Part shown: in pieces, positions 1 to 43,447 of the stretch | Numbering within the stretch: position 1 is the stretch's first letter | Layout of the letters: every line of letters begins with the position of its first letter | Virus record (IMG/VR): IMGVR_UViG_3300008120_000094 | Location: 1 to 43,447 of that record | From: a virus | DNA: 43,447 bases | Strand: one strand, 5' to 3' | Program-made: the position numbers and the translations under genes | Notes under the pieces: generated by a model | What the model saw: the letters and a program-made list of their open reading frames with translations, nothing else | Told to the model about the DNA's origin: nothing | Databases searched by the model: none

Positions 1-325
1 TGCTGGCAACACAGGTGGTAATGCTTCAGGACAAAATGCTGGAAATGGTGGTCCTGGTCTAAATACTTTATCTTCTTGGCTTAATGCTACTGGCACAGGT
101 GTTAGCGGTTATATTGCAGGTGGCGGTGGAGGCGGCTCATATGATGGCGGTCAAAGTTACTATGCAGGAACAGGTGGTGCAGGTGGTGGCGGAAATGGTG
201 GTGCCCGCTTTATATCAACTGGCACAGCAGGAACAGCAAACACTGGCGGCGGCGGTGGTGGCGACGCAACTGGTGACCCAAAAAATGGTGGTTCGGGTCT
301 AGTTATTGTGAGGTATCCAGTCTAA
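1..325 (+). CDS. Glycine-rich tail protein, C-terminal part (5' end outside window)
   Basis: This is the 3' end of a gene that begins before the window, read in the frame starting at base 2. The visible 107 residues are very rich in Gly, Ala, Asn and Thr with runs of GGGGGG, and end in GSGLVIVRYPV. The next gene ends almost the same way (GSGLIIIRYPLS), so the two are tandem paralogues. Glycine-rich domains of this kind occur in phage tail fibres and adhesins and are thought to pack as polyglycine-II-like sheaths at fibre tips. The stop codon overlaps the next ATG (TAATG), so translation is probably coupled. Exact role unknown; a receptor-binding or fibre-tip function is inferred. Confidence 0.75.
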   Translation, partial: AGNTGGNASGQNAGNGGPGLNTLSSWLNATGTGVSGYIAGGGGGGSYDGGQSYYAGTGGAGGGGNGGARFISTGTAGTANTGGGGGGDATGDPKNGGSGLVIVRYPV

Positions 326-1653
326 TGCCAAATACAATTATTCCTATTCAGACTTATACACTTACTTCAGATGTTACATCTATAGTTTTTTCTAATATTC
401 CGCAAAATTATACTGATTTGAAGATTGTTTGCTCTGCAAGATCTGGAAGAGATAGTTATGCAGATGACTTAAGAATTACTATTAATGGTAATACTGCTGC
501 AACTTATGCAAATAGAAGAATGTACGGTACTGGAAGTTCAACAGGTGCTGACGGTGGAAGCGCTACTGGACTGACATATGCCTATTCAGGAATAAGTACT
601 GCTACTACAGCAACAGCAGGAGTTTACTCTAATACTGAGTTTTATTTCTCTAATTATACTTCTAATACTAGAAAATTATGGAGTTCTGACGGAACTGCAG
701 AGAACAATGCTACCAGTTCGCAAGTAGGATTTACTTCAAACTCTTGTAGCGACACCAACCCAATAACTTCAATAACCATAGATGGATATAATACTCCAAG
801 AACTTTGTTGTCAGGTTCAACATTTACATTATATGGAATATCTAATGGTGTAAAAGCAACAGGTGGAACACTCACAGTTGCTGGTGGTTATGCTTATCAT
901 ACATTTACTAGTACTGGATCTTTTATACCTTCCCAGAAAATTACTGGTGCTGAATATTTAGTTATTGCAGGCGGCGGTGGAGGAAGTATAAATGAGGCTG
1001 GTGGTGGAGGTGCTGGAGGACTACTTAATCCTGTTTCACAAACTCTTAATTCAGGAACTGTTTATACTGCATTAGTAGGTTCAGGTGGTGCTACAGCGGG
1101 TACTAATGGAGTTCGAGGCTCGTCTTCTATATTTTCTACTTTTACTACAGTTGGCGGTGGTGGTGGAGGTAACGGTGGTGTGGCTGGAGCATCAGGAGGT
1201 TCAGGTGGTGGAGGAGGTGCTTACGGCAGTAATGCTGGTGGCACTCCAACAGTAGGTCAAGGATATGCAGGCGGAATCGGTTCAGTAATCAATGGTGGTG
1301 CTGGCGGTGGCGGTGGTGCAGGTCAGATTGGAACAAATGGAACCGCAACGACTGCAGGTAATGGTGGTAATGGTCTTATTTTTAATTCTTGGGGGTCAGT
1401 AACTGGTACTGGTGAATTAGTAGGTGGAGTTTACTACTATGCAGGTGGCGGCGGAGGCGGTGCCTTTACTAATAGTACTCAATCAAGGGGTGGTTATGGC
1501 GGTGGCGGTGCTGGAGGCGCTGGAACACCAACGACAGGAACTGCTGGAACAGCAAACACTGGCGGAGGTGGAGGAGGTGGAGGTACTGGTGGAACTATTG
1601 TTGGTGGCGCAGGTGGTTCAGGCTTAATTATTATCCGTTATCCACTTTCATAA
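325..1653 (+). CDS. Glycine-rich tail fibre/adhesin protein
   Basis: A 442-aa protein with two parts. Residues 1 to about 180 look like a beta-rich domain (for example SIVFSNIPQNYTDLKIVCSA and DDLRITINGN) typical of phage tail-associated proteins. Residues about 180-442 form a Gly-rich domain with many GGGGG runs and the terminal motif GSGLIIIRYP, shared with the protein encoded just upstream. It starts in a TAATG overlap with that gene, so the pair is likely translationally coupled. It is the last gene before a terminator. Probably a host-recognition protein at a fibre or tail tip; this is inferred from composition and context, since no catalytic motif is visible. Confidence 0.8.
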   Translation: MPNTIIPIQTYTLTSDVTSIVFSNIPQNYTDLKIVCSARSGRDSYADDLRITINGNTAATYANRRMYGTGSSTGADGGSATGLTYAYSGISTATTATAGVYSNTEFYFSNYTSNTRKLWSSDGTAENNATSSQVGFTSNSCSDTNPITSITIDGYNTPRTLLSGSTFTLYGISNGVKATGGTLTVAGGYAYHTFTSTGSFIPSQKITGAEYLVIAGGGGGSINEAGGGGAGGLLNPVSQTLNSGTVYTALVGSGGATAGTNGVRGSSSIFSTFTTVGGGGGGNGGVAGASGGSGGGGGAYGSNAGGTPTVGQGYAGGIGSVINGGAGGGGGAGQIGTNGTATTAGNGGNGLIFNSWGSVTGTGELVGGVYYYAGGGGGGAFTNSTQSRGGYGGGGAGGAGTPTTGTAGTANTGGGGGGGGTGGTIVGGAGGSGLIIIRYPLS

Positions 1654-1664
1654 AATTTAAACAA

Positions 1665-1706
1665 TAAAAAACCCCAAAAGACAAAATGTCTAATGGGGTC
1701 TTTTTT
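1665..1706. terminator. Bidirectional rho-independent terminator
   Basis: Stem ACCCCA (1671-1676) pairs with TGGGGT (1694-1699), followed inward by a 2x2 internal loop, AGACA (1679-1683) with TGTCT (1687-1691), and an AAA loop. It is followed by a T run (1701-1706) and preceded by an A run (1665-1671), so it can stop transcription from both strands. It lies between the convergent glycine-rich gene and the lysin gene. Confidence 0.85.
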
Positions 1707-1714
1707 ATTAAATT

Positions 1715-2266
1715 TTATGCTTTACATGGATATTTGTTGTACCATTCCTGATACCGTGCCCCATTTAGGGACGACCATGATGACCAATCTGTTCCGCTCT
1801 TTGTCATGTGAAGCGCCACCTGTGCATTTGTAACTGGGTTAAATAACTCAGCGTTTGAACTTAAGTCAAACTTCTCCCTGCGATCTGGACCCAATTCACC
1901 GATCATGTTTATTTGAAACATTCCGTATGAACTATCTCCAGTTTTTAGGTTGCCATTAAAAGCAAGTGGGCGACCATTAGACTCAGCCTTGGCGATTGCA
2001 CAAGCAGATCGTAAAGCCTTTCCTTTGAAACCTACTGTCTTTAATAGTTCAACCAACTGCCCATCACTTAAGTTATGAGCATTTTCGTACTTCTCTAACA
2101 TTTTCTCCTTAGAAACCAAAAAAGCCCCTTTGAGGGCTGATTCCTTTTCCACTGTAGTTTTTATTAGAGTTTTAGTTTCAAGAGCATTAGCGGCGTTGCT
2201 AAAAGGTGCAAACAACCCAACCAGTGCTATTAAACCTAACCAAACCCCTTTATTCTTGTCTCTCAT
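1715..2266 (-). CDS. Secreted lysozyme-like (transglycosylase-type) endolysin
   Basis: A 183-aa cell-wall hydrolase and the only - strand gene here. The N-terminus is a Sec-type signal peptide: basic RDKNK, hydrophobic core of residues 8-20, and possible cleavage sites SNA or ANA near residues 23-28. Residues about 65-165 carry a lysozyme-like pattern: AKAESNG with candidate catalytic Glu95, then GDSSYGMFQIN (residues 110-120), matching the xSxGxxQI motif of SLT/lysozyme-fold enzymes. It should cleave the glycan strands of peptidoglycan. A strong Shine-Dalgarno AGGAGGT lies 8 nt from the ATG. A signal peptide suggests host Sec export, so holin control may differ from that of a cytoplasmic lysin. 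A virion-associated or exolysin role is possible. Confidence 0.82.
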   Translation of the reverse strand: MRDKNKGVWLGLIALVGLFAPFSNAANALETKTLIKTTVEKESALKGAFLVSKEKMLEKYENAHNLSDGQLVELLKTVGFKGKALRSACAIAKAESNGRPLAFNGNLKTGDSSYGMFQINMIGELGPDRREKFDLSSNAELFNPVTNAQVALHMTKSGTDWSSWSSLNGARYQEWYNKYPCKA

Positions 2267-2292
2267 TGTATATTACCTCCTAGAGCAAAATT

Positions 2293-2308
2293 GCTACCTC
2301 ACGGTAGC
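2293..2308. repeat. Perfect hairpin in the lysin mRNA leader
   Basis: GCTACC (2293-2298) and GGTAGC (2303-2308) form a perfect 6-bp stem around a 4-nt loop. It lies in the 5' leader of the - strand lysin gene, between its predicted promoter and the Shine-Dalgarno. No T run follows on either strand, so a terminator is unlikely; an mRNA-stability or translation element is possible. Confidence 0.5.
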
Positions 2309-2317
2309 CTTAATCTA

Positions 2318-2347
2318 ATTGTAGCACGAATTTGCTTTAAAAAACAA
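2318..2347 (-). promoter_or_regulatory. Extended -10 promoter of the lysin gene
   Basis: On the - strand, TGC followed by TACAAT (2318-2326) is an extended -10. TTGTTT (2342-2347) lies 18 bp upstream and could act as a -35. The expected start gives a leader of roughly 45 nt that includes the hairpin and the strong Shine-Dalgarno. Confidence 0.6.
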
Positions 2348-2394
2348 GTTTTAACAATATTTTTTTATTTTATTATAAATGTTATGCTTGGAAG

Positions 2395-2403
2395 TGGTAT
2401 AAT
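2395..2403 (+). promoter_or_regulatory. Extended -10 promoter, TGgTATAAT, leaderless spacing
   Basis: TGG + TATAAT ends 6 nt before the ATG at 2410. There is no Shine-Dalgarno and no -35 consensus. The predicted transcription start falls at or next to the ATG, so the mRNA would be leaderless. Confidence 0.72.
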
Positions 2404-2409
2404 AATTGA

Positions 2410-2934
2410 ATGGCTGAAACAACTATTTATGATTTACCCTACCCAACAAACACAGATCCTGTAGATGTTGCTGGGGATATTCAATCATTAGCAGAAGCAA
2501 TAGATGCCGTATTACCTACAATTGGTCTTCCATTTCATACCCTTGAAATTCGCAATGTTAGCGGGGTATCAATTGCAAAAGGAGATCCAGTATACATAAC
2601 AGGATATTCAACTAAACCAACAGTAGCAAAATCAGATATTGCAACAATTGGTACATTTCCAGTAGTTGGTTTGGCGCAGTCTGCAATTGGAAATAACTCA
2701 GATGGCATTATTGTTATCTCTGGTGTTTTTACTGATATTAATACCGCTTCATATACAGCAGGAGATGTTTTATATGTAGCATCTGGTGGAGGGCTTACAG
2801 CAACTAAGCCAGCATCAAATGTTGTCACTGTTGGAGTTGTTGCAAAATCTAATTCAACAAGTGGTGTTATTATTGTTTCATCCCCACGATCAAGGGCAGC
2901 AACTTGGGGAGCACTTAAGGAAGGCTTACTATAA
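2410..2934 (+). CDS. Tail fibre/adhesin protein
   Basis: A 174-aa protein with a short N-terminal helix (YDLPYPTNTDPVDVAGDI, then SLAEAIDAVL) typical of the anchoring end of phage fibre proteins. A beta-rich domain from about residue 45 to the end includes VSGVSIAKGDPVYITG and GDVLYVASGG, a fold seen repeatedly in phage fibre and decoration proteins. It follows a leaderless-type promoter and overlaps the next gene by 1 nt (TAATG). It is the first of six consecutive fibre-region genes. Assignment as a structural tail protein is by composition and position; the ligand is unknown. Confidence 0.65.
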   Translation: MAETTIYDLPYPTNTDPVDVAGDIQSLAEAIDAVLPTIGLPFHTLEIRNVSGVSIAKGDPVYITGYSTKPTVAKSDIATIGTFPVVGLAQSAIGNNSDGIIVISGVFTDINTASYTAGDVLYVASGGGLTATKPASNVVTVGVVAKSNSTSGVIIVSSPRSRAATWGALKEGLL

Positions 2935-3323
2935 TGGCTACATACAGAGGGCAAGGATCAGATTCTTTTTCTATTGGAGCAGCCCCACCAAATGTTCTTT
3001 GGACAGTAGTTCGTGGAGACACAGCAGCATTTAGAGTTTATGTAACAGATGAAAATCGTAATCCACTAACCATTAGCGAGTGGACTATCTCGATGGATAT
3101 TGTTAGACCATCAACTAGCAATACATTAATTGTTTCACTTTCTCCAGAAGTAACTCTACAAGATGACGATGGTGAGTTTACTGTTTCACTTACTTCTGGT
3201 GAATCAGAAGATCTTGAGACTGGTGATATTTTTGACATTCAATTATCTGACGCTACCCGCACATGGACAATCTGCAAGGGTACTATAACAGTAATTGAAG
3301 ATGTAACTTCTGCTGAGAGTTAA
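2934..3323 (+). CDS. Small beta-sandwich tail protein
   Basis: A 129-aa protein. After a disordered-looking start (ATYRGQGSDSFSIG) comes an Ig-like pattern: RGDTAAFRVYVTDENRNPLT, a second strand pair with WTISMDIVRP, then DGEFTVSLTSGES and FDIQLSDATRTWTICKGTI. This resembles the beta-sandwich domains in baseplate or fibre-accessory proteins of Gram-positive phages. The start overlaps the upstream stop by 1 nt. It is probably an adaptor or fibre subunit; the family assignment is tentative. Confidence 0.6.
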   Translation: MATYRGQGSDSFSIGAAPPNVLWTVVRGDTAAFRVYVTDENRNPLTISEWTISMDIVRPSTSNTLIVSLSPEVTLQDDDGEFTVSLTSGESEDLETGDIFDIQLSDATRTWTICKGTITVIEDVTSAES

Positions 3324-3325
3324 TT

Positions 3326-3550
3326 ATGCCAGTTGAAAAAATTACTACCCTTGAAATTGCGAAGGTATCGGTAAAGCCAACTGAATATACAGATGTAAAC
3401 ATAACAAGAATAGGAACCACTCTTGCAGAGGTTCAGGGAATATACCCATTCAAGGTTAGGTTTAAAGATATTGGTTATCCTGGTTTTTCAACAAACACAA
3501 CTCCAGGAATTGGCATAGCAGTCATCGGTAGTACCTTCTACATTTTATGA
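3326..3550 (+). CDS. Small tail-region protein, unknown function
   Basis: A 74-aa protein 2 nt after the previous stop, with a weak purine-rich GAGAG upstream. It has no recognised domain; it is beta-rich with Thr, Val and Ile (ITTLEIAKVSVKPTEYTDVNI). Given its position inside the fibre cluster it is probably a virion component, perhaps a short fibre subunit. Its TGA stop (3548-3550) also forms the TGn of the next gene's extended -10 promoter. Confidence 0.55.
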   Translation: MPVEKITTLEIAKVSVKPTEYTDVNITRIGTTLAEVQGIYPFKVRFKDIGYPGFSTNTTPGIGIAVIGSTFYIL

Positions 3551-3556
3551 TATAAT
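3548..3556 (+). promoter_or_regulatory. Extended -10 promoter, TGaTATAAT, leaderless spacing
   Basis: TGA + TATAAT ends 7 nt before the ATG at 3564, with no Shine-Dalgarno between. The TGA is also the stop codon of the gene ending at 3550. Confidence 0.72.
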
Positions 3557-3563
3557 CACATAT

Positions 3564-4001
3564 ATGGCTATAGTACCAATAACCACGCTAAAGACAAAGT
3601 TTGAGTCTGGAGATAGACCTACTGGACAAGACTTTGCAGACTTAATTGATACTACCTCATACCGTGCAGAAGCATTAGGTGGAGATGGCAACAATTCATC
3701 AACAATAACAGGTATTGAAACAGCAACAGTATTTGACACTATTGATACCAGTGTCTGGAGAACCATAAAGTATCTTATTCAGGTTTCACACCCATCTACA
3801 AGTGTATATAAGAGTACAGAGATAAACATAGTTTTTGATGGAACAAATCAAAATATAACAGAGTTTGGCACGGTATCCAATACGGCAAATGCTATTGGAA
3901 ATATCACTGCTAATTTAAATTCTGGTATAATCAGTATGACGGTAACACCCGTACTATCGCCGATGACCATTCGGTACTATCGAACTGGTTTGAAGGCATG
4001 A
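3564..4001 (+). CDS. Tail fibre protein with C-terminal domain shared with the 729-aa fibre
   Basis: A 145-aa protein. Residues 1-35 (ITTLKTKFESGDRPTGQDF, then ADLIDT) form a short anchor-like segment common at fibre N-termini. Residues about 55-145 match the C-terminus of the 729-aa protein encoded downstream: TVFDTIDTSVWRTIKYLIQV parallels TVIDSWSATAYRSAKYLVQM, and both go on to an NxxxxxxxEx(A/G) stretch and a final basic strand. This small gene is thus a minimal anchor plus the fibre-tip domain. ATG at 3564 has no Shine-Dalgarno and fits leaderless initiation. Confidence 0.68.
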   Translation: MAIVPITTLKTKFESGDRPTGQDFADLIDTTSYRAEALGGDGNNSSTITGIETATVFDTIDTSVWRTIKYLIQVSHPSTSVYKSTEINIVFDGTNQNITEFGTVSNTANAIGNITANLNSGIISMTVTPVLSPMTIRYYRTGLKA

Positions 4002-4017
4002 CCCAAAGGAGCACCAC

Positions 4018-6207
4018 ATGGCAACAGTAGACAAAGCCTTTAGAATCAAAAATGGCTTAGTTGTTGAGGGTAGTACTGCTACCGTCAATGGACACGATGT
4101 ACTTACAAAATCAATCATAAATGCAAAAGGTGATTTAATTGTTGGTACTGCAGATAACACAACAGATATTTTAACTGCTGGAACAAACGGATATGTTTTA
4201 ACAGCAGACTCAAACGAAGCAAAAGGACTAAAATGGGCAGCAGCCCCAGCAGTCGGATCATTTGAAACCTCAATTGTTTTTGAAGGTGCAACAGCCGATT
4301 CTTTTGAAACAACTCTTCAGGTAACTGACCCAACAGCAGATCGTACAATTACACTTCCTGACGTAACAGGTACTGTTGTAACAACTGGCGATACGGCAAC
4401 TGTAACAAATGCAATGCTTGCAGGATCAATTGCAAATGATAAACTTTCAAATTCAGCAATTACTATTAACGGTACATCAACATCTCTTGGTGGTTCACGT
4501 ACATTAGGTTCTGACGATATTGCAGAAGGTTCAACAAATAAATACTTTACAGATGAAAGAGCGCAAGATGCTGTAGGTAATGCAGTTGGCAACGGACTTT
4601 CATATGATGACAGCACTGGAGCAATTTCTGTAAATACAAGTACAATCCAGGCAAGAGTTGCAGATGTTTCCGATACTGAAATTGGATACCTTAATGGTGT
4701 AACTTCTGCTATTCAGACACAACTAGATGCAAAGTTTGCAACAGCAAATGCTTCAACATCAAATATTTCAGAAGGAACAAACCTTTACTTCACAGACGAA
4801 AGAGCACAAGACGCTGTTGGAAATTCTGTAGGCAATGGTCTTGATTATGATGATTCTTCAGGAGCAATTTCTGTAGACCCTTCAGAGTTTGCACTAAGCG
4901 CAGTTGGAGCACCAACTGGAAATGTTAGTCTAGCAACTTACAAGATTACAAGTCTTGGAACACCAACTGATTCGACAGATGCTGCTACAAAGGCTTATGT
5001 AGACTCAGTTACAGAAGGTCTACATATTCATGAGTCTGCTCGTGCAGCAACAACAGCAAACGTTAACCTAGCAAATGCTCTTGAAAATGGAGATACTCTT
5101 GACGGAGTAACCCTTGCAACAGGAGATCGTGTTCTTGTTAAGAACCAGACAACACAATCTGAAAACGGTATTTACGTAGTTCAGGCTTCTGGTCAGCCAA
5201 CTCGTGCTACAGACTTTGATACTGCTACTGAGGTTGATTCTGGTGACTTCATATTCGTATATGCAGGTACAGTTAATGCCAGCACTGGATGGGTACAAAC
5301 AAACAAGCCAGCAACAATTGGAACAGACGCAATCGTATTTACTCAGTTCTCAGGTTCTGGTACATACCTAGCAGGTAATGGTTTAACATTAACTGGTAAT
5401 ACATTTACCATTAATACAACAATTACTGCAGATTTATCTACAGCGCAAACATTAACAAATAAGTCAATTAGTGGTTCAGCAAATACACTAACAAATATTC
5501 CAAACAATGCTTTGTCAAACTCAGCAATTACAATTAATGGTACGTCCACATCACTTGGCGGAACTCGTACATTAGGATCTGATGATATTGCTGAAGGATC
5601 TACAAACAAGTATTTCACTGACGAAAGAGCACAAGATGCAGTGGGTGGAATTCTTGGATCTGGTCTTACATACGCAGATGCAACACCTGCAATCACAGTA
5701 GATTCTACAGTTGTTCAGTTAAGAGTGGCAGATGTTTCAGATACAGAAATTGGATATCTTAACGGTGTTACTTCAGGCATTCAAGCACAACTTGATACAA
5801 AGGCTGCGTTAGTATCTCCATCATTTACAACACCAAACATTGGTGCTGCATCAGGTACAAGCCTTGCATTAACAGGTTCAATTACTCTTGCTGATGCTCT
5901 TATTGGAACAGCAACACAGGCACTTACTGATGGAAATGCAACTGTTATAGACTCTTGGTCAGCAACTGCATACCGTTCAGCAAAGTATCTTGTACAAATG
6001 GTTAACGGTAATGACATTGAAGTTCTAGAAGTTCTAGTAACTGTTAATGGAGAAAACAATGTTTATCTAACTGAATATGCGGATGTTCAGAGTAATGCAC
6101 AGATTGGTACAACAGATGCAGACTATTCAGGTGGAAATGTTCGCCTAAAGGTTACAGCATCAAATGGTACAACAGTAAAGGTTCACAAGACGCTTATCGA
6201 AGCGTAA
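4018..6207 (+). CDS. Large modular tail fibre protein
   Basis: A 729-aa fibre. The N-terminus ATVDKAFRIKNGLVVEG is the type found in fibres of T4-like and other aquatic phages. Modules follow in order: KGDLIVGTADNT (about residue 38), VFEGATADSFETTLQVTDPT (about 88), repeat A (145-187 with LGSDDIAEGSTNKYFTDER), a TEIGYLNGVTS unit (about 218-240), a partial repeat A (about 250-275), a KAYVDSVTEGLHIHESAR segment (about 325), repeat A again (501-543), a second TEIGYLNGVTS unit (about 575), and a C-terminal domain (about 640-729) shared with the 145-aa fibre. Shine-Dalgarno AAAGGAG lies 6 nt from the ATG. It is probably a trimeric receptor-binding fibre. Confidence 0.85.
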   Translation: MATVDKAFRIKNGLVVEGSTATVNGHDVLTKSIINAKGDLIVGTADNTTDILTAGTNGYVLTADSNEAKGLKWAAAPAVGSFETSIVFEGATADSFETTLQVTDPTADRTITLPDVTGTVVTTGDTATVTNAMLAGSIANDKLSNSAITINGTSTSLGGSRTLGSDDIAEGSTNKYFTDERAQDAVGNAVGNGLSYDDSTGAISVNTSTIQARVADVSDTEIGYLNGVTSAIQTQLDAKFATANASTSNISEGTNLYFTDERAQDAVGNSVGNGLDYDDSSGAISVDPSEFALSAVGAPTGNVSLATYKITSLGTPTDSTDAATKAYVDSVTEGLHIHESARAATTANVNLANALENGDTLDGVTLATGDRVLVKNQTTQSENGIYVVQASGQPTRATDFDTATEVDSGDFIFVYAGTVNASTGWVQTNKPATIGTDAIVFTQFSGSGTYLAGNGLTLTGNTFTINTTITADLSTAQTLTNKSISGSANTLTNIPNNALSNSAITINGTSTSLGGTRTLGSDDIAEGSTNKYFTDERAQDAVGGILGSGLTYADATPAITVDSTVVQLRVADVSDTEIGYLNGVTSGIQAQLDTKAALVSPSFTTPNIGAASGTSLALTGSITLADALIGTATQALTDGNATVIDSWSATAYRSAKYLVQMVNGNDIEVLEVLVTVNGENNVYLTEYADVQSNAQIGTTDADYSGGNVRLKVTASNGTTVKVHKTLIEA
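4450..4578 (+). repeat. Fibre repeat A, copy 1 (43 codons)
   Basis: This encodes a 43-residue unit (start NSAITINGTSTSLGG, end FTDERAQDAVG) that recurs at 5518-5646 with a single Ser/Thr change but many synonymous base differences. Confidence 0.9.
5518..5646 (+). repeat. Fibre repeat A, copy 2 (43 codons)
   Basis: Second copy of the unit at 4450-4578. Protein sequence is the same at 42 of 43 positions while many third codon bases differ, so the duplication is old and the protein sequence is conserved. Confidence 0.9.
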
Positions 6208-6213
6208 TGTGGG

Positions 6214-6235
6214 CTGAAGGGACAGTGAACTTCAG
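6214..6235 (+). repeat. Inverted repeat over the ribosome binding site of the next gene
   Basis: CTGAAG (6214-6219) and CTTCAG (6230-6235) form a perfect 6-bp stem with a 10-nt loop. The stem contains the only Shine-Dalgarno-like AAGGGA and reaches the first base of the GTG start at 6235. It could hide the start or bring a distant binding site closer. Confidence 0.5.
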
Positions 6236-6588
6236 TGGCAACTAATAATAAAGACTTTGTTGTAAAACAAGGTATTAAGGTCGCTACTGGAGTTACTTTT
6301 CCTGATAATACTGTACAAAATACCGCAGCCCTTACGGTTGGAAGTACATTTCCAGTAAGCCCCTCTAATGGTCAATTATTTTTATATACTGTTACAGAAA
6401 GAATTTACTATTACTTAAATGGTGAGTGGAACCCAATAGCAACATATCTTGATGCTCAATATGAATATGATGGAAATGGTATGACCTATCCAACATTATT
6501 TGCTACACTAAACGGTGGTGCTCCAAACACTACTTTTACAAACGCTTTACCTTCAGCAGATGGTGGTAGTCCAAGTGAACAATTCTGA
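6235..6588 (+). CDS. Small tail fibre-associated protein (GTG start)
   Basis: A 117-aa protein. N-terminus ATNNKDFVVKQGIKVATG resembles the start of the preceding fibre (ATVDKAFRIKNGLVVEG) and belongs to the same fibre N-terminal type. The middle includes FPVSPSNGQLFLYT and an aromatic strand ERIYYYLNGEWNPIA, a short unit common in phage fibre proteins. GTG at 6235 is the only possible start: an in-frame stop lies at 6226-6228 and no ATG occurs early. The Shine-Dalgarno-like AAGGGA is about 12 nt away and lies in a hairpin. Its TGA stop forms part of the next promoter. Confidence 0.62.
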   Translation: MATNNKDFVVKQGIKVATGVTFPDNTVQNTAALTVGSTFPVSPSNGQLFLYTVTERIYYYLNGEWNPIATYLDAQYEYDGNGMTYPTLFATLNGGAPNTTFTNALPSADGGSPSEQF

Positions 6589-6594
6589 TATAAT
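6586..6594 (+). promoter_or_regulatory. Extended -10 promoter, TGaTATAAT
   Basis: TGA + TATAAT, with TGA also the stop codon of the gene ending at 6588. The ATG at 6615 follows with GGAGG (6602-6606). The predicted transcript would begin almost at the Shine-Dalgarno. Confidence 0.72.
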
Positions 6595-6614
6595 AAACGT
6601 TGGAGGATTAATAA

Positions 6615-8153
6615 ATGGCAACTAGGATTCAAGTTCGTAGAGGTACTACCTCCGAGTGGAATACTGCAAATCCAACCCTTACTGAAGGTGAAATCGGCTA
6701 TAACAGCACCCTTGGTCAAATTAAAGTCGGCGATGGTGTTACTAACTGGTCTGGATTAGACTATATTGTAAGTTCATCTTCGTTAGATACTAGTCTTGGT
6801 TCTTATATTCCAGATAGTGAAAAAAGTGCAGTCAATGGTGTTGCAGAACTTGATGCAAGTAAAAACATTCTTGCTCCAGCGGGTATTGTTTTTGAAGGTA
6901 CAGAAGATGCTCATGAAACCACTTTAGTAGTAACAGACCCAACTGCTGACAGAACCATTACATTTCCCAACGCTACAGGAACAGTAGCATTAACAACAGA
7001 TCTTTCTTCATATGCTACTTTAGCAAACCCAACATTTACTGGAACTGTTAATGCAGCAGATTTAACCCTATCTGGTAATCTAACTGTCAATGGAACCACT
7101 ACAACAGTAAACTCAACAACTGTTAATATTCAAAATGCTTTTGTTTTTGAAGGTACAACAGCAGACGCATTTGAAACTACTTTAACAGTTACAGATCCTA
7201 CTGTTGATAGAACTATTACTCTTCCAGATGCTACAGGAACTGTACAACTTAGAGTTGAAAATGTTGATGATACAGAGATTGGCTATCTCAATGGAGTTAC
7301 TTCAGCAATTCAAACACAATTAGATGGAAAAGTAGATGAATCGTTGTTTGATGCTAAAGGAGATCTTTTAGTTGCTTCTGCAGATAATACTCCAGCAAAA
7401 CTTGGGGTAGGTACAAACGGATATATCCTTACCGCTAATTCATCTGCAACAAATGGAATTGAATGGGCAGCAGCGCCTATAAGCCTTCCTTCACAAACTG
7501 GGAACTCAGGAAAATATTTAACCACAGATGGAACTACTGCTTCTTGGGGAACAGTATCTTCATACTCTGCTCCAACGCTTGGGTCAACGTCTATAGGATC
7601 AGGATCTACTGTAACAAATATTGATGGTTTAACTATTAACTCAACAACCATTCCTTCATCAGCAACACTACTTACTTCAGGTGGTGCACTAGGAACTCCT
7701 TCCAGCGGTACATTAACTAATGCTACTGGTCTTCCTGTTAGTGGTATTACATCTTCAACTTCAGCAGCATTAGGTCTTGGAAGCATTGAGTTAGGTCATG
7801 CTACAGATACAACCATCTCTAGAGTGTCTGCTGGCGTGGTGGCAATTGAGGGTGTAAATGTTGTAACAACATCATCAACAGATACACTAACAAACAAAAC
7901 ACTTTCAAGCGCTGTTGCTACAACAGCATTTACACTTAATGCTACAGCAGAACTTAGATTAGCAGACACAGACTCAACACATTATGTTGGCTTTAAGTCT
8001 CCTGGTACAGTTACCACAAATAGAATCTGGACACTTCCAAGCGCAGATGGAACAAGTGGACAAACATTGTCTACAAATGGATCAGGTACACTTTCTTGGT
8101 CAACTCCTGCAGCAGGTGCAGCATTTAGCGAACTTATGCTAATTGGTTGCTAG
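6615..8153 (+). CDS. Tail fibre protein with Mtd-like N-terminal domain
   Basis: A 512-aa fibre. Residues 1-50 (TRIQVRRGTTSEWNTANP, then EGEIGYNSTLGQIKVGDG) match the N-terminal domain of major-tropism-determinant-type phage proteins, which forms the trimer and attachment base. The rest repeats modules of the 729-aa fibre: VFEG...ETTLVVTDPTADRTIT (about residues 90-125), a second copy at about 176-212, a TEIGYLNGVTSAIQTQLD unit (about 220), and a KGDLLVASADNT unit (about 248). C-terminal residues about 430-512 carry the LTNKTLSS and WTLPSADGT motifs common in aquatic phage fibres. GGAGG lies 8 nt before ATG. No template repeat or reverse transcriptase of a diversity-generating system is visible. 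Confidence 0.82.
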   Translation: MATRIQVRRGTTSEWNTANPTLTEGEIGYNSTLGQIKVGDGVTNWSGLDYIVSSSSLDTSLGSYIPDSEKSAVNGVAELDASKNILAPAGIVFEGTEDAHETTLVVTDPTADRTITFPNATGTVALTTDLSSYATLANPTFTGTVNAADLTLSGNLTVNGTTTTVNSTTVNIQNAFVFEGTTADAFETTLTVTDPTVDRTITLPDATGTVQLRVENVDDTEIGYLNGVTSAIQTQLDGKVDESLFDAKGDLLVASADNTPAKLGVGTNGYILTANSSATNGIEWAAAPISLPSQTGNSGKYLTTDGTTASWGTVSSYSAPTLGSTSIGSGSTVTNIDGLTINSTTIPSSATLLTSGGALGTPSSGTLTNATGLPVSGITSSTSAALGLGSIELGHATDTTISRVSAGVVAIEGVNVVTTSSTDTLTNKTLSSAVATTAFTLNATAELRLADTDSTHYVGFKSPGTVTTNRIWTLPSADGTSGQTLSTNGSGTLSWSTPAAGAAFSELMLIGC

Positions 8154-8176
8154 TACTTTATTATAACAAAAGTACT
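8152..8176. repeat. Perfect inverted repeat after the fibre gene, with a reverse extended -10 in its loop
   Basis: AGTACTTT (8152-8159) and AAAGTACT (8169-8176) are perfect complements around a 9-nt centre. The centre (8160-8168) read on the - strand is TGTTATAAT, a full extended -10. There is no T run on the + strand, so it is a poor terminator. Confidence 0.6.
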
Positions 8177-8234
8177 TAACTCTAAACTAAACATTTACTG
8201 TCTAATTTATGCGTATTTTCTTTTTATAAATTTG

Positions 8235-8243
8235 TGATATACT
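8235..8243 (+). promoter_or_regulatory. Extended -10 promoter of the ribonucleotide reductase gene, TGaTATACT
   Basis: TGA + TATACT lies 56 nt before the ATG at 8300, giving a leader of about 50 nt ending in GAAAGG (8287-8292). No cobalamin riboswitch fits in so short a leader. Confidence 0.65.
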
Positions 8244-8299
8244 AGGACTACTTCCGAATTTGTGAAGTACTCTATTAATTTTCTATGAAAGGTAAATAA

Positions 8300-10330
8300 A
8301 TGTCAGATGTTTTCTCATTCCGTTTGTCGGAGGATTTTGTAAATAAATATAATAATGTGCCAGCACCGTTTGGCTTTTCAGACGCAGGCTCAAACTCGTT
8401 AGGAGAAATTACATTTATTCGTACATATTCTCGTGTTAAAGAAGACGGTACAAAGGAACGCTGGCATGAGGTTTGCCGTCGTGTAATCGAGGGTATGTAT
8501 TCAGTACAAAAGAACCATGCTAAAGATAATCGCCTACCATGGAACGATAACAAAGCACAGAAGTCTGCACAAGAAGCCTTTCAAAGAATGTTTGAGTTAA
8601 AGTGGACACCACCAGGTCGTGGACTCTGGGCATTTGGCACACCTATGACTATGGAGAAGCGTAACTCTGCTTCCCTTCAAAACTGTGCTATGGTATCCAC
8701 TCGTGATATTGATCGTAATGATCCAGGAGCCTTGTTCGCTTGGGTAATGGATGCATTGATGTTAGGTATAGGTGTAGGGTTTGATACCATTGGTCAGGAT
8801 AAGCAGATGCCTATCTATGCTCCTACAGAACCAGCCTCAATCTATGAAATCCCAGACACCCGTGAAGGTTGGGTAGAATCAGTTCGTCTCTTAATTAACT
8901 CCTTCCTGCGCCAAAATCAACCTATCCAAGAGTTCAACTATGACCTTATCCGTCCTCTAGGAGCCCCTATTAAAGGCTTTGGAGGCGTTGCAAGCGGTCC
9001 AGCACCACTTATTGATCTCCATACACGGATTCGTAATGTAATTGGCTCTAGAGCGGGAGAAGTTCTTGATTCTCGTGCTATTGTCGACATTGTAAATCTT
9101 ATTGGGACATGTGTAGTATCTGGCAATGTTCGTCGCTCAGCAACTCTTGCTTTGGGCTCTCCTGGAGATGAAGGTTTTATTAATCTTAAAAATCCAGAGG
9201 TATTTCCAGAACGCAACTCATATGATCCAGAAAAACCAGGTTGGGCATGGATGAGTAATAACTCTATTGCTGCAGAAGTAGGAACAAAGTATGAAGACTA
9301 TGTTGACCTAATTGCAGATAATGGTGAGCCAGGTTTTATTTGGCTTGATGTTGCTAGAAACTTTGGTCGTCTTGCAGATCCTGCAGATGGAAAAGATTCT
9401 AGAATTATGGGTTTTAATCCTTGTGCAGAGCAGCCATTGGAATCATATGAACTTTGTACACTTGTAGAAGTGCACTTAAACCGTCATGAATCTAAAGAAG
9501 ACTTTCTAAAGACATTGAAGTTTGCATATTTGTATGGTAAGACTGTTACTCTTATGCCAACGCATTGGCAACAGACAAACGGTATTATGCAACGTAACCG
9601 CCGTATTGGTACATCTCTTACAGGTATTGCTGCATTTGCTGATGAGCACGGTCTTCCAGTTATTCGTGAATGGATGGATGAAGGATATAATACAATTCGT
9701 AAATACGATCATTCCTATTCCGAGTGGCTATGTGTTCGTGAATCAGTTCGTGTAACAACTGTTAAGCCTTCAGGATCTGTCTCACTTCTCTCTGGTGCTA
9801 CACCTGGAGTTCACTGGGGACCTGGCGGAGAATTCTATCTTCGTGCTATTCGTTTTGGAGATCAAGATCCAATGCTTCATTTATTTAAAGCAGCAGGGTA
9901 TAAGATTGAAGCAGATCTTGTATCAGCAAATACACAAGTTGTATATTTCCCAGTTGCGTCAGGACATAAGCGTTCTGAGAAGCAGGTTAGCCTATTTGAA
10001 AAAATTGGTTTGGCAGCAACTGCTCAGAAGTACTGGTCAGATAATGGTGTTTCTGTAACACTATCATTTGATAAGGAAGAAGAGAAAAAGTTTGTTGCTC
10101 CAGCACTCAACATGTACGAGGGACAACTCAAGGCAGTCTCATTCCTTCCAATGGGAAATAAGACTTATCCGCAACAGCCTTATACAGAGATCACACGAGA
10201 AGAATATAATGCTTACGTAGGAACAATTGGCAAGATTGACTGGTCTGCTATTTATGATGGCAAGGATAATCTAGATGCCGAGTCTGAAAAGTATTGTTCT
10301 ACAGATGCTTGTGAGATCAAACTTTATTAG
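8300..10330 (+). CDS. nrdJ: Class II (adenosylcobalamin-dependent) ribonucleotide reductase
   Basis: A 676-aa monomeric-type ribonucleoside triphosphate reductase that turns ribonucleotides into deoxyribonucleotides for phage DNA synthesis. The catalytic set is complete: Cys129 in LQNCAMVST, the thiyl-radical Cys375 with Glu377 in NPCAEQPLE, and Cys386 in ELCTL. The 11-residue spacing between Cys375 and Cys386 equals that of C408 and C419 in the Lactobacillus leichmannii enzyme. The C-terminal shuttle pair is Cys666 and Cys671 (YCSTDAC), again with the same spacing as in that enzyme. It is somewhat shorter than the 739-aa reference. It has its own promoter and sits between virion genes. No thioredoxin or cobalamin genes are nearby, so the host must supply B12 and reductant. 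Confidence 0.95.
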   Translation: MSDVFSFRLSEDFVNKYNNVPAPFGFSDAGSNSLGEITFIRTYSRVKEDGTKERWHEVCRRVIEGMYSVQKNHAKDNRLPWNDNKAQKSAQEAFQRMFELKWTPPGRGLWAFGTPMTMEKRNSASLQNCAMVSTRDIDRNDPGALFAWVMDALMLGIGVGFDTIGQDKQMPIYAPTEPASIYEIPDTREGWVESVRLLINSFLRQNQPIQEFNYDLIRPLGAPIKGFGGVASGPAPLIDLHTRIRNVIGSRAGEVLDSRAIVDIVNLIGTCVVSGNVRRSATLALGSPGDEGFINLKNPEVFPERNSYDPEKPGWAWMSNNSIAAEVGTKYEDYVDLIADNGEPGFIWLDVARNFGRLADPADGKDSRIMGFNPCAEQPLESYELCTLVEVHLNRHESKEDFLKTLKFAYLYGKTVTLMPTHWQQTNGIMQRNRRIGTSLTGIAAFADEHGLPVIREWMDEGYNTIRKYDHSYSEWLCVRESVRVTTVKPSGSVSLLSGATPGVHWGPGGEFYLRAIRFGDQDPMLHLFKAAGYKIEADLVSANTQVVYFPVASGHKRSEKQVSLFEKIGLAATAQKYWSDNGVSVTLSFDKEEEKKFVAPALNMYEGQLKAVSFLPMGNKTYPQQPYTEITREEYNAYVGTIGKIDWSAIYDGKDNLDAESEKYCSTDACEIKLY

Positions 10331-10339
10331 TCTCTAGCC

Positions 10340-10348
10340 TGCTATAAT
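10340..10348 (+). promoter_or_regulatory. Extended -10 promoter, TGcTATAAT
   Basis: TGC + TATAAT begins 9 bases after the nrdJ stop and precedes the ATG at 10366. AGGAGA (10357-10362) lies close to the start. Confidence 0.7.
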
Positions 10349-10365
10349 AAGGGGATAGGAGAAAA

Positions 10366-13300
10366 ATGTCTAACCCTTCCAATTTATATGCAGAAAAGAT
10401 ATACAGCGAACATCCGCTAGTTCTTTGGGCGTTAGATGATCAGGCTGATTACATAACCCTAATTACTGAGGCTCAACGTGATGTTGAGAATGAGTGGTCA
10501 GTAACTGGCGGTACTGCTTCAGAAGGAACAACAACAGATGAGCCATTTAAAGATAGCATAACTGTAGAACTTCAAGGAGATGTCCCAACTGGAGCCACTA
10601 ATGATATTATTTGTATTAGTCCAGATTTAGTAAATTTTCAAGACTTAAACTCTGATCTTGGTACATTTTCTGTTGGTGGGTACTTTTATTCAAACAGCGC
10701 CTATTTAGATTCAGTTTCAATTGGATACGAATATACAGATACTACAACATCTTTGACAGTGCAAAAACTAGAAACTTTTGATACAAATCTTTTCCAAAAA
10801 TGGGGTTTTATATCTGGAACATTTGAAATCCCTAATGAGTTTACTAATCTTCGTGCAGTTGTAAAAATTGCCACAGTAAGTGGTGGACCAACCCCAGAAG
10901 CCTATCAATTTTATTTAAACGGAATAAGTGTTGGTCAATGGTCTGAAGAGTTTAACACAACGTCTTTAGGAATTACACCCCAGACTTTTCCATCAACTAT
11001 AGCAATTACTACAACAGACAAAGTTGTTCCAGCAGCAGCATACGGTTTATCTGGAAACCAGGGCTACTACATTGTAAATAATAATGCTTTGCTTGCTAAA
11101 AATACAAGCATCCCTCTTGTTTATGGAGCATCAGGTGTTACTAGATTAATTCCAAATGATTCAGGAAGACCTTCTTTGATAGTCCCAGGAAAAGGATTTT
11201 TAAATGAGGTAGGAAGATATAAAGAATATACTGTAGAGTTTTGGGCAAGAATTAACTCAAGTGCATCAACACCAAAAAGAATATTTGGTCCTATTGCTGG
11301 ATCTAATGGTCTTTATGTTGAGGGTGGATTTTTAACTCTTGTAATAGGAGATAACTTTGCTTCACACTTTGTTGGTGAATGGGTTAGACCAATGCTTATC
11401 CAGGTTCGTTTAATTAGAAACTCAGCAACAGTATTATTAAATGGTGAAGAGGTTATATCTATGGCAATAGATACTGCAACTATTGCTTTGCCAGAAGAAA
11501 CACTAAATGGAGATTCACAAGACTGGCTTGGCTTTTATGCCTACTCAGATGTTACTCCAGTAGAAATTGACTGTGTTGCAATATATTCATATCAAATTCC
11601 AATTACTGTTGCAAAGCGTAGATGGGTATACGGTCAAGGTGTTTTGTCTCCAGAAGGTATTAACTCAGCCTACGGTGGAACATCTGCTTTTATAGATTAT
11701 CCATTTGCCGATTATACTTCTAACTATACTTACCCAGATTTTGCACAATGGCAGCAGGGTAGTTTTGATAACTTAACTACAACTTCAACATCTTTGACAA
11801 CTCCAGAATATGAACTTCCAGAAATATTTTTAGATTCAAAAACACTACAAGACCTATATGATGATTGTCAGGCAGTTCAAACAGTAGAGTCTGGACCAAT
11901 TGAACCTTATAAATTCATTACATTTAGACCTAATGTTGGATGGAATTCAGAACAATGCTATTTTAACTTCCCAAGGTTTAATATATTAAATGATCAGGTA
12001 AAGGCTATATATGGAGTATTCAGTACATCAGACATAGGACCAGAGTCGGGACCAACCGTACAGCCACAAACACTAATCAAGATATATAGCACATTAACTG
12101 GAGATTACTTTATAATTAAGCAAGAAGAAGATGTTATTAAATATGTTCTTAACTATAATGGAACAGATGAAGAGTTATACACAACAGCATCTTTAGAGTC
12201 TGATCAGTTGTTTTCTGTTGGAATTAACCTAGATGATATTTCAAATAATTTTGGAGAAAATGTTTCAGCATTTTTTGGTAATCAAAATGGGCTACAAACA
12301 TACATCGGCGGAGATGAAGAACCACTAAATACTTTTACTGGTAAAATTTATTCGTTTGGTCTATGTACTGGATTTAATGCTTCTAGTATTTCTGATTACT
12401 TTTTGTCTACTGGAATAGCAATATTTGATGACCTATCAATTAGCGGAGTGCTGGAAGAAGAAAATGCTATTGCTCTAATAGCCCATACAGCAAGTTATAC
12501 ATTATTGCCAACAGAGGCTTATGACAAGTTCTTCTTAGATATTGGTGTTTCTGGATATTGGCAAGACTATCTTCCACTATCATATTTTGCTCAATTTGTA
12601 ACTAATGATGTTGGCAACCAATTTTATGATTTAGATTTTTTACAGTTTAATATAGGATATCCATCACCAGATAAACTTTCAGAAACTGAGACGGTACTAG
12701 AAAGTTGGACCTACGGCGATCTAAAAGAAGAATATAAGAACCCATTTCAGCATACTTACGCACAGTTAGATAATATACTTCACACTGGGTGGGCTAACTA
12801 TCAAGATATGCTAGAAAAGTCTGCAAAGTTTTATGAGTATGATACGTCAAGCGCTTCTATAAGAAGTTATATAACCTTCCAGTATATTGCCGAAGGTGCA
12901 AACGCTTTGCAAGATTCTTTTACTATTGTAGAGACTCCAAAGAGTGATAAGATAATTGATATAGATCAGCATCCATCTTGGGCAACAACAAAGTTTGAGG
13001 TTGTTGACAATACCCTTATTTACCCAACAAAGACTGTAGACTTTAATGACTTGGCTATTGTTTTTCATTTAGAGTTTAAACTTAGAAATATTTTAACAAA
13101 GCCTATAAAACTAAGCAGGCTAGAATTTGCATCACAGGCATTGAACAATAACTCGTTTAACCCAATTGGAACCAGATTTGGTCTTAACGTATTTCCATAC
13201 AAGCGCTCTGGCATTTACTATGACTATAAATCAAAGAACCCATTTAGCATTTATAAGGGAAGCACGCCATATCTATACCTAAATAGAAAAACTGGAATAC

Positions 13301-14022
13301 AGGTTCGTGGAGAATTTGATCAGCAGGTTAATCGTGGTATTGCTGTTCCAATCAACCAAGAGCAAGCAGCAAACTATCGTGTAAGTGCTGCTCAAATTTG
13401 GATGAGATATGATGATGAGCAGTTCCCAATTATTCCAACAGAGTTGTTTGAAATTGACTATAAAGGTGACACAATTAAGTTTTATATGGTTGCCGATAGT
13501 GAAAAGGGAACAAGGGCAAAGATATATGCAAAAAGCCTAGCCTCTGGTTTACCATTTAATGGACTAGCCTATTACTGGAATGGAATATTGGTTAGAGAGC
13601 CAGTCTTAACAGTTAAAGAGTGGGGTGTACTAGGAATTGCATTTGGAACAGCCCTAAACTTTGATGCATACCTTGGCGGTATTAATCTAACAGGACCAAT
13701 GCTATTTAATAATATAGCCTACTACCAGGCTAATAATCTACAGCAGGTACAGAGTACTATTACTAGACCTTGGCTTAGGGTTAAGACTGATGGAGTTACA
13801 AACTACCAGTGGCAGTACTGGCTAAATAACTTTACTTGGGAAGGTGTATTGGTAGTTGAGGCTTCAGACCTATACGGAGTTAACCCTGCAGATGTTTATA
13901 AAACCTACCTTGGAACTAATAAGATTATCATTGATGACTCTGAAGGCATGATATTTGATGCTGAAAAGTTGAGACTGTATTCCGATACAGATTGGCAGAC
14001 CACGGTCAAGATTCCAGTATAG
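10366..14022 (+). CDS. Large virion structural protein with lectin-like domains
   Basis: A 1218-aa protein beginning SNPSNLYAEKIYSEHPLVLW, a start I associate with minor tail/structural proteins of actinophages. Residues about 80-195 form a carbohydrate-binding-type beta region (FSVGGYFYSNSAYLDSVSIG to YQFYLNGISVGQW). Residues about 284-415 look LamG/concanavalin-like (KEYTVEFWARINS, LNGEEVISMAID, AIYSYQIP). A third such region lies near residues 640-685. The C-terminus is rich in Trp and Tyr (WLRVKTDGVTNYQWQYWLNN). Multiple lectin-like folds suggest binding to surface glycans by the tail or capsid. It stands just before the portal operon. Start chosen for the AGGAGA and adjacent promoter. 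Exact virion location is unknown. Confidence 0.7.
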   Translation: MSNPSNLYAEKIYSEHPLVLWALDDQADYITLITEAQRDVENEWSVTGGTASEGTTTDEPFKDSITVELQGDVPTGATNDIICISPDLVNFQDLNSDLGTFSVGGYFYSNSAYLDSVSIGYEYTDTTTSLTVQKLETFDTNLFQKWGFISGTFEIPNEFTNLRAVVKIATVSGGPTPEAYQFYLNGISVGQWSEEFNTTSLGITPQTFPSTIAITTTDKVVPAAAYGLSGNQGYYIVNNNALLAKNTSIPLVYGASGVTRLIPNDSGRPSLIVPGKGFLNEVGRYKEYTVEFWARINSSASTPKRIFGPIAGSNGLYVEGGFLTLVIGDNFASHFVGEWVRPMLIQVRLIRNSATVLLNGEEVISMAIDTATIALPEETLNGDSQDWLGFYAYSDVTPVEIDCVAIYSYQIPITVAKRRWVYGQGVLSPEGINSAYGGTSAFIDYPFADYTSNYTYPDFAQWQQGSFDNLTTTSTSLTTPEYELPEIFLDSKTLQDLYDDCQAVQTVESGPIEPYKFITFRPNVGWNSEQCYFNFPRFNILNDQVKAIYGVFSTSDIGPESGPTVQPQTLIKIYSTLTGDYFIIKQEEDVIKYVLNYNGTDEELYTTASLESDQLFSVGINLDDISNNFGENVSAFFGNQNGLQTYIGGDEEPLNTFTGKIYSFGLCTGFNASSISDYFLSTGIAIFDDLSISGVLEEENAIALIAHTASYTLLPTEAYDKFFLDIGVSGYWQDYLPLSYFAQFVTNDVGNQFYDLDFLQFNIGYPSPDKLSETETVLESWTYGDLKEEYKNPFQHTYAQLDNILHTGWANYQDMLEKSAKFYEYDTSSASIRSYITFQYIAEGANALQDSFTIVETPKSDKIIDIDQHPSWATTKFEVVDNTLIYPTKTVDFNDLAIVFHLEFKLRNILTKPIKLSRLEFASQALNNNSFNPIGTRFGLNVFPYKRSGIYYDYKSKNPFSIYKGSTPYLYLNRKTGIQVRGEFDQQVNRGIAVPINQEQAANYRVSAAQIWMRYDDEQFPIIPTELFEIDYKGDTIKFYMVADSEKGTRAKIYAKSLASGLPFNGLAYYWNGILVREPVLTVKEWGVLGIAFGTALNFDAYLGGINLTGPMLFNNIAYYQANNLQQVQSTITRPWLRVKTDGVTNYQWQYWLNNFTWEGVLVVEASDLYGVNPADVYKTYLGTNKIIIDDSEGMIFDAEKLRLYSDTDWQTTVKIPV

Positions 14023-14024
14023 TA

Positions 14025-14033
14025 TGCTATACT
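14025..14033 (+). promoter_or_regulatory. Extended -10 promoter, TGcTATACT, leaderless spacing
   Basis: TGC + TATACT ends 7 nt before the ATG at 14041 with no Shine-Dalgarno. It rules out the in-frame GTG at 14035, which is only 1 nt after the -10. Confidence 0.68.
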
Positions 14034-14040
14034 TGTGGTT

Positions 14041-14412
14041 ATGGATGACAAAATTCTTGAAAAAGTTGGCAATGTCCGACGCAAAGTAATAGAAAAAGAC
14101 TACAATTGGGGTCTATACGTGTACAAAAAGTCAGATGGCAATTGGTTTACTGACGGAAGCGGTAGTGTTTTAAACATACCTTCAGAGCGTGGAGATATCT
14201 CAAAGATTGCAGAATTAAGAAAAGCCGCTATGCACTATGGCGATGATGGTGAAGGAAAGCCCGTTTTTGTTCCTGGGCTAACAAGAATTAGCGAAGAAGA
14301 GTATTCTGAGCAAATGGATAGAATGAAGAACGGTTTGATTCCTTCTATGAATGACCACGGTGCTTGGGTAGCAGCACGACAAACCTATGATAAGTATGGT
14401 AGCGATGACTGA
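14041..14412 (+). CDS. Small protein upstream of portal, unknown function
   Basis: A 123-aa charged protein (MDDKILEKVGNVRRKVIEKD) with an aromatic segment (NWGLYVYKKSDGNWF) and a mostly helical-looking C-terminal half (EEEYSEQMDRMKNG). No known domain recognised. It overlaps the portal gene by 8 nt, so it is probably translated with it. In many phages a terminase subunit sits here, but nothing in this protein looks like an ATPase or a small-terminase HTH. ATG 14041 is chosen over GTG 14035 because of the promoter position. Confidence 0.6.
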   Translation: MDDKILEKVGNVRRKVIEKDYNWGLYVYKKSDGNWFTDGSGSVLNIPSERGDISKIAELRKAAMHYGDDGEGKPVFVPGLTRISEEEYSEQMDRMKNGLIPSMNDHGAWVAARQTYDKYGSDD

Positions 14413-16000
14413 TGATTATATAAGAGTTGGGTTAAACACCCAGCCAAAAGAAGATAGCCCATTTAAGGAACAAGATCCTTTTAATAAGTCTTGGGAAAAC
14501 CTTAAAGACTATAATGGTTTAAATCAAAACTTTCGTAGAAAAACTTCACGGAATGTTGCAAAGGCAGTTATTACTCCAACAGCAGCATATCTAGATGCAG
14601 CAAATGCAACACCATCTGGTGTAGATGCATCATCAAAGGCAATCAATCCTGGAACTGTATATCGTAATGGTTATGGTCTATTTGATGTAATTACTCCACC
14701 ATATAACATGTATGAGTTGGCTAACTTTTATGATACTTCATTTGCTAATCACGCTGCTATTGATGCAAAGGTAGAAAACGTTGTTGGTCTTGGATACTAC
14801 TTTGAGGTAGCAGATAGAACAATGTTAAGGTTTGAAATGAATGATGATCAAGGAGCAGTTGACCGTGCTCGTCGCCGTATTGAAAGAATGAAGTTAGAAT
14901 TAAAGGATTGGCTAGAAAACCTTAATGATGATGATTCTTTTACAAAGACAATGGAAAAGTTTTATACAGATGTTCAGGCTACAGGTAACGGCTTCCTAGA
15001 AATTGGTCGTACCGTAACTGGAGAGATTGGATATGTTGGTCATATTCCAGCAACAACTGTTCGTGTCCGCCGTCTTCGTGATGGATATGTTCAAATTATT
15101 GGAAATTCCGTAGTTTACTTCCGTAATTTTGGGGCTAACAATCAAAACCCAATGACTGCTGACACAAGACCAAATGAGATTATTCATTATAAGGAATACT
15201 CTCCTCTAAACACATACTATGGTATTCCAGATATTGTTGCTGCATTGCCATCTCTTATTGGAGATCAACTTGCATCACAATACAATATTGACTACTTTGA
15301 GAATAAGGCTGTTCCTAGATATGTTGTTACCTTAAAGGGTGCAAAATTATCTGCTGAGGGAGAAGACAAGATGTTTAGATTCTTGCAGACTGGACTTAAG
15401 TCTCAGTCACACAGAACTCTTTATATCCCGCTTCCTGGAGATACTGATCAAAACAAGGTTGAGTTTAAAATGGAGGCTGTTGAAAACGGCATTCAAGATG
15501 GCTCATTTAAAGAGTATCGTAAACAGAACCGTGATGACATTCTCATTGCCCATCAAGTTCCAATCTCTAAGTTAGGTGGAGCAGATTCAGGCATTGCTGC
15601 AGCACTTTCACAGGATAGAACTTTTAAGGAGCAGGTTTCACGCCCAGCCCAAAAGCACTTGGAAAAGGTTGTCAATAAGATTATTAAAGAAAAAACAGAT
15701 ATACTTGAACTTAAGTTTAATGAACTTACCTTGACTGATGAAATTGCACAATCACAGATTATTGAAAGATATGTAAAGACACAGGTTATGACTCCAAACG
15801 AGGCTCGTGAGAAGTTGGACTTGCCACAAAGGGCAGATGGCGATGAACCATTTGTAATGTCACCACGTCAAGCAACTGACTCCAGAGCAAATCTGGCAGG
15901 GAACCGTGAAAGAGATGCTGAGAGAACTAATAACAATTCAGACTCTACTACAACGGTGGCTGGACGCAATCCACAAGGAGAAGGTAGAGCATCTCAATAA
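14405..16000 (+). CDS. Portal protein, HK97-type
   Basis: About 531 aa from ATG 14405. It forms the dodecameric ring at the capsid vertex through which DNA enters and exits. Characteristic features: the N-terminal MYELANFYDTSFANHAAID segment, QATGNGFLEIGRTVTGEIGY, NEIIHYKEYSPLNTYYGIPD, a clip region followed by IDYFENKAVPRYVVTLKG, and the FKEYRKQNRDDILIAHQVP segment. The C-terminal part has NEAREKLDLPQRADGDEPF and a disordered Asn/Arg-rich tail. Three in-frame ATGs exist (14387, 14396, 14405); the last is preferred because it makes an 8-nt coupled overlap with the upstream gene and the upstream ones lack a Shine-Dalgarno. The preference is moderate. No terminase large subunit precedes it. Confidence 0.9.
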   Translation: MTDDYIRVGLNTQPKEDSPFKEQDPFNKSWENLKDYNGLNQNFRRKTSRNVAKAVITPTAAYLDAANATPSGVDASSKAINPGTVYRNGYGLFDVITPPYNMYELANFYDTSFANHAAIDAKVENVVGLGYYFEVADRTMLRFEMNDDQGAVDRARRRIERMKLELKDWLENLNDDDSFTKTMEKFYTDVQATGNGFLEIGRTVTGEIGYVGHIPATTVRVRRLRDGYVQIIGNSVVYFRNFGANNQNPMTADTRPNEIIHYKEYSPLNTYYGIPDIVAALPSLIGDQLASQYNIDYFENKAVPRYVVTLKGAKLSAEGEDKMFRFLQTGLKSQSHRTLYIPLPGDTDQNKVEFKMEAVENGIQDGSFKEYRKQNRDDILIAHQVPISKLGGADSGIAAALSQDRTFKEQVSRPAQKHLEKVVNKIIKEKTDILELKFNELTLTDEIAQSQIIERYVKTQVMTPNEAREKLDLPQRADGDEPFVMSPRQATDSRANLAGNRERDAERTNNNSDSTTTVAGRNPQGEGRASQ

Positions 16001-16022
16001 TTGAGATAACGTTGAAAATGTT

Positions 16023-16031
16023 TGGTATAAT
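16023..16031 (+). promoter_or_regulatory. Extended -10 promoter, TGgTATAAT, near-leaderless
   Basis: TGG + TATAAT ends 9 nt before the ATG at 16041. There is no Shine-Dalgarno. It drives the protease-scaffold and major capsid genes. Confidence 0.72.
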
Positions 16032-16040
16032 GGTATCGAT

Positions 16041-17360
16041 ATGTTAATAAATAAGGCTCATTGGGTGACTGATGGCGACAATGTTCGTCTATCAATGCCT
16101 ATTGGAAAAGTTGATGTTGAGCGCCGTATGGTGTCAGGTTTTGCCACTCTTGATAATATTGACAAGCAGGGCGACATTGTAACCACAGAGTCTAGTATAA
16201 ATGCATTTAAGAACTTCCGTGGAAATCTACGTGAGATGCACCAGCCTTCAGCAGTTGGTAAGATTGTTTCTTTTAAAGAAGATCGTTACTTCGATCCAAG
16301 TACAAAAAAGTTTTATAGTGGAGTATACGTTTCAGCGTATGTTTCAAAGGGTGCACAGGATGCCTGGGAGAAAGTTCTAGATGGAACTTACACAGGATTC
16401 TCTATTGGTGGAAACATCAAGACCTGGGATGATGCATTTAATGAAGAGATGGATAAGACAATTCGTGTTATCAAGGAATATGATCTTTTTGAACTCTCAT
16501 TAGTTGACTCCCCTGCAAATCAGTTTGCAAATATTGTATCAATTGAAAAACAAGATGGTCACAATGTTCTTGGTGGTTTGATTTCAAAGGTAGATACAGA
16601 AAATATTTTTTATGATCAAGAATCAGGAATGGTTATCCTATCAGATGCAGAAACAGTTTCACACCCAGTTACTGAAAAGCAAATGAAAAACATTGGTTTT
16701 GTTGAAAAGAATGATAATGAAAAAGCAGAAATGATAAAGTTCTTAGTTGATAGTGCTAAAGGCATTAGTACAATTAAGATTACAAAGGAGGTTAGTCCTA
16801 TGAATGAAACAACAGAAACAGCAGTTGATGCTGCAGTTGAAGAAGTTCAGGTCGCTCCAGAGGCACAGCCAGCAGAAGTTGTAGAAACTCCTGCAGTCGT
16901 TGACGAAGCACCAGCAGTTGAAGAACTTGCAGTTGCCAAGTCAGATGATGGTAGTGCAGATTCTTCTGTCGAAAAAACAGAAGAGGGAGAAGTTGTTGCA
17001 ACAGAAACTGTTGTAGCAAAGTCTGATGAAGCAATTGTTGAGGCAGTTGCAGAAATCAAGAATTCTCTTACAAATGCCTTTGGCGATCTTGCAACAACTA
17101 TTAAGTCTCTTAACGAGCAAATTGTTGCACTACACAAATCTCTTGACACCGTATCAGGTGAGGTTAAGACCGTATCTGATGAGGTAAAAAATGTCAAGGG
17201 AGTTTTTAATGAGTTTGGCAAGCGAGTAGATGCCGTAGAGCAAGATACCGCTTTCCGCAAGTCTGGCGATCTAGGCGAGGTCGTGCAGTTTGAGCCTACC
17301 AAGGTTCAAAAATCCCTATGGGGCGGTCGTTTCCTCACATCAACCGACCTATTTAACTAA
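16041..17360 (+). CDS. Prohead protease fused to scaffold
   Basis: A 439-aa protein. Residues 1 to about 175 form a Caudovirus prohead serine protease: GFATLDNIDKQGD, candidate catalytic His67 in REMHQPSAVG, Ser121 in TGFSIGG, and the family signature FELSLVDSPAN near residue 160. Residues about 254-439 form the scaffold: an acidic Ala/Glu/Val-rich stretch, then a coiled-coil-like segment (LNEQIVALHKSLDTVSGEV, VSDEVKNVKGVFNEF) and a basic C-terminus that should contact the capsid protein. It trims and removes the scaffold in maturing proheads. A perfect internal Shine-Dalgarno and in-frame ATG at 16800 would also make the scaffold alone. The ATG at 16041 has no Shine-Dalgarno. Confidence 0.9.
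   Translation: MLINKAHWVTDGDNVRLSMPIGKVDVERRMVSGFATLDNIDKQGDIVTTESSINAFKNFRGNLREMHQPSAVGKIVSFKEDRYFDPSTKKFYSGVYVSAYVSKGAQDAWEKVLDGTYTGFSIGGNIKTWDDAFNEEMDKTIRVIKEYDLFELSLVDSPANQFANIVSIEKQDGHNVLGGLISKVDTENIFYDQESGMVILSDAETVSHPVTEKQMKNIGFVEKNDNEKAEMIKFLVDSAKGISTIKITKEVSPMNETTETAVDAAVEEVQVAPEAQPAEVVETPAVVDEAPAVEELAVAKSDDGSADSSVEKTEEGEVVATETVVAKSDEAIVEAVAEIKNSLTNAFGDLATTIKSLNEQIVALHKSLDTVSGEVKTVSDEVKNVKGVFNEFGKRVDAVEQDTAFRKSGDLGEVVQFEPTKVQKSLWGGRFLTSTDLFN
16784..16802 (+). promoter_or_regulatory. Internal ribosome binding site and in-frame start for a separate scaffold protein
   Basis: AAAGGAGGT (16784-16792), a near-perfect anti-Shine-Dalgarno match, lies 7 nt before an in-frame ATG at 16800 (residue 254 of the protease gene). 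The product would be a 186-aa scaffold, as in the nested C/Nu3 arrangement of lambda. Confidence 0.8.
16800..17360 (+). CDS. Predicted scaffolding protein from internal start
   Basis: In-frame nested product of the protease gene, 186 aa, starting MNETTETAVDAAVEEVQ. It holds the acidic region, the coiled-coil and the basic C-terminal contact region without the protease. Known phages make excess scaffold this way, because many scaffold copies but few protease copies are needed per prohead. Expression is inferred from the strong ribosome binding site, which contrasts with the absence of one at the full-length start. Confidence 0.72.
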   Translation: MNETTETAVDAAVEEVQVAPEAQPAEVVETPAVVDEAPAVEELAVAKSDDGSADSSVEKTEEGEVVATETVVAKSDEAIVEAVAEIKNSLTNAFGDLATTIKSLNEQIVALHKSLDTVSGEVKTVSDEVKNVKGVFNEFGKRVDAVEQDTAFRKSGDLGEVVQFEPTKVQKSLWGGRFLTSTDLFN

Positions 17361-17387
17361 GGTAAAAATCACTAGGAGGTGAACAAT

Positions 17388-18539
17388 ATGTCGGAACAAA
17401 ATAACAATCTAGAAAAGAACTACCCTGGATCAGGCGGAGCAGGCAATGAGATTAACTCTCAGGGCGGTTTCGTATCTGGTGGTGTTGGTAGTGCAACTGG
17501 TTTAGACTCTGCAGGATCATCTGTAGGATCACAACTCGGTAACACTGCAACAGCAGCATTCGGATCAACATCTGGACCAAACGCAGTAAACCCAACTGGC
17601 GCTGCAGGTGGTATTCTAGCACCAGAGCAGGCTCGTCGCTTCATCGACTACGTGTGGGATGCAACAGTTCTCGCCAAAGATGGTCGTAGAGTTACAATGC
17701 GTGCTAACACAATGGAGATCGAAAAGGTCAACGTTGGAGAACGTGTAATCCGTGCTGCTGCTCAAGGAGCACCAGACTACACAAACGCAGGCGCTACTTT
17801 TACTAAGGTAGAATTGACAACCAAGAAGATTCGTCTTGATTGGGAAGTCTCTACTGAAGCACTTGAAGACAATATTGAAGGTGGAGCACTTGAAGATCAT
17901 CTAGTTCGCTTGATGACCAATGCATTTGCTAACGATATTGAAGATCTTGCTATTAATGGTACAGGAACAGGCGCAGATGCCTTCCTTTCCATCATGCCTG
18001 GCTTTATCAAGCAGACCCGTGGAACAGTCGGAAACGACGCACACGAGTACGCAGCAACCGTTTCAGACAACAACTACACAACATCAGTAATGCAGGGCTT
18101 GCTTCTAGCAATGCCACGCAAGTACCGTGCACTTAAGTCAAACCTTAAGTTCTATGCAGGTACTGACGCTTTTGCTGGTATTGTTCGTAACAACGGTACA
18201 CTAGCAGATGCTATTTCATCAGCGTTCTCAGATCGCATTGGTAGCACACAGGCAAACCGTCAAGAATTCCTTGATGGAACTGCACAAACACTTGGTAATT
18301 CACGTACAACTCGTGTACTTGGTGTAGATGTTCTTGAGGTTCCTTACTACCCTGCAGGTTATGTCGACTTGACATTCCCTCAGAACCGTGTATGGGGCTT
18401 CCAACGTGATATCACAGTAAATCGTGAGTACGTTGCAAAGAAGGACACAATCGAATACACAGTATTCGTACGTTTTGGTATCCAATGGGAAGAACTAGAT
18501 GCAGTCGCTTATGTCGACTCAGATAGTGCTGATTCCTAA
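17388..18539 (+). CDS. Major capsid protein, HK97 fold
   Basis: A 383-aa protein forming the icosahedral shell. Residues 1 to about 68 are Gly/Ser/Ala-rich and disordered-looking (GGVGSATGLDSAGSSVGSQL), ending near NPTGAAGGILAPEQARRFID. The HK97-like core follows: VWDATVLAKDGRRVTM, KKIRLDWEVSTEALEDNIEGG, LVRLMTNAFANDIEDLAING (A-domain and spine-helix pattern) and a C-terminal EYTVFVRFGIQWEELDAVAY. There is no N-terminal delta-domain scaffold, which fits the scaffold encoded upstream. AGGAGGT (17374-17380) lies 7 nt before ATG 17388; the in-frame GTG at 17379 overlaps this site and is rejected. It shares an operon with the protease-scaffold gene and is followed at once by a terminator. Confidence 0.93.
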   Translation: MSEQNNNLEKNYPGSGGAGNEINSQGGFVSGGVGSATGLDSAGSSVGSQLGNTATAAFGSTSGPNAVNPTGAAGGILAPEQARRFIDYVWDATVLAKDGRRVTMRANTMEIEKVNVGERVIRAAAQGAPDYTNAGATFTKVELTTKKIRLDWEVSTEALEDNIEGGALEDHLVRLMTNAFANDIEDLAINGTGTGADAFLSIMPGFIKQTRGTVGNDAHEYAATVSDNNYTTSVMQGLLLAMPRKYRALKSNLKFYAGTDAFAGIVRNNGTLADAISSAFSDRIGSTQANRQEFLDGTAQTLGNSRTTRVLGVDVLEVPYYPAGYVDLTFPQNRVWGFQRDITVNREYVAKKDTIEYTVFVRFGIQWEELDAVAYVDSDSADS

Positions 18540-18560
18540 GATTTAACCAATCACTTATAG

Positions 18561-18596
18561 GGAGGGTAGCGTAAAAACTACCCTCCTTATTCTTTT
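18561..18596 (+). terminator. Rho-independent terminator after the major capsid gene
   Basis: Perfect 9-bp stem GGAGGGTAG (18561-18569) / CTACCCTCC (18578-18586) with an 8-nt loop, followed by a T-rich run (TTATTCTTTT). It isolates the capsid operon from the connector genes. Confidence 0.9.
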
Positions 18597-18597
18597 C

Positions 18598-18606
18598 TGG
18601 TATAAT
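18598..18606 (+). promoter_or_regulatory. Extended -10 promoter, TGgTATAAT
   Basis: TGG + TATAAT directly follows the capsid terminator and precedes the ATG at 18630, which has AGGAG (18620-18624) 5 nt upstream. It drives the head-tail connector operon. Confidence 0.75.
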
Positions 18607-18629
18607 TACAAATAAGCATAGGAGATTTT

Positions 18630-18977
18630 ATGAAACCAACAATGGAACAATTATCAAAGCAAACCGTTATGGAACTAAAGTCCTATGCCAAAAAGAACGG
18701 CATTGATCTATATGGGTCAAATACTAAATTAGAAATTCTAGAAGTTATTGCATCATTCTTCCCACCAACAATAGATGGCGTTGAAGTTAAGCCAGAAGAT
18801 CCAAAAGAGAAGGTTGCAATTTACTCAGATAAAAACCTACATATGGATAACCTTAAGCCTATAACTGTAGGCTATAACATCGTCTCAAAGGAGGCATCGG
18901 AAAAGTGGCTCACTCACAGGTTAGTGCGAATAGCATCTCCTGAAGAAGTAGCCTCATACTACGGTAAACAAGCATGA
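18630..18977 (+). CDS. Small head-region protein with Rho-N/SAP-like domain
   Basis: A 115-aa protein. Residues about 5-45 (EQLSKQTVMELKSYAKKNGI, then GSNTKLEILEVIASF) match the helix-extended-loop-helix pattern of Rho N-terminal/SAP-like domains, which bind nucleic acid or act as small protein modules. Residues about 75-115 form a short beta/helix tail (KPITVGYNIVSKEASEKWL). Proteins of this type often follow the major capsid gene in actinophages. It overlaps the next gene by 4 nt (ATGA). Role in head completion is inferred from position only. Confidence 0.7.
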   Translation: MKPTMEQLSKQTVMELKSYAKKNGIDLYGSNTKLEILEVIASFFPPTIDGVEVKPEDPKEKVAIYSDKNLHMDNLKPITVGYNIVSKEASEKWLTHRLVRIASPEEVASYYGKQA

Positions 18978-19948
18978 ATATTTTAAGAATTCCACCATAC
19001 CCACTTTCAGTTACTTATACAGTTCCAGATAATAACGCTGACTATATTTTGGTTATTGAGGATGTTGCAGAACAAACAGAAGTAGAGGAGTTCATAACCT
19101 CTAATGCAAATTCTCAACTTACATATTCTTTAACTGGAGACTTTGTGAAGTATGATAAATCCTATGCCCTTAGCATCTATGAGGATGTTGATGGAGAGCG
19201 TGGAGATATTGTAGTTGAAGATAACTTAGATGTTGCTAGACCATATGTAAACCCAACTACATTAGCCACTTCTGGAACAGCAACAGATATTGCTGCATAC
19301 ACAGAATATGAAAGCCTTGCAAGAGCAATCATTGACGCAATAACTGGTGGTTTCTATTATGATAGAACATATCTAGAGGTTGTCGGTCAAGGTACAGACT
19401 ATGTACCACTTTGGAAAAGAACACATAAGATTTTAAAGGCATACGAAAATGCAGAGTTAGTTTATGACCTTAGCGATACAGTTAATGGTCCAGCCTTAAA
19501 ATCTTATAACTATATAATTACTAAAGATAAGTCTGCTATTACAAAAGACCCAATTGAAACAACAGATGCTATGAACCGTGCAGAAAGAAAATACCCAAGT
19601 ATTCCTGTAGCGCCTTCAGACTCAATTAGTCTTTTTGATACAGAGGATAGTGGCAATGTTCAGACTATAGTCCCAGCCGTAGCGTTTCCAGAAGGAACTG
19701 ACTATATCTTTTTGTTAGAAACTGGATATAAGGTAGTCCCATCAGATATTACAGATGCAGTAAAAATGTTAATTGAAGATATCAAATGTGGAAAACTTGA
19801 CTACTATAAGAGATATATTAAAAACTATAGCACAGACCAGTTTAAGATTGAATACGATAAGAGAATGATAGACGGCACTGGCAATATTCTGGTTGACAAG
19901 ATATTAGATAAATACGTAGAAACGATTATCCGTCCAGGAGTCTTATAA
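18974..19948 (+). CDS. Putative head-tail connector (adaptor) protein
   Basis: A 324-aa protein. Residues about 1-100 are beta-rich (YPLSVTYTVPDNNADYILVI). Residues about 110-170 are helical with YTEYESLARAIIDAITGGFYY, resembling head-tail adaptor proteins, followed by a region with AVKMLIEDIKCGKLDYYKRY near the C-terminus. The arrangement (AxxxID...GxxYxRT) is typical of gp6/gp15-type connectors that sit under the portal. Start overlaps the upstream stop (ATGA) and its stop overlaps the next start (TAATG). The fusion of a beta domain to the adaptor helices makes it longer than the usual about 100-180 aa. Assignment rests mainly on order. Confidence 0.55.
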   Translation: MNILRIPPYPLSVTYTVPDNNADYILVIEDVAEQTEVEEFITSNANSQLTYSLTGDFVKYDKSYALSIYEDVDGERGDIVVEDNLDVARPYVNPTTLATSGTATDIAAYTEYESLARAIIDAITGGFYYDRTYLEVVGQGTDYVPLWKRTHKILKAYENAELVYDLSDTVNGPALKSYNYIITKDKSAITKDPIETTDAMNRAERKYPSIPVAPSDSISLFDTEDSGNVQTIVPAVAFPEGTDYIFLLETGYKVVPSDITDAVKMLIEDIKCGKLDYYKRYIKNYSTDQFKIEYDKRMIDGTGNILVDKILDKYVETIIRPGVL

Positions 19949-20397
19949 TGGAATGCTGTCCAGAAACAGATTTCATGTACCCGATGAAGGCTGATATCTA
20001 CTACCCAATAATTAAACAAACCCAATATGGTCAGGCTACAAAAGATTGGGTATTTGACAGAACAATTATATGCAACGCAACAAATGTTGGTGGTGCAGGA
20101 ACAGAAGATATTAAGCCTGAAACATTTTTACAGTATGAAAATAAACTAATTGCCAGAACAAAAAATGATCCAAGAATATCATCTACAAATTCTGAAAACG
20201 CTATTACAAATATTCTAGTTACAAACATAAGAAGTGCTAATGATGATATTATTTATAAAGAGACTGCAGGGGCTAGAGCAGGAAGAGGAACCATTTACGA
20301 AATGGCTACAGTAGAGCCTTTCCTAGGACCTTTTGGAAGTGTCGAATATTTTAAGATGCTCTGGCGTAGGACAGAGAATCAAACAGTGAGTGACTAA
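19948..20397 (+). CDS. Putative head closure (stopper) protein
   Basis: A 149-aa protein with several conserved-looking aromatics (MYPMKADIYYPIIKQTQYGQ, KDWVFDRTIICNAT) and a C-terminal beta segment (GRGTIYEMATVEPFLGPFG). In siphophages the gene between adaptor and neck proteins usually encodes the stopper that seals the DNA-filled head, and the length and beta-rich sequence fit. It overlaps neighbours by 1 nt on both sides. Sequence alone does not prove the family. Confidence 0.5.
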   Translation: MECCPETDFMYPMKADIYYPIIKQTQYGQATKDWVFDRTIICNATNVGGAGTEDIKPETFLQYENKLIARTKNDPRISSTNSENAITNILVTNIRSANDDIIYKETAGARAGRGTIYEMATVEPFLGPFGSVEYFKMLWRRTENQTVSD

Positions 20398-21074
20398 TGA
20401 GAATAACAACAAACTCAAAACAATTTGAATCTCAGGTTGGTAATATTATTAAATACTCTATGGGATTTTTAGATGGTGTGCAAAAAGGTAAGTCAGTATT
20501 TTTAAAAAATCTTGGTGCAGGAACAATACAAGCAATGGCTGCATATGTAGATGTTTCTGCTAAAGGTAATCCTAATGCCCTACACCATGTGTACGAGTGG
20601 TACCAAACAGGAAGCCCTAGCGCAAGACTATTTGACATAGACTATACAGTTAGTAATCTTGGTTTAACATTTAACTCAAAGTTTAGACAATCTAGAACAT
20701 TAAAAGAAGATTCAAATGTTCCATTTTATAATAAAGCAAGCATTATGGAAAACGGCATACCAGTAACTATAACACCCAAGAAATCTTCAGTATTGGTTTT
20801 TGAACAAGGCGGAGAGACTATCTTTACCAAGAATCCAGTAACAGTGAGAAACCCAGGCGGAGAGTATGTTGCTGGATCATTTGAAAGAACAATAGATGAG
20901 TTTATTCTTAAATATTTTAAGCAATCATTTTTACGTGCTAGTGGAATTTACGATTATATAAAGAAGCCAGTTCTATATAAGAAGAACTTTAAGGCTGGAT
21001 CAAAACTGGGTAAATCTAAAGGAGTCGATACTGGATTTAGGTGGATAGCAAATGCAAAGATTGGTGTAGAATAG
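20397..21074 (+). CDS. Putative tail-completion/neck protein (HK97 gp10-like position)
   Basis: A 225-aa basic protein. The N-terminal region (TTNSKQFESQVGNIIKYSMG, GVQKGKSVFLKNLGAGTIQA) is helical like HK97 gp10-type neck proteins. The middle has HHVYEWYQTGSPSARLFDI and the C-terminus is Lys-rich (KKNFKAGSKLGKSKGVD). It lies between the stopper and the tail terminator candidate in an operon of overlapping genes. The role is inferred from gene order and the N-terminal pattern. Confidence 0.5.
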   Translation: MRITTNSKQFESQVGNIIKYSMGFLDGVQKGKSVFLKNLGAGTIQAMAAYVDVSAKGNPNALHHVYEWYQTGSPSARLFDIDYTVSNLGLTFNSKFRQSRTLKEDSNVPFYNKASIMENGIPVTITPKKSSVLVFEQGGETIFTKNPVTVRNPGGEYVAGSFERTIDEFILKYFKQSFLRASGIYDYIKKPVLYKKNFKAGSKLGKSKGVDTGFRWIANAKIGVE

Positions 21075-21078
21075 ACCT

Positions 21079-21657
21079 ATGACTTTAAATACTTATGCTC
21101 AGACTGGCTTCCCCCCAACATTTCTTAATGCTTATATAAACAGCGAGTTAAAAGAGTTTGGTTTGATTCCAGATGGACCTAACCCATTTCAACCATTTTT
21201 CCCAGCACAAAGCCCAATTAATATAGAAGACATTTATAATGATAGCGTTTATATTAAAAATAACCCAAATGCTATAGTAGTTATGTTTGATAGGCTTATT
21301 AGATTTAGACCAAATGCATTTTATAGAAATAAAAGAGAGCAACTTGTATACTTTATTTATGCCCCAGACTTGACCAAACTTTTTGATGCGACCAGGGTAA
21401 TTATTGAGTGTCTAGATAGAGAAGATTCAGCAGCCCAAGATCTAAACGCCTGGCTATCCGTTAATGACATAGAAGATGAAAATGGCAATGCTATTACTAA
21501 AAATGTAATGTTTCATAATATTAAGGTTTATCAGGCAGATGAGGCAAGAGATATAGCCGAGTTAGCCTCAGCACGAACACTATTTTTGAATAAATTGGTC
21601 ATAGAGTATGACTACCATACTACAGATACCCTTGGAACGTCCCAAAGATACACATAA
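21079..21657 (+). CDS. Putative tail terminator protein
   Basis: A 192-aa protein starting 4 nt after the previous stop. It shows a mixed alpha/beta pattern with EQLVYFIYAPDLTKLFDATRVIIECLDRED followed by LNAWLSVNDI and a C-terminal strand (LFLNKLVIEYDYH); the helix-strand arrangement around YAPDxxKLFDA fits tail terminator proteins that cap the tail tube. It is the last gene before the major tail protein, the usual place for a terminator. Moderate certainty. Confidence 0.55.
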   Translation: MTLNTYAQTGFPPTFLNAYINSELKEFGLIPDGPNPFQPFFPAQSPINIEDIYNDSVYIKNNPNAIVVMFDRLIRFRPNAFYRNKREQLVYFIYAPDLTKLFDATRVIIECLDREDSAAQDLNAWLSVNDIEDENGNAITKNVMFHNIKVYQADEARDIAELASARTLFLNKLVIEYDYHTTDTLGTSQRYT

Positions 21658-21663
21658 AAATGC

Positions 21664-21672
21664 TGTTATAAT
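21664..21672 (+). promoter_or_regulatory. Extended -10 promoter of the major tail gene, TGtTATAAT
   Basis: TGT + TATAAT begins 6 bases after the preceding stop codon and leaves a leader of about 55 nt before ATG 21735. The leader ends in AGAGGTG, 4-5 nt from the start. A longer leader may favour stable, abundant mRNA. Confidence 0.7.
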
Positions 21673-21734
21673 TATGGTGAGGAAACACAAACGCCGTACA
21701 ACTTAATATCTATTCTTAAGGAAGAGGTGAATAT

Positions 21735-22373
21735 ATGGCATACAGTCGTGGAACGTCGTCCAACATTATTGTTGGTGCAGCAGCACTTTTCGTTGCAGAC
21801 ACAACCCTAACTCCAGCAACCCTGGAGCCGTTTAGCACAGAAGTATCTTTTAGAGAAACACTCTCAAACGATGCGGATTACACAAACGTAGGTTACACCA
21901 TGAACGGTCTAGAAATGCAGTTCCAACCAGACTTCGGTGAAGTCCAGGTAGACCAAATTCTTGACGTTGCAAAACTTTATAAGCAAGGCATGCAGGTTAA
22001 TCTTGCAACTGCTTTTGCTGAGGCAACACTAGAGAATCTTCTCTTGGCGTTGGCATTCAGTTCAGACGAACTAACTGGTTCAAAGTCAACTCACTCAGGT
22101 CAGGTCTTGAACCTATCTGCAGGTGATATTGGCGAATGTCCAGTAGAGCGTGGAATTGTTGCAGTCGGTCCTGGTACAGGTGATTGCGTAGATTCTCCAT
22201 TCGTGGAGCGTGTCTACACAGCATACCGTGCTTTGTCAATCGAAAACGTAACAGTTTCAGCAAAGCGTGATGAGGCTTCAATGTTTGAAGTATCATTCCG
22301 TTTGCTACCAGAAGATACTTCAGGCTCATATGGTAAGATCGTTGATCGTACCTTCGGAGACCTATTGTCTTAA
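21735..22373 (+). CDS. Major tail (tube) protein
   Basis: A 212-aa protein that should assemble as the tail tube. The N-terminus is AYSRGTSSNIIVGAAALFVA; there follows FSTEVSFRETLSNDADYTNV and MNGLEMQFQPDFGEVQVDQI, the pattern of MTP beta-sandwich proteins that begin by describing the tube surface and end with YTAYRALSIENVTVSAKRDE and a final EVSFRLLPEDTSGSYG strand. It stands in the canonical slot between the tail terminator and the tail-assembly chaperones, has its own promoter, and is followed by a strong terminator, as expected for a highly expressed protein. Confidence 0.82.
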   Translation: MAYSRGTSSNIIVGAAALFVADTTLTPATLEPFSTEVSFRETLSNDADYTNVGYTMNGLEMQFQPDFGEVQVDQILDVAKLYKQGMQVNLATAFAEATLENLLLALAFSSDELTGSKSTHSGQVLNLSAGDIGECPVERGIVAVGPGTGDCVDSPFVERVYTAYRALSIENVTVSAKRDEASMFEVSFRLLPEDTSGSYGKIVDRTFGDLLS

Positions 22374-22392
22374 TAGTTTAACTATACATCAG

Positions 22393-22426
22393 AGCCCATG
22401 TCTTCGGATGTGGGCTTTGTTGTTTT
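22393..22426 (+). terminator. Rho-independent terminator with cUUCGg tetraloop after the major tail gene
   Basis: AGCCCA (22393-22398) pairs with TGGGCT (22411-22416); two G-U wobbles and TC/GA pairs extend it to 10 bp, capped by a C(TTCG)G tetraloop at 22402-22407. TTGTTGTTTT follows. This is a very stable terminator. Confidence 0.9.
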
Positions 22427-22427
22427 A

Positions 22428-22436
22428 TGGTAGAAT
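22428..22436 (+). promoter_or_regulatory. Extended -10 promoter, TGgTAGAAT, near-leaderless
   Basis: TGG + TAGAAT begins right after the terminator T run and ends 9 nt before ATG 22446. There is no Shine-Dalgarno. TAGAAT is one base off consensus. Confidence 0.6.
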
Positions 22437-22445
22437 AGAATTTCT

Positions 22446-23141
22446 ATGGCAACTACAGTATATAAAAGTGAAATAATACATTTATTTGATGGTACAGAAT
22501 TAGAAATAATGCCATTAAAGATTAAGTATTTACGTGAATTTATGCAGGCATTTGAAAATGTCAAGGTAACTAAAAATGATGATGAAGCCATAGCAGCCCT
22601 AGTAGAGTGTGTTCGTGTATGTATGAAGCAATACTATCCACCAATATCTGGAAGCGTAGAAGATGTTGAAGATAGCATAGACATGCCAACAATTTATAAG
22701 GTTTTAGATGTATCTGCTGGAATTAGAATTAACAAAAAATCTGAAGAGCCAGTAAAAGATCAGGCTGTAGAAAGCGGTTCTAGTTGGGATGACCTAGACC
22801 TTGCTAAATTAGAGTCAGAGGTATTTTTGTTGGGTATTTGGAAAGACTATCATGAATTAGAATTATCACTATCTATGCCAGAACTCATGGCAACACTAGA
22901 GGTAAGTAGAGAATTAGATTATGCAGAAAAGAAATTTATGGCTGCTATTCAAGGAGTTGACCTAGATGCAGAGTCTGGAAAAGGCAAGGGGCAGCAGGAA
23001 TGGGAAGACATGAAAGCAAGAGTATTTAGTAAAGGTCAGACCAACGATTCAAATGATATTCTATCCTTACAAGGACCTAAAGCCCAGAAGTTAGGGTTTG
23101 GTATTGGAATGGGATTAGATTACGAAAACTTAACAAAATAG
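22446..23141 (+). CDS. Tail assembly chaperone, long form (G-T-like)
   Basis: A 231-aa protein. Residues 1-95 are paralogous to the next gene: both start MATTV, share PLKI..LR.FM..FE.V, then (L/I)ECV...M.QY.P and (M/L)PT.YKV. Residues about 110-231 are an extra domain (LAKLESEVFLLGIWKDYHEL, ELMATLEVSRELDYAEKKFM) of the type carried by the frameshifted T part in G-T chaperones. These proteins hold the tape measure soluble and recruit tail tube subunits. Here the long form is a continuous ORF, so no frameshift is needed. ATG 22446 has no Shine-Dalgarno. Confidence 0.78.
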   Translation: MATTVYKSEIIHLFDGTELEIMPLKIKYLREFMQAFENVKVTKNDDEAIAALVECVRVCMKQYYPPISGSVEDVEDSIDMPTIYKVLDVSAGIRINKKSEEPVKDQAVESGSSWDDLDLAKLESEVFLLGIWKDYHELELSLSMPELMATLEVSRELDYAEKKFMAAIQGVDLDAESGKGKGQQEWEDMKARVFSKGQTNDSNDILSLQGPKAQKLGFGIGMGLDYENLTK

Positions 23142-23149
23142 CCTGTTTA

Positions 23150-23158
23150 TGCTATAAT
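23150..23158 (+). promoter_or_regulatory. Extended -10 promoter, TGcTATAAT
   Basis: TGC + TATAAT lies 9 bases after the long chaperone's stop. ATG 23186 follows with AGGAGG (23174-23179), 6 nt from the start. Probably drives the short chaperone, tape measure and tail-tip genes. Confidence 0.75.
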
Positions 23159-23185
23159 TGAGTTAACCTATATAGGAGGAAATAC

Positions 23186-23518
23186 ATGGCAACAACCGTA
23201 CATGAGGGCACAGAACTTACCCTTATGGATGGCTCAAAGATTAAGGTACGTCCACTTAAGATCTCTTTGCTCCGTCCATTTATGAAGAAGTTCGAACAAG
23301 TAGCAGGGGTGGCAGAAGATAACGAGAAGTCAATGACTCTTCTTATTGAATGTGTACAAATTGCAATGGAGCAGTACAGTCCAGACCTGTCTAAAGATAT
23401 CAACAAACTAGAAGAGATCCTAGATCTCCCAACAGTTTACAAAGTTATTGAAGCCGCTTCTGGAGTTAAACTAACAGACGCAAATACTCTTTTAAATACA
23501 GTACTTGCAAACAACTAA
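23186..23518 (+). CDS. Tail assembly chaperone, short form (G-like)
   Basis: A 110-aa protein made only of the G-like domain. It begins MATTVHEGTELTLMDG and aligns across its length, with one gap, with residues 1-95 of the upstream chaperone, at roughly one third identity by eye. It precedes the tape measure gene, where short chaperones normally occur. It has a strong Shine-Dalgarno and its own promoter, so it is likely made in larger amounts than the long form, mimicking the usual G to G-T ratio set by frameshifting. Confidence 0.78.
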   Translation: MATTVHEGTELTLMDGSKIKVRPLKISLLRPFMKKFEQVAGVAEDNEKSMTLLIECVQIAMEQYSPDLSKDINKLEEILDLPTVYKVIEAASGVKLTDANTLLNTVLANN

Positions 23519-23540
23519 TACTTAAAAGAGGTGTAAATGA

Positions 23541-26500
23541 ATGGCTGATGTAAATGCTAATATTGGCGTACATATTGATACGTCAGCGGCACTGGCAGAA
23601 CTTAAAAACTTACAGCGTCAATTAGCCAACTTCCATTCTTCTGTAGCAAAGAATAGTGCAGCCTCAGCAGCAGCACAAAAGAATCTACAGACTAATCTTT
23701 TAAACGCTATTAATGCCACTGGCAAATTCTCTGCCCAGATGGGGTTGGTAAGAACTTCAACGGAGTCGTTTACTCACGCACTGGAGAAAAATAAACTCTC
23801 TATGCGTGAGTATTTCCGTTATGCAGGCGGATCTACTAAGACATTCGGAAAGTTATTTAGACAAGAGTTTGACACAATTGGCAAGGTAGCCGAAGAGCGT
23901 GTCAAGAAGATGCAGACTCAATATATTAAGATGGGTCGTGATGCATCTGGTGCAATGAAGGCAATGGCAATCACACCAAGAACATTGGATATGAATGATT
24001 ACGCCACAAAAACAGCCTTAGCAGCACAGAAACAAGCATTATTTAATCAGTTAGTTAAGCAGGGTTCTACCAATCTTCTAAACTTTGGTAAGAATACCCA
24101 GTGGGCTGGTCGCCAGTTGATGGTTGGATTTACAGTACCACTTGCATATTTTGGTACAGCAGCAGCAAAAACATTTATGGATCTTGAAGCACAGGCTATT
24201 AAGTTTAAGCGTGTTTATGGTGACATGTTTACAACAACAGATCAAACAACTAAGGCTCTTGCAGATATTGAGGCTCTTGCTAAAGAGTTTACAAAATATG
24301 GAGTTTCTGCAGTTAAGACTATGGAACTTGCTTCACAGGCTGCAGCAATGGGTAAACAGGGTGCGGACCTTACTGCACAAGTAGCAGAAGCAAATAGACT
24401 TGCTGTTCTTGGCGGGGTAGAACAAACACAAGCCCTAGAAACAACTATATCAATTACAAATGCATTTGGTATAGCAGCAGAAGATTTAGCAAAAAAGATT
24501 AACTTCCTTAACGCAGTTGAAAACCAAACTGTTGTATCTATTGAAGATTTAACAATTGCAATTCCAAAGGCTGGACCAGTTGTACAGCAACTTGGCGGAG
24601 ATGTAGAAGATTTAGCATTCTTCCTAACAGCAATGAAGGAAGGTGGAATTAATGCATCAGAAGGTGCTAACGCACTTAAGTCTGGTTTAGCATCATTAAT
24701 TAATCCAACTAAAAAAGCATCTGAAATGCTTGCGGGATATGGAATTAATATTAAGGCAATCGTTGAAGGAAATCAAGGAAATGTAAGACAAACAGTTATT
24801 GACTTTGCAAGAGCGCTTGATACACTTGATCCTCTTAATCGTGCTCGTGCAATTGAACAGTTATTTGGTAAGTTTCAATTTTCACGTTTGTCTACACTAT
24901 TTCAGAACGTAACTAAAGACGGTACACAAGCAAGCAAGGTACTACAACTTGCTGGAGCATCTGTTGAACAACTTGCAATATTGTCAGAAAGAGAATTAAA
25001 AACAGTAGAAGATGCTGTTGGTACACAGTTTAAATCAGCAGTAGAAGAACTTAAATTAGCAATTGCTCCAATTGGAAAGACATTCCTTGAAGCAGTTACA
25101 CCAATTGTTAAAACTATTGGAAACCTTCTTGATAAGTTTAACAACCTTGGAGATGGAACAAAGAAGTTTATTGTAATTGCCTCTACCCTTGTTGGAATTA
25201 TTGGTCCAACATTGTTGATGACATTTGGTTTGCTTGCCAACGGTGTAGCAAATATTATTAAACTATTCCTTGCTCTTCGTGGTGGATTCTTAAAACTTGG
25301 TGGTAATACAAAGATTCTTGCAGAGCAAACTGGATATATGAATGCAGAGCAACTTGAGGCTGCAACAGTTGCTGCATCTCTTAACCAGGCACACACAAGA
25401 TTAACCCAATCATTTACAGCAGAAACATCTGCAGTTAGATTACTTCGTCAAGCATATATTGATGCCACAGTAGCAGCCGCAAACTTTGCTAGAGCAAACC
25501 CAGGCATGATGATGCCAGGTAAGGGTGGCGCTCCAAAGAAATTTGCTAGAGGAACAGCATCTGTTCCAGGCAGTGGAAGAAAAGATAATGTTCCTGCAGT
25601 ATTGATGCCTGGAGAAGCAGTAATACCAACAGATATAGCACAAGATCCACAGTTCCAACCAATTATTGATGCAATGCTTAGTGGAAAACTACAAGCATTT
25701 GGAACTGGAACTGGAGATGCACAACCATTTGCTAATTCTCCACAGTTCCAACCAAAGATGGATCTAAGCGGACCTTCAGCACAGGTTCTTAATACTAACC
25801 CAAGCCAAGTAAATAGACTTGTCCTAGGTTTATCTGGAGTAACACAAGAAAGCAATGAAGCGTTTGCAGCAAGAAGTGCAAAATTGCTTGCAAGAATGCA
25901 AGGAAATAAAGCAACAGTTACTGCAGACGGAATGTTGTCATTTGGTGGTAAAACATATCCTACAACAAGTCAAAAAACTGCACTTGCTCTTAAGAAAAAA
26001 ATTGAACAACTTCTTGCAGATGGATATCAAACAGAAAAAATTGTAAATGCTTTAGATAGAAATGTTGAACGTGGTCGCCCAATGACTGCTTCACAACTTG
26101 ATAGAAGACTTTCTATTGGTAGAGGCTCATCAACTGGAACATCTGCACCATCATCAATTAGAAATCTTGCCAAGCAGTCTCAATCAGGATTTATGTCAGA
26201 GACTCGTGCCATTAAGGAAGTCTTAAGAAGACAAGGCATTGTTTTAACACCACAACAAGAAAAGAATTTATTTAATGTTCAAGCATCTCACATTCAAGAA
26301 GTAAGAAGTGCTGGAGTTAAAGAGTGGAAGGCTAATAACCTAGTAGCAGATTTAGGATATGTAAATAATTACTTAAATACTGTAAAGGGCAAACTTGGTC
26401 AAAATCTACTTGGAATGTCTGACGAACAACTTAAGTCAATGGGAATTGATAGAAATGAACTTAAGAAGTTGCAGTCTGGAACACATCCAACAAATGCTAG

Positions 26501-29500
26501 AGCAGCAGAAACACTACGTGCTGTTGCTAGATATGATGCCTCAATCAATCCTAATTCATATCAAGCAAAGGCTGTGCTTGCAGGACTAGAGTATCGCTCA
26601 AAGAGTAATTTCTATTCACAACCAATGAAGACTTTGGCAGACATAACCCCTACAAAGAAATCAAGAACTAAGACTGGAGTTGTTGATGGTCAAACTGGTA
26701 GAGCAAAGCCAACATCTGTAGGTGTAGTTGGTGGAGGAATTGGGGATAGAAGACAAGTTGCTATCGGTAAGGGCGAAACAGTTCTTAATAAAAAAACAAC
26801 AAATGCAATTCGTAGTGGAAAGCCAGCATTTATTCCAGGTCTTGGCAAGATTAGAATTGCTGGAGCCGAGCAGGGTATTCCAACAGGACAAAAAACTGGA
26901 AGCACTACAGTTGGAGCGGTATCACAATCAGCACAACTATCTCGTGCACAATTAATAGCAGCAACAGAAAAAATAAGTTTAAAGGAAGCCAAGCGTAGGA
27001 TAGCAGCAGAAAGAAAACTTACTACATCTATGGAAGAGTCTACAAAGGCTCAGATGACAACAAAAGAAAAACTAACTCAGTTCAGTTCAAAGGCAGGCGT
27101 TGGAATTGGAGCAATGAGTGGTTTAACAATTGCTGCCTCATTTGCTGGTGGTCAAGTTGGAGAGATGGCACAAAAGATTATGCCATTTGTATTTGGTTTG
27201 CAGGGTATAACAATGCTTCTTCCTATGCTTGCAAATCCTTGGGTAGCAGCCATTGCAGCCATTGCTGTTGTTGGCGGAGTATTTATAAAGATGGCTAAAG
27301 ATGTTGAAAAGGCTAGAAAGGCTGGAGTTGATCTTGCTAAGTCTATGAATATGACATCTGATAAACTTCAAAGTCTTGCAGAAACTACTGGAACTGTAAG
27401 CGCTACAGAAGAGGCAAACAGAAAACGACAAAATGTTTTAACTGGAGAAGATGCAGTACAAAGAAAATTTGGTCAAAACATTCTTGGTAGTGAGTTTGGT
27501 AAAAATCTTTTAGCAGATATCGAAAAGCAAGCAAAGTCTGGTCAAGGAATTCAACAAATTGGTACAAATATTTCTAATAGCCTTGCTTATGCAATTGTTC
27601 AAGGAGTTATAACAACTGATCAAGCAAGAAGTATTGCCTCAGCGCTTGGTGAAGAATTAAAGAGTTATGAAATTCCAGCAATTATTAGTGGAAAATTAAC
27701 AACTCTTCTTGGACCTAATGGCGAAAACCTTGCAACAGATCCACTTAAGATCACTCTTGCAATTCAGCAGGAATCAATGAATAGACAGGCTGATTTCTTT
27801 AAGACTGCCCTTGAACAATCAGTTAGCACTGTAACATTTACCAATGTTGGTCAAGTTATTGGTGGAGGAATTACTGCAGCAGTTGGTGGGCTTATGGCAG
27901 CAGCAGGTGTTCCAGCGCTTGCTGCAGGAGGTCTTCCAGGTGCAGGATTACTTGCTGGTGGAACTGCTCTTACTGCAGCAGGATCAGCAAGCGTTGCCGC
28001 TGGACTATCAGATCAAAATAAACGTAGAGAAGTAAATGCTGAACTAGGTGCTGCAGCACTTCAACTTGGTTTAGAGCAAGTAACAATGAATAATGGTCTT
28101 GTCGACTCACTTAATAAACAATATGACATTAAAGTTAAAATGGCTAAAACAGATGCTGAAATTAAAACAATTGAAGCAGAAAGAAAAGCAGCACTTGATA
28201 CTCTAAATGCTAAAAATGCTGAAGCCCTAAATCTTCTTATTGCACAAAAAGATGCTTTTGGTCCAGAAATATTTACAAAAGGAATTAATGCAGCAATAGA
28301 TGCGCTCTATAAAGAAGGACCTATGAAGGTTTTTGCTGATGAAGCAAAGAAAGCCATGGATGGAATAAAAGACGCAGACTTTAAGGCAATGCTACAAGTT
28401 CAGTTTGCTAGTGGTTCACTTGACCCAGTAACTATAATGAAACTTGCAAATAACGAAAATCTTGAAAGCCAGTTTACAGTTCTTGTTGAAACACAAGGTA
28501 GTGAAAATGCAAATCTAGTAATGCAATTACTTATGAAGGCTGGAGTAACAGATACAAATCTTCCAATCTTTATGGATATCTTAAATAAAGATCCAAAGAA
28601 TTTTGATAAAAATATGAATGCTATTGCAACTCTTGCTAATATGCAGCAAAAGTATGGAATTACTATTGATGTTAATGATGATGGAGCAACACAAATAAAA
28701 GAAGTTGTTGCAATAACTGAAAAATTAGCAGGAATAACTGGAGAAGAATTAACCAAAGAGGCATTTCTTAATTTAGGCATTACTGGAGATATGACATCTG
28801 CAGAATTTGATAAGTTATGGACAACTTTGGTTGGTACTTCTAAAACAATTAATAAGAGTGTGATTGTTGACTTTGTTGCTGCTGGAGATAGAAATGTACT
28901 GTCTGCATATCTTGCTGCACAAGGAATTACTCAACTTAGAGGTAGGGGTGCCGCTGCACAAAAGAAGAAGTACATGGATGCAGCAAAGGCTGACCTTGTT
29001 GGAAGACAAGGGAAGGTAGATCCAAACGCTATTCCTGGCGGTACAGGTGGAACAGGTGGAGACACAGGCTCAAGAGATACAACACTTGATGATATTTTAA
29101 ATAGACTGAAAATGGTTCGTAAGGCATCAATTAATGCTACTGGAGGAATTAATGAACTGCTCAAGGTTACAAAAGGCAAAGGATTAACTCAATTTGGTGG
29201 AGTAATGCAAAACCTTATGAACCAAGCACCTGGAGCAATGAATAGAGAGTTCCTTGATTTTATTAATCAAATGGACGATAAGACTCGTAAAACATATATG
29301 ACCATTAAAAATGGTCAGCCAGTATTAACTGCACAAGGCAAGGCTCTTAAAGAAGCATTTGATGAAGCAGTAATTGGAGAATACCAACTTACACAATCAC
29401 AAACTGTAGATTCTACAAAGGCTCAGTGGAATGCATTTATGAAACTAAAGGCTGCTGGAATAGATGCTGCACAAGCAATTGAAATGGTTGCAGATGCCGA

Positions 29501-31208
29501 ACTTGCCGTAGCAATAAATGGAAAAGACATTAGTTCTGAAGAGTTAAAGAAAATGGCTACTGATGCTAAGGCTGCAGCACAGGCAGTTAAAGACTTACAG
29601 CAAGACCTTAACATGCAAACCAGAGAGGGTCAGTTCCAAATATTCCAAGATTCATTTGGTGCGGCAATGGATTATTTTGATGCACAATCAGCACTTGTTG
29701 AACAAGAAAGAAACGCTGCTCCAGCATATAAAGAACTAACAAAAGAGATAGATGCTCAAACAGCAGCAATAGATGCAGCAGAAAAAGTTATTAGTGATTA
29801 TCAAGATAAAATTGGCAACCTTCAGTATGACCTAGAATATAACACTGTCTATGGAGCAAGAATAATAGATAATCTTAATGCACAGATTGATACCTTAAAT
29901 AGAACTGCTGATATTAATTTTGATAGACCGCTTGCAAACTTAAGTGATGAATCTAACATTCTTTCAAATACTTTAGGACTTATTGATAGAGCAGAAGAAA
30001 GCATTAATAAAAAATATGATGCCCAAGAAGAAGCCTTGTCAAAAATTTCACAACTTAACTCTGAAATTGCAGCACAAGAAAAACAAAGACTTACACTTGC
30101 TGATGCATTAAGTCAAGGAGATATTGCCGCCGCCGCTGCTGCTGCTCAAGAAATGAGGGCAACGGCTGCAGAGGCTGCATCACGTAGATCATCTGGAGTT
30201 CTTGCTGCTGCACGAGAAGCAGAGATTGGTGCAGTATCAGTTAGCGGAATGACAAGGGTTCAAATTGAAGAGCGTCAGTTCCAAATTGGTCAACAAACAT
30301 TTGCACTAGAACAACAACGTCAAGTTATTGAAGCACAGATCCTTGCTATACAAGATCAGATTTATGCTAAAGAACTTCTTCGTGAGCCAATTAATAAAAA
30401 GATTAGAGATTATCAATTTGATATAGATAAGAAGCAACGTGAATCTTTAGTACCAGCACAACAGGCTCTTGAAAAAGCAACTCTTGCTAAAGAGCAATAT
30501 GAGAAACAAACTGATGCACTTATTAAGAGCATTACTTACCAAGGTCAGACAAAAGATCAGTGGGTAATTATTAATACAGAATTAACTGCTGTAGAGTCTA
30601 AAATGAAGGCTGTTGAAGCAGAAACAAGTAAGTCTGCTAAAAACACAGCAGCAATTCTTGCTTCTTGGCAGGCACTAAAGAGTAAGACTATTACCCTTAC
30701 AGAAAATGTAAATAGAATTATTACAACAACAAATATTGTTAATACTGTTTATACAAGCAGTGGAGGTGGCGGTAGTAGTACACAAAAGAAAATGTATGGT
30801 GGAAAGATTATGCCAATGAACTATGGCGGAATGGTTCCTAAGTATTTTGCTGCAGGTGGTAGAGTTGGATCTGATTCAGTTCCAGCAATGCTTACCCCTG
30901 GAGAGTTTGTAATGAATAAGGCTGCAACCAAGAGATTTGGTCCAATGCTTAATCAGATGAATAATTCTAAGTTCCCTTCAATGATTGAAGATATGACTCC
31001 AGCAGTTTATTCATCTAATAATTCATCTGTAGTGATGCCAACAATAACATCTGTAGCAACAACAGTTTCAGACAGTTCTACGACCATGTATAATTATAAT
31101 ATTGGAATTACAGTTCCACAATCAAATGCAAGTTCTAACGATATTGCTAGAGCAGTAATGGGTCAGATTAAGTATATTGATTCACAGAGAATTAGAGGAC
31201 AAAGATAA
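23541..31208 (+). CDS. Tape measure protein
   Basis: A 2555-aa protein that sets tail length and is ejected into the cell during infection. Residues 1 to about 120 are coiled-coil-like (SAALAELKNLQRQLANFHSS). A TP901-type core follows (ATKTALAAQKQALFNQLVKQ, FTKYGVSAVKTMELASQAAA, LTAMKEGGINASEGANALKS). Hydrophobic, membrane-compatible segments lie near 540-585, 1185-1255 and 1434-1490. Three related short motifs occur: VPAVLMPGEAVIP (about 690), VAIGKGETVLNKK (about 1075) and VPAMLTPGEFVMNK (about 2450). A long helical stretch with Gln/Glu-rich coiled coil lies near 2050-2320. AAAAGAGGTG sits 7 nt before the ATG; a nearby ATG at 23537 is out of frame. No obvious peptidase domain is visible. 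Confidence 0.95.
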   Translation: MADVNANIGVHIDTSAALAELKNLQRQLANFHSSVAKNSAASAAAQKNLQTNLLNAINATGKFSAQMGLVRTSTESFTHALEKNKLSMREYFRYAGGSTKTFGKLFRQEFDTIGKVAEERVKKMQTQYIKMGRDASGAMKAMAITPRTLDMNDYATKTALAAQKQALFNQLVKQGSTNLLNFGKNTQWAGRQLMVGFTVPLAYFGTAAAKTFMDLEAQAIKFKRVYGDMFTTTDQTTKALADIEALAKEFTKYGVSAVKTMELASQAAAMGKQGADLTAQVAEANRLAVLGGVEQTQALETTISITNAFGIAAEDLAKKINFLNAVENQTVVSIEDLTIAIPKAGPVVQQLGGDVEDLAFFLTAMKEGGINASEGANALKSGLASLINPTKKASEMLAGYGINIKAIVEGNQGNVRQTVIDFARALDTLDPLNRARAIEQLFGKFQFSRLSTLFQNVTKDGTQASKVLQLAGASVEQLAILSERELKTVEDAVGTQFKSAVEELKLAIAPIGKTFLEAVTPIVKTIGNLLDKFNNLGDGTKKFIVIASTLVGIIGPTLLMTFGLLANGVANIIKLFLALRGGFLKLGGNTKILAEQTGYMNAEQLEAATVAASLNQAHTRLTQSFTAETSAVRLLRQAYIDATVAAANFARANPGMMMPGKGGAPKKFARGTASVPGSGRKDNVPAVLMPGEAVIPTDIAQDPQFQPIIDAMLSGKLQAFGTGTGDAQPFANSPQFQPKMDLSGPSAQVLNTNPSQVNRLVLGLSGVTQESNEAFAARSAKLLARMQGNKATVTADGMLSFGGKTYPTTSQKTALALKKKIEQLLADGYQTEKIVNALDRNVERGRPMTASQLDRRLSIGRGSSTGTSAPSSIRNLAKQSQSGFMSETRAIKEVLRRQGIVLTPQQEKNLFNVQASHIQEVRSAGVKEWKANNLVADLGYVNNYLNTVKGKLGQNLLGMSDEQLKSMGIDRNELKKLQSGTHPTNARAAETLRAVARYDASINPNSYQAKAVLAGLEYRSKSNFYSQPMKTLADITPTKKSRTKTGVVDGQTGRAKPTSVGVVGGGIGDRRQVAIGKGETVLNKKTTNAIRSGKPAFIPGLGKIRIAGAEQGIPTGQKTGSTTVGAVSQSAQLSRAQLIAATEKISLKEAKRRIAAERKLTTSMEESTKAQMTTKEKLTQFSSKAGVGIGAMSGLTIAASFAGGQVGEMAQKIMPFVFGLQGITMLLPMLANPWVAAIAAIAVVGGVFIKMAKDVEKARKAGVDLAKSMNMTSDKLQSLAETTGTVSATEEANRKRQNVLTGEDAVQRKFGQNILGSEFGKNLLADIEKQAKSGQGIQQIGTNISNSLAYAIVQGVITTDQARSIASALGEELKSYEIPAIISGKLTTLLGPNGENLATDPLKITLAIQQESMNRQADFFKTALEQSVSTVTFTNVGQVIGGGITAAVGGLMAAAGVPALAAGGLPGAGLLAGGTALTAAGSASVAAGLSDQNKRREVNAELGAAALQLGLEQVTMNNGLVDSLNKQYDIKVKMAKTDAEIKTIEAERKAALDTLNAKNAEALNLLIAQKDAFGPEIFTKGINAAIDALYKEGPMKVFADEAKKAMDGIKDADFKAMLQVQFASGSLDPVTIMKLANNENLESQFTVLVETQGSENANLVMQLLMKAGVTDTNLPIFMDILNKDPKNFDKNMNAIATLANMQQKYGITIDVNDDGATQIKEVVAITEKLAGITGEELTKEAFLNLGITGDMTSAEFDKLWTTLVGTSKTINKSVIVDFVAAGDRNVLSAYLAAQGITQLRGRGAAAQKKKYMDAAKADLVGRQGKVDPNAIPGGTGGTGGDTGSRDTTLDDILNRLKMVRKASINATGGINELLKVTKGKGLTQFGGVMQNLMNQAPGAMNREFLDFINQMDDKTRKTYMTIKNGQPVLTAQGKALKEAFDEAVIGEYQLTQSQTVDSTKAQWNAFMKLKAAGIDAAQAIEMVADAELAVAINGKDISSEELKKMATDAKAAAQAVKDLQQDLNMQTREGQFQIFQDSFGAAMDYFDAQSALVEQERNAAPAYKELTKEIDAQTAAIDAAEKVISDYQDKIGNLQYDLEYNTVYGARIIDNLNAQIDTLNRTADINFDRPLANLSDESNILSNTLGLIDRAEESINKKYDAQEEALSKISQLNSEIAAQEKQRLTLADALSQGDIAAAAAAAQEMRATAAEAASRRSSGVLAAAREAEIGAVSVSGMTRVQIEERQFQIGQQTFALEQQRQVIEAQILAIQDQIYAKELLREPINKKIRDYQFDIDKKQRESLVPAQQALEKATLAKEQYEKQTDALIKSITYQGQTKDQWVIINTELTAVESKMKAVEAETSKSAKNTAAILASWQALKSKTITLTENVNRIITTTNIVNTVYTSSGGGGSSTQKKMYGGKIMPMNYGGMVPKYFAAGGRVGSDSVPAMLTPGEFVMNKAATKRFGPMLNQMNNSKFPSMIEDMTPAVYSSNNSSVVMPTITSVATTVSDSSTTMYNYNIGITVPQSNASSNDIARAVMGQIKYIDSQRIRGQR

Positions 31209-31849
31209 TGGCTACCGCAGCATATTTAACAGGTCGTCGTAGATATCAACGCCCACAGGCTTTACTTTGGTCTGAGAACGCAGGAACCTTGGTAGATGGA
31301 GTTTATGTACCAACAGGCTATGAAATAGGCGTAGATGCCCCAGAGGGGGCTGATGAAGCCCTTCTAGACCAGTTCTTAATACTTTCTGACCATAATCGAG
31401 GGGAACTTCAATTTAAACCAGTAAGAATAGAACAACGTCAAAGAACCATCAATGGTAGGATGAGGTCTTATCATATTGCCGACAAGTTAACTATGTCATT
31501 ATCTTGGAATCTATTGCCATCTAGAGGTTTTCATTTACCAGCAGATTTTAATCCAACAACTGGTGCTTCACCATATAAAAATGTTGCTGGTCAAGAGTAC
31601 ACAGCAGATGGTGGAGCAGGTGGAGTAGAGTTATTGGATTGGTATGAAAACCATAAGGGTCCATTCTGGATGTATTTGGCATATGATAAATATAATAACT
31701 TTGGTAAAGATAGTGCTGCTTATGGTCATCTAGCACAATATAATCAAATTATGCAGGTATACTTTGCTGACTTCAACTATACTGTCGTAAAACGTGGTGG
31801 TGGTAACCATGATCTTTGGAATATTTCGGTAACGCTGGAAGAGGTCTAA
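31208..31849 (+). CDS. Putative distal tail/minor tail protein
   Basis: A 213-aa protein, 1-nt overlap with the tape measure stop (TAATG). It begins ATAAYLTGRRRYQRPQALLW and has a conserved-looking beta core (KLTMSLSWNLLPSRGFHLPA) and a C-terminal beta segment (YFADFNYTVVKRGGGNHDLW) ending NISVTLEEV. The pattern of a short beta protein right after the tape measure, ending with a strand of this kind, fits distal tail proteins (Dit-type hub). It is probably the ring at the tail tip on which the next protein assembles. Confidence 0.55.
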   Translation: MATAAYLTGRRRYQRPQALLWSENAGTLVDGVYVPTGYEIGVDAPEGADEALLDQFLILSDHNRGELQFKPVRIEQRQRTINGRMRSYHIADKLTMSLSWNLLPSRGFHLPADFNPTTGASPYKNVAGQEYTADGGAGGVELLDWYENHKGPFWMYLAYDKYNNFGKDSAAYGHLAQYNQIMQVYFADFNYTVVKRGGGNHDLWNISVTLEEV

Positions 31850-31850
31850 A

Positions 31851-34800
31851 GTGTTTGTAAATGAAGCGCTAAAGACACACCTAGAAACATCTGCAACAGT
31901 TAGACTTCAGTCATTAGTTTTGGCTGAGTGGAATATGAATATGCCAGACAATATTTATAAACTTGGCAACTATAGGTATAGACCATTAGACAGTTCTTCA
32001 CAATATTTTACACTACCAAATGATTTTGACCAACTAGATGCTGGAAATTATTTTACTGGAGCAACAGATGCCGATGTAGTAATTGATGGTGGTTTTACAA
32101 ATTCAAATGTGCCTCAGTTATTTACATCAACTAAAGATAAGATGAAGATGATATATTCTTTAGAAGATTGCTTAAAGCCATTTAGACCTAGATCAGGTAT
32201 TAATAAACCACTATATTTTAATAATAAATTTTTAGCAAACTCTGGTGCATCAATGGCACAAAGACCAAGATATTATATGCCTTCTAGGTATGATGAGTTT
32301 AAGTATTGGACATCATATAGAACAGAAAATAATATTGAAAGAGGCATTGCTAAAAATATTTCTAATGGCTTGTACTATATTGATGATGCTGTTCCATTTG
32401 TTGTATATAAAGAAAACGTTCCAACCAATAGAATTATTATTAAAATGCAGACAAACATTGGTGATGTTAATTTAGGTCCATTTATTAATGGAACTTCTTC
32501 AATAGCAGATCCATTATTTGGAACTGCAAATAAAACAACTCCCACAAGATGGAAGGTTCAGTACCTTAAGGGTAATAGTTGGGTAGATGCATATTCATTT
32601 AGAGAAAATGACACAAGAGCATCGGGAGAACCAATCATAGATACAGATGGATACGTTGAACTTGAATATGGTTTAATTATTCCAGAAGAGTATCAGTCTT
32701 CTTTTGTATTTGCAGAAACACTATCTTCAGACACATTGCTTCCAGAAACAAGCGTAGAAGGTTATGCCTACCTTGTTATTGAAAACGAAGGGGATCGTGG
32801 AACATTCTATATCTGGACTAATGGAGACTATGCAACATTTACACCACAGTATGGATGGCAGTTAGGTTCAGAAGAGGTAGCAAATAACACTAATTTTGTA
32901 ACTGATTTAACATCCCCAGACTCATTTGACAATGATATAGACGGAGACGTAACTTATAGAGAATTCCAATATATACGTGGAATGCGTATAGTCGTTGATG
33001 TTATGAATAAGTTTGATTCTACTTTTGATTTAATTGAGATGTCTCCAAGATTAATTGTTGATATTTCTGATAAAGTTACTGACTTTAGAATTACTAAAAC
33101 ACTTTCTGATATTGGGATTACATCTTTGCCAGTTGGACAGTTGCTTGCATCTAACGGAGAGATATCTTTGTTTGATGATGACCAAGCATTTAATGATCAA
33201 AATTCTTCAAGCATTGTTTCAGAATATGTAAGAAAAAACATCAAATTTAATTTTTATGAAGTAATCTTAGGTGTAAATGGGTTTGATTATTATGTTCCTA
33301 TCAAAACTTTATACTCAGAGGGTTTTCCACAAGCAGATGTAACTGCAGGAACAATATCTATCCAGTTAAGAGATTTTTTCTTTTTCTTAGAATCTATGTC
33401 AGCACCAAGACTATTAACTACCCAAACATCTTTAAGTTATGCAATAACAACACTTCTTGATTATATTGGTTTTACAAACTATACCTTTAGACGTGTTACT
33501 GGAGAGTCAGACCCAATCATTCCATATTTTTTTGTTGCTCCAGATCAAAATGTTGCACAAGTTTTAAATCAATTGGCACTTGCCACTCAGACAGCAATGT
33601 TTTTTGATGAATACAATAACTTTGTAGTTATGAGTAAAGACTATTTAATGCCAACAGTAGATCAGAGATCAACAGACTTCGTTTTGTCTGGATCAAATAA
33701 TCAAACAGATACTGGCGTTATTGAAAATTCTACATCTGGAAATCTTCCTAATATTATATCTATTGCATCAAAAGATAAAAAGATTTATAACGATGGAAAG
33801 ATAAACTATACAACTAGATATATTCAAAGATCATACGGAAGCATTAGACAGTCCAGCATGGTTGATCAAAATAAAACTTGGATATATAAACCATCTTTGC
33901 TTTGGGAAGTATCTGGAACTGAAAATACTAAAACAATAAATGAAATTGCATCTAAGCAAGGAGCATATGTTTTAGGAGCAATGCCACTAAACTCTATTAT
34001 TCCTGCGGTAGCACCAACAGTAGTCAATCATGCTATAACAAATAATGTGATTGATCTTGGAGAAAATATATATTGGATAACAAGATACAATGGGTATCTA
34101 TATTCAAATGGTGAAGTAATAAAGTATGATGCCGCAGAGTTTAGTATAACTGGGGTAGGCAATGTCTGGATTAGCAGTAACCAAGAGTACCAAAGATATT
34201 TTGCATCAATACCATTTAATGGAAAAATTTATCCAACGGGACTAATAAGAATATATACAACACCATACTATGAAACAGTCGATGGCATAACAAGGCTACA
34301 AAATGGTGCTGTAGTAGACCATGGTCGTGGTCAATTTGGAACAACGATAGTTGAACATACAGCAGGTATTAGCGATTACTGGTCTAATAATGACTATGTT
34401 CGTGGATGTAATATGCAAGCGGGATACATGTTTACAACACAGTTAGATGAAGATGTTACCTATCCATCAACTACGCTTGGCGCAGCAGGTGTTGACAATG
34501 TTCTTGCCAGACAAACAACTCGTAATGGTATTATAAAAAACTTTATGTCAAATAATTATTTAACAGAAACACAGGTAAATAATTTAAAGAGCACTGAAAC
34601 TGGAACTATTCAGTCATCAGCATTAGTTATGAATGGTCCATCATTTAAAACTACAGATACGCCACTCAACTTTGTTTCTTATGTATATAAGTCATTAAAT
34701 AATGCTTACAAACACTTTGGCACAAGGGTTAGAATTATTGGTAAAATAGAAAACAATACAAGTAGAACACAAACTCCAATAGGTAGTACAACCTACTATC

Positions 34801-36161
34801 AGGCTTCTGGAACACAGCCAGATCAAAATGTTAATATTGGTGGAGGTTCAGGTGGCTTAGCAGTATTGCTTAATCCAGAAACAAACAATGGATATTATTT
34901 TGAAATTATTGCACTAACTGAAGATAATATTAACTCTTATCTAAAGTTAAATACAAAAGGTGAGGCTGAAAAGTCTATTAATAATATTGTATTTTATAAG
35001 GTTAAAAAAGATTCTTCAAATAATAATGCAATACCAATTAAACTTTGGGGTGGTCTTTCAAAGATACTTGTAGACGATGGAAGATTTACTGGACAATATA
35101 GAATGTCTGGAGAAGACAATCCAACCGTATATGACTTATCAGTAGAGTATCAAGATATTGGAAAAACTAGAAGGTTCTATTTATACATTAATAATAAACT
35201 TATTAAGGTTGTAGACGATACAGATCCACTTCCAATTTATAACAATATGGCTTTGTTTACTCGTGGATCATCAAGAGTTATGTTTGAAAACATTTATGCA
35301 CTTTCAGAAAACTATTCTCAAAATAGCGTATTTACAGTTGGAGAAACATTATCTTCTGCTCTTTCAGATGGCAAAATTAATGCAAACGAATCATTTAGAA
35401 AATATGCAATGAGTGGTATTATTCAATCAACATACCTATCTGGTATTAGTGCACAGGAGCCACCTAAGTACAATATGTATTTTGAAGAATTTGGATCAAT
35501 TATGCGTGAGTGTGCATACTTTGATGTTAAATATGATCGTGCATACCCAGCACTATATGCACAACTATCTCCAACCTTTAACAGAATTAAAGGCTACACT
35601 ACCTCTGGATTTAAAGCAGACTCATATGGAGCAGAGTTTTTAATATTTAATGCTACAGATAAAGCCTTAAGTCTTGACGAAACTACTGGTAACTTTTTAA
35701 GAATTCAGGGTATAACATTTACACAAGACACCACTCATGAATTAACTGTAGATGAGTACTTTAAAAAGCGTGGAAACTTGTCAGATCCAGAGTTTGTAGG
35801 TAGCACTTTAGCATTTTCTCCTTTAGTTGAAAAGGCTAAATATGATGAAATTAGACAAAGCAGAATGATTTATGGAAAGAATGATTTTACAATCGACAGT
35901 ATATATGTTCAAACAGATGATGATGCTAATGCCTTAATGGGGTGGATTATTAATAAGATTATGCATCCTAAAAAATCTGTTGGTGTTAATATGTTTTCTA
36001 TCCCAACTCTTCAACTTGGAGATATAGTTACACTTAACTATAAAGACTCTACTGGTCTTGATCTTGTTTCTTCTGATACAAGTAGATTTGTAGTATATAA
36101 TATTGAATACTCTAGAGGAACTGACGGACCAAATATGACAGCATATTTGAGTGAGGTATAA
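31851..36161 (+). CDS. Large tail-tip protein with embedded lectin-like domain
   Basis: A 1436-aa protein starting at GTG 31851, with AGAGGT upstream and just 1 nt after the previous stop. Residues about 20-400 are beta-rich (AEWNMNMPDNIYKLGNYRY). The middle has hub-like patterns (LIVDISDKVTDFRITKTLSD, FNFYEVILGVNGFDYYVPIK). Residues about 1015-1155 look like a concanavalin/LamG-type sugar-binding insert (NGYYFEIIALTEDN to RVMFENIYALSENY, with KTRRFYLYINNKLIKVV). The C-terminus (MHPKKSVGVNMFSIPTLQLG, RFVVYNIEYSRGTDGPN) resembles the end of tail-associated hub proteins. It is probably the central tail-tip protein that contacts the cell surface. No peptidase motif recognised. Confidence 0.72.
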   Translation: MFVNEALKTHLETSATVRLQSLVLAEWNMNMPDNIYKLGNYRYRPLDSSSQYFTLPNDFDQLDAGNYFTGATDADVVIDGGFTNSNVPQLFTSTKDKMKMIYSLEDCLKPFRPRSGINKPLYFNNKFLANSGASMAQRPRYYMPSRYDEFKYWTSYRTENNIERGIAKNISNGLYYIDDAVPFVVYKENVPTNRIIIKMQTNIGDVNLGPFINGTSSIADPLFGTANKTTPTRWKVQYLKGNSWVDAYSFRENDTRASGEPIIDTDGYVELEYGLIIPEEYQSSFVFAETLSSDTLLPETSVEGYAYLVIENEGDRGTFYIWTNGDYATFTPQYGWQLGSEEVANNTNFVTDLTSPDSFDNDIDGDVTYREFQYIRGMRIVVDVMNKFDSTFDLIEMSPRLIVDISDKVTDFRITKTLSDIGITSLPVGQLLASNGEISLFDDDQAFNDQNSSSIVSEYVRKNIKFNFYEVILGVNGFDYYVPIKTLYSEGFPQADVTAGTISIQLRDFFFFLESMSAPRLLTTQTSLSYAITTLLDYIGFTNYTFRRVTGESDPIIPYFFVAPDQNVAQVLNQLALATQTAMFFDEYNNFVVMSKDYLMPTVDQRSTDFVLSGSNNQTDTGVIENSTSGNLPNIISIASKDKKIYNDGKINYTTRYIQRSYGSIRQSSMVDQNKTWIYKPSLLWEVSGTENTKTINEIASKQGAYVLGAMPLNSIIPAVAPTVVNHAITNNVIDLGENIYWITRYNGYLYSNGEVIKYDAAEFSITGVGNVWISSNQEYQRYFASIPFNGKIYPTGLIRIYTTPYYETVDGITRLQNGAVVDHGRGQFGTTIVEHTAGISDYWSNNDYVRGCNMQAGYMFTTQLDEDVTYPSTTLGAAGVDNVLARQTTRNGIIKNFMSNNYLTETQVNNLKSTETGTIQSSALVMNGPSFKTTDTPLNFVSYVYKSLNNAYKHFGTRVRIIGKIENNTSRTQTPIGSTTYYQASGTQPDQNVNIGGGSGGLAVLLNPETNNGYYFEIIALTEDNINSYLKLNTKGEAEKSINNIVFYKVKKDSSNNNAIPIKLWGGLSKILVDDGRFTGQYRMSGEDNPTVYDLSVEYQDIGKTRRFYLYINNKLIKVVDDTDPLPIYNNMALFTRGSSRVMFENIYALSENYSQNSVFTVGETLSSALSDGKINANESFRKYAMSGIIQSTYLSGISAQEPPKYNMYFEEFGSIMRECAYFDVKYDRAYPALYAQLSPTFNRIKGYTTSGFKADSYGAEFLIFNATDKALSLDETTGNFLRIQGITFTQDTTHELTVDEYFKKRGNLSDPEFVGSTLAFSPLVEKAKYDEIRQSRMIYGKNDFTIDSIYVQTDDDANALMGWIINKIMHPKKSVGVNMFSIPTLQLGDIVTLNYKDSTGLDLVSSDTSRFVVYNIEYSRGTDGPNMTAYLSEV

Positions 36162-36162
36162 T

Positions 36163-37128
36163 ATGAGATTTTATGGAAATATGATTGATGGTGGTGGTGA
36201 AGATTACGTTCCACAAAGCGTACAAAAGGCTGCAGTTGTACCTGCGCCAGCAGCACCAATTAAAGTAACTGTTGAAAGAGGAGATACCCTTTCATCTATT
36301 GCAAAAGAAAACAATACAACAGTTAAAGCAATTTTAGCAGCAAATCCTAAATTTACAGAACAGGCTAAATATCAAGGCGGTAACATGATATGGGCTGGAA
36401 CAACTGTAAAGATTCCACCCAAAGTTTCAACACCACCAAAAGCACCTACGCCAAAAGTTGACGTGCCACCACCACTAGTTCCTCAAACACAAGAAACAAC
36501 AAAAGTAGATGAAACAACAACATCCACAACAACAGCAAGTACCACTGAAACTGGTACTACAACAACTACTACAACTACTACAGATAGTGGCGGAGGAAGT
36601 ACATATTCTGGCGGATATACAAGTGCTACACCAATAACTCCAGCAGACATAACAACTGCTTCAGTTGCTGCTGCGCTTCCGCCACCTCCTCCAGTAAAAA
36701 CAGCACCAATTGATACAGTTTTATTTAATGATGATGAATTACCAATTGAGGTAATGACTGATCTTATATTTGAAAATATTGGTGGGCAAGAGTTAATCAA
36801 TATTGCTCGTAATGATATTATTAATGGTCAGCAAGTTTCTTATCAGCCAATCAAGAACCTTTCATCTATTCAGCAGCAATATAACCCTAATAATATACTT
36901 AGTGTTCAGGCTACATCTGATAAGTATTTTGCTAATTTTCCTATTAAACTTGAAAATAAGATACCAAAAGTTGGCACTGGTCCTAATGGAAATCACATAT
37001 ATATTGATTCTACAAATGGAAACCTAGTAATTGAGGCTGTAAATGTTGAACAAGATGAGCAGATTGAGATAGAAATTACGGTAAGTGGTACAATATATGA
37101 AGCGGAATTTGGAGAAATCACGTCATGA
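36163..37128 (+). CDS. LysM tail protein with Pro/Thr-rich linker
   Basis: A 321-aa protein from ATG 36163, preceded by TGAGG and 1 nt after the previous stop; the in-frame GTG at 36151 is rejected. Residues about 32-86 form a LysM domain (VTVERGDTLSSIAKENNTTV, then IWAGTTVKIPPK), which binds peptidoglycan. Residues about 87-175 are Pro- and then Thr-rich, with a run of nine Thr, a flexible linker. The C-terminal half (IEVMTDLIFENIGGQELINI, NPNNILSVQAT) is a conserved-looking domain seen in actinophage tail-tip proteins. It probably anchors the tail tip to the cell wall. The stop overlaps the next start by 4 nt. Confidence 0.85.
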   Translation: MRFYGNMIDGGGEDYVPQSVQKAAVVPAPAAPIKVTVERGDTLSSIAKENNTTVKAILAANPKFTEQAKYQGGNMIWAGTTVKIPPKVSTPPKAPTPKVDVPPPLVPQTQETTKVDETTTSTTTASTTETGTTTTTTTTTDSGGGSTYSGGYTSATPITPADITTASVAAALPPPPPVKTAPIDTVLFNDDELPIEVMTDLIFENIGGQELINIARNDIINGQQVSYQPIKNLSSIQQQYNPNNILSVQATSDKYFANFPIKLENKIPKVGTGPNGNHIYIDSTNGNLVIEAVNVEQDEQIEIEITVSGTIYEAEFGEITS

Positions 37129-38282
37129 TAACTAACACTGGTAAAAGCATTATAGGAAAATATATGCTTGGACAGGCTCCTGCCTATGCTTCTTTTATAG
37201 CGGTTGGCTGTGGTCCTACCCCACTTGACCTTGAAGACACCCCTGGTAATTTTGCCACAAAGGAAGCCCTTGATTTTGAAATGTTTAGAATACCAGTTTC
37301 ATCCAGAGGGTTTGTTAATGAAAATGGTGTTAATAAAATTGTTTTAACTGCAGAACTACCAACAGAAGAAAGATATGAGATTACAGAGGTTGGTTTATAC
37401 TCAGCAGGATCTAACCCTTCCGCTGGAGCATATGACAGTAAAACAGTTTTTGCTTTTACAACTGCAGAAAACTGGCAACATCATACAGCATCGGCTGCAA
37501 CTGCAATCCCTTCTTATTCTTCACCACTTGACGATCCAAATGATGACAATGTTATTGCTATTGCAGAATCAGTATTTCAAACAAATGCAGATAACTCTAT
37601 TTTTTACAAGCCTGCTCGTTCAGCAAGATATGAAAGATGTAGATTTTTAAATAATACAATTTTTATTCAAGGCGATGACTCAGATCTTACAATTAATGAA
37701 GAAAGTGGTCCAGCAGCAGATCACTTTGTTATAGAGCCTGGATCAAATCATATCCATTTAACTGGAGCAAATGTAGACTTTACAAGAAACTCTCCAACTG
37801 ATGAACTAAAACTAGCATTTTCTTTAGTAAATAAAGATGGAGACTCTTTAGCAATACCAGAAACAATTAGAATATTAGTAGATTTTGCAGATACAGATGC
37901 ATCAACACCTACTGGGTTTGCAAGGTTTGAAGCAGAAATAAATCATGGAACATCAGGGAATCCAGAAGATGTTCAAGACTTTTCAACAAATAGATATTTT
38001 GTTGTTACTAAGCAACTACAGGAATTATATACAAGCGCAAACTTTACTTGGAACGCCGTAACAGTTGTTAAAATTTATGCATGTGTTATTGATGGTGGAG
38101 TTCCATCTGAAGATTACTACATTGCTTTGGATGCCATTAGATTAGAAAACGTAGCAACAGTTAACCCATTATATGGCTTAACAGGATACTCAGTAATTAA
38201 GACTGACGGTGCAGAAACAATTATTAAGTCACCAAATACAAGTAATTATATTGAATTTAGATTTTCAATTGGGGTAACATAA
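37125..38282 (+). CDS. Tail-tip/fibre protein
   Basis: A 385-aa protein. Residues 1-90 (TNTGKSIIGKYMLGQAPAYA, FIAVGCGPTPLD, ERYEITEVGLYSAG) match the N-terminal domain of phage tail-collar or baseplate-attached fibre proteins. The remainder contains a beta-sandwich-like region (about residues 165-350) with KLAFSLVNKDGDSLAIPETI and a C-terminal strand EFRFSIGVT. It is read in the same operon as the LysM protein (ATGA overlap) and probably attaches adhesins to the tail tip. Confidence 0.65.
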   Translation: MITNTGKSIIGKYMLGQAPAYASFIAVGCGPTPLDLEDTPGNFATKEALDFEMFRIPVSSRGFVNENGVNKIVLTAELPTEERYEITEVGLYSAGSNPSAGAYDSKTVFAFTTAENWQHHTASAATAIPSYSSPLDDPNDDNVIAIAESVFQTNADNSIFYKPARSARYERCRFLNNTIFIQGDDSDLTINEESGPAADHFVIEPGSNHIHLTGANVDFTRNSPTDELKLAFSLVNKDGDSLAIPETIRILVDFADTDASTPTGFARFEAEINHGTSGNPEDVQDFSTNRYFVVTKQLQELYTSANFTWNAVTVVKIYACVIDGGVPSEDYYIALDAIRLENVATVNPLYGLTGYSVIKTDGAETIIKSPNTSNYIEFRFSIGVT

Positions 38283-38782
38283 TGGAAAATGAAACTATTA
38301 AAAAGGTTAAAGTTGAACAAGATAATCTTCCAACAATAAATAGTACTACAGAAAAATATGATATAAGATATAGAATTATTTCTGAAGATAAAAACAGAAC
38401 CTCACACTGGTCACCAATAGTAACGCTTGATCCAGAATATATTTATGTTCCTGGAAACATAACCATTGTTTCTTCAGGAATAACTACTGTTGCATGGGAT
38501 ACAGTTACTATTAAAATAGGCACTCAGGTAATTCGTCAGGCTAAAGATTATGATGTTTGGGTAAAGTGGAGTAGGGCTGCAGGAAATGGAGACTGGAATT
38601 ATGTTCAAAGAATCTCTGGTAATTCCATTAATCTTGTTCATCCAACTACGTTTTATATTAATGGTGTAGATCAAACACAAGCACCAAATAGAGTAACAAT
38701 AGAAGTTTACTTAAAGGGTGAACCAATAACAAGAGATTCTGTAAACCTTTTGGTTTATAACCCTGCAATGCATACGATCTAA
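38282..38782 (+). CDS. Small fibronectin type III-like tail protein
   Basis: A 166-aa protein overlapping the previous stop by 1 nt (TAATG). It shows a fibronectin type III/Ig-like pattern: YDIRYRIISEDKNRTSHWSP, then a second part TVTIKIGTQVIRQAKDYDVW and VKWSRAAGNGDWNYVQRISG. Fn3-type domains are common in tail proteins that bind cell surfaces weakly. Function beyond tail decoration is unknown. It is the last gene of the tail-tip operon before a new promoter. Confidence 0.65.
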   Translation: MENETIKKVKVEQDNLPTINSTTEKYDIRYRIISEDKNRTSHWSPIVTLDPEYIYVPGNITIVSSGITTVAWDTVTIKIGTQVIRQAKDYDVWVKWSRAAGNGDWNYVQRISGNSINLVHPTTFYINGVDQTQAPNRVTIEVYLKGEPITRDSVNLLVYNPAMHTI

Positions 38783-38791
38783 TGATATAAT
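38783..38791 (+). promoter_or_regulatory. Extended -10 promoter, TGaTATAAT, near-leaderless
   Basis: TGA + TATAAT ends 9 nt before ATG 38801. GGAGAG sits in those 9 nt and could act as a Shine-Dalgarno, but would lie at or before the expected mRNA 5' end. Confidence 0.7.
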
Positions 38792-38800
38792 GGAGAGATA

Positions 38801-39244
38801 ATGGCTAAAGTACCGCTACCAGAACGAGGACAACCCTTAGATGTTACATACATCTATCAGTTGGCTGATACTATTAATGATCTGTCTACACAGGTTTCTT
38901 CAGCAACCTACAACTACACAACGGTAGATACCGTAAGCGCAGGAAAACAAAGCGTAAAAACATCTGAGGCTCGTATGATTGGCGGGTATGTTGAGGTAGC
39001 AAACAACTCAACAGTATCAGCAGGAAACGAAAAAACATTCTCATATGACTTTCCAAGCGACTTTAAGTACCAACCAATAGCCACTGCTACACCAGTAAAC
39101 ATTGGAAACACACCTGCTGGACAAAATGTTAGTGTTATTTTAAAAACAGTTACAACTTCTAGAGTAGAAGGAATAGTTAGGTTTGGTGCTTCTGGAGATT
39201 TATCATTAGCAGTTAATTTAATTATTCTTGGTATACCAAACTAA
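38801..39244 (+). CDS. Small tail/fibre protein
   Basis: A 147-aa protein. The N-terminus (PLPERGQPLDVTYIYQLADT, NDLSTQVSSA) is a short helical anchor like those of other fibre-type proteins. The C-terminal domain (residues about 50-147) is beta-rich (GNEKTFSYDFPSDFKYQPIA, TPAGQNVSVILKTVTTSRVE). It is probably the last virion gene of the late block. No specific family recognised. Confidence 0.6.
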   Translation: MAKVPLPERGQPLDVTYIYQLADTINDLSTQVSSATYNYTTVDTVSAGKQSVKTSEARMIGGYVEVANNSTVSAGNEKTFSYDFPSDFKYQPIATATPVNIGNTPAGQNVSVILKTVTTSRVEGIVRFGASGDLSLAVNLIILGIPN

Positions 39245-39259
39245 AGTTAAGGGTGGGAA

Positions 39260-39451
39260 ATGATTTTTTGCAAAAAATGCAAAGGTCGTATGCTTGTCGA
39301 TAGACAATACAATACAACCGAACATATAGAGATCTTTTGTGTGTTATGTGGATCAAGAATTTTTTTTCACCCTCCTTCAGAAAGTGAGCAAGGTAGATGG
39401 ATACTGCAAAAGGAAAAATCCAGAGCCAAGCGTACAATAACGAGCCTGTAA
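39260..39451 (+). CDS. Small zinc-ribbon protein
   Basis: A 63-aa protein with two CxxC pairs (Cys4/Cys7 and Cys27/Cys30) spaced as in a zinc ribbon: FCKKCKGRML and FCVLCGSR. Such proteins often bind nucleic acid or protein partners and occur as phage regulators. Shine-Dalgarno-like GGGTGGGAA precedes the ATG. The last 55 nt overlap the next gene in a different frame. Its place between the late and replication genes suggests a regulatory role, which is unproven. Confidence 0.7.
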   Translation: MIFCKKCKGRMLVDRQYNTTEHIEIFCVLCGSRIFFHPPSESEQGRWILQKEKSRAKRTITSL

Positions 39452-39939
39452 TAAAAGGAAATCAAAAGGTTTGGTTTTTAAATGGTGATCTTGTAAGGCT
39501 ATATCATAGTTCACGTTCTACTGGAATGGTAACTGTTTATAATATTAATAAAGATAGAATAGAAACATGTTTGCGTTCTGACTTTAGAAAAAATAGACAA
39601 CGAGCATATACCGTTGCTGAGACTGCTAAATTAATTAATCGTCATAGAAAGTATATGCCAAGTTTAATTAAACGAGGAGTCATTCCAAGACCAGTGGGTT
39701 CAAGTATTGGTGGTAAGACTGGATTTCAAATCAGATCTTATTATTCAGAAGACCACGTTAGAGAGATTCGTGCTATACTTGCAAGTATACATATAGGACA
39801 ACCAAGAAAAGATGGACTAATAACAAATAATAGTACGCCTACAAGCCAGGAGTTGACAAGGCGAATGGGAGACGGTATACTTACATATACGAAGACTGAA
39901 GATGGAAGGTTTATTCCTGTTTGGTCTGAAAGTATTTAA
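39397..39939 (+). CDS. MerR-like helix-turn-helix DNA-binding protein
   Basis: A 180-aa protein. Residues about 18-62 form a small beta domain (KGNQKVWFLNGDLVRLYHSS). Residues about 71-100 carry an excisionase/MerR-type winged HTH (YTVAETAKLINRHRKYMPSL, IKRGVIPRP). Residues 100-130 continue the wing (GGKTGFQIRSYYSEDHVREI). It probably regulates transcription or DNA processing at the late/early module border. A perfect 16-bp palindrome (39774-39789) lies inside its own gene and could be a target. The start overlaps the upstream zinc-ribbon gene by 55 nt; AAGG lies just before the ATG. Confidence 0.8.
   Translation: MDTAKGKIQSQAYNNEPVIKGNQKVWFLNGDLVRLYHSSRSTGMVTVYNINKDRIETCLRSDFRKNRQRAYTVAETAKLINRHRKYMPSLIKRGVIPRPVGSSIGGKTGFQIRSYYSEDHVREIRAILASIHIGQPRKDGLITNNSTPTSQELTRRMGDGILTYTKTEDGRFIPVWSESI
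39771..39789. promoter_or_regulatory. 16-bp palindrome overlapping an internal extended -10
   Basis: TATACTTG/CAAGTATA (39774-39789) is a perfect palindrome. TGC + TATACT (39771-39779) matches the extended -10 motif used elsewhere in the window. Together they look like a promoter with an operator, inside the HTH gene and upstream of the replication genes. Could be chance. Confidence 0.4.
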
Positions 39940-39960
39940 AACTATGAAATGGGTGGGGTA

Positions 39961-40170
39961 ATGGAAAACGATTCAACAAAAGTAAATGTAACTCTGGGAT
40001 ATACGCTAAACCTTGGAAACTTTCAATCTCTAAGACTTGATCTTGGCGTTATTGATAGCAAGCGTGATGGCGAGACTACTGAGCAGGCATTTGAGCGTGT
40101 CTACAAGTTTGTAGAAGAAAAACTCACTGACAAGATTAAAGAAGCACAGGAAGAGGCTGCAGAGGCATAA
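39961..40170 (+). CDS. Small acidic protein, unknown function
   Basis: A 69-aa protein. A beta N-terminal half (KVNVTLGYTLNLGNFQSLRL) is followed by an acidic C-terminal helix (KFVEEKLTDKIKEAQEEAAE). ATG 39961 is chosen over an in-frame ATG at 39949 because GGTGGGG lies just upstream of it. The stop overlaps the next start by 1 nt. It sits at the head of the replication genes; small proteins of this type are common in actinophage replication clusters. No function assigned. Confidence 0.65.
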   Translation: MENDSTKVNVTLGYTLNLGNFQSLRLDLGVIDSKRDGETTEQAFERVYKFVEEKLTDKIKEAQEEAAEA

Positions 40171-40478
40171 TGGCTGAACGCAAAGACCGCATGGCTTTGC
40201 TTAGTAGGTACAGCAAGTTACATACAGCAAAGTATGAGCAAAAGCCATCTCTGAATTTAAATGTAGAGCAGTGGGCTTCTGATGCCTTGATAGAATCTTA
40301 TGGCATTAGTAATTGCTATGAATTACTTGATTATTATTTTAGTGTTGCACAAGAACCAAGTTGGAATTATTTTGCATACAACGCAGAAAAGATTATCAAC
40401 GGTAAAAAAGATTATCAATTAGATTTGCAAGAGCGCAAAGAGCGCAGAGCGATGGCGAGGAAGTGGCTTAGTGAATAA
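40170..40478 (+). CDS. Small basic protein overlapping the helicase gene
   Basis: A 102-aa basic, mostly helical protein (MALLSRYSKLHTAKYEQKPS, YELLDYYFSVAQEPSWNYFA) with an Arg/Lys-rich end (RKERRAMARKWLSE). No known domain recognised. It overlaps the previous gene by 1 nt and the DnaB gene by 8 nt, so its synthesis is tied to the helicase. A helicase loader or replication accessory role is a reasonable guess from position, not from sequence. Confidence 0.65.
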   Translation: MAERKDRMALLSRYSKLHTAKYEQKPSLNLNVEQWASDALIESYGISNCYELLDYYFSVAQEPSWNYFAYNAEKIINGKKDYQLDLQERKERRAMARKWLSE

Positions 40479-41694
40479 TACAGAAGCAAGGGTTATATCT
40501 GCACTACTCGAAGATAAGCAAATGCATGTTTTGCTACAGGCAAATGTAGAAAATCTTCTTAGAACACATAACGATATCTGGAATTTTATTAGGCTGTACT
40601 TTGAAAATAATGGTAGCGTTCCCCCTGCTTCTTTAGTTGTAGAAAAATTTAGAGATTTTGAACCAGTATCTGGTGTCGGAGCAACTAAACATCATCTTGA
40701 AGAATTGCAGACTGAGTATTTAAATGATAGTCTAAAAGATATATTGAGGTCTGCAGCAGGAGAAGTGCAGGGTGGAGAAGGTTCAAAAGCATTAGAAGAA
40801 CTTATCACTAAGACCTCAGAATTAAAAAAGAATACCTCTGCTATACGTGATATTGATGCTACAGATTTAGAGTCTGCTATTGCATATTACGAAAATGTTC
40901 AAAAACAAAAAGAGACTGGTCAAATTGGAATTAAAACTAATCTTCCAGGATTTGATAACTATCTACCTTCTGGAATTATGCCAGGTCAACTTGGAGTATT
41001 TCTTGCTTACCCTGGAATTGGTAAGTCTTGGATGGCTTTATACTTTGCAGTGCAAGCATGGAAGCAAGGAAAGTCTCCATTAATTATTTCTCTTGAAATG
41101 TCTGAAACAGAAGTTCGTAATCGTGTTTTTGCAATCATGGGTGAAGGTGTTTGGTCACATAGAAAATTAAGCAATGGTGAAGTAGAACTTGATATGCTTA
41201 AAAATTGGCATGCTAATAAGGTTGCAGGCAGACCAGAGTTTCACATTATTTCAAATGACAATGGTGGTGAAGTTACACCCTCCGTTATTCGTGGAAAGAT
41301 TGATCAGTATAAGCCAGACTTTGTTATTGTAGACTACCTACAACTTATGAGTCCAAATCAAAAGTCAGATAATGAAACGGTACGAATGAAGAACCTTTCA
41401 CGAGAACTTAAACTTATGGCTATTAGTGAAGAAGTTCCTATTATTGCTATTTCCTCTGCTACTCCAGATGATGTAAAAGATCTTAGTAGTGCACCTACTC
41501 TGGGTCAAACAGCATGGTCTAGACAGATTGCTTATGATGCTGACTGGGTAATGGCTCTTGGTCGTGCTACCAATAGTGATATTATTGAGTGTGTATTTAG
41601 AAAGAATCGTAATGGTTTTATGGGTGATTTCTTAGTACAAGTAGATTTTGATAAAGGTTATTACAGATACAAAGATTACGAAGACGGAAAATAA
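40471..41694 (+). CDS. dnaB: DnaB-like replicative helicase
   Basis: A 407-aa hexameric replicative helicase that unwinds duplex DNA at the fork. GTG start at 40471 with GAGGAAG upstream. Residues about 1-100 are the N-terminal helical domain; the RecA-type core begins near residue 160 (TNLPGFDNYLPSGIMPGQLG). Walker A is YPGIGKS with Lys185; Walker B is FVIVDYLQLM with Asp288. SLEMSETEVRNR and the C-terminal RKNRNGFMGDF, then a YY pattern, match DnaB motifs. The primase follows 1 nt later, so the two act together. Confidence 0.93.
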   Translation: MNNTEARVISALLEDKQMHVLLQANVENLLRTHNDIWNFIRLYFENNGSVPPASLVVEKFRDFEPVSGVGATKHHLEELQTEYLNDSLKDILRSAAGEVQGGEGSKALEELITKTSELKKNTSAIRDIDATDLESAIAYYENVQKQKETGQIGIKTNLPGFDNYLPSGIMPGQLGVFLAYPGIGKSWMALYFAVQAWKQGKSPLIISLEMSETEVRNRVFAIMGEGVWSHRKLSNGEVELDMLKNWHANKVAGRPEFHIISNDNGGEVTPSVIRGKIDQYKPDFVIVDYLQLMSPNQKSDNETVRMKNLSRELKLMAISEEVPIIAISSATPDDVKDLSSAPTLGQTAWSRQIAYDADWVMALGRATNSDIIECVFRKNRNGFMGDFLVQVDFDKGYYRYKDYEDGK

Positions 41695-41695
41695 A

Positions 41696-42616
41696 ATGAC
41701 AGACATATATACAGAAGAGCAAATTAGAAGAGTATTAAACGGAATTGGCGTAGATGTTGAGGCTGAGTTTGGTAATGAACTAATTGTGTATTGTCCTTAT
41801 CATAATAATAGTAGAACTCCTGCAGGAGAAATATCTAAAGAGCATGGTAGGTTCTTTTGTTTTGGATGTCAAGTAACCAAAAGTTTAGAAGAGTTTGTTA
41901 TGACTATATCCAATAGGACATACTTTGAGGCAGTTCGATATATTCGTAGCAAGGGTCAAGAAACAGATCTTACTAGTGTAATAAATAAAACACTTTATAG
42001 TCCACCTGACTTTGTTCAGTATGACGAACTACTTATTAAAAGATTAAATAATCAGGCTATGGAATCTCCTAGGGCAATTAGATATTTTGAAGGTCGTAAG
42101 ATTACAAAAGATTCTATGATCAAATTTAGCCTTGGATATTCAGAAAAACAAGATTCAGTTACAGTACCAATGCATAATCACGAAGGAATGTGCCTGGGCT
42201 TTGTTGCTAGAACAATCGAGGGTAAAGAGTTTAAGAATACTCCAGGTCTTCCAAAAAGTAAGATACTATTCAATCTTAATAGAATTAAAACATCAAGCAT
42301 TGTATATGTCGTAGAATCATCATTTGATGCAATACGATTAGATCAAGTAGGTTTCCCAGCAGTTGCAACTCTGGGTGCTAATGTGTCTGTATCACAAATC
42401 AGACTATTAGAGAAGTACTTCAACAACGTTGTACTAATAGCAGATAATGATGAAGCAGGAATTATCATGACAGAAAAGTTAATTGAAAAACTTGGATCAA
42501 TGGTAACTATTGTTAATCTAGATAAAAAATATAAAGACATAGGTGATATGGATGATGATTCAATCAGAAAACTTGAGTTTCAGTTTGACAATTCTATATC
42601 GGCTATGCTAAAATAA
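41696..42616 (+). CDS. dnaG: DnaG-type primase
   Basis: A 306-aa primase. ATG 41696, 1 nt after the helicase stop, is preferred over an ATG at 41648 inside the helicase gene. The N-terminal zinc-binding domain has Cys33, His36, Cys55 and Cys58 (CPYH and CFGC). The TOPRIM domain has Glu207 (VVESSFDAI) and the DxD motif at Asp250/Asp252 (IADNDEAG). It makes RNA primers for the fork. The protein is shorter than bacterial DnaG (about 600 aa) and lacks the C-terminal helicase-interaction domain, a common phage form. Confidence 0.92.
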   Translation: MTDIYTEEQIRRVLNGIGVDVEAEFGNELIVYCPYHNNSRTPAGEISKEHGRFFCFGCQVTKSLEEFVMTISNRTYFEAVRYIRSKGQETDLTSVINKTLYSPPDFVQYDELLIKRLNNQAMESPRAIRYFEGRKITKDSMIKFSLGYSEKQDSVTVPMHNHEGMCLGFVARTIEGKEFKNTPGLPKSKILFNLNRIKTSSIVYVVESSFDAIRLDQVGFPAVATLGANVSVSQIRLLEKYFNNVVLIADNDEAGIIMTEKLIEKLGSMVTIVNLDKKYKDIGDMDDDSIRKLEFQFDNSISAMLK

Positions 42617-42640
42617 ATATAACAAACAAAGGAGAAACAC

Positions 42641-43297
42641 ATGAGCGTAGTAAAGGGACTCAAAAATATTAATGCCCTGCTCGACAAGCCAAAGTATGAT
42701 GAAAACTCACCAAAGGTAAAGTGGCTTAAACTTGCCGACGGTCAATCAGTAAAAATTCGTTTCATTGAAGAACTAGATGAAGACTCTGCAAACTATAATG
42801 CAGAACGTGGTCTTGCACTAGTTGTTAAAGAACACACAAATCCAAAGGACTATAAGCGTAAGGCTGTAGACACAATGGAATCAGAAGGTCGTGACTGGGC
42901 AGAAGAGATGCACCGCAAGGATCCAAAGGCTGGCTGGAGAGCACGTCTTCGTTTCTATTGCAACGTTTTGGTAGATGACGGCATTGAAGCACCTTATGTT
43001 GCAATCTGGTCAATGGGTGTTAGCAAGCAGTCAGCATTTAACACAATTCGTGAGTATGCTCTTGAAACAGGAAGCATCTCAAACGTACTCTGGAAAGTAA
43101 AGCGTAATGGTCAGGGAACTGAAACATCTTACACAATTATTCCAGGTGCTCCAGACAAGGAACCTTTTGACTGGGCAGAAGTAAAACCATATCCTCTAGA
43201 ACTAGCATTGAAGAAAATTCCATATGCTGAGCAAGAGGCATTCTATTTGGGCTTTGACGGTCCATCAACTTCTTCTGCTACCAACATCGACTGGTAG
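42641..43297 (+). CDS. Single-stranded DNA-binding protein, T4 gp32-like
   Basis: A 218-aa protein. The N-terminus (KGLKNINALLDKPKYDENSP, VKWLKLADGQSVKIRFIEEL) and DWAEEMHRKDPKAGWRARLRF are typical of the gp32-type OB-fold SSB found in actinophages and aquatic phages. It lacks the zinc-ligand set of T4 gp32. It coats single strands at the fork and interacts with helicase, primase and polymerase. A strong AAAGGAG (42628-42634) lies 6 nt before the ATG, matching the high level required of an SSB. Confidence 0.85.
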   Translation: MSVVKGLKNINALLDKPKYDENSPKVKWLKLADGQSVKIRFIEELDEDSANYNAERGLALVVKEHTNPKDYKRKAVDTMESEGRDWAEEMHRKDPKAGWRARLRFYCNVLVDDGIEAPYVAIWSMGVSKQSAFNTIREYALETGSISNVLWKVKRNGQGTETSYTIIPGAPDKEPFDWAEVKPYPLELALKKIPYAEQEAFYLGFDGPSTSSATNIDW

Positions 43298-43300
43298 TAG

Positions 43301-43447
43301 ATGAATTACGTAGGCTTACACGTACATACACACTATTCATTATTTGATGGTGTTGCTACTCCAGAAGAATATATAGACCGAGCAGTTGAACTTGGTATGC
43401 CAGCATTGGCTATCACAGATCACGGAACCTTATCTGGGCATCGGGAA
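43301..43447 (+). CDS. dnaE: DNA polymerase III alpha subunit, N-terminal part (3' end outside window)
   Basis: The first 49 residues of a C-family polymerase: GLHVHTHYSLFDGVATPEEY and LAITDHGTLSGH give the PHP domain metal-binding motifs (HxH and DHG). This is the bacterial-type replicative polymerase. It follows the SSB stop by 3 nt; no strong Shine-Dalgarno is visible, so coupling is likely. The window cuts the gene off, so completeness and polymerase active site cannot be judged. Confidence 0.92.
   Translation, partial: MNYVGLHVHTHYSLFDGVATPEEYIDRAVELGMPALAITDHGTLSGHRE

Follow-up and report, generated by a model that had tools for sequence, protein, structure and literature searches.

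The DNA analysed here, referred to below as the window, is the 43,447-nt viral record IMGVR_UViG_3300008120_000094 from IMG/VR, which is contained in a 101.5-kb genome. Its gene set, on which the gaps between genes and the coding counts given below depend, is our own selection of 38 frames and includes genes for ribonucleotide reductase (RNR), the head maturation protease, the MCP, a helicase, a primase and an SSB. An Rfam scan of the window at gathering thresholds returned no match. The virus appears to be a phage of freshwater Actinobacteria, and belongs to a group well represented among the collected viral contigs, with at least 599 capsid matches. The host assignment is weak: when genomes were scanned with the MCP, the one match was a phage contig of 4.9 kb belonging to an actinobacterial MAG, and the RNR protein gave none; in addition, a WhiB protein, reported to be an actinophage marker (PMC6802176), is encoded in all eight large records examined, including that of the window's own phage.

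The word TGnTATAAT, in which a TGn element precedes a -10 hexamer, occurs 11 times in the window (10 plus-strand copies and 1 minus-strand copy) against 3.69 ± 1.89 in shuffled sequences, none of 100 of which reached 11. Nine of the ten plus-strand hexamers fall within the 2.5% of the window that is non-coding (P about 1e-14), and TGn precedes TATAAT in 9 of 9 non-coding plus-strand words against 1 of 22 coding ones (Fisher P = 5e-7). A sequence-only reading of this DNA had listed twelve plus-strand sites and one on the minus strand, exact or one base off, and all 13 were recovered at their positions (Table 1); its view that the word belongs between genes was confirmed by the same comparison, and its statement that TATAAT inside genes lacks TGn held for 21 of the 22 plus-strand coding words and failed for one, at 3923. 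That copy and a minus-strand one at 8160-8168 were absent from its list. The former is probably not a promoter, because relatives keep TGnTAnnnT in only 13 of 37 cases, and the latter, which sits in a palindrome loop, was likewise set aside as a promoter. Seen from the genes, 13 of the 19 gaps of at least 10 nt carry TGnTAnnnT ahead of the next plus-strand gene, these being the twelve listed sites and TGCTAAAAT at 42606; one of the six gaps lacking it lies between convergent genes.

Table 1. Candidate promoters and neighbouring features in the window, with the motif's conservation among relatives
Feature	Position	Strand	Conservation
Candidate promoter TGCTACAAT, leftward gene 1715-2266	2318..2326	-	TGnTAnnnT 30/30 distinct upstream stretches, 7 exact
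Candidate promoter TGGTATAAT, ATG 2410 at 6 nt, predicted leaderless type	2395..2403	+	exact in 44/44 distinct upstream stretches
Candidate promoter TGATATAAT, ATG 3564 at 7 nt, predicted leaderless type	3548..3556	+	exact 41/43, TGnTAnnnT 42/43
Exact motif inside gene 3564-4001	3923..3931	+	TGnTAnnnT kept in 13/37 distinct relatives
Candidate promoter TGATATAAT with GGAGG leader, gene 6615	6586..6594	+	exact 26/27
Candidate promoter TGATATACT, ribonucleotide reductase gene 8300, 56-nt leader	8235..8243	+	TGnTAnnnT 22/22, 1 exact
RNR leader, conserved hairpin	8244..8299	+	7 pairs, 3 changed on both sides; 15/24 leaders found
Candidate promoter TGCTATAAT with GGAG leader, gene 10366	10340..10348	+	exact 26/28, TGnTAnnnT 28/28
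Candidate promoter TGCTATACT, ATG 14041 at 7 nt	14025..14033	+	TGnTAnnnT 43/43
Candidate promoter TGGTATAAT, 9 nt ahead of head maturation protease gene 16041	16023..16031	+	exact 59/59
Strong terminator-like hairpin, immediately ahead of 18598 promoter	18557..18590	+	
Candidate promoter TGGTATAAT past MCP gene, AGGAG leader, gene 18630	18598..18606	+	exact 73/73
Candidate promoter TGTTATAAT, conserved 62-nt leader, gene 21735	21664..21672	+	exact 21/47, TGnTAnnnT 30/47
Strong terminator-like hairpin, immediately ahead of 22428 promoter	22390..22419	+	
Candidate promoter TGGTAGAAT, ATG 22446 at 9 nt	22428..22436	+	TGnTAnnnT 39/39, 0 exact
Candidate promoter TGCTATAAT with GGAGG leader, gene 23186	23150..23158	+	exact 33/36, TGnTAnnnT 36/36
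Candidate promoter TGATATAAT, ATG 38801 at 9 nt	38783..38791	+	exact 51/51 (relatives of 89-100% protein identity)

Conservation was scored in lists of the best 80 relative loci each, with identical upstream stretches counted once for the distinct counts and the bit scores, and alignments ending short of the gene start dropped. Two loci of the same phage as the window (L009 and L010) were removed for the borders from 8235 to 23150 and for the bit scores given below, and in the sets for 2318-6586, 3923, 37125 and 38783 near-identical relatives were kept unless the upstream stretch was identical. Chance in an AT-rich genome, combined with selection by eye, would account for the one-mismatch class of the word, which is not enriched overall (81 found against 81.5 expected) and so, judged by the window only, leaves the one-off sites at 8235, 14025, 22428 and 2318 statistically unsupported. 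These sites are nevertheless rescued by the relatives, which keep TGnTAnnnT in every row, and since the exact sites are enriched, placed at borders and conserved, we regard chance as extremely improbable. Seven control borders, with 398 rows of relatives, held no exact TGnTATAAT. Exact copies do occur in relatives at window borders that have no motif, ahead of 2934 (10 of 40 distinct stretches), 4018 (8/37) and 37125 (4/50). The word TGGTACAAT ahead of gene 37125 keeps TGnTAnnnT in 50 of 50, but lies in a coding stretch whose protein is itself conserved, and the site at 42606 ahead of the SSB gene, kept in 6 of 6 rows by eye, overlaps the last part of the preceding gene. The leader of the 2318 promoter candidate contains a GCTACC/GGTAGC hairpin that is present in relatives, again by eye.

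The lack of a shared -35 element, the second feature claimed from the sequence, was borne out. Across relatives the motif positions carry 1.85-2.0 bits and the -35 zone 0.2-1.1 bits, in rows selected by TGnTAnnnT, which fixes five positions and cost rows at the 21735 border only. At the 20 sites of the 101.5-kb genome there is no excess of -35 matches with a spacing of 15-19 (z -0.22). When the six related genomes are pooled a slight excess over shuffles appears (z 2.1), and TTGAC-N16-18-TAnnnT shows some excess outside the leftward arm (99 against 56), so the extended -10 is better described as the main, perhaps not the sole, type. Nor is a missing -35 peculiar to the phage. Promoters of the likely hosts have no clear -35 (z 1.4), Mycobacterium smegmatis is reported to have no conserved -35 and 24% leaderless transcripts (PMC6448022), and in Corynebacterium glutamicum the strongest core promoter reportedly includes TGnTATAATnG, with a -35 often not identifiable (PMC3917453), in agreement with the earlier remark that actinobacterial SigA uses extended -10 promoters with a weak -35.

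The distance from motif to start codon divides the sites into two leader classes, with a start either 6-10 nt downstream, mostly without a Shine-Dalgarno sequence, or farther away and with one. Starts 6-9 nt past the motif are found at 27% of sites against 2.7% of random positions, and gaps below 6 nt are mildly rare (2 of 120 sites from six related genomes, about 5 expected). Among the sites with longer gaps, 66 of 76 have a Shine-Dalgarno sequence, against 2 of 39 where the gap is at most 10 nt; the 37 short-gap sites without one resemble leaderless actinobacterial genes, an absence that is partly by construction since such gaps leave little room. The spacing itself is conserved: for gene 3564 all 42 cases measure 6 or 7 nt and, once the start of gene 14041 is moved from GTG 14035, exactly 7 nt separate TATACT from ATG or GTG in 43 of 43. 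At 38801 some relatives carry a Shine-Dalgarno leader in place of the short gap. Judging by gap geometry, we read many of the sites as yielding leaderless mRNA. Some other conserved signal at gene starts, be it a binding site or an RNA element with no promoter function, would also lie this close to the starts, but it would account poorly for the two leader classes and the clustering at 6-9 nt, for two sites immediately behind terminators, and for common variants that are themselves other -10 hexamers (TATACT, TAGAAT), and we consider it very improbable.

Most rightward transcripts appear to begin at a single short word that is strongly conserved, and the sites are very probably true promoters, used by the sigma-A RNA polymerase of the host itself. 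TGn stands immediately ahead of a -10 hexamer at gene borders; sigma region 2 would read TATAAT and region 3 TGn, so that no -35 contact would be needed. In the rightward arm one such promoter would serve each gene group, two of them (18598 and 22428) lying immediately behind a strong terminator, with transcription predicted to start about 7 nt past the hexamer and to produce leaderless or nearly leaderless mRNA at start-codon distances of 6-10 nt and a Shine-Dalgarno leader otherwise. Placement, conservation, WhiB and the failure to find a sigma domain all favour this proposal of single extended -10 promoters, one per gene group, read by an actinobacterial polymerase; against it count the 21735 border, which keeps TGnTAnnnT in 30 of 47 only, and the 6 of 19 gaps that lack it. 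Alternatively, the phage could supply the reader of the motif itself, whether a sigma factor, an RNA polymerase or an activator. Such a dedicated reader is conceivable given that the exact word is nearly absent from likely hosts, and cultured freshwater-Actinobacteria phages of another group are described as carrying a sigma-70 factor (PMC10202952). It is nonetheless unlikely, for the motif is a textbook extended -10 and searches for sigma-70 domains gave no Sigma70_r4 match in the eight large records and no Sigma70_r2 match in nine, comprising six of those eight and three named Streptomyces phages.

What stands out is the scarcity of TATAAT in likely-host DNA. In 516 kb from six of the nine likely-host genomes used (G009-G017, with G018-G021, two of them G+C-richer at 72% and 58%, left aside), it occurs 17 times against 120-209 expected, at least sevenfold below expectation. 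Three exact TGnTATAAT words in this DNA are a count biased upward, because three of the stretches (L122, L128 and L130) were chosen for holding the word, and the reversed-word control also falls under its Markov expectation (2 against 10-13). That control is imperfect, so we argue depletion from the TATAAT count and from the whole-genome figures, which give 7 exact words against 69 of the reversed word in the 13 genomes searched. Likely hosts place TAnnnT 6 or 7 nt ahead of starts in 52 of 188 cases, and the words enriched between host-clade genes are TAGGCT and TAGACT. Neither a weak -35 nor a leaderless start is out of the ordinary in Actinobacteria; the scarcity of TATAAT in likely hosts makes the phage sites candidates for strong, selective promoters, and together they offer a testable promoter code for this freshwater actinophage group, with predicted start sites and predicted leaderless genes.

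Two parts of the earlier interpretation fell away, namely that these promoters serve late transcription and that they are the only type. The word spans the rightward arm including replication genes, 38783 being the last gap site ahead of the helicase and primase genes, and it runs through the rest of the six genomes of 88-110 kb, where outside the leftward arm it occurs 120 times in gene direction and 17 times opposite; by its placement the word is not late-specific, and a late-only reading was rejected. The leftward arm has other predicted promoters, of -35/-10 and TGTCRG-N10-TAnnnT form. Its TTGAC dyads (30 against 6 in the six genomes and, redundantly counted, 703 against 145 in the best 80 loci) led us to drop avoidance of -35 elements across the whole genome. 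In 80 loci of this arm 454 of 617 distinct TGTCRG words continue as TGTCRG-N10-TAnnnT, and an arm locus has a mean of 7.4; the pattern is clear in the 101.5-kb genome and in G003 and weak in G004-G006.

This second promoter type appears to resemble a host DNA-damage promoter, its geometry matching what we take to be the RecA-NDp/PafBC consensus. PafBC is described as reading a -26 motif from a position between sigma-A domain 4 and the DNA (PMC11804915). In likely hosts a RecA frame (Pfam PF00154) comes next at 2 of 20 such sites (L400 and L412), and the LexA-box-like CGAACnnnnGTTCG adjoins 6 of the 20. WYL genes occur in 9 of 9 likely-host genomes, as an adjacent pair in 6, and none was found in eight phage records. 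The leftward-arm promoters suggest that the phage exploits the actinobacterial DNA-damage activator PafBC, a use for which no report was found among the literature matches listed. More speculatively, and we hold this as a possibility that is rather doubtful, the genome may be split between two ways of using host sigma-A polymerase, with a left arm on -35/-10 promoters and those of PafBC, an ssDNA-sensing activator, and a right arm on -35-independent extended -10 promoters. The host's damage sensor would in that case come to signal infection, and a phage protein obstructing sigma-A domain 4, perhaps the WhiB-like one, would shift the polymerase from the left-arm class of promoters to the right-arm class.

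RecA-NDp/PafBC promoters share TGTCRG-N10-TAnnnT with the leftward arm of the phages described here. Sigma-70 and sigma-A TGn/-10 promoters likewise use TGnTATAAT without need of a -35 (PMC2988021, PMC3917453), whereas the phage has a genome-wide, near-invariant set, about one per gene group, and the likely hosts have very few. Leaderless actinobacterial mRNAs share TAnnnT 6-7 nt ahead of ATG, with consensus hexamers in the phage in place of the host-clade TAGGCT and TAGACT. Early promoters of T4 are described as near-consensus and as competing well with host promoters, and TGn/-10 promoters as escaping AsiA in a buffer-dependent manner (PMC2988021); unlike the phage motif set, T4 early promoters have a -35. 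Cluster O mycobacteriophages reportedly have 8-9 predicted SigA-like promoters per genome, some of them leaderless, found by a search for -35 plus -10 elements (PMC4351075), whereas the set here has no common -35 and was tested for conservation. The 'Ca. Nanopelagicales' phages E7 and F5 are also freshwater actinophages with WhiB, but are described as 39 kb in size and as encoding a sigma-70 factor (PMC10202952), none having been found in the records examined here. Related in sequence are the Stanwilliamsviridae, of which the Streptomyces phages Comrade, Muntaha and Yaboi have a portal about 45% and a capsid about 43% identical to those of the window phage. A hairpin lies by eye ahead of the post-capsid word in these three. 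Comrade differs in having four exact sites, TTGAC-N16-18-TAnnnT 82 times in gene direction against 8 opposite, and no TGTCRG-N10-TAnnnT, yet all three phages carry an exact TGnTATAAT past the capsid gene, at the same border as 18598.

All 13 sites proposed as extended -10 promoters (TGnTATAAT or one base off) in the sequence-only reading were found in the window. It has 11 copies of the exact word where 3.7 would be expected, and nine of the ten plus-strand hexamers lie wholly in non-coding DNA, which makes up 2.2% of the available positions. The proposed contrast between intergenic and coding DNA was borne out on the plus strand, with TGn preceding 9/9 non-coding TATAAT hexamers versus 1/22 coding ones; the statement that TATAAT within genes lacks TGn thus holds for 21 of 22 and fails for one. 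Of the 19 gaps that are 10 nt or longer, 13 hold the relaxed form, TGnTAnnnT; the one-mismatch class shows no enrichment in the window, so that the one-off sites needed other evidence.

The window, a virus record of 43,447 bases, lies inside a 101.5-kb contig (G001), with 21 kb aligned at 100.0% without letter-for-letter identity, an exact match of 6.4 kb and both window ends located in G001 stretches. Named relatives are Streptomyces phages of 120-134 kb, those opened being Stanwilliamsviridae, with about 45% (portal) and 43% (capsid) identity. One WhiB protein in each of eight large records, G001 included, points to actinobacterial hosts. Two adjacent tail-region genes both match phrog_10504, suggesting a tandem duplication.

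Features of the window, with the word as counted at orthologous borders (named by downstream gene start) in rows or distinct upstream stretches
Feature	Position	Strand	Observation
Gene	2266	minus	TGnTAnnnT 30/30 stretches, 7 exact
Leader of leftward gene	2267-2317	minus	hairpin GCTACC-loop-GGTAGC, by eye in several relatives
Border	2410		exact 44/44 stretches
Border	2934		no word in window; exact 10/40 in relatives
Border	3564		exact 41/43 stretches
Border	4018		no word in window; exact 8/37 in relatives
Border	6615		exact 26/27 stretches
Exact TGTTATAAT	8160-8168	minus	in loop of palindrome AGTACTTT/AAAGTACT, which resembles the RNR leader hairpin stem in sequence
RNR leader	8244-8299		conserved hairpin; both-side changes at 3/7 pairs (15 sequences)
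Ribonucleotide reductase (RNR)	8300		border: TGnTAnnnT 22/22 rows
Border	10366		exact 26/28 rows
Border	14041		TGnTAnnnT 43/43 rows
Portal	14387		siphophage structural gene
Protease	16041		siphophage structural gene; border: exact 59/59 rows
Major capsid	17379		siphophage structural gene
Border	18630		exact 73/73 rows
62-nt leader	21673-21734		conserved, upstream of Ig-domain tail gene: GAGGAAACA...ACTTAATATCTATT...AGAGGTGAATA
Border	21735		exact 21/47, TGnTAnnnT 30/47 rows
Gene	22446-23138		phrog_10504; border: TGnTAnnnT 39/39 rows
Gene	23186-23515		phrog_10504; border: exact 33/36 rows
Tape measure	23541		siphophage structural gene
Border	37125		no word in window; exact 4/50 in relatives
Border	38282		no word in window; exact 0/48 in relatives
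Border	38801		exact 51/51 stretches
Border	39260		no word in window; exact 0/53 in relatives (22 TGnTAnnnT)
Border	39397		no word in window; exact 0/48 in relatives
DnaB-type helicase, primase, SSB	right end of window

The borders counted in rows were compared across the best 80 of at least 599 loci retrieved with the capsid gene, which share 68-88% DNA identity except for two that are near-identical. The left and right borders were counted on distinct upstream stretches. Seven control borders (398 rows) held no exact copy and 18 of TGnTAnnnT, and the homologue of gene 2934 lies directly behind a promoter in at least one relative (L116). We hold with high confidence that the extended -10 sites are real promoters.

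The claimed lack of a common -35 box also stood: TTGACA-like hexamers are not in excess at 20 rightward G001 sites (z -0.22), are slightly so across 120 pooled sites of six genomes (z 2.1) and little so at 53 leaderless promoters of likely hosts (z 1.4), and, across relatives, motif columns carry 1.85-2.0 bits versus 0.2-1.1 in the would-be -35 zone. The gap and leader geometry observed is what would be expected if transcription began some 7 nt past the hexamer. Among the 120 sites, 39 have their hexamer within 10 nt of the start, with a Shine-Dalgarno sequence in two (such gaps leave little room for one), 76 lie further away, with one in 66, and for five no start was found. Gaps of 6-9 nt show a tenfold excess over random positions, those under 6 nt number 2/120 against about 5 expected, and the start codon follows at exactly 7 nt in 43/43 cases at border 14041 and at 6 or 7 nt in 42/42 at border 3564. 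Border 38801 is leaderless in some relatives and leadered in others.

Exclusively late use was not sustained, as the word is spread over the genome outside the leftward arm; this remainder includes both structural and replication genes. In six records of 88-110 kb, with arm limits drawn by eye from gene strands, exact words number 120 in the gene direction versus 17 opposite outside this arm, and 5 and 1 inside it. Small genes and orientation might suggest that the arm is early.

This two-arm division, absent from the sequence-only reading, is the most surprising result, one arm carrying a DNA-damage-type promoter family. In the leftward arm of the six genomes, 22/37 TGTCRG words stand exactly 10 nt before a TAnnnT, versus 2/17 on the other strand, 19 of the 22 coming from G001 and a second genome, G003; in 80 arm loci (best 80 of 451) the figures are 454/617 distinct words versus 19/185, the second commonest spacing being 16 nt (146 words). 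TGTCRG-N10-TAnnnT, which is the RecA-NDp consensus, is repeated in the arm of the 101.5-kb relative (L089) and in the 80 loci with the geometry of actinobacterial PafBC DNA-damage promoters. Ordinary TTGAC-N16-18-TAnnnT dyads occur in the arm as well (30 versus 6). PafBC reads a -26 motif, inserts itself between sigma-A domain 4 and promoter DNA, and has single-stranded DNA as its activating signal (PMC11804915).

Host identity is tentative, because a single GTDB genome with a close capsid gene was found, the MAG Actinomycetota bacterium isolate WB8_2xO_007, where that gene sits on a 4.9-kb contig that itself has the word before the protease gene and behind the capsid gene. This MAG and eight relatives, genomes of 0.6-1.4 Mb, together have 6 exact copies of TGNTATAAT (2 on the phage contig) versus 63 of the reversed pattern; for TGNTAYRAT the counts are 39 versus 251. 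TATAAT was seen 17 times in 516 kb from six of the nine, against 120-209 expected, and 122 times in G001, against 123-126. Between genes, the clade is enriched in the -10 words TAGACT and TAGGCT, and TAnnnT stands 6 or 7 nt before 52/188 starts; the phage's leaderless style is therefore host-like, its consensus hexamer not. A fuller TGTCRG pattern occurs 20 times in five of the nine genomes (3 reversed), with a RecA frame downstream of 2/20 sites and CGAACnnnnGTTCG adjoining 6/20. WYL genes are present in 9/9, as neighbouring pairs in six, and none was found in eight phage records.

The promoter class is already known; what is new is the manner of its deployment. Like this phage, 3/3 Streptomyces phages have an exact TGnTATAAT behind the capsid gene, Muntaha and Yaboi having been read around that gene. 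The whole genome of Comrade has only 4 exact sites and no TGTCRG-N10-TAnnnT, so neither heavy extended -10 use nor the PafBC-type set is seen there; its TTGAC dyads number 82 in the gene direction versus 8.
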